Assembly: GCA_022712895.1 (NCBI GenBank)
Contig: JAFLJS010000068.1
Span: forward strand, 1 to 36,601
Length of the DNA stretch: 36,601 nt
DNA from: Desulfocapsa sp.
GTDB taxonomy: Bacteria; Desulfobacterota; Desulfobulbia; Desulfobulbales; Desulfocapsaceae
Direction: 5' to 3'
In this document: positions 1 through 36,601 of the stretch, in pieces
How positions within the stretch are numbered: the stretch's first letter is position 1
Layout: each line of letters begins with the position of its first letter
The notes under the pieces: generated by a model
The model's input: the letters and a program-made list of their open reading frames with translations, nothing else
Told to the model about the DNA's origin: nothing
The model's database searches: none
Position numbers and translations under genes: made by a program

Positions 1-217
1 CTCCAGCCAGATCACCAACACGGTACTTCCGCTGTTTCCACTTGACCTGCTCCCTTTCAACACACTCTGCAAGCCCAGAACACAGCTCAGGGCTGATAAC
101 CACAATCTGCGGTTTGCAAGGCATCAGCGCTTCGACCTTACGCTTTGCCACGACTCCACCACCTACAACAAGACAGAGTTGATTGCGGATATCAAGATTG
201 ACGGGATAGAGTGCCAT
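1..217 (-). CDS. Siroheme synthase N-terminal (precorrin-2 dehydrogenase / ferrochelatase) domain protein, partial
   Basis: This is the first 72 codons of a gene that runs off the left edge. It starts at the ATG read on the minus strand at 217-215. The translation begins MALYPVNLDIRNQLCLVVGG and continues GVVAKRKVEAL, which is the N-terminal NAD-binding fold of the Met8p/CysG-N family: a beta strand, a glycine-rich VVGGGxVA turn and the following helix. Members oxidise precorrin-2 and insert iron to make siroheme, the cofactor of dissimilatory and assimilatory sulfite reductases. That fits the dsrC gene and the CobA-HemD fusion, which makes precorrin-2, elsewhere in the window. It lies 11 bases downstream of the methyltransferase gene on the same strand, so the two may be co-transcribed. 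The ferrochelatase part cannot be seen. Confidence 0.85.
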   Translation of the reverse strand, partial: MALYPVNLDIRNQLCLVVGGGVVAKRKVEALMPCKPQIVVISPELCSGLAECVEREQVKWKQRKYRVGDLAG

Positions 218-228
218 AAACGTAGAGC

Positions 229-921
229 TTACTGTTTTCTTTGTAGACGATTGATGATAATGGCAATTTCCTGCCCATCCTTTTGTATCACCTGTTTTTT
301 ACCGGCGATATTATAGTGCTCTTTAGCTTGTTCCATAAAAAGTGGCAGACACTTTCTCCTGGCATCATGGGCCAGGAAAATGGAACCGCCAGGTTTAAGA
401 TATTTTTCAAACACATTCAGCAGTGGCTCAAAAAATTCTTCCCTGAACAGTACTTCAGCAGCAACCAGATAATCGAAAGGTCGTAAGTCAGGTGGGTTCA
501 GCCAATCCAGATGGATGCAGTCGACGTTTTCAAGTCCGGAAGCCGCAACACTTACCTTCTCAAAATCCATTATGATATCTTCATAATCGGAAAGAGTCAC
601 ATCAAAGCCACAGGCAGCAGCGGTGATACCGGGAGCTCCAAGGCCTGCACCAATCTCAAGCATGGTTTTGCCAGCAGGGTCAGGCAGTGTAGCCAAGGCC
701 TGAGATAAAATCATAGCGGATTCCCAAAGCTTCACCCAAAAAGGAAATTCCGTTACATCAGCGAAAGGATCCTTGCCATCAAGGAACTCTTCGATATCAG
801 CAACTTTCAGCAGACGAATGGTCCGGTCATGGACAGTAAGCTTGTCAAAAGTCAGTTTGTACTGTGTACGGATACGATTATAAATATCTCGTTCCGCTTC
901 GGGTAGTGTTCGTATATCCAT
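229..921 (-). CDS. SAM-dependent methyltransferase, METTL16/ETFB-lysine-methyltransferase-like
   Basis: This 230-residue protein has a class I methyltransferase fold. The FPFWVKLWESA segment (about residues 59-69) matches the PYWxxLWPxA motif typical of the Methyltransf_16 group (nicotinamide N-methyltransferase-like and METTL20-like enzymes). It is followed by the SAM-binding LEIGAGLGAPG loop (residues 88-98) and an acidic LSDYED motif that would hold the ribose. A later AAEVLF segment sits where family members have a (D/E)xxF-type motif. The family methylates lysines on proteins such as the electron-transfer flavoprotein beta subunit, but the substrate here cannot be read from sequence. The ATG at 921 gives a normal N-terminus. 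No transmembrane segments are seen, so it should be cytoplasmic. Confidence 0.75.
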   Translation of the reverse strand: MDIRTLPEAERDIYNRIRTQYKLTFDKLTVHDRTIRLLKVADIEEFLDGKDPFADVTEFPFWVKLWESAMILSQALATLPDPAGKTMLEIGAGLGAPGITAAACGFDVTLSDYEDIIMDFEKVSVAASGLENVDCIHLDWLNPPDLRPFDYLVAAEVLFREEFFEPLLNVFEKYLKPGGSIFLAHDARRKCLPLFMEQAKEHYNIAGKKQVIQKDGQEIAIIINRLQRKQ

Positions 922-1010
922 GGACGGGTCCAGCTAAATAGAATAAAAAACTACTTTGCTAAGTGAAGGTGTTTTATACACGTGATAAACCCGTATAAAC
1001 CCATATTTTA

Positions 1011-1137
1011 GATGGTTAAGTAAAAAATTTCATATCCGAGGCGCAAATATTTCCTATCATTTCGGCGTACTAAGGTACGTCATAATCATAGGAAATGTAC
1101 AGCAACGAAAGAGATGAAGAGTTTTTACGACGCCATC
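1011..1137. repeat. Structured interspersed repeat, copy 1
   Basis: A 127-base element bounded by GATGG (1011-1015) and CCATC (1133-1137). It contains a left block (CATATCCGAGGCGCAAATAT, 1031-1050), a hairpin whose arms pair from ATTTCCTAT (1049-1057) to ATAGGAAAT (1088-1096), an apical GGCGTAC TAAG GTACGTC hairpin (1064-1081), and a right block (CAGCAACGAA then GAGATG, 1100-1116). Blocks, apex and ends recur at 16878-17025 with a different but still complementary stem. It lies between the methyltransferase and uppP genes, both on the minus strand. Function unknown. Confidence 0.8.
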
Positions 1138-1146
1138 GCACTTAAC

Positions 1147-1956
1147 CTAACCAACAAAAAACGTGTAGAGCAAACCAGAGGAAGCAAGTAACAGACAATA
1201 ATAGCCAAAATACTGCAATTTATTCTTCCGTATTACAGCAAGCAGCAAAATAATCGCAAAATACCCGCTGATAGCTGAAGCCACTGTACCGGCTGCAATC
1301 AACTGTAAACTAGCAGCCCCCGGAGGATTATCCAACAGATCACCGAACTGCAACACTGCGGCACCCAGGATTGCTGGGATCGACATAATAAATGAAAACC
1401 TGGCAACAGTTTCCCGATTTACCCCAAGGAGCATTCCTGTGAAAATCGTTGAACCGGATCTCGAAAGACCGGGAAGAATAGCCATGGCCTGGGCACACCC
1501 AATAAGCAGTGCACGAGGACAATTGAGCTCCACTTTTCGTTCACTAATAAAAGGGGTCGCAACCATAATGAGCCCGGTCACAAAAAGCATACAATAGACA
1601 AGCAGAATATTCGTGAATATCCCTGCGATGGAATCTTTAAAAAAGAGCCCGACCACCACTGCCGGCAGAGTGGCCACAATTACATATATATCCCAATAAA
1701 AAAAACGGGTTAACTCCTTATCTGCCCGTCTTTGTAGCACTGCCAAAGGTGCAATAAGCATGGCGGATAACTCTTGCCGGAACACAATACAAACAGAGAG
1801 CAACGTACCCAGGTGTAAAAAGATATCAAAGGCCAGACCCTGCTCCTGAAAATGGAGGAGTTCAGAGCCAAGCACTAAATGCCCGGAACTTGATATGGGA
1901 AGAAATTCCGTTAATCCCTGGACTAAGCCAAGTACTATTGCTTTGAGTAATTCCAA
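1147..1956 (-). CDS. uppP: Undecaprenyl-diphosphatase UppP (BacA family)
   Basis: This 269-residue polytopic membrane protein dephosphorylates undecaprenyl pyrophosphate, recycling the lipid carrier for peptidoglycan, O-antigen and other surface polymers. The N-terminus carries the family motif GLVQGLTEFLPISSSGHL (about residues 10-27), with the catalytic glutamate and serine-rich loop. The second conserved motif PGLSRSGST is near residues 161-169. Alternating hydrophobic segments run the whole length, with about eight membrane spans, and the length is normal for the family. The gene stands alone on the minus strand between repeat copy 1 and a small secreted protein gene that has its own terminator, so it is probably transcribed separately. 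Confidence 0.95.
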   Translation of the reverse strand: MELLKAIVLGLVQGLTEFLPISSSGHLVLGSELLHFQEQGLAFDIFLHLGTLLSVCIVFRQELSAMLIAPLAVLQRRADKELTRFFYWDIYVIVATLPAVVVGLFFKDSIAGIFTNILLVYCMLFVTGLIMVATPFISERKVELNCPRALLIGCAQAMAILPGLSRSGSTIFTGMLLGVNRETVARFSFIMSIPAILGAAVLQFGDLLDNPPGAASLQLIAAGTVASAISGYFAIILLLAVIRKNKLQYFGYYCLLLASSGLLYTFFVG

Positions 1957-2110
1957 TGAATGGCCGATCCTTTTATGACTGGTCTCTTAAAAAATGTACC
2001 CATCATGAAGAGTGCCAAAGACAATGGCTTCTTTTGCCCTGCCTTCGCCTCTACTATGTATTGCACGCTCAGTATAAGCATTGTAAAATCAGCAAACAAC
2101 TAAACGCAAA

Positions 2111-2146
2111 AAAGGCCAATTGATATCAGATATCAATTGGCCTTCA
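2111..2146 (-). terminator. Intrinsic terminator of the small secreted protein gene
   Basis: Perfect 16-base inverted arms (2112-2127 and 2129-2144) surround a single-base loop. Read on the minus strand, the arm ends in a run of T. It lies about 30 bases after the stop of the gene at 2177-2380, so it terminates that transcript before uppP. Confidence 0.85.
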
Positions 2147-2176
2147 CAAGCTAACTAAAAAACAAAACTATGTCAA

Positions 2177-2380
2177 TTAGCAACCTTCGATCGCAGCAGC
2201 CTTTTTCTTGGCTCCTTTAACTTTAACGGCATCACCTGCTTTAAACTTAGCGCTTTTGCAGGTCATGGTTACTTTGTCGCCGTCTACAGAATCAACGGTG
2301 CATTTTGTGGTTGCGGCAACAGCAACACTGCTTGCTGCGAAAGCGAGGGATAATACTACAGCTACGATAGCTTTTTTCAT
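2177..2380 (-). CDS. Small secreted cysteine-containing protein
   Basis: A 67-residue protein with a clear Sec signal peptide: MKK, a hydrophobic stretch to about residue 20 and an AVA-type cleavage site, giving a mature protein of roughly 45 residues. The mature part has three cysteines (TKCTVDS, MTCKSA and the terminal EGC), several lysines and a pattern of short beta strands (VDGDKVTMTC, GDAVKVKGA). This resembles small periplasmic proteins common in Desulfobacterota and Geobacter-type genomes, whose function I do not know. A good ribosome binding site (GGAGAA) precedes the ATG and a strong terminator follows, which suggests it is well expressed as a single-gene unit. Cysteine plus lysine content would allow metal or redox binding, but that is only a guess. 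Confidence 0.75.
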   Translation of the reverse strand: MKKAIVAVVLSLAFAASSVAVAATTKCTVDSVDGDKVTMTCKSAKFKAGDAVKVKGAKKKAAAIEGC

Positions 2381-2507
2381 TGTTCTTCTCCAAGAATAAA
2401 GTTAATTAATGTTCCAGCAAATACCAGAACGATGCACATCAATTTCAAGTGGCTAATATAGAGTGGAACCTGATACTTGTCAACCCCTATCGGCAGAACA
2501 ATGAATC

Positions 2508-3011
2508 CTAATTCATTATCCGTTTGATATCATTCTCGAGTATCATATGGGGTACATAACCGGGATATTTTTTAACAACAAGCCCCTTACTGTTAATCAA
2601 AAAAGATGTCGGAATTCCAACAACACCACCAAAATCTCTAGCGGTTGCACCGTTGGCCAGCAGCACCGGATAATTGATGGATCGCTTCTCAACCAGCTTC
2701 TTGACAACACTCGCCCCACCCTGATCAACGGATAGAGCCACCACAGAAAAGCCTTTTTCCTCGTATTCGTTCTGCAAACTGATCAGATCAGGTATTTCCT
2801 GCATACATGGTGGACACCATGTAGCAAAAAACGTTACCAGCAGAGTTTTCCCATCAAAAACATTACTGTCCACCGTATCTCCTGTCACCACATCAGGAAG
2901 CGAAAAAGAGGGCATACTTTTACTGGCAAAGGCTCCATGAACAGGCAATAAGATAAATAAAGCAGCTGCCAACAGCAGTACCATGCTTCCGCGGGGAATA
3001 AATTGTTTCAT
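2508..3011 (-). CDS. TlpA/ResA-type periplasmic thioredoxin
   Basis: This 167-residue protein has an N-terminal signal or anchor segment (residues 8-30) and a single thioredoxin-fold domain. The redox motif WCPPC is at residues 65-69 and the cis-proline loop GIPTSF at about 132-137. The AhpC/TSA-like start (PSFSLPDVVTGD) and the insert with ALSVDQGG place it in the TlpA/ResA group. These are thiol-disulfide reductants that act outside the cytoplasmic membrane, for example in cytochrome c maturation. It is a monocistronic minus-strand gene, divergent from the SurA-like gene. Whether it serves c-type cytochrome assembly, expected to matter in a sulfate reducer, cannot be shown from this window. 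Confidence 0.9.
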   Translation of the reverse strand: MKQFIPRGSMVLLLAAALFILLPVHGAFASKSMPSFSLPDVVTGDTVDSNVFDGKTLLVTFFATWCPPCMQEIPDLISLQNEYEEKGFSVVALSVDQGGASVVKKLVEKRSINYPVLLANGATARDFGGVVGIPTSFLINSKGLVVKKYPGYVPHMILENDIKRIMN

Positions 3012-3318
3012 AGGTAAACCTTTTTGTTAAGAGGAATTAAAAAAAACCACGCTACTATCTATATATTCACCGTTAAAACTATTTCATTTGCATGGAATGT
3101 CAACCCGCAAAGCACTTCCAGTCAGGCCAATCTCCCGCTACACGTGACCTTACCTCCTGTTAAGACAAGATAAATTTTCGCACAATGTGTCAAACCATTT
3201 CCCGCAAAAAAAAAATGTGGAAATGCTGTTCAGAAAGTCATTTTATGGTAAAGTGCTCTGAACTCTAAATCACGCTGCCTTACGCTGCTATTTACCACTG
3301 AATCCAGAAGACCTCATC
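3012..3318. other. Divergent intergenic region, TlpA / SurA
   Basis: A 307-base gap between two divergent genes. It is AT-rich and must hold both promoters, but I see no match good enough to place either. There is a run of ten A near 3211-3220 and a spaced TTCAGA / TCTGAA pair near 3233-3262. No RNA gene or repeat copy is recognised. Confidence 0.5.
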
Positions 3319-4332
3319 ATGAATAAACGTTTTGCACATTTCTTAATCCTCCCGGCCATAATACTTCTTATAACCACGCTAAATGCTCAATGCCTTGCTG
3401 CACAGCTGGTTGATCGTGTAGTTGCGATTGTAAATGATGACGTCATCACGATGTCTGAAGTGAATGAGGCAGGGAAAGGCTACTTCAGGAAAATCACCGA
3501 CAACGCACCTCCCAGCCAACTTGAAGACGCCCTGCGCAGAGCCAGGTCAGAAGTACTCAACACTCTGATAGATAAACGATTGATTGCCCTTGAAGCGGCA
3601 AAGCAAGGGGTCACAATATCTGAAGGTGAAGTACAGGCAGCAGCAGAGCGAATGATGGCCAGTAACAATATGACCAGAGAGATGCTTGATGCCCAGCTTG
3701 GACAGATGGGTATGAGCTATGACAGCTACCTGGACACCTTGCGCAACCAGATTCTGCAATCCAAGCTGGTCAATTATGAAATCCGATCACGATTAATCAT
3801 CACCGACGATATGATTCTTGACTACTACGATGCCAACTATACCAAGCATATCAGTAGTGGCGGATATTATCTTATGCAAATGGGTTTTGTCTGGGGTCAA
3901 AAAACGGGGGACACGGACTCATCCCCTGTACAATATGCAGATAAAATGGATGCAAAAAAACGTGCCGAACGAGTACGCAAACTACTGGTCAACGGACAGG
4001 ACTTCAGGATGCTTGCTGAAAAGTTTTCCGACCTTCCTTCTGCAGTTGACGGTGGAGATCTCGGTGTCTTTCAAAAAAACGAAATGGCTGACTATATGAA
4101 GGCTGCGGTACTCCCCCTGAGCCCCGGCGAAGTGAGTGAGATTGTCGAAACTCCTTCCGGTTATCAATTTTTCAAATTACTCTCCAGCCAGGACGGGCAA
4201 ATTGTAGTACAAGCGTCTTTTGCATCTGTAAAAGATGTCATCAGAGAAAAACTCTACGACCAGCAACTCAAAGAACAATTTGACAAATGGGTTTCCAGAA
4301 TTAAAACAGATGCATATATTAAAAGGCTGTAG
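3319..4332 (+). CDS. SurA-like periplasmic peptidyl-prolyl cis-trans isomerase / chaperone
   Basis: A 337-residue exported protein. Residues 1-28 are a signal peptide (hydrophobic core, cleavage near CLAAQ). The SurA N-terminal signature LVDRVVAIVNDDVITMSEV follows directly. A helical chaperone region runs to about residue 180. The C-terminal part contains a parvulin-type domain, seen in FRMLAEKFSDLPSAVDGGDLG and the later LSPGEVSEIVETPSGYQFFKL. Proteins of this type escort outer-membrane beta-barrel precursors across the periplasm. It has one rotamase domain where E. coli SurA has two, which is common outside the Gammaproteobacteria. The stop is nine bases before the RodZ-like gene, implying co-transcription. 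Confidence 0.9.
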   Translation: MNKRFAHFLILPAIILLITTLNAQCLAAQLVDRVVAIVNDDVITMSEVNEAGKGYFRKITDNAPPSQLEDALRRARSEVLNTLIDKRLIALEAAKQGVTISEGEVQAAAERMMASNNMTREMLDAQLGQMGMSYDSYLDTLRNQILQSKLVNYEIRSRLIITDDMILDYYDANYTKHISSGGYYLMQMGFVWGQKTGDTDSSPVQYADKMDAKKRAERVRKLLVNGQDFRMLAEKFSDLPSAVDGGDLGVFQKNEMADYMKAAVLPLSPGEVSEIVETPSGYQFFKLLSSQDGQIVVQASFASVKDVIREKLYDQQLKEQFDKWVSRIKTDAYIKRL

Positions 4333-4341
4333 GTAACGAAA

Positions 4342-5235
4342 ATGTCAGAAAAAGTAGCAGAACAAGAGCCACAAACACTGGGTGAGTTCCTCAAAGCAAG
4401 CCGTGAAACTAGCAATTTATCCCTGGGTGATGCCCACAACTCAACCAAGATACCTCTGAAGATTCTAGAAGCCATGGAACAAAACGACTTCAGCGGCATG
4501 CCAGCCGAAGCGTTCTGTCGTGGTTTTTATGTGATGTATGCAAAATTTCTAAAACTTGATTCTGAGGTAATACTGAGTAGATACCTGGATACCAGAGGCC
4601 TCCCTCCGGTCACAAAAATGCAATCTACTCCACCTGTTCGGAAAAGTGGGCAATTCAGTAACTACGCAGAGCCATCTTCTATTACCCCATTAATGAGCTC
4701 CATCTTCGCACTGTTTATTTTGCTGGCTGTTATGGTTGGCGGATTTTGGTATTTTAACTGGAACCCCTTGGATTACCTCGACAGTAAACTTGACACGATA
4801 CAGACTGAAGGGCAGCAAGAAGAGGCCATGAGCACCTTCGTCACTCAACCAGCAATTCCTGTCACTGAAGCCGAAACTCTGGAGCCGGTTGCTGGGGCAA
4901 TAGTGGCCGATGAGACATCAATTAAAGAGGGCGACGAGATCAGTGAAACAGGAGGTGAAGTGCTTGTTGAGGATATTACAACACCAATACCCTACTACCT
5001 TGAAATTTATTTTCGCAACAACGGAACACTCACAGTAACGCTGGACAAAGGTTTCTTTATCGACAAGGAGTTTCAGAATGGCCAGACATTGCAATGGGAA
5101 GCTCAAGAGTCTATCGTGCTCGACATGCCAGAATTAATTGACGCCACCATCCGCATGAATGGTATAGAAATACCTCTTCCCGTTGTTGAAAATGGCCGCC
5201 GCCTCTTGTCTCTACCAGAGGATCTTCTTAACTAA
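4342..5235 (+). CDS. RodZ-like helix-turn-helix membrane protein
   Basis: A 297-residue protein with the RodZ layout. A cytoplasmic HTH_25 domain (about residues 11-80; LGEFLKASRETSNLSLGDA) is followed by a linker and one transmembrane helix (about 118-138). An acidic, low-complexity stretch comes next, then a C-terminal beta-rich domain of the DUF4115 type (about 215-295; PYYLEIYFRNNGTLTVTLDK). In model bacteria RodZ links MreB filaments to the cell wall machinery and supports rod shape. The gene follows the SurA-like gene by nine bases and precedes recO by 26, forming a plus-strand run. The HTH in this family binds MreB rather than DNA, so a regulator reading would be misleading. Confidence 0.85.
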   Translation: MSEKVAEQEPQTLGEFLKASRETSNLSLGDAHNSTKIPLKILEAMEQNDFSGMPAEAFCRGFYVMYAKFLKLDSEVILSRYLDTRGLPPVTKMQSTPPVRKSGQFSNYAEPSSITPLMSSIFALFILLAVMVGGFWYFNWNPLDYLDSKLDTIQTEGQQEEAMSTFVTQPAIPVTEAETLEPVAGAIVADETSIKEGDEISETGGEVLVEDITTPIPYYLEIYFRNNGTLTVTLDKGFFIDKEFQNGQTLQWEAQESIVLDMPELIDATIRMNGIEIPLPVVENGRRLLSLPEDLLN

Positions 5236-5261
5236 TCCCAGGCTCACTTTCGAGACTTACC

Positions 5262-6038
5262 GTGGCCGTACAAATACCTGAGCAAGGGTCAAAACAGCAG
5301 ATAGAATCTGCCGCCATAGTCCTCGATTACAGAGACCATGGTGAATCAGACAAGATCGTCACATTCTTCTGCCAGGAGTTTGGCCGTTTAACGGGTATTG
5401 CCAAAGGAGCCAAACGCAGTAAAAAACGTTTTGTCAACAAACTGGAAATCTTCAGTTCCCTGCGTATCCAACACACCCTTCCCCAGAATGGTCGCTTGGC
5501 GTTTATTGCAGAAGCTGAACTGCTTGACGGCTTCCTGACCCTCCGAACTGATTTCTCCTGTTATACGGCAGCAAATGTTGTCCGTGAAATTGTTCTGCTC
5601 GCAACCAAAGACCTGGAAGGAGATGAAGATCTCTACCCTTTACTCCAATGGGTATTACACAATTTGAATTGCTGTAAGGACCCAAGCCCTATCTTAATCT
5701 TTTTTCTCATTCGTTTTTTCGCAATCATCGGCTACACCCCCAACCTTACGAGCTGTGCCGACTGCGGGTATCAGCTCGTACAACATGAGATATTCAGCTT
5801 CCACGTGCAGAGTGGTGGCATACTTTGCGATCGGTGTAATAAAGAAAAAAGATCCAGTCGGATACGACTCTCCTGCGGGACGTTACGCTCTTTGGATATG
5901 GCACTCAGACAACCACTGAATCGGCTACAGCGCCTGCAGCTCACAGAACAGAGCAGAAGAGAAGCGCTTTCATTTTTTCATTTATATGCCAAACAACTGT
6001 TCCAACGAGAGATCGTTTCTTGGCAATTTTTAACTTAG
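5262..6038 (+). CDS. recO: DNA repair protein RecO
   Basis: A 258-residue protein that should load RecA onto gaps by displacing SSB, together with RecR. The N-terminal OB fold is recognisable from AAIVLDYRDHGESDKIVTFF and the following RLTGIAKGAKRSKKRF. The helical C-terminal half includes a four-cysteine zinc finger (CADCGYQ then GGILCDRC, about residues 166-193), a frequent RecO feature. The start used is GTG at 5262. It gives about 15 residues before the conserved core and has no clear ribosome binding site, so the true start could lie slightly downstream. It is the last gene of the plus-strand run and converges on the biotin ligase gene. Confidence 0.9.
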   Translation: MAVQIPEQGSKQQIESAAIVLDYRDHGESDKIVTFFCQEFGRLTGIAKGAKRSKKRFVNKLEIFSSLRIQHTLPQNGRLAFIAEAELLDGFLTLRTDFSCYTAANVVREIVLLATKDLEGDEDLYPLLQWVLHNLNCCKDPSPILIFFLIRFFAIIGYTPNLTSCADCGYQLVQHEIFSFHVQSGGILCDRCNKEKRSSRIRLSCGTLRSLDMALRQPLNRLQRLQLTEQSRREALSFFHLYAKQLFQREIVSWQFLT

Positions 6039-6080
6039 ACTTATAAAACACAGAAATCAGTATTCTGAAACCAACTGTTC

Positions 6081-7004
6081 TCAGTAGCGTATTTCACCAC
6101 TATGTTCAATGCTCACACCACCATCATCATGGGCTAGAACTAAGCCGCCATCACGGGTAATACCTGTCACCACCGCTTCATACTGCGGGTTCTGCACCAC
6201 GTCATACCCAAAGCTCACCCTTTGACCAACCGTATCAGACAACTCCAGCCATCGCGTAAGAATCGGATGCTCATCGCTGTATTCACCTCTGCCTCCACGA
6301 TCCAGCCATTGCACTTCTTCATAAAACAGCAGCCCAATATACCAGCGTATTTTCGCAAAAAAAGACAACGCAAAAGAACAGAGGTCAACTTCCTCCCCAA
6401 GAACCTTAGAAAGGGAAGTAGCACTTTCCTGTAATTCTTCTGGAAAGTTATTGTTATTCACATTCAAGCCAAAACCAAGCAGATGATAGTGTTCGTGGTA
6501 CACCGGGCTGACAAAACCTTCCACAAGAAACCCAGCCTGTTTTTTTCTATTTACCAGAACATCATTGACCCAGCGAATGGTGGCATCCGTCACCCCAGTC
6601 TGCTGCAAAGCCTCACAGCAGGCAATGCCCGGAATAAGAGGCAGAATATTTCTAAAAGTGGGAAGAAAAGTATCGGCAAGAAGAAGACATCCCCAAAGTC
6701 CGCCCAAAGGAGCATACCAGGAACGTTGAAACCGGCCTTTACAGGAATCGAGTTTTGAGGCAAGAATCAAACTGCCACTGGCTACAGACTGGCCATTATG
6801 TTCACAACTGGCAATATGGGATCTCGCCTGATCCATTGCCCGACCAAGGGATGGGTAGATACGAATTTCGGAACCGACAAAAGCTCCATAGCGAGCGATA
6901 GCTTCAGCCTTTTGCTGCCCGTGCTCCTGCTCCCGAACAGGGAATTCAACAGAAGTTACATAATCATGAAAAACAGCAGGTGTAAGCTGAGGAAGGTTAT
7001 CCAT
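6081..7004 (-). CDS. birA: Biotin-protein ligase (BirA family, no DNA-binding domain)
   Basis: A 307-residue protein of the biotin/lipoate ligase fold that would attach biotin through biotinyl-AMP to a carrier lysine. The adenylate-binding loop appears as KGRFQRSWYAPLGGLWG, a divergent GRGRxxRxW motif. The KWPND motif is present as RWVNDVLVNRKKQAGFLVEG, with arginine and valine replacing the usual lysine and proline. A C-terminal SH3-like domain covers roughly the last 60 residues. No N-terminal winged helix is present, so it should lack the repressor function of E. coli BirA. It lies 29 bases downstream of the biotin-carrier-like gene, its likely substrate. The substitutions make exact specificity uncertain. 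Confidence 0.8.
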   Translation of the reverse strand: MDNLPQLTPAVFHDYVTSVEFPVREQEHGQQKAEAIARYGAFVGSEIRIYPSLGRAMDQARSHIASCEHNGQSVASGSLILASKLDSCKGRFQRSWYAPLGGLWGCLLLADTFLPTFRNILPLIPGIACCEALQQTGVTDATIRWVNDVLVNRKKQAGFLVEGFVSPVYHEHYHLLGFGLNVNNNNFPEELQESATSLSKVLGEEVDLCSFALSFFAKIRWYIGLLFYEEVQWLDRGGRGEYSDEHPILTRWLELSDTVGQRVSFGYDVVQNPQYEAVVTGITRDGGLVLAHDDGGVSIEHSGEIRY

Positions 7005-7033
7005 TTAGAAAAGAAAATGTTTTCGAAATTCCA

Positions 7034-7690
7034 TCATTTTTTTTTGTCCCAGTCTGCCTTTACCCTGGTAATAATTTTCTGGATTAGAGGCAACTTCTCG
7101 GTAGGACAAACTCCAATAAGAGGAGCCCCCTGCCCCACCGACACACCAGACTGAAAATAAATAGAATGAATCACGCCAGGTTCTCCACTGTAGTACACTG
7201 GAGTATCCCTTTTCATAAGAGACATAATAATAATTTCGTCTCCGGGTTTCACTGAAATTTCACGTGTGCCTTTCTTGTCAATTCTTGACTGTATATCCAG
7301 GGAAAAAAAATATTTGGCACGCTCAGGAGCAGGAAATATAATCAGCACTTCCTGTAAAATACGCTCAATGATCTCTTTTTTCTTCAGCGGGTGACGAATG
7401 GTCAGCAGCTTCTCACCAGCTTCCACAAAACGCCCTTCAAGCCCACTACACACTTCGGAAACAACACCATTGGTGGTAGCGGTAATCTTTTTCGGGTTAC
7501 GTTCCCTGGTTATTTCAAAGAGGGCAGTTCCGAGGATATGTTTCCACTCTCCGCTGACAGCCTCAACTTCACGGCCCTCCTCTACAAGGAACCGTACCGT
7601 ACCGGTATGCTCGGCAACGATATCCACATATTCGAATGGGTCAGAATGATACTTTCCCAGAATTTCGTCAAAATCTATTTCGTCAGACAT
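7034..7690 (-). CDS. Biotin carrier-like protein with two barrel-sandwich domains
   Basis: A 218-residue soluble protein with two biotinyl/lipoyl-like halves. The C-terminal one (about residues 140-195) has the expected spacing: VKPGDEI, then IMSLMKRDT, then GEPGVIHSIYFQSGVSVGQG. K160 sits where the biotinylated lysine lies, in MK-R-D instead of the usual MK-M. The N-terminal half (about 22-100) repeats the pattern without a recognisable acceptor site (TNGVVSEVCSGLEGRFVEAGEKLL). The next gene is a biotin ligase, supporting a carboxylase or transcarboxylase role. The usual acetyl-CoA carboxylase partner AccC is not nearby. Which carboxylase it serves, or whether K160 is really modified, cannot be decided from sequence. 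Confidence 0.7.
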   Translation of the reverse strand: MSDEIDFDEILGKYHSDPFEYVDIVAEHTGTVRFLVEEGREVEAVSGEWKHILGTALFEITRERNPKKITATTNGVVSEVCSGLEGRFVEAGEKLLTIRHPLKKKEIIERILQEVLIIFPAPERAKYFFSLDIQSRIDKKGTREISVKPGDEIIIMSLMKRDTPVYYSGEPGVIHSIYFQSGVSVGQGAPLIGVCPTEKLPLIQKIITRVKADWDKKK

Positions 7691-7731
7691 ATTATATCAA
7701 CTTTGAGGCCCGTGACCTATTTGTTGTGCTA

Positions 7732-8229
7732 TCAGTGTTTACCGCTATCCCCTGAAACTTTTGCAGAGCCACGATGTACGGTGACAAGAGGAGCCTTAGC
7801 TATCTCAAGATCAACAATCTGGCACTTGGAACGCACAGCGGAATCGCTGATAAATCTGTTATCGCTAAAAGTGAACATCCCATGTCCCTGGGCTTTCACC
7901 GTGTCAAATACAATCCACTTATCTCTTCCTTGTTCTTTGCCTGCAGCATCAAAAAGGGTACAGAGAACGGATATGTTTTTTATATCATGTCCACCCCGGT
8001 TTTCAATAGCAAATGCAGCATCAACCTTATGTCCTGTCGTTTGCAACATCACAGCAGAGCGTACCAACTCCACGGAATGCAACAATTCCGCAGTCGAATC
8101 AGACACTTTCACTTCTGGCAACAATAAGCCTTCGACACCGGAAGATGCACTGATTTTTGTAACAGCAAAAGCAACAAGGCAGACCAGCACCGCACCAAAA
8201 CCAACATTTCCCCAAAATTTTCCGTTCAT
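7732..8229 (-). CDS. Membrane-anchored protein with an extracytoplasmic beta domain
   Basis: A 165-residue protein that I cannot assign to a family with certainty. Residues 7-27 form a single membrane anchor (GAVLVCLVAFAVTKI). The rest has the strand pattern of an immunoglobulin-like FxLYD-type domain: VDAAFAIENRGGHDIKNISVLCTLFDAAGKEQG followed by GMFTFSDNRFISDS, where family members carry a turn and an aromatic strand. It is first in a minus-strand run with the biotin carrier-like protein (41 bases later) and biotin ligase. It faces cmoA across a divergent promoter region. No catalytic residues are evident. A role in sensing or scaffolding at the membrane would be speculation. Confidence 0.55.
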   Translation of the reverse strand: MNGKFWGNVGFGAVLVCLVAFAVTKISASSGVEGLLLPEVKVSDSTAELLHSVELVRSAVMLQTTGHKVDAAFAIENRGGHDIKNISVLCTLFDAAGKEQGRDKWIVFDTVKAQGHGMFTFSDNRFISDSAVRSKCQIVDLEIAKAPLVTVHRGSAKVSGDSGKH

Positions 8230-8413
8230 AAGCCCATCTCCCTTAAATCAAATAACAATATCGGAACTGAACAAAACTGCTGCCAGTTATGTGACTATGC
8301 AACATTAAATACTTTATTTATAGCTGGATAAACGGACCTTGGCAAGCCTATTCTTAGAACAAACACGCCAATTTGCTCTTTCGCATCAACTCAGACAATG
8401 GTATAGAAGATTC

Positions 8414-9163
8414 ATGAAAAATCCACACAATAAGGGTCCAAAAGATTCTCTTTTTCAGGTAGAACAAATTGCTGAGGACTTTGTTTTTAACGAACGAGTT
8501 GCACAAGTCTTTGATGATATGCTTGACCGTTCTGTCCCATTCTACGATGAAGTGATCCTTTCCATCGCCAGAATCATGACCTTCATACTCAAAGATGGTG
8601 ATACAATTGTAGACTTGGGCTGTTCCACCGGTAGCACCCTTATGCGCTTGAGCAGCTTACTGGCTGAAAAGAACTTTCACTACATTGGAATCGACAACTC
8701 CTTTGCCATGCTTGAGAAAGCAAAATGCAAAGCTGATATGTTTTCAAAACAAAAAAACATGACCTTTCACCATGGCGACATCATGGAGATGACCCAGCCC
8801 GACACTTCAGCATTTATCCTTAACTACACACTGCAGTTTATCCGTCCCCTGCACAGAGAAAAATTCCTCAGTCGCCTTTTTTCCAGCCTTCGCCCCGGAG
8901 GCATTTGCATATTGAGCGAAAAGACCATCTCCCACCACCCCGGTTTAAACCGTAGTTTTATTGATATTTACCATGGATTCAAGCAGGAGAAAGGCTATTC
9001 CGAACTTGAAATTGCAAAAAAAAGAGAAGCACTTGAGAATGTGCTGATCCCCTGCTCGTTCGAAGAAAACAGGTCCTTGCTCCAATCTGCCGGTTTTGTA
9101 GAAGTAGAGCCATTTTTCCAATGGTTTAATTTTGTTTCTTTTCTTGCGGTGAAACCGCTCTAA
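8414..9163 (+). CDS. cmoA: Carboxy-S-adenosyl-L-methionine synthase CmoA
   Basis: CmoA converts SAM and prephenate to carboxy-SAM, the donor used by CmoB to make cmo5U at the tRNA wobble position. Recognisable segments are FVFNERVAQVFDDMLDRSVPFY, the SAM loop VDLGCSTGSTL, IGIDNSFAMLEKA, LNYTLQFI, SEKTIS and the C-terminal GYSELEIAKKREALENV. The reading frame opens upstream at a TTG (8339). I chose the ATG at 8414 because the resulting 249-residue protein begins at the same point as E. coli CmoA. The upstream 25 codons lack a family match. cmoB follows 22 bases after the stop, so the pathway is encoded as a unit. Confidence 0.92.
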   Translation: MKNPHNKGPKDSLFQVEQIAEDFVFNERVAQVFDDMLDRSVPFYDEVILSIARIMTFILKDGDTIVDLGCSTGSTLMRLSSLLAEKNFHYIGIDNSFAMLEKAKCKADMFSKQKNMTFHHGDIMEMTQPDTSAFILNYTLQFIRPLHREKFLSRLFSSLRPGGICILSEKTISHHPGLNRSFIDIYHGFKQEKGYSELEIAKKREALENVLIPCSFEENRSLLQSAGFVEVEPFFQWFNFVSFLAVKPL

Positions 9164-9185
9164 CCCAAGCATCATACCTTTTGCA

Positions 9186-10145
9186 ATGAACTATATAGAC
9201 CTACTGCCAGCTTCGGCCAACCATGATGAGATCATACAAATTCACCAGAAACTACAAACATGGGTGAATCAAAACAAAAAGGGATTTCTTCGTTATAGGG
9301 AACCCTCTGAAGGCTTACAACAATTCCCGGCAAAATCTGTCGATTGTGGCTCCGATTGGGTAAAGATCGGAATAAGTGAAGAGCTTACAGTAACTGAGCA
9401 AAACAAAGTGGAATCGCACCTGCGAACGTTTATGCCCTGGCGCAAAGGACCTTTCTCCGTCTTTGGAATTGAGGTAGATTCCGAATGGCAGAGCCAGCGC
9501 AAATGGCAACGTCTTGTCGATTACCTCCCGGACATGAGAGGGAAAATCATAGCCGACATTGGTTGCAGCAACGGCTACTATATGTTTCGCATGGTACCTC
9601 TCAAGCCTGAGCTTGTGATTGGCTTTGAGCCTTCGATCCAGCACTATTACTGCTTCAAGGCCTTAAACAACATGGCAGGAATCAGTAACCTGCACATTGA
9701 CCTTTTAGGCGTAGAGCATCTCTCGCTTTTCCCTGAATGTTTTGATGTACTCTTCTTAATGGGCATAATCTACCATCGCAGTTCTCCCGTTGAATGCCTG
9801 CGAGACATTTTCACCTCCCTTCGTCCTGGTGGCACGTTGATCCTTGAATCCCAGGCGCTACCTGGAGAATCAGAAATCGCACTATTCCCAGAAAAAACAT
9901 ACGCTAAAGTTCCGGGTACTTATTTTGTTCCCACCGGTAACTGCCTAAAAAACTGGCTGGCCCGGGCTGGGTTTACAGAGATTGACCTTTTCTGTCAGCA
10001 CCCCATGTCAAGCCAGGAACAACGCCGAACCGACTGGATGAGATTTGAATCCTACGCCGACTTCACCGACCCCACGGACAGCTGCAAAACAATTGAAGGA
10101 TATCCGGCACCGGATCGTGTTTTCATCCGCGCCCTAAAAAAATAA
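9186..10145 (+). CDS. cmoB: tRNA U34 carboxymethyltransferase CmoB
   Basis: A 319-residue enzyme that transfers the carboxymethyl group of carboxy-SAM to 5-hydroxyuridine at tRNA position 34, extending decoding by tRNAs reading NNU/NNG codons. The family core is evident: MPWRKGPFSVFGIEVDSEW (about residues 83-101), ADIGCSNGYYMFRM for cofactor binding, GFEPSIQHYYCF, FLMGIIYHRSSPVECL and the C-terminal EGYPAPDRVFIRA. The length is close to that of the E. coli enzyme. It is encoded directly after cmoA. An inverted pair ACTGACT / AGTCAGT just after the stop (10146-10182) could form a weak hairpin but has no T run. Confidence 0.95.
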   Translation: MNYIDLLPASANHDEIIQIHQKLQTWVNQNKKGFLRYREPSEGLQQFPAKSVDCGSDWVKIGISEELTVTEQNKVESHLRTFMPWRKGPFSVFGIEVDSEWQSQRKWQRLVDYLPDMRGKIIADIGCSNGYYMFRMVPLKPELVIGFEPSIQHYYCFKALNNMAGISNLHIDLLGVEHLSLFPECFDVLFLMGIIYHRSSPVECLRDIFTSLRPGGTLILESQALPGESEIALFPEKTYAKVPGTYFVPTGNCLKNWLARAGFTEIDLFCQHPMSSQEQRRTDWMRFESYADFTDPTDSCKTIEGYPAPDRVFIRALKK

Positions 10146-10241
10146 ACTGACTGTTCAGCTCTTTCTTGCCTTTGCTAGTCAGTGTGGTAAACTTGCAATG
10201 ATTATATCGTCTGGTGATATCTTAACGAATAGGAGCGTAGG

Positions 10242-10808
10242 ATGGATAAGAATACCTGTACATTATACAGTGGTGGCTTAAAAGGTGCTGAAGCAACTTT
10301 TGGAGAAGCAGCCGAGAAATATGGCCTCAAGGAAATCATTTACACCTTTGAAGGGCATAAGCTAAACCGTAATAAAAATTCTGTAACACTTACAAAATTT
10401 GAGCTGGAGCGTGGAGATATCTCCATGGAACTTGCATCCCGCATGCTCAACCGCACCTATTACGAAACTGAAAAAATCAGAAAAGTTTTGCAGACTATTT
10501 TCCATATGGTCAACAATGGTCATCAGGTGTTTGTTATTGGCTCCATCATGGAGGATAATACTGTGAAGGGTGGTACCGGCTGGGCTGTAGAACTTGCCAA
10601 ACTCTTCAACCGCCCCCTCCATGTTTTTGACCAGCCAAAGAAACAATGGTTTACCTGGCAAGACAGTGAATGGAAAGAGGACACACCTATTATTGAGTAT
10701 GACACTTTTGTTGGTTCAGGCACTCGTTATTTAAACGATGCGGGCCGCGAAGCCATCGAGCAGCTATTTGTCAATTCCTGCGAACAGGCTAAAAAGGCAA
10801 CTCCATGA
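10242..10808 (+). CDS. SLOG/LOG-like Rossmann-fold protein (circularly permuted YpsA type, tentative)
   Basis: A 188-residue protein with a nucleotide-binding look. It starts TLYSGGLKGAEATFGEAAEKYG, similar to the glycine-rich opening of LOG/YpsA-type proteins. A later segment reads VKGGTGWAVELAKLFNRPLHVFD, matching the GGTxxTxxxA...PxxVxD pattern seen in the MoCo-carrier/cpYpsA group. SLOG proteins bind nucleotide-derived ligands; some are phosphoribohydrolases and some act as sensors. The catalytic acidic motif of cytokinin-activating LOG enzymes is not obvious. It has a strong ribosome binding site (AGGAGCG). Its stop overlaps the start of the HIT gene by four bases (ATGA), pointing to coupled translation. 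The family call is by pattern only. Confidence 0.55.
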   Translation: MDKNTCTLYSGGLKGAEATFGEAAEKYGLKEIIYTFEGHKLNRNKNSVTLTKFELERGDISMELASRMLNRTYYETEKIRKVLQTIFHMVNNGHQVFVIGSIMEDNTVKGGTGWAVELAKLFNRPLHVFDQPKKQWFTWQDSEWKEDTPIIEYDTFVGSGTRYLNDAGREAIEQLFVNSCEQAKKATP

Positions 10809-11146
10809 CAGCAGACTGTCTCTTCTGCAAAATCTCCGCCGGTGAAATTCCTGCGGAGAAACTCTATGAAGACGATGAAATGCTGGCTTTTCGGGATATC
10901 GCCCCGCAAGCTCCCGTCCATTTTCTTGTTATCCCTAAAAAGCATATTCAAGACCCGGCTAATGTCGGTGAGGAAGACGAAGCACTTATCGGCAGAATGA
11001 TGCGTATCGGATCGCTCGTTGCCAAAGAAAACGGAATCACCGATTTTCGTCTGATTTACAACAATGGCTTGGAGGCTGGTCAAACTGTTTTCCACATCCA
11101 TATGCACGTACTTGGTGGCCGCTCACTCACCTGGCCTCCCGGATGA
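10805..11146 (+). CDS. HIT-family nucleotide hydrolase (HinT-like)
   Basis: A 113-residue protein with the complete histidine-triad signature FHIHMHVLGGR, the histidines at residues 97, 99 and 101. The N-terminal CLFCKISAGEIPAEKLYED and central PVHFLVIPKKHI are typical of the HinT branch, which cleaves adenosine phosphoramidates and acyl- or sulfo-adenylates. The first Cys-x-x-Cys may be a remnant of the zinc site seen in some members. It overlaps the preceding SLOG-like gene and the following dehydrogenase gene by ATGA at both ends, so all three are probably translated as a chain. Purine phosphoramidase activity is the family default, not demonstrated here. Confidence 0.92.
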   Translation: MTADCLFCKISAGEIPAEKLYEDDEMLAFRDIAPQAPVHFLVIPKKHIQDPANVGEEDEALIGRMMRIGSLVAKENGITDFRLIYNNGLEAGQTVFHIHMHVLGGRSLTWPPG

Positions 11147-12093
11147 CCCCTTCTGTTCTGGTTGTGCATGACAACCCGGATCAATACTTCCAATCCCTTG
11201 CCGATCATTTCCCTGGCTGTACGTTTCATACAGCCAGGTCAGACACTGAACTCCAGCAACAGATAGACTCCTGCAAACCGGAAATTCTCCTCAGCTTTCG
11301 CTGCGACGGAATAACCACAGCAGCACAGATCAAAGCAGCGCAGGCAGACTGTGTCCAGTGGATACAGGTCGCCGGAGCCGGTCATGATCACTTGGGCGAT
11401 CTTTCACGACTTTCCTGCACAATAAGTAACTGCGGAGGAGTCCTAAGCAGGTTTCAGGCAGAAACCGTCATTGGGGCTATGATTAATCTCAACTTCGGTT
11501 TCTTTCGCTACCAGCAACAGCAGAAACGAAAAGAATACAAAAAACTCCCCTGGAGTTCACTGGCTGGACAGAAACTGCTCCTTGTTGGTTTTGGACATAT
11601 TGGCAAAGCAGTTGCCAGAGATGCACACCATTTCGGTATGCATGTGACAGCCGTTCGAACACAGGCCTGTGAAACACCTGAAGCTGACGCCGTTTTCACC
11701 ATCAACAAACTTCCAGAACTTCTCCCCCATGCGGATTTTGTATCCTTGCACCTTCCTCACAACGCAGAAACGCATCAGCTTTTTGATAAAAAAATGTTTT
11801 GTGCCATGAAGGCTGGCAGTTATTTTATTAATACTGCTCGTGGCCAGATTGTACGGGAGGAGGACCTTATTGAAGCGCTGAGAGGGAAACACCTTGGAGG
11901 TGCATATTTAGATGTATTTACCGAAGAGCCGCTGCCAATATCCAGCCCACTATGGGATTTAGAAAATGTGATCCTTACACCACATTACTGCGATGCGGTA
12001 TCGGACTGGAATAAACGTTTTGCAGATTTTTTTGCTGACAATTTACAACACTGGCTTAATGGAATGAGCCTGCAAAACTGTATCAAGGAATAA
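11143..12093 (+). CDS. D-isomer-specific 2-hydroxyacid dehydrogenase
   Basis: A 316-residue NAD(P)-dependent dehydrogenase of the D-2-hydroxyacid type. The Rossmann loop reads LLLVGFGHIGKAVARDA (about residues 144-160). The substrate-binding arginine is in INTARGQIV, the glutamate in DVFTEEPLP, and the catalytic histidine in ILTPHYCDAV. The N-terminal half shows the paired catalytic-domain fold and QVAGAGHDHL. Substrate specificity (glyoxylate/hydroxypyruvate, phosphoglycerate or other) is not readable. The gene overlaps the HIT gene by four bases and ends 17 bases before the convergent ABC-F gene. Its linkage to two nucleotide-type proteins is unexplained. Confidence 0.85.
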   Translation: MTPSVLVVHDNPDQYFQSLADHFPGCTFHTARSDTELQQQIDSCKPEILLSFRCDGITTAAQIKAAQADCVQWIQVAGAGHDHLGDLSRLSCTISNCGGVLSRFQAETVIGAMINLNFGFFRYQQQQKRKEYKKLPWSSLAGQKLLLVGFGHIGKAVARDAHHFGMHVTAVRTQACETPEADAVFTINKLPELLPHADFVSLHLPHNAETHQLFDKKMFCAMKAGSYFINTARGQIVREEDLIEALRGKHLGGAYLDVFTEEPLPISSPLWDLENVILTPHYCDAVSDWNKRFADFFADNLQHWLNGMSLQNCIKE

Positions 12094-12110
12094 GGGGCCA
12101 GCGAGCGCAC

Positions 12111-13961
12111 TCACTTATCACTCATTTTCTTTTCTTCCAACTCATCCCAACGTTCATACAACTGTTCAACCTGTCGTTTAAGCTCTTCCAACTGAGCCCA
12201 GGTTGATTCTAGCTTTTGGGGATCATTGGCGGTTTCAGGATCATCCATCAATGCTTGCAGAGACTCTTTCTCCACCTCAGCCTCCATGATCTTTTCTTCC
12301 ATCTGCTCATATTCACGCTGGTCCATATAGGAGAGCTTACCTGCTTTACTCTGTTTTTTCTTTGAAGCACTCCCCTTTTGAGAAACTCTTTTTTTTGATT
12401 CACCAGAGTCCGTATCATTTCTATTTAGATCAGCAAGCCACTGTTGATAATCAGCATAATACGTCACCCCGCCAAGGTTATCAAAACCAAGCACCTGTTC
12501 ACAGACGGAATCAAGCAGATATCTATCATGGCTGACCAGCACCAGGGCACCGGGAAAATCCTGTAGACTTTCTTCCAAAACATCAAGAGATGGGATATCC
12601 AGATCATTGGTGGGCTCATCAAGCAGAAGAATATCTGCTGGTTGTCGCATAAGCTCGGCTATCAAAATCCGAGCCTGCTCGCCACCTGACAACCGACCGA
12701 CGGGAGTCTCCAGCTGATCGGCACGAAAGAGAAAACGCTGGGCCCAGGTAACAACATGAATGGATTGTTCCCGAAACAAAATGGAATCCCCGTCAGGGGC
12801 CAAAGCACGACGAAGAGTAATTGTGGGATCGAGCCCTTCACGTTTTTGATCAAAACTTATTATACGTATATTGGGAGCAGTTGTTACTACACCACTATCC
12901 GCTTTTTCACCATCTGGTAGAACACTGGCGGCGAGGATCTTCATAAGGGTGGATTTACCGCAGCCATTGCGGCCTAAAAGCCCAAGCCTGCTACCCGGCG
13001 AAAGAACAATATCAAGATCTGAAAACAAATGTTTATCCTCATAATTCTTGGATATAGCTTTTGCTTCCAGCAATTTTTTTGTTTTCCTACCCGTTGAATC
13101 AAAATCAATTCGAACCTGCTTCAGGGCACGGTTTCTCCCTTTAACCTCACTGAGATGAGCCTTTAACTTGTGTGCCTCATCGATTCGATACTGCGCTTTA
13201 GTTGCACGAGCCTTGGGCCCCCGACTGAGCCACTCCGCTTCTCGGCGCATCTTATTGGCCAGACGATCTTCCAGACGTTCCTGATTTTCAAGAAATTCCA
13301 TTCGTTCTTGTAAAAATCTGGAATAATTACCTTCAACCTGAAAAGAACCATCTGGATAAGCCGCTGAAATTTCAACCACCCGGTTAGCAATATTTTCTAA
13401 AAAGCGCCTGTCATGACTAACAATCAAAAAAGCATCTGGACTGCCTGGCAAAACACCTGAAAGGATTTTTTCCAGCCAGATAACACCTTCAATATCAAGA
13501 TGGTTTGTGGGCTCATCCAGCACCAGAATTGTAGGTTGTACGACTAGTGAGCGACAGATAGATAATCGCTTGCGCCACCCACCGGAAAGCAGCTTCACAG
13601 CAACCGTAATATCAGGAAACTCAGCACGTGAGAGAAGGGCTTGTACGCGACTATGACGTTCTGCGGCATCGAGATCGAACGACAGTAGAGGAGCGCCGAG
13701 ATTATCCTCAACACTTGCCTCCTCATCAAATACATCCGCCTGGTCAAGATAGGCAGTCTTCACATTTTTTCGTTTGATTAACTTTCCGCTATCAGGATCA
13801 ATACGCTCACAAACGATCTTCAACAGGGTAGATTTGCCGCTACCATTGGGCCCGATCAACCCAATACGATCCCCCTGATGAATAACAAGATTAATATTTT
13901 CAAATAGACGTTCAGCACCAAAGGCTTTTGACAAAGCCTGACAGGTTAGCAGATTAGACAT
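12111..13961 (-). CDS. uup: ABC-F ATPase of the Uup type
   Basis: A 616-residue soluble protein with two ABC ATPase cassettes and no membrane domain, the ABC-F layout. Walker A motifs are GPNGSGKST and GRNGCGKST. Signatures are LSGGWRKRL and LSGGEQARI. Walker B motifs are LVLDEPTNHLD and LLLDEPTNDLD. A linker rich in basic and acidic residues joins them, and the C-terminal 80 residues are a coiled coil (MDQREYEQMEEKIMEAEVEK), as in Uup. These proteins act on ribosomes or on DNA-related processes; Uup has been linked to precise excision of transposons in E. coli. The frame is open to 14102, but MSNLLTCQALSKAFG at 13961 is the family-like start. It is divergent from the M23 gene. Confidence 0.9.
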   Translation of the reverse strand: MSNLLTCQALSKAFGAERLFENINLVIHQGDRIGLIGPNGSGKSTLLKIVCERIDPDSGKLIKRKNVKTAYLDQADVFDEEASVEDNLGAPLLSFDLDAAERHSRVQALLSRAEFPDITVAVKLLSGGWRKRLSICRSLVVQPTILVLDEPTNHLDIEGVIWLEKILSGVLPGSPDAFLIVSHDRRFLENIANRVVEISAAYPDGSFQVEGNYSRFLQERMEFLENQERLEDRLANKMRREAEWLSRGPKARATKAQYRIDEAHKLKAHLSEVKGRNRALKQVRIDFDSTGRKTKKLLEAKAISKNYEDKHLFSDLDIVLSPGSRLGLLGRNGCGKSTLMKILAASVLPDGEKADSGVVTTAPNIRIISFDQKREGLDPTITLRRALAPDGDSILFREQSIHVVTWAQRFLFRADQLETPVGRLSGGEQARILIAELMRQPADILLLDEPTNDLDIPSLDVLEESLQDFPGALVLVSHDRYLLDSVCEQVLGFDNLGGVTYYADYQQWLADLNRNDTDSGESKKRVSQKGSASKKKQSKAGKLSYMDQREYEQMEEKIMEAEVEKESLQALMDDPETANDPQKLESTWAQLEELKRQVEQLYERWDELEEKKMSDK

Positions 13962-14121
13962 AGTATTTTTTTTTACAGTATATAAGTAGACAAGACGCGC
14001 GTTACCTTTACAGAACGGCGGTTTTTTATTGAAATTATCATCACCAGAGATTACACTCCCTAGCAATTTCAGGAAGACTTTTGAACCCCACAATATATAC
14101 ACCAGATTCTGTCAAATCACA

Positions 14122-15147
14122 ATGAGTGACCACGTACACATTCTCATCACTGGCGACGAAGGCAAAGGACGTAGTTTTCTCCTTTCCAAGCGCAGGATAA
14201 CGAGCACTATCGTGTGTATGATCGGCCTCCTGCTCACCTTTGGTATCACGAGTTTCAGCACATTCCATGGTATTAAAACAAATACTGATTTATCCAACCA
14301 GGTAGCAACATTACACAACGAGATAAACAGCCTGACCGGCAAACTTGGCAAAACTACACGCAGCAATGAAGCACTGGCCATTCAGGTAAGTGATCTGAAA
14401 GTGCAAAACAGCATGCAGGAAGAACTCTTCCAACAAGAAAAAGCAACACTCCTCAATACTGCAGTTACAGAGCTTGAGGAACGCAGCGACATGATCGAAC
14501 GCATCATGAATAGTATTGGAGTGGATGTCAAAGATACTCCTGTCGCTGACAGCAGTAACTCCGGTGGCCCATTTATCATACCGCAGGAAAATATTGGTAA
14601 AGAACTACTCTACCGCTCAGACTCATATCTGCAAACCATTCACTACGTACCTCTGGGACGCCCTGTTCCTGGGAAAGTTTCATCCCGTTACGGACATCGA
14701 ACTGATCCGGTAAATGGAAAAAAAGGATATCATTCGGGAATTGACTTCCGGGGGCGCAGCGGTGATCCGATTCTGGCTACTGCCGATGGAGTTGTAACAA
14801 AATCCTTCTGGAACGGAGGATATGGCAGATACATTGAGATAAATCACGGCAACGGGTTCGTCACCAAATTCGCCCATATGAAAAAGATATTGGTTAAAAA
14901 GGGTGAAAAAATTACACGGGGGCAGAAAATTGGACTAGTTGGTAACAGCGGTCGCTCCACCGGATCACACTTACACTACGAGATCTGTTTCAACGGAAAA
15001 CCCATCAATCCCTCCAAATTTATGCACACCCAAAAGCTCAATCAGGCTGCAACCATCAAAGAGTTGAACGTAGATACAAAAACCAAAATCAAACGCCTTC
15101 TGGTTGTAGAGAACAACCCACAACCCACAAGTGTTTTGGAGAAATAA
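14122..15147 (+). CDS. M23 family peptidase with membrane anchor and coiled coil
   Basis: A 341-residue cell-wall hydrolase or hydrolase regulator. It begins MSDHVHILITGDEGKGRSFL, has a transmembrane segment around residues 34-54, and a coiled coil from about 60 to 135. The C-terminal LytM/M23 domain follows: SRYGHRTDPVNGKKGYHSGIDF with a zinc-ligand histidine at 204 and the aspartate four residues later, then HLHYEI with histidines at 283 and 285. The zinc site looks complete, so it may be an active endopeptidase. The frame opens at 14029, but the chosen start matches relatives that begin with a short cytoplasmic segment. The bactofilin gene starts one base after its stop; this pairing is a known conserved arrangement in cell-shape loci. 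Confidence 0.88.
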   Translation: MSDHVHILITGDEGKGRSFLLSKRRITSTIVCMIGLLLTFGITSFSTFHGIKTNTDLSNQVATLHNEINSLTGKLGKTTRSNEALAIQVSDLKVQNSMQEELFQQEKATLLNTAVTELEERSDMIERIMNSIGVDVKDTPVADSSNSGGPFIIPQENIGKELLYRSDSYLQTIHYVPLGRPVPGKVSSRYGHRTDPVNGKKGYHSGIDFRGRSGDPILATADGVVTKSFWNGGYGRYIEINHGNGFVTKFAHMKKILVKKGEKITRGQKIGLVGNSGRSTGSHLHYEICFNGKPINPSKFMHTQKLNQAATIKELNVDTKTKIKRLLVVENNPQPTSVLEK

Positions 15148-15148
15148 C

Positions 15149-15583
15149 ATGGGAATTTTTAATCAGAAGGATGATTTTGAGCAACAGAGTCAGCTAGCAG
15201 ACAAAGAGGTAATCTCCTCCATCATCGATGCAAATATGGTGATGAAAGGCGAATTGATCTTTGCAGGTAAAGCAAGAATTGATGGTAAGGTTGAAGGAAA
15301 TATCAAAGGCGAACACCTTATCCTCAGCGAAAGTGGCACAATCACAGGTGATATCCAGGTTACAACCTTTGTCTGTCATGGCACCCTCGAAGGAAACATA
15401 AAAGCAAGCCTTGTCACAGCACGCAAAAACTGCAGCATCCACGGCCGAATTGAAAGCAACAGTCTCACCGTCGAACCAGGTGCTGGGCTTGATGGCGAGA
15501 TGAAAGTTGCCTGCAATGATCTGCACCTTGTAAATGGCAAGAACACATCTGAATCTGATTCTGCCACAACTGCCGAAGCCTGA
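15149..15583 (+). CDS. Bactofilin
   Basis: A 144-residue bactofilin, a small beta-helical cytoskeletal protein that polymerises without nucleotide and positions cell-wall enzymes. The central region repeats a glycine-rich six-residue rung pattern: MKGELIFAGKARIDGKVEGN, HLILSESGTITGDI, TFVCHGTLEGNI, ARKNCSIHGRI, LTVEPGAGLDGEM. The start is ATG at 15149, which has a GGAG site eight bases upstream inside the M23 gene. A GTG at 15131 in frame would add six residues without a better site. It follows the M23 gene by one base, supporting joint function at the envelope. Confidence 0.92.
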   Translation: MGIFNQKDDFEQQSQLADKEVISSIIDANMVMKGELIFAGKARIDGKVEGNIKGEHLILSESGTITGDIQVTTFVCHGTLEGNIKASLVTARKNCSIHGRIESNSLTVEPGAGLDGEMKVACNDLHLVNGKNTSESDSATTAEA

Positions 15584-15587
15584 TCAC

Positions 15588-15833
15588 TTGCAACCCAACG
15601 ACCTTCCCAGCCCGGCCAATCGAATCGTCTGTCCCGAATGTGGCAACGATGAAGATTTTGTTGAAGTGGCCGAAAATGTTGTTATCACGACGCTCTACAC
15701 CCAAAATCTTGACGGCAGTTTTACCCTTGAGGAGGATGACTCTCAGGTTCTTGGCGCACTAAAACTCATCTGCGCCCAATGCGAGGCAGACCTCTCGCAA
15801 TTTCATAGCCGCTTTGCGGAGATGCTTTTTTGA
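15588..15833 (+). CDS. Small zinc-ribbon-like protein
   Basis: An 81-residue protein with two Cys-x-x-Cys knuckles, CPECGN near the start and CAQCEA about 50 residues later, with an acidic stretch between (TLEEDDSQ). This looks like a one-zinc ribbon. I do not recognise a named family. The start is uncertain. The frame opens at an ATG inside the bactofilin gene (15534) with no ribosome binding site. TTG at 15588 lies just after the bactofilin stop and gives a protein starting MQPNDLPSPANRIVCPECGN, which seems more natural. Its stop overlaps the start of the ATP-grasp gene, so translation is probably coupled. The function is unknown. Confidence 0.6.
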   Translation: MQPNDLPSPANRIVCPECGNDEDFVEVAENVVITTLYTQNLDGSFTLEEDDSQVLGALKLICAQCEADLSQFHSRFAEMLF

Positions 15834-16600
15834 GTACTACTCCGCGTATTATCCAGACAAACGATGATTTCTTTTCCTGTTACCACGAGCTGCAAGCAGG
15901 GGATATTGTTACCTGCCGTCTGCGCCTGAAATTTGGTGAAGAACATATCCTCTTAGACCTTCTTGAACGCGGCGTTCAACTGATCCCATCCGCCACATGT
16001 CAACTCGCTTCCCGTTCAAAATGTTTTCAAGCTCGCTTACTAACACTCCTCATGATTCCTCATACTGAGGTTATCTACGACATCCACGGGCTCCTGAAAA
16101 CAGTTACCCTTTACGGACAACACAGTATCGACAAAGTAGTACTCAAACATGACCGGAAAAATGCAGGCCTCGGCATACATCTGTTTCGGGATATCGAAGA
16201 TGTATACACGCAGGCTGCTAACAATATCCTCCCCTACCCCTTTGTCTTGCAACCTTTTATAGGAAACAGCCGGGATTTACGGGTGATTATTATTGATGAT
16301 TTCGTTGAGGCCTACGAACGACGGAATCCGCACAACTTCCGAAACAATCTGCACTGTGGAGGCAAGCCTTTACCAGTGGAGCTGAGCAATACCCAGCTAC
16401 AACTCTGTAAAACAGCCATGAAACGTGGGGGATATCCTTACGCTCACCTGGATTTAATGATCACTGAAAAAGATGAGACATATCTTGCTGAAATAAATCT
16501 ACGGGGTGGGATGCGGGGAGCTGTCATTGACTCTAAAGCATACAGATTAAAGATTACAGAGCAGGAAGGAAAACTACTGGCTCAATTAATCAATTCTTAA
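15830..16600 (+). CDS. RimK-like ATP-grasp protein
   Basis: A 256-residue protein resembling the ATP-grasp fold of RimK/GshB-type ligases. Visible elements are KVVLKHDRKNAGLGIHLF (ATP-binding lysine and glycine loop, about residues 103-120), FVLQPFIGNSRDLRVIIIDD, and the metal-binding end LAEINLRGGMRGA. Such enzymes join a carboxylate to an amine using ATP, for example adding amino acids to proteins or small peptides. The substrate is unknown. The start is TTG at 15830, overlapping the preceding stop as TTGA, with GGAG nine bases upstream. It closes the M23-bactofilin-ribbon cluster. A link to envelope or peptide modification would be inferred only from position. Confidence 0.75.
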   Translation: MSTTPRIIQTNDDFFSCYHELQAGDIVTCRLRLKFGEEHILLDLLERGVQLIPSATCQLASRSKCFQARLLTLLMIPHTEVIYDIHGLLKTVTLYGQHSIDKVVLKHDRKNAGLGIHLFRDIEDVYTQAANNILPYPFVLQPFIGNSRDLRVIIIDDFVEAYERRNPHNFRNNLHCGGKPLPVELSNTQLQLCKTAMKRGGYPYAHLDLMITEKDETYLAEINLRGGMRGAVIDSKAYRLKITEQEGKLLAQLINS

Positions 16601-16717
16601 AAGCAACTGCAAAAGACACTGGGCCTACCACTCACAAATGGTGTCAGCCTTTCCTGGTCACCAATCCAAACCCAGCTTCCTATATTCGCTAGCTCTCCCC
16701 CAACCGCAGGATTTTAT

Positions 16718-16777
16718 CAGGGTACCGACAAACGTCCACGCTCGTACCTCGCTGCGGTATTGTTTGTCAGTACCCTG
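16718..16777. repeat. Long hairpin, unrelated to the repeat family
   Basis: Sixteen-base arms CAGGGTACCGACAAAC (16718-16733) and GTTTGTCAGTACCCTG (16762-16777) pair with a single mismatch around a 28-base loop. The loop has its own small ACC/GGT stem. It shares none of the conserved blocks of the repeats at 16878 and 17061. No T run follows either arm, so it is not a standard terminator. Confidence 0.75.
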
Positions 16778-16877
16778 TTAACCCCCTTGCTATCAGCTAA
16801 GCCAAAAAACAATAGTACTGTTTATCTGAATCTGGGCATTAATCAGGTATGCTGAATTCGTAAAAACTCAGAATTTA

Positions 16878-17025
16878 GATGGTTAAGTAAAAAACTTCAT
16901 ATCCGAGGCGCAAATATTTTATATCATTTCGGCGTACTAAGGTACGTCGTAATGATATAAAATGTGCAGCAACGAAGGAGATGGAGAGTTTTCACCCTAA
17001 CTACGGGCATAAATACGACGCCATC
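16878..17025. repeat. Structured interspersed repeat, copy 2
   Basis: A 148-base copy bounded by GATGG and CCATC like copy 1, with nearly identical left block (CATATCCGAGGCGCAAATAT) and right block (CAGCAACGAAGGAGATG). The stem is ATTTTATATCATT pairing with AATGATATAAAAT. Compared with copy 1, two adjacent base pairs are changed on both sides so pairing is kept, and one mismatch in copy 1 is repaired. About 21 extra bases are present near the right end (around 16993-17013). Confidence 0.85.
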
Positions 17026-17060
17026 AAGTATTCATCTTTTCACTAAGTAAAGCAAAGATA

Positions 17061-17183
17061 TATTTGTAAAAAAAACTTCATATTCGAGACGCGTATATTT
17101 AAAACAATTTCGGCGTACTTAAGTACGTTGAAATTGTTTTAAATATACAGCAACGAAGAAGATGAATATTTTTTTTGCAAATA
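17061..17183. repeat. Structured interspersed repeat, copy 3 (diverged)
   Basis: A third copy, head to tail with copy 2 after a 35-base gap. The conserved blocks are recognisable (CTTCATATTCGAGACGCGTAT and ACAGCAACGAAGAAGATG), as is the apical GGCGTAC/GTACGT hairpin. The stem TATTTAAAACAATTTC pairs perfectly with GAAATTGTTTTAAATA and differs from both other copies. Here the outer arms also pair (TATTTG at 17061 with CAAATA at 17178), giving an almost continuous 120-base palindrome. The GATGG/CCATC ends are absent. Confidence 0.8.
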
Positions 17184-17189
17184 CATAAA

Positions 17190-17228
17190 AAAAGGGGCGT
17201 TGTTCACTTAAGAACAACGCCCCTTTTT
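17190..17228 (-). terminator. dsrC terminator, also usable from the plus strand
   Basis: Perfect 12-base GC-rich arms GGGGCGTTGTTC (17194-17205) and GAACAACGCCCC (17212-17223) surround a six-base loop, with A and T runs on the two sides. It lies 26 bases after the dsrC stop. The strength fits a highly expressed gene. Confidence 0.92.
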
Positions 17229-17253
17229 AACTCTTCAAAACTTCAGTTGTTAA

Positions 17254-17574
17254 TTATACACAACCGGTAGGTTTTGGAAGTCCAGCCATCTTACAGGCAC
17301 CTTTACCAGGTCCTGATGGGAAGAGCTCGTAGATTCTCTTAAGAGGAAAACCAGTGGTCTTGGAAAGAATACGTACCATTGGAGCAATTCCGTTCTTCTT
17401 GTAATACTCGCGAAGAGCGTCAATAACTTTGTGATGCTCGTCGGTGAGCTCTGAAATACCCTCAACACTTTTCACATAATCAATCCAATCATCGTTCATG
17501 TCGTCCATACCGTTAAGCAGGAATCCATCTTCATCACAATTGTAGCTATTTCCGTTGTGTTCTATTGTAGGCAT
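17254..17574 (-). CDS. dsrC: Dissimilatory sulfite reductase-associated protein DsrC
   Basis: A 106-residue DsrC, the small protein that carries the sulfur product of sulfite reductase as a trisulfide between its two C-terminal cysteines and passes it to the membrane DsrMKJOP complex. The flexible arm is complete: the segment GACKMAGLPKPTGCV holds both cysteines ten residues apart, the feature that separates true DsrC from TusE-like relatives. The core reads DEDGFLLNGMDDMNDDWIDY and IAPMVRILSKTTGFPLKRIY. The start is ATG at 17574 with a strong GGAGG site; the frame continues upstream without family similarity. It is a lone gene with its own terminator and no dsrAB nearby, which is usual in sulfate reducers, where dsrC is unlinked. 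Confidence 0.97.
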   Translation of the reverse strand: MPTIEHNGNSYNCDEDGFLLNGMDDMNDDWIDYVKSVEGISELTDEHHKVIDALREYYKKNGIAPMVRILSKTTGFPLKRIYELFPSGPGKGACKMAGLPKPTGCV

Positions 17575-17896
17575 CTTATCCTCCGTAAAAATATCATTTG
17601 TGGCTTTCACCGTTTCTGTTTCTTAAAGAATGACAGCTTAATTACTATAGACCTGAAACTTTGTCAAGTGAATGAGCAATCATTTTGCCCCCCCGAAACT
17701 GTAGCTATAACCTCCAGAAAACGTTATTATTTCACTTTCCGAATTTGTTATTTAATAAAACAATTATATATTAATAAGATAGGAACAGAGAAATTAGATG
17801 ATTTTTCTTGCACTGAACTCCTATAACAGGTAAATTTTTTTTATATCGAATTACCATATTTTCCTCCATTCACTATCACCCCATAGAGACCCAGAT
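17575..17896. other. Divergent intergenic region, dsrC / ppiD-like
   Basis: A 322-base AT-rich gap. It should contain the dsrC promoter (candidate at 17639-17667) and the promoter of the plus-strand PpiD-like gene, which I could not place. No repeat copy or RNA gene is recognised. Confidence 0.5.
17639..17667 (-). promoter_or_regulatory. Candidate sigma-70-type promoter of dsrC
   Basis: On the minus strand a perfect TTGACA (-35, 17667-17662) is followed after 17 bases by TAATTA (17644-17639), a weak -10. A better TATAGT match overlaps this but would give too short a spacer. The start site would lie about 60 bases before the dsrC ATG. Confidence 0.4.
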
Positions 17897-19357
17897 ATGC
17901 TTCAAATTTTCCGAGATAAAGCCCAGTCAACTTTTATCCAGGCCATTGTCCTTGTTATTGCCCTCGTATTTGTCTTTTGGGGCGTGGGAGCTAACATGAT
18001 GGACAGTCGTGAGTCAGCTATTGTTGTTAATGGCGAGGATATCAGTTACCAGGAATACCAGCGTGCTTACGACCAGCTCCTGTCAACGTACCGTCAGCAG
18101 TTTGGCGGTTCAGTCCCGGAAGCCCTCCTCAAAAGCCTTGGCCTCAGTCAACAGATTCAAACACAACTGATTCAGCAGACACTTTTGCGTCAGGGCGCAC
18201 AGACCATGGGGCTCCGTGTCTCCGGTCCTGAAGTGCAACGTGATATCCAGGAGATGGTCCAGTTTCAGGAAAATGGTTCCTTTAATATGGACAAGTATAA
18301 AACAACCCTGCAATCAAACCGTTTGACTCCCCATAAGTTTGAAGCATCCATGCGTTACGATACACTTTCCACCAAAAGCGTACAGGCAATTGGTAACTTT
18401 GCCACGATTGTAACCGATGCTGAAATCAATGACCTGTATCAGCAAAGTAAAGAGAGTGTCACACTCAACTTCACAGCAATCGATCCAGCAACATTTACTA
18501 AGCTGGTTACAGTAGAAGACGCTGCTTTACAAACCTGGTACGACAAAAACAAGGAAAACTACAAAACAGCACCACAGATTAAACTTAAATTCCTCTCTTT
18601 TCCTTACGACAAAGACAACGCCGACACCAAACCGACGACCTTCAAAGTTGCAAACGCTGCTTATGAAGGCATTATTTCGGCAGGTAGCCTCCAGGAATAC
18701 GCCAAACAGCACCCTGAAGCTGCAATTCTTGAAACTGCATTTTTTCCACGTTCCAATCCTCCTACAAATCTAGATACTGATCCTTCAATTCAGCAGACAG
18801 CATTCTCTCTGAAGGCCGGCGAATTGAGTTCCCTGCTAGAATCTCCTGCTGGATACTCCATTCTTTTTGCAGAATCCGTAAAAGTTCCTGAAATTCCCGA
18901 GTTGCAGGTTGTGAAAAAAGAAGCGACTGCCAATTACAAAAAGGCAGAAGCGAAAATTCTGGCCAAAAAGAAAAGTGAAGAGATCCTTTCCTCCCTCCAG
19001 GAAAGTGGCGACTTTGGAGAACTCACCAAGAACAACAATCTTGAGTTGAAAAAGGCCACCCTCTCACGCAGTTCTTTCGGAAACGAAAGTAATGGGTTTC
19101 CATCAATCCTGCTGCAAAATGTTTTTGCCTTAAGTGCAGCTAAAGCAGTACCTGAAGAACCTGCAAAAGTTGGTGAGCTCTTCTACGTTTATCAGTTCAC
19201 AGAAAGAACACTGCCCGATACCGGCGCCATAACAGACGAAGAGAAAGAACAGTTCAAAACACAACTCACCAGCAACAAGCAGGAACGTCTACTAATAGCT
19301 TGGCTTCGCAATCAGGAGCGTAGTGCTGAAATTTTTACCAGCAAAAATCTCGACTAA
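17897..19357 (+). CDS. PpiD-like membrane-anchored peptidyl-prolyl isomerase / chaperone
   Basis: A 486-residue protein with the PpiD plan. A short cytoplasmic start MLQIFRDKAQSTF leads into one transmembrane helix (about residues 14-34; VLVIALVFVFWGVGANM), then a large periplasmic part. The SurA_N-like region follows (AIVVNGEDISYQEYQRAYDQLL), and further on is a degenerate parvulin domain (SLQEYAKQHPEAAILETAFF then FSLKAGELSSLLESPAGYSILF). PpiD assists newly secreted proteins at the Sec translocon. It is shorter than E. coli PpiD (623 residues). With the SurA-like gene at 3319 the window has two parvulin-type envelope chaperones. It is followed by hairpins rather than a downstream gene. Confidence 0.88.
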   Translation: MLQIFRDKAQSTFIQAIVLVIALVFVFWGVGANMMDSRESAIVVNGEDISYQEYQRAYDQLLSTYRQQFGGSVPEALLKSLGLSQQIQTQLIQQTLLRQGAQTMGLRVSGPEVQRDIQEMVQFQENGSFNMDKYKTTLQSNRLTPHKFEASMRYDTLSTKSVQAIGNFATIVTDAEINDLYQQSKESVTLNFTAIDPATFTKLVTVEDAALQTWYDKNKENYKTAPQIKLKFLSFPYDKDNADTKPTTFKVANAAYEGIISAGSLQEYAKQHPEAAILETAFFPRSNPPTNLDTDPSIQQTAFSLKAGELSSLLESPAGYSILFAESVKVPEIPELQVVKKEATANYKKAEAKILAKKKSEEILSSLQESGDFGELTKNNNLELKKATLSRSSFGNESNGFPSILLQNVFALSAAKAVPEEPAKVGELFYVYQFTERTLPDTGAITDEEKEQFKTQLTSNKQERLLIAWLRNQERSAEIFTSKNLD

Positions 19358-19418
19358 CAAGAACTACAATAGCTGATTATCATACTTACGTTCAAGAACA
19401 TTGTACGTAAGAGATGGC

Positions 19419-19466
19419 ATTGTATGAATATCTTTGTTCCCGTTGAAAAACGGCTATTCATACAAT
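19419..19466. terminator. Hairpin between convergent PpiD-like and recombinase genes
   Basis: Perfect 12-base arms ATTGTATGAATA (19419-19430) and TATTCATACAAT (19455-19466) enclose a smaller CCGTTGAAAAACGG hairpin. A weaker pair CTTACG/CGTAAG precedes it (19385-19410). It lies between two convergent stops and could end transcription from both sides, though no T run follows. Confidence 0.55.
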
Positions 19467-19471
19467 ACACA

Positions 19472-20164
19472 TCAGTATTCATCTTTTCTTAGCAGGATTC
19501 GCCGTACCCCTTCATGGGAAAATTTCAGATTATGTTCTTCTTCCAGTTTTTTAGCGATATTACGGTACGACCAGCGATCCTCTTTTAAACTCCGCATCTC
19601 TTTAATTATTTCCTGCTGCTGCTCATCCTTATGCAGACATTCATCCTCTCCCAGAAAGAAACCAAAAGGTACAGGCCCTCCAAGATACTTCCCATCCTTT
19701 TTCTTTTGTGCTTTTCCTGCACGAATGGCCTCAGCATGAGCCTTATTGCTCACATTCACTGAAAGTGCCTTGCAAATATCAAAAACCAGTGTGGCAATTC
19801 CTTCATTAATCTGAAGTTTTCTCTCAGTTTTGTTGACAATATCACCATCAAGATCGACGCAATAGAGAGAAACTTCTTTTTCTTTTAAGAGCGTTAAAAG
19901 GTGTAACGCTTCCTGCGGATTACCAAGAACCCACTCTGCGCGAAGAGTAAAAATCATATCTCCAGCACGCACATTTTTAAGTAAACGTATTGCCTCCTTA
20001 CGCTCCCTGAAAGGCCTCGCACTGGAGCAATCCTCTTCAATTAAAAACTCACTGCAATGCGAAGCAAGCCCACGGATGTACTCTTCCAGCTGCTCCTGCT
20101 GTTTAACCAGAGGAATGAGCACTGTACGATCAGTATCCAGAAAAATATACGCAACTATTGTCAT
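19472..20164 (-). CDS. Serine-recombinase homologue lacking catalytic residues
   Basis: A 230-residue protein with the layout of a large serine recombinase: an N-terminal resolvase-like domain (residues 1-130), then a Recombinase-type DNA-binding segment (GKYLGGPVPFGFFLGEDECL, about 158-177) and a helical end (SYRNIAKKLEEEHNLKFSHEGVRRIL). The active site is not conserved. The usual YxRVSTxxQ start reads AYIFLDTDRTVLIPLVKQQ, so the nucleophilic serine and its arginine are replaced. The LDRLxR motif reads TLRAEWVLGN, so the two helix arginines are also missing. It ends without the zinc-ribbon and coiled-coil of active large recombinases. A GAGAGGG site supports the ATG. It may survive as a DNA-binding protein, but no phage or att site is visible. 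Confidence 0.75.
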   Translation of the reverse strand: MTIVAYIFLDTDRTVLIPLVKQQEQLEEYIRGLASHCSEFLIEEDCSSARPFRERKEAIRLLKNVRAGDMIFTLRAEWVLGNPQEALHLLTLLKEKEVSLYCVDLDGDIVNKTERKLQINEGIATLVFDICKALSVNVSNKAHAEAIRAGKAQKKKDGKYLGGPVPFGFFLGEDECLHKDEQQQEIIKEMRSLKEDRWSYRNIAKKLEEEHNLKFSHEGVRRILLRKDEY

Positions 20165-20413
20165 TTAAAGCCCTCTCATTAGTCAACTAAGTCTTACGTT
20201 GTTGCCATCACGGCAACTATACTACAAGATTAGTAGCCATATCGACAAGAACTCATTTCATTTATGACATTTATCCTTTAATATTTACTCAATTTTTCAT
20301 TTCCATACCTTGTATACAGGATCTGCTTTTGTTTCTTATGAATACATGATATGATGAATAGTTTATTTCAGCCTGCCTCCAGCAGGTTCAATGGTTTGTG
20401 GCCCTAACGGCCC

Positions 20414-23400
20414 ATGCAACACTTTGCATTATCACGTAAAAACAATATGTCAGACCCCAGCAACGATTTACTCCAGCATTACAATAAGCTCACGTCCTTC
20501 GAGCAGACGCTCCTGCAATTCCAGTCAATTGTTTATGAGCCAGCCCATTCGACACTCATCGTCAACTGTTTACGCAAGCTTGATATCCGTAGCCCACGCG
20601 GCAACAGACCAACGGCTGCTAATCTCAATCACTATTTTTCTAAATTCCAGGAGACAGGGCTTCTCACCAAAGAGAAACAATGCTCACCGCTGATTGTAGA
20701 GAAACTCAGTCGTATAGCAGTTGAAGAGGGAAGTTTTGCCGGATACGCAAAAGTAGTTCGCAAAGAAGCACCAGTTTCCTATTACTATGGTAAATGGACA
20801 ACCCGTTGCTGGCGTGCCATGCGCGAGATGCGTATCGGAATCTACACTCAGGACTTTGATCTTATTGATGATGCACTTGAGTTTCTTAGTGGACAGTGTC
20901 GCGATATTCTTTCTCCTTTACCACCCACTGTTCAGGTAACCACGCGGCCCTTTGATCCCACATGGTTCCGATCTATTCCGCCTTCCTTTCAGTTTTTTTT
21001 GCTGGATAGCATTGCCAAATATGAGCTCTCTACCCTGCATCATTTCCCTGAGATTCTCACCTATTTGCAGGAGGAAACCGGCCTTGAAGAACTGAGTAGT
21101 GATGAGAAACTCCCTTTCCAGCGCCTGTTATTCACCCAGTATATCTTTAGAGGTCTACTGGATGATGCCGAAAAATTAATTACTGAAAATAGTGAAAGTT
21201 TTTCAGGTACTGGAGCTGCTGGAACACTTGCTTTCCTTCAAGGACGCACTGAAACAACAGAGGAGCTATTTGAACACGATCTCAATTTCTTAAGAAACCT
21301 GAGCGGTACTGAAAATGCTGCATTCTTTGGTCCCACCGGACTTTTCCATGGCCTTGCCACCCTGCAAAACAATCAGAATGATCAAGAGCAGAAAGTATTA
21401 CGTCAGATCGGAGTAGCCCTCTCTCTTTTCAGTGGTAGCGTTGAAGAAACAGCATATCAGGCCTTTGCCGGATTTCTTCAAGTTAGATCCAGCCACGCAC
21501 TTCCCGGCGAAGAGATGAGTTTCCACAAGGATGATGCTCCACACAGCCTCACCATTCTCTTTACTGCACTCGGCCAATACTGGCTCAACTCCAGCCTACA
21601 ACCCGAAGTGAGTAAACGCGTTGAGTCACTATATAGGCATGCACAAACCAATGGTTTTCATTTTTTCAGCTTAAACCTTGCAGCTATCCTTGCCAGTGTT
21701 GGACATGAGAAAGAACAATATGAAGCAATCGTCCAGCAACTTCAGGAAGAAACTGGACTCAGCCCACTAATCGACATCCTGGTTTCAGAAGAACCGTGGA
21801 AACGCAACCTCCAAGCTCTTATCCAGGTTACAGCATCATCACATCCCAGCAGTACCCTGCTGACAGAACGCCTTATCTGGATGGTTGATTACGTGGGGGG
21901 CAAAATGCGTATTAGCCCCAAAGAACAGAAACAGGGAAGCACAGGAAAATGGAGTAAAGGACGTCCCATTTCACTTTCACGCCTCTACTCCGGCAAACTC
22001 AACTATTTGAGTGTTCAGGATCGAAAAATTTCTGCCTGCATTGACAAACAGGTCAACCCTGAGACTCACGGAACAAGTTATCACTTTGACATGGACAAAA
22101 CGCTACTGGCCATGGTCAACCATCCTCTGCTCTTTTTTGCAAAATCTCCAGGAACTCCTGTTGAATTTGTTTCTGGAGAGCCAGAACTGATGGTTGAAGA
22201 ACGTGGTTCAAAGCTGCATATCTGCTTTGCCCAAGAAGTCACCGAGGATAAAATCACTATTTTCCAAGAGACTCCAACGCGCTATAAGATCATAGAAATC
22301 AACGACAACCATCGTCGTATTGCCCAGATAACTGGAAAGAATGGCTTGATAGTCCCCATGGATGCCAGTGAACAGGTGCTCACTGCCATTGGTAACATTT
22401 CCTCTTTTATGACTGTACATTCTGCAATTGCAGCAGATTCAGATAATCACGCCCACGCAAATATTGAACGGGTTGAGTCCGATCCCACCATTTACATGCA
22501 TCTACTCCCCTATGGAACGGGATTCAGACTGGAGATGTTCGTCAAACCTTTTATTAATGGCGGCCATTATCTCAAACCAGGCCAGGGAGTTGAAAATATC
22601 ATTGCTGAAGTTCGTGGCCACCGACTACAGACCAAACGTGACCTTGGCCTTGAAGAACATAAAGCCAGGGAAGTGGAAGAGTCATGCCCGATCCTTGACC
22701 TTGCCATTGACCTTGAACAGGAAAACGACAGGGAATGGCACCTACAAAATCCAGACGACTGCCTCCAGGCATTACAGGAGTTACAATCTATTCAGGATCA
22801 GGTGATCATCGAATGGCCTGAAGGAGAAAAGCTCCACATCAGTCACCAGGCATCCCTGAAAAATCTTAATCTTAAGGTACGAACCAATCAGCAGAACTGG
22901 TTTGCACTGTCGGGCGAATTAAGGCTGGACCAGGACACCGTGATTGACCTCAGGGAACTGCTCAAAAAAGTCAAAAACTCCCATGGTCATTTTGTACAGA
23001 TCAAAGATGGTCAGTTCCTTGCCCTGACTCAGGAGTTCAAAAAGAAACTGGAAGAAATTAATCTCTATGCTGAAGGTATAACTGACAAGGACGATGATGG
23101 TGAAATACTTATTCACCACCTTGCAGCTATCCCCCTTGAAAAACTTGTAGAGGAAGCAAAAGCACAGGTTGACGACGGCTGGAAGGAGCAGATCAAACGC
23201 ATCCACGACAGCCAATCCTTTAAGCCACAACTTCCCACAACGCTTCGTGCAGAACTGCGTGATTACCAAGAAGAAGGATTCCACTGGCTTTCCCGCCTTG
23301 CTCACTGGGGTGTGGGCGGTTGCCTAGCCGACGACATGGGACTTGGCAAAACCATTCAGGCCCTGGCCGTGATGCTTTCATTGGCATCAGACGGCCCGTC

Positions 23401-24622
23401 CCTTGTGGTTGCACCGACCTCAGTTTCCAGCAACTGGGAGTCAGAAGCCAATCGCTTTACTCCCACACTTAACGTAATGCAGCTGATAGGGAAAAACAGA
23501 GCTGAAATAATTGGTGGATTAGGGAAGTTTGATATCCTGATCACTACCTATACCCTTCTACAGCAGGAAAATGATCTGCTCTCAGCAGTGAACTGGCAAA
23601 CAGTGATCCTTGATGAGGCGCAGGCCATTAAAAATGCGGCAACAAAACGCTCTAAAGCAGCAATGGCACTGAAGGCTAAATTCAAACTGATCACGACAGG
23701 AACTCCCGTTGAAAACCACCTTGGTGAACTCTGGAACCTCTTTCATTTTATCAATCCCGGTCTCTTAGGTACCTTGAATCGTTTCAACGAACGTTTTGCC
23801 GTCCCAATCGAGCGCTACCATAACCGTGACGCACGACTCAAACTGAAAAAGCTGATCAGACCATTTATTCTACGCCGCATAAAATCACAGGTTCTTGAAG
23901 AACTGCCCTCACGTACTGAGGTAACGCTGGACGTGGAGATGAGTGAAGAAGAGACTCTCTTCTACGAAGCCCTGCGCCAGAATGCTCTTGAAGTTCTTGA
24001 AAACAACCAGGAGAAAAAGGCCAGACATCTACAGATCCTGACTGAGATCATGAAACTTCGTCAAGCTTGCTGTAACCCACGTCTGATTACGCAAGACACC
24101 AATATTGGCAGTGCAAAACTCAAGGTTTTTGCCTCTGTTGTTGATGAATTACTGGCCGGCGGTCATAAGGCATTAATCTTCAGCCAGTTTATTGGTCATC
24201 TTTCTATTTTACGGGAACATCTGGATGGCAAAGGTATCGACTACCGATACCTTGACGGCTCAACCAGCAGCCCTAAACGAAAGCAGCAGGTTGACAGATT
24301 CCAGGCAGGAGAAGGTGATCTCTTCCTTATCAGTCTCAAAGCTGGTGGGCTCGGATTGAACCTTACTGCAGCCGATTATGTAATCCATATGGACCCTTGG
24401 TGGAATCCTGCAATTGAAGACCAGGCTTCAGATCGTGCTCACCGTATTGGACAAACGCGACCTGTAACCATCTATCGATTGGTGTGTAAGAATACCATTG
24501 AGGAAAAAATCGTTCGATTACATCAGGAAAAGCGGGATCTTGCCGGAAGTCTTCTGGAAGGATCTGATATGAGCGCGAAGATGAGTAGTGAGGATTTACT
24601 GGATCTAATTCGAAGAAAGTGA
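20414..24622 (+). CDS. SNF2/Rad54-family helicase-like ATPase, 1402 residues
   Basis: A very large protein whose C-terminal third is a complete SNF2 motor. LRAELRDYQEEGFHWLSRL opens it near residue 945. Walker A is DDMGLGKTIQ (about 973), Walker B DEAQ (about 1066), and motif III TTGTPVENHLGELWNL. The helicase-C half has KALIFSQF, LDGSTSSPKRKQQVDRFQ, SLKAGGLGLNLTAAD and DQASDRAHRIGQ. These motors translocate on double-stranded DNA and remodel protein-DNA complexes. The first 900 residues are largely helical, with possible TPR-like repeats, and match nothing I can name. No SWIM cysteine motif is seen. The start is uncertain: ATG at 20414 or 20447, neither with a good ribosome binding site. Confidence 0.9.
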   Translation: MQHFALSRKNNMSDPSNDLLQHYNKLTSFEQTLLQFQSIVYEPAHSTLIVNCLRKLDIRSPRGNRPTAANLNHYFSKFQETGLLTKEKQCSPLIVEKLSRIAVEEGSFAGYAKVVRKEAPVSYYYGKWTTRCWRAMREMRIGIYTQDFDLIDDALEFLSGQCRDILSPLPPTVQVTTRPFDPTWFRSIPPSFQFFLLDSIAKYELSTLHHFPEILTYLQEETGLEELSSDEKLPFQRLLFTQYIFRGLLDDAEKLITENSESFSGTGAAGTLAFLQGRTETTEELFEHDLNFLRNLSGTENAAFFGPTGLFHGLATLQNNQNDQEQKVLRQIGVALSLFSGSVEETAYQAFAGFLQVRSSHALPGEEMSFHKDDAPHSLTILFTALGQYWLNSSLQPEVSKRVESLYRHAQTNGFHFFSLNLAAILASVGHEKEQYEAIVQQLQEETGLSPLIDILVSEEPWKRNLQALIQVTASSHPSSTLLTERLIWMVDYVGGKMRISPKEQKQGSTGKWSKGRPISLSRLYSGKLNYLSVQDRKISACIDKQVNPETHGTSYHFDMDKTLLAMVNHPLLFFAKSPGTPVEFVSGEPELMVEERGSKLHICFAQEVTEDKITIFQETPTRYKIIEINDNHRRIAQITGKNGLIVPMDASEQVLTAIGNISSFMTVHSAIAADSDNHAHANIERVESDPTIYMHLLPYGTGFRLEMFVKPFINGGHYLKPGQGVENIIAEVRGHRLQTKRDLGLEEHKAREVEESCPILDLAIDLEQENDREWHLQNPDDCLQALQELQSIQDQVIIEWPEGEKLHISHQASLKNLNLKVRTNQQNWFALSGELRLDQDTVIDLRELLKKVKNSHGHFVQIKDGQFLALTQEFKKKLEEINLYAEGITDKDDDGEILIHHLAAIPLEKLVEEAKAQVDDGWKEQIKRIHDSQSFKPQLPTTLRAELRDYQEEGFHWLSRLAHWGVGGCLADDMGLGKTIQALAVMLSLASDGPSLVVAPTSVSSNWESEANRFTPTLNVMQLIGKNRAEIIGGLGKFDILITTYTLLQQENDLLSAVNWQTVILDEAQAIKNAATKRSKAAMALKAKFKLITTGTPVENHLGELWNLFHFINPGLLGTLNRFNERFAVPIERYHNRDARLKLKKLIRPFILRRIKSQVLEELPSRTEVTLDVEMSEEETLFYEALRQNALEVLENNQEKKARHLQILTEIMKLRQACCNPRLITQDTNIGSAKLKVFASVVDELLAGGHKALIFSQFIGHLSILREHLDGKGIDYRYLDGSTSSPKRKQQVDRFQAGEGDLFLISLKAGGLGLNLTAADYVIHMDPWWNPAIEDQASDRAHRIGQTRPVTIYRLVCKNTIEEKIVRLHQEKRDLAGSLLEGSDMSAKMSSEDLLDLIRRK

Positions 24623-24625
24623 TGC

Positions 24626-24677
24626 AATTGTAAACAAACTTCATATGCGAAACACGTATATGAAGTTTGTTACAATT
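24626..24677. terminator. Palindromic hairpin between convergent genes, related to the repeat family
   Basis: A long hairpin with arms of about 20 bases (from AATTGTAAACAAACTTCATA at 24626; the other arm ends at 24677), one bulge and a ten-base loop. It begins four bases after the SNF2 stop and ends 16 before the CobA-HemD stop, so it probably terminates both. Its left arm and loop (ACTTCATATGCGAAACACGTATAT) closely match the left block of repeat copy 3 (ACTTCATATTCGAGACGCGTATAT), suggesting a collapsed copy. Confidence 0.7.
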
Positions 24678-24693
24678 TCAGATAGTAGTTTTC

Positions 24694-26247
24694 CTACTTC
24701 GCGTAATGCCCTACGATCTCCTGAACCAAGTCTGGAATGGTATAGGCTTCTGGCTGGACATCAACTTTTAATCCGTTATCAGTAACAGTCTTTGCTGTGA
24801 TTGGCCCAATTGCAGCAATTACGACATTGTGCATTAATTGTTTAAGCTCTGCATCATCTTTTGCACCTACCATTGCCAGGAAATTGCGTACTGTGGAAGA
24901 ACTGGTAAAAGTCACCATATCTACTTTCCCGGACTCCAATTCATCACGCAACTGACCACGTTTCCCTTCGGGGGCGATGTTTTTATAGACAGGAGTTACC
25001 GTTACCTGTGCACCAGCGCCTCGTAGTGTTTCCGGAAGAATTTCTCGTGCCTTCTCGGCTCGTGGAATCAAAATATTGCGGCCTTCAACTCCCTGGTCAA
25101 GCAGCGTTTCAGCAAGACCTTCCCCGGTAAAAACAGTGGGAAGCAGATCTGCACGAATACCATATTTCAGCAGCAAATCAGCTGTAGCCTTACCAACTGC
25201 AGCAATGGACGGACCGTTCAGGTTTCTAGCATCAAGTCCTTTTTCGTACAAACGCTCAAAAAAGTATTTTACACCATGAAGCGATGTGAAAAGTATCCAG
25301 TGATATTCCTGCAAACGTTCAAGATCTTCATCCAGCGCTTCATAAGAATCAACGGGTTCGATTTTTATGGTGGAATACTCACGGCAATTGGCACCGTTTT
25401 CTTCAAGACCTGCCATCAGTTCCGAGGCCTGTTCGCGTGTCCGGGTTACAACTATACGCTTGCCAAAAAGTGGACGTTTTTCAAACCAGTCAATCTTACT
25501 GCGCAAATTGACAACATCCCCAACTATGATAAGCGCGGGGGGTTTCACTCCTGCTTCACGAACGATATCAGCTATTGTCTCAAGGGTTCCAACCACAGTA
25601 CGTTGTTCTGGAGTGGACGCCCAACGCACAACAGCCACTGGAGTTTTTGGATCACGGCCATTTTCGACAAGGTTTTTGACGATGACGGGAAGATTTTTAA
25701 TTCCCATATAGACAACCAGCGTACCCGCACCCGTTGCAAGTTTTGCCCAGTCGATCTTCGAACCCGGTTTTGTGGGATCTTCATGCCCTGTTAGAAAAGC
25801 CACAGATGCAGTGTGTTCACGGTGGGTAATTGGAATTCCAGCGTATGTTGCGGCAGCGGTTGCAGACGTAACACCAGGTACTACTTCAAAATCAACGCCG
25901 CTTTCAGCCAGAACTTCAACTTCTTCACCGCCACGACCAAAAATAAAGGGATCACCGCCCTTTAACCTAATTACAGTCTTACCAGATTCTGCCCAGTCGA
26001 CCAGCATCTGATTGATCTCTTCCTGGGTATGGGTATGCTTTACTCCACCTTTTTTTCCGGCATAAATAAGCTCCGCACCTTTTGGCACATGCTTCAGCAG
26101 TTTGGGACTTGCCAGATAATCATAGACAACCACCTCTGCTTTCTCGAGGAGATATTTCCCACGCACTGTTATAAGACCTGGGTCTCCAGGACCTGCACCT
26201 ACCAAATAAACCTTTCCGATTCTTTTACTGTTTTGTTGTTCACTCAT
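24694..26247 (-). CDS. cobA-hemD: Uroporphyrinogen-III C-methyltransferase / uroporphyrinogen-III synthase fusion (CobA-HemD)
   Basis: A 517-residue bifunctional enzyme. The N-terminal half (about residues 10-255) is SUMT: VYLVGAGPGDPGLITVRG, VVYDYLASP, VIRLKGGDPFIFGRGGEE and VPGVTSATAAATYAGIPITHR. The C-terminal half (about 262-515) is HemD-like: KRIVVTRTREQASELMAGL, ILFTSLHGVKYFFERL, and VDMVTFTSSSTVRNFLAM. Together they cyclise hydroxymethylbilane to uroporphyrinogen III and methylate it to precorrin-2. This feeds siroheme (see the partial gene at 1-217), heme by the alternative route used by sulfate reducers, and cobamides. The fusion is common in Desulfobacterota and Firmicutes. It stands alone on the minus strand, converging on the SNF2 gene. 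Confidence 0.95.
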   Translation of the reverse strand: MSEQQNSKRIGKVYLVGAGPGDPGLITVRGKYLLEKAEVVVYDYLASPKLLKHVPKGAELIYAGKKGGVKHTHTQEEINQMLVDWAESGKTVIRLKGGDPFIFGRGGEEVEVLAESGVDFEVVPGVTSATAAATYAGIPITHREHTASVAFLTGHEDPTKPGSKIDWAKLATGAGTLVVYMGIKNLPVIVKNLVENGRDPKTPVAVVRWASTPEQRTVVGTLETIADIVREAGVKPPALIIVGDVVNLRSKIDWFEKRPLFGKRIVVTRTREQASELMAGLEENGANCREYSTIKIEPVDSYEALDEDLERLQEYHWILFTSLHGVKYFFERLYEKGLDARNLNGPSIAAVGKATADLLLKYGIRADLLPTVFTGEGLAETLLDQGVEGRNILIPRAEKAREILPETLRGAGAQVTVTPVYKNIAPEGKRGQLRDELESGKVDMVTFTSSSTVRNFLAMVGAKDDAELKQLMHNVVIAAIGPITAKTVTDNGLKVDVQPEAYTIPDLVQEIVGHYAK

Positions 26248-26523
26248 AATATATTCAACAAAGACGCCTGACGCCCTTAAATTGTTCTTCTGTGTCTCTG
26301 CACGTAGTCAGACAACACAGCTAATACTGCAACACATTGTACGATCGCCTTTTTAGTGCCTTACAGAATGTTTTCATATTTTTTTTAAAAATAATATTCT
26401 GATAAGGCATTTATGCCGGCTTACCGTTCTTCACCGGTGCTATTACCTTATAAATTTTTTCATGCTTTCTTGAAAAGAATTTGGTGAAGGTACTTATACT
26501 GACTTATTTTCTGCTCACCAGTG

Positions 26524-27474
26524 TTAGCAACTTTCACACAATTCATCAAGTAAAGAAGCAGCCAGTAGTGGAATCATCAACTCGTGATGTCCAGTAATAT
26601 GGTAGCCTTTACCGCCTCCCGCCGTGGGCCTGTTCACCACATTTGTAAGTGGTCGGTAATGTTTCACAAAATCAAAGTTTGCCGTGGTAAAATTATCCAC
26701 TTTATGGCCCAGGTTTCGAACCAGGGTCAAGGCCTTTAAAAAGACTTCGGGAAGCAGCACAGCCGATCCGACATTCAAATAGGCACCGCCTTGCAATCCT
26801 GCTATCTCAGTACAGAAAATGCGAAAATCACGATGCGATGTTTCACCTATATCTGCACCCGATGCTGATGGGTGAATATGGATGATATCGGTACCCATGG
26901 CAACGTGAACGGTTACAGGAATCCCAAGCCGTGCTGCAGTGGCCAGCAAACTCATATCATTATGGGGAAAATTCATAGTCAGCAGATACTCTCCGACCGC
27001 CTGCCCCATTCCCATATTTTCTTTAGCTCCCAGTGAGATGGCACCATTTAACACCTCACCTGTCTCTCTGGCAGCACCAAAAGCGCCATCACCCAGCACA
27101 TCTCCAACCTCTTCCGAGGTGCAACCGGCCATGGCAATCTCGGCATCGTGCACGATGCAAGCTCCATTCATAGCGAGCCCAGTGATGATTGAACGCTCCA
27201 TAAGATCAATAATCAATGGATTCAATCCCACCTTGATCACATGGGCGCCCATGCCCATAATAATTGGCCTACCGGCTCGATGGGCCTTGGCCAGACGCTG
27301 AATCAGTTCCGGGAAATCGTGTCCCAGCAGCTGGTCCGGAAGCGAATGCATAAAACTGCGCAAGCTGGAATTTTCTTTAAGCGGTTTGCCGAAATGTTCC
27401 ACATTGACTTTGGAGTACCTGTCATGCAGCGAATAGGTTTTCAGCCCACTGAGATCCTGCGGTTTAATTTTCAC
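26524..27474 (-). CDS. Conserved protein of unknown function, coupled to gmhA
   Basis: A 316-residue protein that I do not recognise with confidence. It has the look of an alpha/beta Rossmann-type enzyme: GRPIIMGMGAHVIKVGLNPL, ITGLAMNGACIVHDAEIAM, GDVLGDGAFGAARETG, PVTVHVAMGTDIIHIHPSAS, QGGAYLNVGSAVLLPE and RPTAGGGKGYHITGHHELM. The histidines, aspartates and glycine-rich turns suggest a catalytic or nucleotide-binding site. The start is probably GTG at 27474, ten codons inside the end of gmhA in another frame. GAGGAG lies about nine bases upstream, and the genes overlap by 11 bases. This coupling suggests work in heptose or lipopolysaccharide sugar metabolism, but that is inference from position. 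Confidence 0.6.
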   Translation of the reverse strand: MKIKPQDLSGLKTYSLHDRYSKVNVEHFGKPLKENSSLRSFMHSLPDQLLGHDFPELIQRLAKAHRAGRPIIMGMGAHVIKVGLNPLIIDLMERSIITGLAMNGACIVHDAEIAMAGCTSEEVGDVLGDGAFGAARETGEVLNGAISLGAKENMGMGQAVGEYLLTMNFPHNDMSLLATAARLGIPVTVHVAMGTDIIHIHPSASGADIGETSHRDFRIFCTEIAGLQGGAYLNVGSAVLLPEVFLKALTLVRNLGHKVDNFTTANFDFVKHYRPLTNVVNRPTAGGGKGYHITGHHELMIPLLAASLLDELCESC

Positions 27475-28048
27475 CAAATATCTCCTCTTCCACAAGTTCA
27501 CACAAGACATGCTCTATCCAGAGATGCACTTCCTGAATATGCGCTGTTTTTTTGGTTGGAACATTGAGGCAGATATCTGCCAGTTTTCCCAGTTCACTAG
27601 TGCTTCCTGAGAGACCACCCGTAAGAACAGCTGTACGCATTCCTATATGTTTGGCAACTTCAATAGCCTTAACAACATTTGTGCTGGAACCTGAAGTGGA
27701 TATTCCGAGGGCCAGGTCTTCTTTCTTACCCAGCGCCTGCATTTGTTTAGAGAAAATTTCATCAAAGGAAAAATCATTGCCGATGGAGGTGATCACCGAA
27801 GTATCAGTGGTGAGAGCAATTGCTGCCAGAGGTTTGCGATTCAAAAGAAAGCGATTTACAAATTCAGCAGCCATATGCTGGGCATCGGCGGCACTGCCAC
27901 CGTTACCGAAAATCAGGATTTTCCCCTCCTGTCGCAAGGTCACCACCATCTGGCAGGCGAGATCAATCAGGCGTCCACGGCTTTCTTTTACAAATGCCTC
28001 TTTGGCCAGCATTGAATTTATTAACGCTTCTGAAACAACTTGTTCCAT
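27464..28048 (-). CDS. gmhA: Sedoheptulose-7-phosphate isomerase GmhA
   Basis: A 194-residue SIS-domain enzyme that converts sedoheptulose 7-phosphate to D-glycero-D-manno-heptose 7-phosphate, the first step to ADP-heptose for the lipopolysaccharide core. Diagnostic segments are FGNGGSAADAQHMAAEF (about residues 46-62), ALTTDTSVITSIGNDFSF, ISTSGSSTNVVKAIEVAK and the C-terminal TAHIQEVHLWIEHVLCELVE with the metal or catalytic histidines. The start is ATG at 28048; the frame opens 21 codons earlier but the family starts here. No other heptose genes are adjacent. Its end overlaps the unassigned gene at 26524-27474. Confidence 0.95.
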   Translation of the reverse strand: MEQVVSEALINSMLAKEAFVKESRGRLIDLACQMVVTLRQEGKILIFGNGGSAADAQHMAAEFVNRFLLNRKPLAAIALTTDTSVITSIGNDFSFDEIFSKQMQALGKKEDLALGISTSGSSTNVVKAIEVAKHIGMRTAVLTGGLSGSTSELGKLADICLNVPTKKTAHIQEVHLWIEHVLCELVEEEIFGEN

Positions 28049-28430
28049 ACTCAGGTTCCCCCACAGGAATCTATGACATTCTGACACTGGCGATGAACGG
28101 TAAGCCGACACTCAGCACAGTACCCCCCTTGAAGGGTGCACATTATAGTGCCCGCATGGGTAAAAGCACCTTATAAATTATTTCCAAAGAAACACGAAAA
28201 GAATGTATAAGGGACTAAAACTCTCCAGTGGACAGTCTAAAATTATCAGTACACACTTATAAGCACTTTTTGCCACGATGCAAATCACGCGGCACTGCTT
28301 TCGGCAACATAAACCTCACAAGTGTAAAGCAACCAGTCTTAAAAAGCAAAAAAAATGGACACATCAAATTTTACTTCGATATGTCCACCAGATAAAACTC
28401 ACTCAGCACAGCAATCAGCTACGACCAGTT
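28049..28430. other. Intergenic region, gmhA / adk
   Basis: A 382-base gap between two minus-strand genes. It contains the adk terminator (28356-28387) and, nearer gmhA, a TATAAT on the minus strand (28151-28146) inside a small GTGCAC/GTGC inverted pair. That could be a gmhA promoter, but no good -35 accompanies it. Nothing else is recognised. Confidence 0.5.
28356..28387 (-). terminator. adk intrinsic terminator
   Basis: Arms TGGACACATC (28356-28365) and GATATGTCCA (28378-28387) pair with one mismatch. On the minus strand the hairpin is followed by a run of T. It lies about 45 bases after the adk stop. Confidence 0.8.
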
Positions 28431-29108
28431 TCAGTCAAGCTGGGCAAGAATCGCCTCAGTTACTTCCTTGATACCCATTGAGCCATCAACGGAGATAACT
28501 TTGGTATCAGTGGCTTTAAAATAATTTACGGCAGCCATGGTTCCGGTCTCGGTATCATAATAGATATTATGACGCTTGTTGATTGCCTCTTCGTCCTGAT
28601 CGTCTGCACGGGCAGAAAGCTCACCGCCACAAACACGACAGACAAGCTTTCCATCTTTTTCAACAGGCTTAATGGCATCAAAAGCAATGTGGTTAGGATG
28701 ATTATTATCATTAGCACAAAGACGACGCCCCATGATACGCTCTTTGGCGATCTCACGATCAAGGAGAATCTCCATAACATAATCAATTTTCATTCCTGCT
28801 TCTTTCAGGGCAGCATCAAGCGCTTCTGCCTGGGCAAGAGAACGGGGGAAACCGTCAAGCAACCAGCCTTGTTCTTTGGATTTTGCAAGGGTCTCAAGAA
28901 CCATGGGGATGGTGATCTCATCTGGCACCAGATCACCTGCTTCGATGAAGGCTTTCGCTTTCATTCCAAGTTCAGTTCCACCTTTGATGTGCTCACGAAA
29001 GATAGCACCGGACTCAATGTGGTCCATACCGTACTTGTCTTTTACAATGGCACCCTGAGTTCCTTTACCGCTGCCGTTTGGTCCAAATGCGAGAATGTTT
29101 ACAGCCAT
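28431..29108 (-). CDS. adk: Adenylate kinase
   Basis: A 225-residue nucleoside monophosphate kinase that balances ATP, ADP and AMP. The P-loop reads FGPNGSGKGTQ (residues 7-17), with asparagine where most relatives have proline-glycine. AMP-site motifs are ESGAIFREHIKGGTELG and LLDGFPRSLAQAEAL. The LID carries RRLCANDNNHPNH then VCRVCGGELSARADDQDE, a partly preserved zinc-lid pattern with histidine and cysteine ligands, longer than the short-lid enzymes of Enterobacteria. The start is ATG at 29108 with a good AAGGAGA site; the open frame upstream (to 29162) is not needed. It has its own terminator. In sulfate reducers this enzyme also removes AMP formed during sulfate activation. Confidence 0.93.
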   Translation of the reverse strand: MAVNILAFGPNGSGKGTQGAIVKDKYGMDHIESGAIFREHIKGGTELGMKAKAFIEAGDLVPDEITIPMVLETLAKSKEQGWLLDGFPRSLAQAEALDAALKEAGMKIDYVMEILLDREIAKERIMGRRLCANDNNHPNHIAFDAIKPVEKDGKLVCRVCGGELSARADDQDEEAINKRHNIYYDTETGTMAAVNYFKATDTKVISVDGSMGIKEVTEAILAQLD

Positions 29109-29359
29109 GATTGTCTCCTTTAGGCAAAAAAATATGTTTTTTCGGTACAAGTTATGCTTCAACGTAAAAGCCTGTACCAGTTTAATTAAAAATTTGTGAA
29201 TGAATACTCACTCAAAAAAAACAAGTTTAAAGGTAATCTAAAATTGAATTTCTATCTACTAAAATTTCCGTTGTTACTTTTTGACTTTCCTTCGCAAAAC
29301 GAGTATTTTTCGACAGGTAACAGAGATTTCTCATTAACTACTATACAAAAAATAAAACT

Positions 29360-30667
29360 ATGAAAAAGATACAAGTTGGCCTAATCGGTTTTGGTACCGT
29401 AGGCAGTGGACTGGCCCAGACCCTTCTCGACCAGAAAGACCGTTTATTCCGAAAAGTTGGCACTGAGATTGTTCTCAGCCAGGTCGCCGACATTATGACA
29501 GACAAACTCCCCGAGCAATTCAGTGGGGTCAGCCTCACCAAAGACGCCACCGATATTTTCACAAATCCTGATATTGACATTGTGGTGGAACTGATTGGTG
29601 GCATGGAACCTGCCCGTACTTTTATGCTGGAAGCCATCAAGCATGGCAAACATGTCATTACCGCTAACAAAGCACTGCTTTCCGTTCACGGCAAAGAAAT
29701 TTTTGAAGCAGCTGTGGCCAATAACGTCGAAGTTGGTTTTGAAGCCAGTGTCGGCGGTGGTATTCCTGTCATCAAATCCCTGAAAGAAGGACTGGTGGCA
29801 AACAAGATCGAATCCATCATGGGGATATTGAACGGCACAGCCAACTACATCCTCACTCGCATGACTGATGAAGGTGTGCCTTTTGATGAAGTGTTAAAGG
29901 ATGCACAGGAGCTTGGATTCGCTGAAGCCGACCCATCTTACGATGTCGAGGGAATTGATACTGCCCATAAGCTGGCAATTTTAATGACCATCGCCTATGG
30001 AAAATATGTTCACCTTGACGATATCAATACCGAGGGAATAACCAAGATACAACCAATCGATATCGAATTTGCCAAAGAGTTTGGCTGCCGTATCAAGTTA
30101 CTGGCTATCAGTCGTCACCATGGAGAGCATGTGGAGGCGAGAGTGCACCCCACCATGGTTCCCAACTCACACATGCTTGCCAATATCAACGGCGCATACA
30201 ATGGAATACACTTCACCGGCGACACCGTTGAAAATGTTCTCTTCTACGGCTTGGGAGCTGGCAAGATGCCGACAGGAAGTGCAGTTGCTGCTGATGTTGT
30301 AGACATTGGACGCAATATCCTTGCAGGCTCTATCAACAGAGTGCCTGCTCTCTCGTATCTTCCTGAGAATATTGGGACACCGAGCATCACTCCCATGTCA
30401 GAGCTCACCTGCCCTTACTATTTTCGCATTACGGCACTGGACAAACCCGGTGTTCTTTCAACCATCTCCGGCATATTCAGCCGATATAACATTTCCATCA
30501 AATCGGTTATGCAGAAAAGCCGGCATGAGCTTGCCCCTGTTGCGATTGTTATTCTCAGCCATGTGGCAAATGAAGAGGCCGTGCAAAAAGCAGTGCAGGA
30601 AATTGACGCACTTTCCGAATGTACCGAGCCAACTGTCAAAATCCGAATCCTCACGGATGACGAATAA
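29360..30667 (+). CDS. hom: Homoserine dehydrogenase
   Basis: A 435-residue enzyme that reduces aspartate semialdehyde to homoserine, the branch point to threonine and methionine. Features in order are: NAD(P) loop LIGFGTVGSGLAQTL (residues 8-22), HVITANKALLSVHG, GFEASVGGGIPVIKSL, the substrate region GILNGTANYILTRMT, AQELGFAEADPSYDVEGIDTAHKL, and a C-terminal ACT domain (about 350-430; YYFRITALDKPGVLSTISGIF) for feedback control by an amino acid. It leads an apparent operon with the apgM-type gene 29 bases downstream. No strong ribosome binding site is visible before the ATG. Confidence 0.96.
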   Translation: MKKIQVGLIGFGTVGSGLAQTLLDQKDRLFRKVGTEIVLSQVADIMTDKLPEQFSGVSLTKDATDIFTNPDIDIVVELIGGMEPARTFMLEAIKHGKHVITANKALLSVHGKEIFEAAVANNVEVGFEASVGGGIPVIKSLKEGLVANKIESIMGILNGTANYILTRMTDEGVPFDEVLKDAQELGFAEADPSYDVEGIDTAHKLAILMTIAYGKYVHLDDINTEGITKIQPIDIEFAKEFGCRIKLLAISRHHGEHVEARVHPTMVPNSHMLANINGAYNGIHFTGDTVENVLFYGLGAGKMPTGSAVAADVVDIGRNILAGSINRVPALSYLPENIGTPSITPMSELTCPYYFRITALDKPGVLSTISGIFSRYNISIKSVMQKSRHELAPVAIVILSHVANEEAVQKAVQEIDALSECTEPTVKIRILTDDE

Positions 30668-30696
30668 GCCACCACACATTAGAACAAATAAACCTG

Positions 30697-31914
30697 ATGA
30701 AATATCTTATTCTTGTAGGTGACGGCATGGGAGATCTTCCCATGCCTGAGCTGAACGATCTTACGCCACTTGAATCCGCAAAGACGCCAACCCTTGACGC
30801 CCTTTGCCAACAAGGGGAACTCTTCCTTACACGTACCGTCCCCAAGGGATATCCCCCGGGATCTGATGTGGCAAACCTATCCCTACTTGGATATCGTCCA
30901 GACCTCTACTATACCGGCCGTGCCCCCCTAGAAGCTTCGGCCATGGGAATCGACCTACTGGATGATGAAACAGCTTTTCGCTGTAACCTGGTGACCCTTG
31001 ACCAGAATCAGACAGAAACAAAAATGGTGGACTATTCGGCTGGCCACATAAGCACTCTTGAAGCTGAAGAGTTAATCAATGCCGTTCAGGATGCCTGTGG
31101 CTCCGAGCAATTCAAACTGTACCCCGGCATCAACTATCGTCACATTCTTGTCGTCAAAGGAGCGTATCCTGATATGGATACCGTCCCTCCCCATGACTAC
31201 ATCGAAAAAGACGTAAGCAATGCCTGGCAACGTTATATGACCGAACCTGCCTGGAAAACACTTGTCACTACAGCTCTTACAGTACTTGCCGAGCATCCTG
31301 TGAACAAAAAACGTATGGCAGACGGCAAAAATCCAGCCAACGGAATCTGGTTATGGGGTGAGGGAAAACTTCCTTCCATGCCTACTCTGCAGCAGCAATA
31401 CAATATAAGTGGCGGTTTAATTTCTGCCGTCGACCTGCTGAAAGGCCTTGGCGTCAACGCAGGACTTGACATTATCAATGTTCCTGGCGCAACCGGGTAC
31501 ATTGACACAAACTACAAAGGTAAAGCGGATGCAGCGCTACAGTGCCTTGAAGAAAAAGACTTTGTTTTTGTCCATGTAGAAGCTCCAGACGAGGCCGGAC
31601 ACCAGGGCTCCCTGCCGGACAAACTACAGGCCATTGAAGATTTTGATTCTAAAATCACCGCTCCCATCGTTGAAGGTTTGCAAAAGCGTGGCGAAGAATT
31701 TCGGGTCATTGCCACCATGGATCACTACACCCCCCTCTCCCTGCGTACCCATATCGATACTCCGGTACCTGTATTACTCTACGATTCACGGAAAACAGAT
31801 AAAGGCTGCGGGTTAACATTTTCCGAAAAAAATGGCAACTCACAAGGCCGTCTCCCCGGTGGTCTCCTGCCCGATGGGCAAACCATGATGAAAAAATTAT
31901 TGGAGCGACTCTAG
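30697..31914 (+). CDS. ApgM-family alkaline-phosphatase-fold enzyme, proposed homoserine kinase
   Basis: A 405-residue member of the cofactor-independent phosphoglycerate mutase (archaeal ApgM) group. It shows YLILVGDGMGDLPMPEL at the start with the metal-binding aspartate, then KTPTLDALCQQGE, GYPPGSDVANLSLLGY with the phospho-acceptor serine region, and VHVEAPDEAGHQG plus ATMDHYTP towards the end. In bacteria a branch of this family is proposed to act as homoserine kinase because it is often next to homoserine dehydrogenase. That arrangement is exactly what is seen here, with no thrB-type GHMP kinase in view. A mutase role in glycolysis is the alternative. The hom link makes homoserine phosphorylation the better guess. 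Confidence 0.85.
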   Translation: MKYLILVGDGMGDLPMPELNDLTPLESAKTPTLDALCQQGELFLTRTVPKGYPPGSDVANLSLLGYRPDLYYTGRAPLEASAMGIDLLDDETAFRCNLVTLDQNQTETKMVDYSAGHISTLEAEELINAVQDACGSEQFKLYPGINYRHILVVKGAYPDMDTVPPHDYIEKDVSNAWQRYMTEPAWKTLVTTALTVLAEHPVNKKRMADGKNPANGIWLWGEGKLPSMPTLQQQYNISGGLISAVDLLKGLGVNAGLDIINVPGATGYIDTNYKGKADAALQCLEEKDFVFVHVEAPDEAGHQGSLPDKLQAIEDFDSKITAPIVEGLQKRGEEFRVIATMDHYTPLSLRTHIDTPVPVLLYDSRKTDKGCGLTFSEKNGNSQGRLPGGLLPDGQTMMKKLLERL

Positions 31915-31918
31915 TACC

Positions 31919-32353
31919 ATGAATGCCACAGTATATCGCCATCAATACCGAGTGATTTATGCCGACACCGATGCAGGCGGCATCGTCTACAACGGGAACT
32001 ATCTGCGTTTTTTTGAAATAGGCCGCACAGAGATGATGCGTGAGCGCGTCTGTTCTTACAAAGATGTGGAAAAACGGGGCCTGATTCTTCCGGTCACCGA
32101 AAGTTACCTTCGTTACAAAGCGCCGGCATTCTATGACGACCTGATCATCATTGAAACAAAACTTGTCGAAATAAAAAAAGTCACCTGCAAATTCACGTAT
32201 AAAATAGTACGAGCAGATGAAGAAACAGGAAAAGAAAGACTGCTCACTAGAGGCTACACCGTCCATGCCTCAGTAAACCTTAAGGGAAAACTTACGCCAT
32301 TACCCGAAGACTTAATCACCAGCATGCAACCGATGCTTTTTCAGAAGGATTAA
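31919..32353 (+). CDS. YbgC/4-hydroxybenzoyl-CoA thioesterase-type acyl-CoA thioesterase
   Basis: A 144-residue hot-dog fold thioesterase. The N-terminal signature YADTDAGGIVYNGNYLRFFE (about residues 14-33) contains the catalytic aspartate D18. Position 25 is asparagine in VYN, where most YbgC proteins have histidine. The helix GRTEMMRERV and the strands YLRYKAPAFYDDLIIIETKL also fit. Such enzymes hydrolyse short acyl-CoA or acyl carrier thioesters. The gene starts four bases after the apgM-type gene and ends 78 bases before the tRNA gene, so it is the last gene of the hom operon. The natural substrate cannot be read from sequence. Confidence 0.88.
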   Translation: MNATVYRHQYRVIYADTDAGGIVYNGNYLRFFEIGRTEMMRERVCSYKDVEKRGLILPVTESYLRYKAPAFYDDLIIIETKLVEIKKVTCKFTYKIVRADEETGKERLLTRGYTVHASVNLKGKLTPLPEDLITSMQPMLFQKD

Positions 32354-32391
32354 AAAAAAGACCCTACACTCACTTTCTATTCCTTTTGTGC

Positions 32392-32420
32392 TTGACACAA
32401 ATACGGCAGGAGTGTATATT
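32392..32420 (+). promoter_or_regulatory. Strong sigma-70 promoter of the initiator tRNA gene
   Basis: TTGACA (32392-32397) and TATATT (32415-32420) are separated by 17 bases. The stretch from the -10 to the tRNA (CGGTCACGCGT) is GC-rich, like the discriminators of stable-RNA promoters under stringent control. The mature tRNA starts 12 bases after the -10. Confidence 0.85.
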
Positions 32421-32431
32421 CGGTCACGCGT

Positions 32432-32508
<77 letters not shown>

Positions 32509-32516
32509 ACAAATTC

Positions 32517-32552
32517 AAGGGTCATAACCATTTTGGTTGTGACCCTTTTTTT
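32517..32552 (+). terminator. Terminator of the initiator tRNA gene
   Basis: Arms AAGGGTCATAACCA and GGTTGTGACCCTT (32517-32530 and 32535-32547) pair through a TTTT loop with one G-T pair, followed by a T run to 32552. A typical intrinsic terminator placed nine bases after the tRNA. Confidence 0.9.
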
Positions 32553-32704
32553 GTTTGGTTTTTTGGGGCTACTGGGTCTACGCCAAAGAAGGGGGATGAG
32601 CATTCCATTCCCATTCCATTGATCAATTTTTTTTACTACTGTCCATTGTTTTATGGCTCAGAACGATTTAAGTTTATTGCTTAGGTAAGTTACTTTTTCT
32701 AAAG

Positions 32705-33451
32705 ATGAGCGATGATACCAAACTTCGTCATTTGCAAATAACGCTACAGCATGATATTTTACAGTATATGAACTTTTCAAGTGAGCATCTTCTAGTAACC
32801 ACGTTCCTGAAAAACTCAAAAGTTTTTTTCAGCAAGGCTACAGGCCGAAAACTCAATAGGCATTATATCCTCAAAGAGTTTGATAGTGGATATGGTGTTG
32901 CTGACATAGTCTTAGGTTCTTTTACTCCCTACCTCTCCTCACGAACACTAAGAAACCCTATCGATTCTAACTGGGCTGTGACGTTAGTTGATATCCTTGC
33001 TGATGGACCTTTCACTATTACTGACTTTGCCAACAAATATGGGGTTTCCAGGCAAACCGCACGGAAGAAAATCAATCAATTCGTTGCTGCTGGATTTCTC
33101 AAAATAAAAAACCAGCATTATTCTAAATTCAATGATTATAAAATTGCCGTTGATACCTCAATAGCAATTGAAGCAAAACTTAAAAACTGGAAACAAGCAT
33201 TGAATCAGGCAAGACGCTATAAGCGGTTTGCAAATTATTCCTATGTACTTCTAGACAATCATTTTTCCTCGCCTGCCAAGAAGAATCTCCATCTTTTCCA
33301 ACAACACAATATTGGGCTCATTTCCATGGAAGGCAATACTCCCACTATCCATCACACTCCGAAACAAATGGAGACTCGTGGAAACCACTATTTTTACAAG
33401 TTAAACGAAATAGTATACGATTATTTTAGAGAGAATTACGGATATTCCTAA
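32705..33451 (+). CDS. PD-(D/E)XK-like nuclease-fold protein with an internal helix-turn-helix
   Basis: A 248-residue protein I cannot name. Residues 58-72 (EFDSGYGVADIVLGS) and 153-184 (IAIEAKLKNWKQALNQARRY then SYVLLD) fit the PD-(D/E)XK nuclease core: an early acidic residue E58, D67, then E156-x-K158 and the Q168-x-x-x-Y172 helix. Between them (about 92-140) is a winged helix-turn-helix: LVDILADGPFTITDFANKYG and SRQTARKKINQFVAAGFLK. A DNA-binding reader would thus be inserted in the nuclease fold. It may be a nuclease or a regulator with an inactive fold. It is the first gene after the tRNA and converges on the three-gene operon, overlapping its last gene by 26 bases. Base composition is visibly AT-rich. 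Confidence 0.6.
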   Translation: MSDDTKLRHLQITLQHDILQYMNFSSEHLLVTTFLKNSKVFFSKATGRKLNRHYILKEFDSGYGVADIVLGSFTPYLSSRTLRNPIDSNWAVTLVDILADGPFTITDFANKYGVSRQTARKKINQFVAAGFLKIKNQHYSKFNDYKIAVDTSIAIEAKLKNWKQALNQARRYKRFANYSYVLLDNHFSSPAKKNLHLFQQHNIGLISMEGNTPTIHHTPKQMETRGNHYFYKLNEIVYDYFRENYGYS

Positions 33452-34598
33452 GAACTCTGTTCCAAACAATCAAATGATCCCCTGCACAATTACTGTCAAA
33501 GAAGAGAACACCACTGGATATCAGCTCTTGATATAACTGGTTCGCATTAATAACCATATCGCTTAGTGAAGCAACTCTGTCCTCTTTTACCTGAGCTGAC
33601 AATTTTTTATACTGCTCATTTATCAAGATAAAATAGTGTTTATAAAGTGGAGATTGTGAAAAATGTGGTTTTTTAGGATTCGCTAAAACAGTCTCAGAAT
33701 AAGTTGTTGGGGTATATATCTTATCCCAAAGGGTTGGGAAGTCTTCTTTGATTTCTACTGCTGTATCGTACCTAATCCAGTTGAGTAAGCGAGGAAGGTA
33801 TATCCGTGGTGCAGGCCCCATTTTTATGGTGTCGTTAACTAAAAACTTATCGATTGAAAATATGCGAGTATTCTCATATGCCCCCATTGTAACGGCATTA
33901 ACGTCTAACACTGCTGCCAACAAACCCTCCACATTCATATAGCCACAGATAACTTCTAAGTCTGCCTCAATTAACTCCTCAACAAACTCAATGTAGCTGT
34001 TGAGTTTGTCATAATCCTGAATTTGTTTGAGACGTTCTCCAAAATCAACTTGGATATAAACGCCTGTAATTTCCTGATAGGATGTCACCCAATTTAAGAT
34101 ATCATTTCTAAAACGCTTATCCATTATCATCGGTGAAGTTAGCGACAGAGATATATAAATGTCTTTTGTCGTCTGGTTGCTTGCTAATTCATTGAGGAAA
34201 GGTTCAACAGTGAATGCTTTTTGCCTATCAATAAAATCTGTAAGCAAATCTTCATAAAACCTACATGGTACAATTATGGCTTGAAAATCTTGCTCAATTT
34301 GAAAATCGAGGCAAAGTCTTGCCGATTTATGTGCAATCACTTGGTAATCTGAAGTCTCAAAGCCATCCATGATACTTTCAGGAAAAAAATCATATGATTG
34401 CAACTTTGCCTTTTGCGAGTTGGGCACGTAAAACTGAGGATCAAATAGGCTACATTGCTTTACCGAGTCATTTAATTGCGTAATGTTTTTACAATCAGAA
34501 TGAACTGGGCTAAAAATAAGTCCCTCACCTGTTTCATCATTAAGAAAACTATCTATGTTCCACACAGTGTTGTGACCTGCTTGGTGTAACACTCTCAT
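33426..34598 (-). CDS. Unassigned 390-residue protein, TIM-barrel-like, third gene of the PP2C-kinase operon
   Basis: I do not recognise this family. Regular alternation of buried strands and helices suggests an alpha/beta barrel: FQAIIVPCRFYED, KDIYISLSLTSPMI, GVYIQVDFGERLK, DLEVICGYMNVEGLLAAVL, VNAVTMGAYENTRIF. The early FSPVHSDCKN and SLFDPQFYVPNSQ with Asp-Pro-Gln look like conserved loops, and GPAPRIYLPRLLNWIRYD like a later one. No signal peptide or membrane segment is seen. Its ATG overlaps the kinase stop (ATGA) and has an AAGGAG site inside the kinase gene, so its synthesis is tied to the kinase. It is the natural candidate for the kinase substrate or for the effector of the system. 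Its 3' end overlaps the convergent nuclease-like gene. Confidence 0.6.
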   Translation of the reverse strand: MRVLHQAGHNTVWNIDSFLNDETGEGLIFSPVHSDCKNITQLNDSVKQCSLFDPQFYVPNSQKAKLQSYDFFPESIMDGFETSDYQVIAHKSARLCLDFQIEQDFQAIIVPCRFYEDLLTDFIDRQKAFTVEPFLNELASNQTTKDIYISLSLTSPMIMDKRFRNDILNWVTSYQEITGVYIQVDFGERLKQIQDYDKLNSYIEFVEELIEADLEVICGYMNVEGLLAAVLDVNAVTMGAYENTRIFSIDKFLVNDTIKMGPAPRIYLPRLLNWIRYDTAVEIKEDFPTLWDKIYTPTTYSETVLANPKKPHFSQSPLYKHYFILINEQYKKLSAQVKEDRVASLSDMVINANQLYQELISSGVLFFDSNCAGDHLIVWNRVLRNIRNSL

Positions 34599-35578
34599 TG
34601 TATCACTCCTTGTATCGTATCAAGCGTTTGGAAGATTTTAGCTGCTGCTCTATAACGTTGATGAGGCTCTGGCTTTATCATTTTTTTGATAAATTTTTCA
34701 AATTCAGGACAACAATCTCCACCCGCATCAGCAATTGGGATGTATCTAAAATTCATCATATTATCGACAAGTCCTTCAACACCGATATCTTCTATATTAC
34801 CAAAAGGATACCCTCCACAAAGGAGGTGATATGCAATTAACCCCATGGAGTACTGGTCAGACTTGTAACTAATGCTATCTTTTCTGTCTAATAACTGCTC
34901 AGGGGAGGCAAATCTTTTGGTATGTGGGTTTTGAAAGAATCCTGGCGTTAAATCAATAGTCCCCTCATTAAAACTTTTTGCTATCCCTAAATCAATAACA
35001 ACTGGTGTTTTATCTGGTCGGATAAGTATATTATCAGGTTTTAAATCCCTATGAACAATCTTGTTGTCCCAGAGCAAAGCTAACCCATTAAAACAATGCC
35101 GGACAAATTCGCATAACAGAACTTCCGTAATCGAGTCTGAAAAATCATCCCAAGAAATGTTCTCCACAAAATTTTCAACAGTCAAATAAAAAGGCCGTAT
35201 TGGGTTCCCTCGATATTCGTCAACCTCGGTTTTATACTCTTCTTTAAGCTCAACAAACTTATCATCTAATGCTATTTGCCCAGTGTAGAGACAATCAAAA
35301 TATTGGTCAAGAATTGATGATGCCACGAAAGTATCAAGCACAATGCTCGGGAAATATGAAGAGCTAATTGTATTAAGAATTTTTATCTCTCTCTGAATCC
35401 TTCCAATAGTATATTTTTCATAATGAGCAACCTTTATCACATACTGCCCCCCATCAATAAGACCAGTAGCTAAATACACATCTCTTTGTCCTGAAACAGG
35501 AAACTTATTGATTGCTTGATAGGGGATATCTGAATCAGATAGAAATGAATTAAGAGTTTCGATATCTATAATTCTCAT
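34595..35578 (-). CDS. Soluble eukaryotic-type Ser/Thr protein kinase
   Basis: A 327-residue cytoplasmic kinase with all key catalytic residues: YVIK with K49, the helix-C glutamate E64, HRDLKPDN (176-183), the metal site DLG (196-198, replacing DFG), SPEQ in place of APE, DQYSMG, and a C-terminal arginine in HQRYRAA. The glycine loop is reduced (SGQRDVYLA). An insertion of about 50 residues between helix C and the hinge (about 90-140) is larger than usual. There is no membrane helix or PASTA domain, unlike PknB-type kinases. A GAGGGG site precedes the ATG, and it starts nine bases after the phosphatase gene. It should be active, and its partner phosphatase is encoded next door. Confidence 0.92.
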   Translation of the reverse strand: MRIIDIETLNSFLSDSDIPYQAINKFPVSGQRDVYLATGLIDGGQYVIKVAHYEKYTIGRIQREIKILNTISSSYFPSIVLDTFVASSILDQYFDCLYTGQIALDDKFVELKEEYKTEVDEYRGNPIRPFYLTVENFVENISWDDFSDSITEVLLCEFVRHCFNGLALLWDNKIVHRDLKPDNILIRPDKTPVVIDLGIAKSFNEGTIDLTPGFFQNPHTKRFASPEQLLDRKDSISYKSDQYSMGLIAYHLLCGGYPFGNIEDIGVEGLVDNMMNFRYIPIADAGGDCCPEFEKFIKKMIKPEPHQRYRAAAKIFQTLDTIQGVIQ

Positions 35579-35587
35579 TGTAACCCC

Positions 35588-36370
35588 TCAATTGATAACA
35601 CAAAAAATAGTAGTCATATCATCTCCAGAACCTCTATGAAGAGCCTGTTTTGCTAATTCCCCTACTACGCTATGTTTTTTGTATAGTTGAATTGTTTCTT
35701 TGATATTGTTTGCATTAATAAAAGAATGAATACCATCAGTAGACAATAGCCACGAATCCCCTTTCGTTATTTTGCCAGATATTATGTCAATATTAGTAAT
35801 AAATGGATTAATTCCAATCGCCCTTGAAATGGCTGCAGATAGAGGAGAGGGACTATCGTCAATCGAAAGCTGTTCCAAAGCTAACTTACTGTATTTATAT
35901 ATACGACTATCGCCTACACTCAATGCAGAATAAGTATAATTTTTTTTATCAATTGCAACAATTGCTATTGTTGTACCCTGCTTTTCTCTGTCATTATATA
36001 TTAACGAATTAGCATTCCTTGCTCTTGCCTCTAATTCTTTGCCAGGGTGACCTACCAAAGGAACATTGAATACCTCACAGGCCAAAGCACTTGCTTCCTC
36101 CCCCCTTTCAAGGCCACCCATTCCATCAGCGACACCTAAAATAGCATATCTTTCATGTGGAAAGTCTCGAAAAAAGACAGAGTCTTCATTGTTTTTCCTC
36201 TCAACACCTTGCTGACAAAAAGAACTAATCCATAATTTTTTTGAATATTCTATTTTCTTGTCTCGCTGTATCAAAATAATATTCTCTTTCAGGAATACCG
36301 TACATTCTCGAAGCATATAATGTAACGGCACCTGCTCACTCTGCCGTCCAAACACTTCCCCCGACACCAT
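35588..36370 (-). CDS. PP2C-family Ser/Thr phosphatase
   Basis: A 260-residue PP2C/PPM phosphatase. The metal-site motifs are present: ERKNNEDS (57-64), VADGMGG with D82, GTT (132-134), SVGDSRIY (151-158), LLSTDGI with D212, and SGDDMTTI (248-255). These indicate an active Mn/Mg-dependent enzyme. The first 45 residues are an extra N-terminal extension without clear motifs. An in-frame ATG at 36316 would remove part of it, but the ATG at 36370 has an AGGA site seven bases upstream. It is the first gene of the operon, followed by the kinase after nine bases. Its likely task is to reverse or hold in check the neighbouring kinase. Confidence 0.92.
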   Translation of the reverse strand: MVSGEVFGRQSEQVPLHYMLRECTVFLKENIILIQRDKKIEYSKKLWISSFCQQGVERKNNEDSVFFRDFPHERYAILGVADGMGGLERGEEASALACEVFNVPLVGHPGKELEARARNANSLIYNDREKQGTTIAIVAIDKKNYTYSALSVGDSRIYKYSKLALEQLSIDDSPSPLSAAISRAIGINPFITNIDIISGKITKGDSWLLSTDGIHSFINANNIKETIQLYKKHSVVGELAKQALHRGSGDDMTTIFCVIN

Positions 36371-36478
36371 GTATTCCTATCCAGACTTACGCCACCATCT
36401 GCTCAAGAAACACTGTCACAAACTTTTTCATCTTATCAAGTATCGTTTTATCTACAGAGCACTAGTACATAGTATAAT

Positions 36479-36601
36479 TTAAAGTTTCGGGTAAAGTCGC
36501 TTTAGCTTAATGCGAGCATCATCCGTCTTGAATTGCCAATCCACGTTGGTTTGGCGATTGTTTCTATCATTGTTCCAGTCAGCGACCTCAGCCCGCATTT
36601 T
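36479..36601 (-). mobile_element. IS630-like transposase, C-terminal end only
   Basis: The last 40 codons of a gene entering from the right edge, ending in TAA at 36481-36479. The translation includes EVADWNNDRNNRQTNVDWQF and TDDARIKLKRLYPKL, which resembles the C-terminal tail of IS630-family transposases, following the DDE domain. The catalytic residues lie outside the window. The gap of 108 bases to the PP2C start should contain the right inverted repeat of the element, but with only one end visible I cannot define it. It marks the right side of the accessory segment that begins at the initiator tRNA. Confidence 0.6.

Follow-up and report, generated by a model that had tools for sequence, protein, structure and literature searches.

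Three hairpin repeats in a 36,601-nucleotide stretch of a Desulfocapsa sp. genome (the window, analysed over its whole length) are probably best explained as non-autonomous MITEs, mobilised through their ends, that carry an ERIC-related core hairpin whose pairing is under selection. All three copies had been reported in a first-pass annotation and are present where it placed them, with the arms and apical hairpin that it quoted readable in the sequence (Table 1). An outer end like GATAAACTCGTAAAA sets the start of copies 1 and 2 27 bp to the left of that previously noted, and copy 2 is flanked by the duplication AGGTAT / AAGTAT, which has one mismatch. Copy 3 belongs to a more distant subfamily, and its stem is longer and more perfectly paired than those of copies 1 and 2. 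RNA folding gave z-scores of -6.6, -6.1, and -11.2 for copies 1, 2, and 3, and in no case was any of 200 dinucleotide shuffles equally stable.

The cores were scored with a covariance model built without gammaproteobacterial rows (R2). A probable remnant, located directly after the stop codon of a 1402-aa ORF, reached only 13 bits with this model (E 0.21) and is not a core. The annotation had also described the stem changes as matched pairs; this holds for two compensated pairs between copies 1 and 2 and fails for one broken pair, a C opposite C in copy 1. Because of that broken pair and the distance of copy 3, the three copies alone are thin evidence for covariation.

Table 1. Repeat elements and their parts in the window.
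Feature	Coordinates	Strand	Remarks
Copy 1, whole element	984..1137	+	Inner unit from 1011; no recognisable target duplication
Copy 1, core hairpin	1028..1119	+	R2 covariance model, 86.5 bits; RNA fold
Copy 1, core parts	1028..1119		Outer stem, internal loop GAGGCG / GCAGCAACGAA, covarying stem, apical hairpin
Copy 2, whole element	16851..17025	+	21-bp insert at 16993-17013, near right end
Copy 2, core hairpin	16895..16986	+	R2, 101.5 bits; RNA fold
Copy 3, whole element, separate subfamily	17062..17182	+	Other ends, ATTTGTAAAAAAA ... TTTTTTTGCAAAT; ends by eye
Copy 3, core hairpin	17076..17167	+	R2, 89.6 bits; fold z -11.2
Probable remnant	24628..24675	+	Core deleted, left and right outer arms kept; repeats, read by eye

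Inverted ends and target duplications

The source genome contains at least 40 matches at ≥86% identity, with further places beyond these; the commonest element lengths are 154/155 bp, and the inner unit is 127 bp. As in MITEs, the elements have terminal inverted repeats (GATRRNNTCGTAAAAA / TTTTTACGACGCCATC), target-site duplications, and many copies per genome. Exact duplications of 6 or 7 bp flank 21 of the 37 own copies. Across all loci, 110 copies remained of 180 candidate left/right pairs after all but the longest pair at each right end had been removed, and 60 of these have an exact 5-7 bp duplication (permuted mean 1.9, maximum 6). GATGGNNTCGTAAAAA at ≤1 mismatch was found at 124 sites, versus 1 site with the reversed control. 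The left-end pattern CTCGTAAAAAGGTCNAA proved too strict, matching in 1/17 genomes. The folded element of the first-pass annotation is therefore also a mobile one, its inverted ends and target duplications having gone unseen there. Own copies occur in all gene arrangements, one of them inside a reading frame, and there was no clear orientation bias in the source genome (13 same-strand tandem versus 7 opposite, too few; 36 of the 37 own copies, L015 left out).

No autonomous partner, with ends 0.5-4 kb apart and a duplication, was found in about 1 Mb of loci, and a relaxed end-pair search of the same loci returned 7 weak pairs whose flanks had no match. PF01609 had no match in the source genome. 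ISNCY elements make a 6-7-bp duplication, and the ISNCY model was picked on this basis; 11 of the 36 relatives had genes matching it, and no match exceeded the model cut-off. The 14 ISNCY-like loci of relatives contained no convincing pair of GATRRNNTCGTAAAAA-type ends around the gene, only matches with 2-3 mismatches.

Conservation of pairing in the core

The proposal that pairing is selected while the stem sequence is free was borne out by alignments from the source genome itself, from diverse genomes (A4), and from gammaproteobacteria. Stems of copies in the source genome (13 rows) kept their pairing, with two-sided changes in 6 pairs, and 0/500 shuffles were as high. In A4, which comprises 35 diverse rows of the 50 listed, 30 of 35 pairs had changed on both sides, with 229 two-sided cells versus 69 shuffled, and 90.7% of cells were paired versus 33-54% when the alignment was slid. 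Held out of A4 were the Tolumonas (L078), clostridial (L094, L113), and UBP15 (L123) rows, the chance-looking planctomycete rows L087 and L108, and nine Desulfobacterota rows (near-duplicates, the longer L086 and L165, and the decayed L068). Ungapped, seven of these nine had 35, 35, 35, 33, 32, 27, and 24 of 35 positions paired, the last two (L126 and L132) being out of register at the apex, with near-identical rows standing in A4. The gammaproteobacterial set (22 of 26 loci, omitting two 71-base hairpins, L197 and L207, and the near-duplicates L202 and L204) had two-sided changes at 33/35 pairs. The letters of the internal loop are likewise conserved across Desulfobacterota and in gammaproteobacteria. 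Pairing is thus conserved by selection across lineages.

Among resident copies of the source genome, changes fell on 80/2870 paired versus 24/1230 unpaired positions, and pair changes were one-sided in 64 cases versus two-sided in 8. Since paired positions change at least as fast as unpaired ones, it seems to be the propagating lineage, and not each single copy, that selection acts on in this genome. The earlier view of a functional element instead of a simple remnant stands in so far as the repeats are not just remnants left by chance. For the source genome, it is not borne out that each copy serves the host where it sits, because paired positions of resident copies are unprotected.

Distribution beyond the source genome

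R2 detected the core in 118 of 345 Desulfobacterota genomes (79/224 genera) and in 12 of 148 genomes of one gammaproteobacterial order, seed genome included. Copies also occur in the culturable Desulfopila aestuarii DSM 18488 (L144). A mirror-image control model, which has no known match, so that an empty result carries little weight, found 0/345 and 1/148 genomes, respectively; its chance match in the latter set scored 36.7 bits, so a lone match of 35-40 bits is no proof. A UBP15 MAG (L123) also contributed a core row, so that one or more phylum-level groups beyond these may be included.

In eight small gammaproteobacterial genomes, all 20 of 20 copies lie 8-17 nt past a stop codon in one orientation, following groEL, dnaK, gapA, and other genes. 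At the orthologous gapA-end site of six genomes, 16/35 pairs were two-sided, with 30 cells versus 12 shuffled, although the six rows include a nearly identical pair, and 56/500 shuffles equalled the alignment in pair types, one of the five measures used. An assignment of the small genomes to Pasteurellaceae was rejected, as uptake-signal 9-mers were not in excess.

Several features favor one strand of the core. Leaving out the basal apical pair, the non-Watson-Crick cells of A4 were G.U in 60 cases versus A.C in 28, and the copy L006 folds at -52.9 kcal/mol on the plus strand and -38.7 kcal/mol on the minus strand. The basal apical pair itself is G.U in 22/35 rows of A4 and 20/22 of the gammaproteobacterial set. 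However, mRNAs of the eight small genomes contain the core as its minus strand, on which A.C takes the place of the conserved G.U. In that set, G.U outnumbers A.C by only 33 to 23. These observations argue against recognition of the same RNA strand in all carriers.

Relationship to ERIC

The statement that no named family fits holds for the sequence and fails for the core, which is common to ERIC elements. ERIC is an imperfect palindrome of about 127 bp, mostly intergenic and MITE-like, and the core shares its secondary structure and motif order, the apical hairpin GCRTAC-N4-GTAYGT, and the basal G.U. R2 finds ERICs blind: in the gammaproteobacterial genome G186, all three matches at E≤0.01 can be aligned with the E. 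coli pgk-fbaA ERIC (E 1e-21, 2e-7, and 6e-7), and L196 is 76% identical to it over 128 bp. In both ERICs compared, the internal loop has one extra G opposite one extra C.

The source-genome family is not ERIC itself, as the ends (GATRRNNTCGTAAAAA), the 6-bp duplication, and the central sequence differ. The central sequence of the ERIC primers had 0 matches in the window at ≤3 mismatches. ERIC has TA termini (PMC2229807), and a 2024 review gives its range as Enterobacteriaceae and Vibrionaceae (PMC10969869), whereas the host here belongs to Desulfobulbales, in another phylum. The same-genus genome G014 is a Desulfocapsa MAG, its contig C156 and L075 yielding two identical matches with equal scores. 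The family seems to belong to an ERIC-like superfamily as a Desulfobulbales branch, with the same core and different ends.

Alternative explanations and proposed model

The likeness to ERIC might reflect convergence, if every long hairpin whose loop is GC-rich scores with R2. The E. coli pgk-fbaA ERIC itself reaches only 8 bits (E 1.3), ERICs are absent from the results of a sequence-only profile up to E 10, and the mirror model did produce its one match. Nevertheless, that model's 1 and 0 genomes compare with 12 and 118 for R2, the three G186 matches at E≤0.01 all aligned to ERIC, and loop letters agree in addition to motif order and the basal G.U, so we regard convergence as rather unlikely. 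A host regulatory RNA element (a 3'-UTR stabiliser or terminator-like structure) with a function at each site and spread by other means would account for the constant position and orientation of the copies after stop codons in the small gammaproteobacterial genomes and for the pairing kept at the gapA site. We consider it quite unlikely: in the source genome, the copies have inverted ends and target duplications, use all gene arrangements with one copy within a reading frame, and are unprotected once resident.

This lack of protection would also suit an ordinary MITE whose palindrome is maintained by mutation, with template switching at a stalled fork copying arm onto arm, and quasi-palindrome correction is established in bacteria. 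Such copying should, however, make the mismatched internal loop vanish, yet its letters are conserved in the phylum and in gammaproteobacteria, and the excess of one-sided over two-sided changes among resident copies also speaks against it. At pair 32/71, the 41 own core matches had 35 T-A, 2 C-G, 3 T.G, and 1 T.T; the half-way T.G (L014, L026, and L037) indicates that this pair probably changed in two steps, and the half-way C.A was absent. We consider template switching very improbable as the source of the pairing.

Under the preferred explanation of end-mobilised MITEs with a selected core, the Desulfobulbales genome would contain the three copies as non-autonomous transposons about 154 bp long. 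Their inverted ends GATRRNNTCGTAAAAA would be cut by a transposase supplied in trans, with 6 bp of A/T-rich target duplicated; the duplications are observed directly. The core inside these ends, common to many Desulfobacterota, some Gammaproteobacteria, and ERIC elements, is ordered as outer stem, conserved asymmetric internal loop (GAGGCG opposite GCAGCAACGAA), paired stem of free sequence, and apical hairpin (GCGTAC-NNNN-GTACGT, its base often G.U). It may act single-stranded, most likely as a transcript hairpin whose conserved loop and apex could be the target of a broadly conserved nuclease or RNA-binding protein. Selection in the source genome would operate via the success of source copies. 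The 3' untranslated regions of strongly expressed genes in some gammaproteobacteria may now contain the core as a fixed element that plausibly determines how stable the mRNA is, as ERIC reportedly does in Yersinia.

More tentatively, although we hold it to be quite possible, the core could be older than its carriers and have been captured by several end sets (GATGG/6 bp, the CTGTTCAAAAA type, the ERIC type, and the ATTTGTAAAAA type of copy 3), ERIC then being one of its branches. On that reading, pairing, loop, and apex would have been conserved across Desulfobacterota, Gammaproteobacteria, and UBP15, and the core would have become fixed in some gammaproteobacterial 3' UTRs on groEL, dnaK, gapA, and other usually strongly expressed genes. 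ERIC has long been used in strain typing; to our knowledge, it is not settled where it came from, what mobilises it, or why it has a hairpin. A superfamily spanning phyla, in which ends differ and the core stays, would offer a comparative handle on ERIC: many independent stems tell which of the pairs and loop letters are important, and the mobilising enzyme can be sought in lineages whose target duplications are fresh.

Other repeat families

Bacterial MITEs such as Correia, RUP, and Chunjie are similarly short, with inverted ends, target duplication, and many copies, but here the interior structure is conserved too and is found with different ends. Chunjie of Geobacter uraniireducens, likened by description alone, measures 235 bp (PMC10969869). 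Also likened by description alone are the Geobacter palindromic multicopy sequences (PMC2700814, 2009; PMC2996986, 2010), intergenic palindrome-containing families in former Deltaproteobacteria, one of which has a central GRCGTAGCGCTGCTACGCC (PMC2700814). REP, BIME, and REPIN repeats are palindromic too, with a proposed action at the level of transcripts or DNA; REPs are 20-40 bp long (PMC3733652). In a literature search with subscription journals mostly outside its scope, we recognised neither this hairpin family nor a description of ERIC outside gammaproteobacteria among the matches listed.

In keeping with the absence of a named family from the first-pass annotation, no Rfam family reached threshold in the window except a tRNA, and none was found up to E 5 at 900-1250. 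Weak Rfam matches overlapping elements elsewhere were to the Vibrio RNA AS5 at the ERIC L196 (30 bits versus a cut-off of 96) and to the leucine leader at L189 (34 versus 50).

A mobile repeat family in the Desulfocapsa genome

Searches of the window sequence confirmed the three repeat copies where the first-pass annotation had placed them, and RNA folding predicted a single long hairpin for each (see table). Copies 1 and 2 form one subfamily (87% identity over 146 nt) and copy 3 a separate one (62% identity). An Rfam scan at the three copies returned no family above threshold; a match to a known Rfam family was one of the outcomes that the annotation had named as refuting its reading.

The window's source assembly (3.68 Mb, 75 contigs) was searched with copy 1 as query. 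Scoring 40 of 160 candidates gave 46 matches: 40 have ≥86% identity, one is copy 3, another is a more diverged copy, and the remaining four are antisense hits to copies included in this count. Covariance searches of the kind that the annotation had proposed used two models, R1 (from own-genome copies) and R2 (from 35 diverse rows); R1 gave places absent from the copy 1 search, so that the genome holds at least 40 copies. On contigs C7, C8, C19, and C35, copies lie at contig ends or ≤16 bases from them; the repeat has thus probably broken the assembly, and further copies probably exist.

Both ends, GATAAACTCGTAAAA to TACGACGCCATC with variants, were retained in 37 copies, with lengths of 153 to 155 bp (n = 28) or 174 to 175 bp (n = 9). 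In eight of the longer copies the right arm carries a 21-bp insert; in the ninth (L017) this insert recurs in the left arm as a near reverse complement, as if sequence had been exchanged between arms. Exact flanking duplications of 6 or 7 bp were found at 21 of the 37. Across all loci, 60 of 110 copies had an exact 5- to 7-bp duplication (exactly 6 bp in 49), whereas the number of such copies averaged 1.9 and never exceeded 6 when the flanks were permuted 200 times. Of the 49 duplications of 6 bp, 47 start with A and 47 have T as the last base. The end motif GATGGNNTCGTAAAAA (≤1 mismatch) occurs at 124 sites in the genome versus 1 for the reversed control. One copy (L011) interrupts a reading frame that is continuous once the element and one duplication are removed. 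Judged from its ends, duplications, copy number, and reading-frame insertion, the repeat is a MITE, which has transposed with 6-bp duplications. A transposase acting in trans would move it; none for these ends was found in scans of ~1 Mb of loci for paired ends, in a PF01609 search of the genome, or in ISNCY-like loci of relatives.

Coordinates of repeat copies and neighboring features (z, folding relative to shuffled sequence; L-numbers, fetched loci)
Sequence	Position	Feature	Observation
Window	984-1137	Copy 1	z -6.6; target duplication not recognizable
Window	16851-17025	Copy 2	z -6.1; flanking duplication with one mismatch
Window	17062-17182	Copy 3	z -11.2
Window	24628-24675	Element remnant without core	Arms with CTTCATATGCGA retained; directly after stop codon of 1402-aa ORF
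L006	about 1449-1550	Member of another MITE family (at least one such family)	Ends GATGGACTCGTAAAAACCC, different interior; also at other end-motif sites (by eye)
L017	2008-2183	Copy with left-arm insert	Right-arm 21-bp insert of 175-bp copies recurs at left arm, near-reverse-complement
L190	1685-1810	TwoAYGGAY RNA (Rfam RF01731)	45.4 bits, cut-off 43; ~90 bases from element

Selection on pairing

Pairing in the core, which consists of an outer stem, an asymmetric internal loop, a covarying stem, and an apical hairpin, is under selection. That stem pairing is selected while the letters are free had been claimed from the window copies, and changes on both sides in two alignments bear this out. 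Among 13 own-genome rows, both sides had changed at six pairs (0 of 500 shuffles as high). Among the 35 rows behind R2 (alignment A4; Desulfobacterota and kin), this held for 30 of 35 pairs, with 229 two-sided cells versus 69 in shuffles, which overstate significance because related sequences share ancestry. Paired cells reached 90.7%, versus 33 to 54% with the partner slid, a control that retains relatedness and that a structure derived from one alignment row tends to beat for that reason alone. The stems of L065 and L069 have few letters in common with the window stems, yet among the pairs counted 33 of 35 form in L065 and 31 of 34 in L069. Letters are kept most in the internal loop (GAGGCG opposite GCAGCAACGAA) and apex, rather than in the stem.

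Among 41 core matches in own-genome loci (32 distinct), consensus departures fell on 80 of 2,870 paired and 24 of 1,230 unpaired positions, and pair changes were one-sided in 64 cases and two-sided in 8 (5 still paired); resident copies are therefore not visibly protected. Pair 32/71 is T-A, or C-G in two copies, with the half-way T.G in three and C.A in none, as expected from two-step compensation. We infer that pairing matters in source copies, from which new ones arise.

Distribution across bacteria

R1 matched 43 of the order's 96 searched genomes, the source genome among them. R2 matched 118 of 345 phylum genomes (79 of 224 genera) and 12 of 148 in the order to which a Tolumonas MAG belongs, with this MAG as one of the 12; a mirror model, with R2 rows written backwards and pairs kept, matched 0 of 345 and 1 of 148 (sole match, 36.7 bits). 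Carriers among the pattern matches listed were Desulfocapsa, Desulforhopalus, Desulfopila, Desulfurivibrio, Desulfovibrio/Pseudodesulfovibrio, 'Desulfoarculaceae', a UBP15 MAG, the Tolumonas MAG, and two clostridial MAGs, together with two planctomycete matches that are apparently fortuitous. With R2, the UBP15 genome has 17 copies, Tolumonas has one, the clostridial genomes have one and two, and each planctomycete genome gives one match (E = 0.005 and 1.6e-5, the second away from the pattern match). MAG binning error may be the source of the rare carriers. By eye, outer ends are GATGG...TCGTAAAAA in Desulfobulbales, CTGTTCAAAAA...TTTTTCAACA in Desulfovibrio-type genomes, and others elsewhere. 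At L094, L113/L176, and L115 (two clostridial MAGs and a Pseudodesulfovibrio MAG) a copy adjoins an apparent tRNA gene; the L176 copy lies inside a row of same-strand tRNA matches in an Rfam scan, the remaining tRNA neighbors being assigned by eye.

Relation to ERIC

The order of core motifs resembles that of ERIC (enterobacterial repetitive intergenic consensus) elements; the 44-base ERIC center used for comparison was present in 5,375 of 5,426 E. coli genomes searched. R2, built without any gammaproteobacterial row, gave two matches to one genome (G186) in the blind 148-genome survey, and a fuller search with a limit of E = 10 gave four. Three of these have E ≤ 0.01, and BLASTN aligns each of them to the E. 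coli pgk-fbaA ERIC (E = 1e-21, 2e-7, and 6e-7); the fourth (E = 9.8) gave no BLASTN alignment to it. The L196 alignment spans 128 bp at 76%, and in the R2 alignment the internal loops of L196 and L205 have one additional G facing one additional C. Against kinship, the E. coli element scores 8 bits with R2, and a sequence-only profile, which finds five other gammaproteobacterial copies (E below 4e-4), did not find ERICs. The Desulfobulbales family differs from ERIC in sequence and ends but is like it in core, and common descent is likely because the core is shared. The ERIC element at L196 also has a weak full-length match to Rfam Vibrio RNA AS5 (30 bits, cut-off 96); AS5 may itself be an ERIC transcript.

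The literature consulted (PMC2229807, PMC2267715, PMC10969869, PMC4853749, PMC2996986, PMC2700814) describes ERIC for enterobacteria and vibrios. Palindromic repeat families have been reported in Geobacter (PMC2700814, PMC2996986), and these may partly include the Desulfobulbales family. Our literature search recognized no published description of that family. The nearest tested function found is that of ERIC in Yersinia, which is reported to lower upstream messenger stability in an orientation-dependent way, via a site for RNase E (PMC2229807).

Gene context and the folded form

Twenty-two gammaproteobacterial rows support the same structure, with two-sided changes at 33 of 35 pairs and 81% paired versus 54% after shuffling and no more than 42% with the partner slid, although these rows were aligned to R2 and hence lean towards its structure. 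Of the 22 rows, 20 have G.U as the basal apical pair. In eight genomes of 2.3 to 2.6 Mb (L189-L213; G145 and G124 matches left out), all 20 R2 survey matches lie past the stop codon of a minus-strand gene, in the same orientation throughout, with 8 to 17 nt (± two, crude ORF calls) from stop codon to core. The genes, with one protein identified per type, encode GroEL, peroxiredoxin C, GAPDH, QueE, FabG, DnaK, and ribosomal protein S2 (groEL, dnaK, gapA, queE, fabG, and rpsB where named); one neighbor (L213) falls outside these seven. The gapA site was compared across six genomes, two of which have almost the same row, and two-sided differences occurred at 16 of 35 pairs: unless separate insertions occurred, pairing was kept at one place while letters changed.

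The folded core would be what is recognized. An RNA form is favored by the excess of G.U over A.C (60 to 28 in A4; 26 to 15 in one-sided changes of own-genome copies) and by the better folding of the plus strand than the minus. Against a single RNA strand, the eight gammaproteobacterial genomes have the other core strand in the messenger, and the G.U excess in the gammaproteobacterial set is small (33 to 23).

Positions relative to genes, a further check raised by the first-pass annotation, were obtained for 36 own-genome copies and gave no post-stop-codon or orientation bias by crude ORF calls: 13 lie between genes reading with the core, 7 opposite, 6 divergent, and 5 convergent, and 5 have one side undefined.
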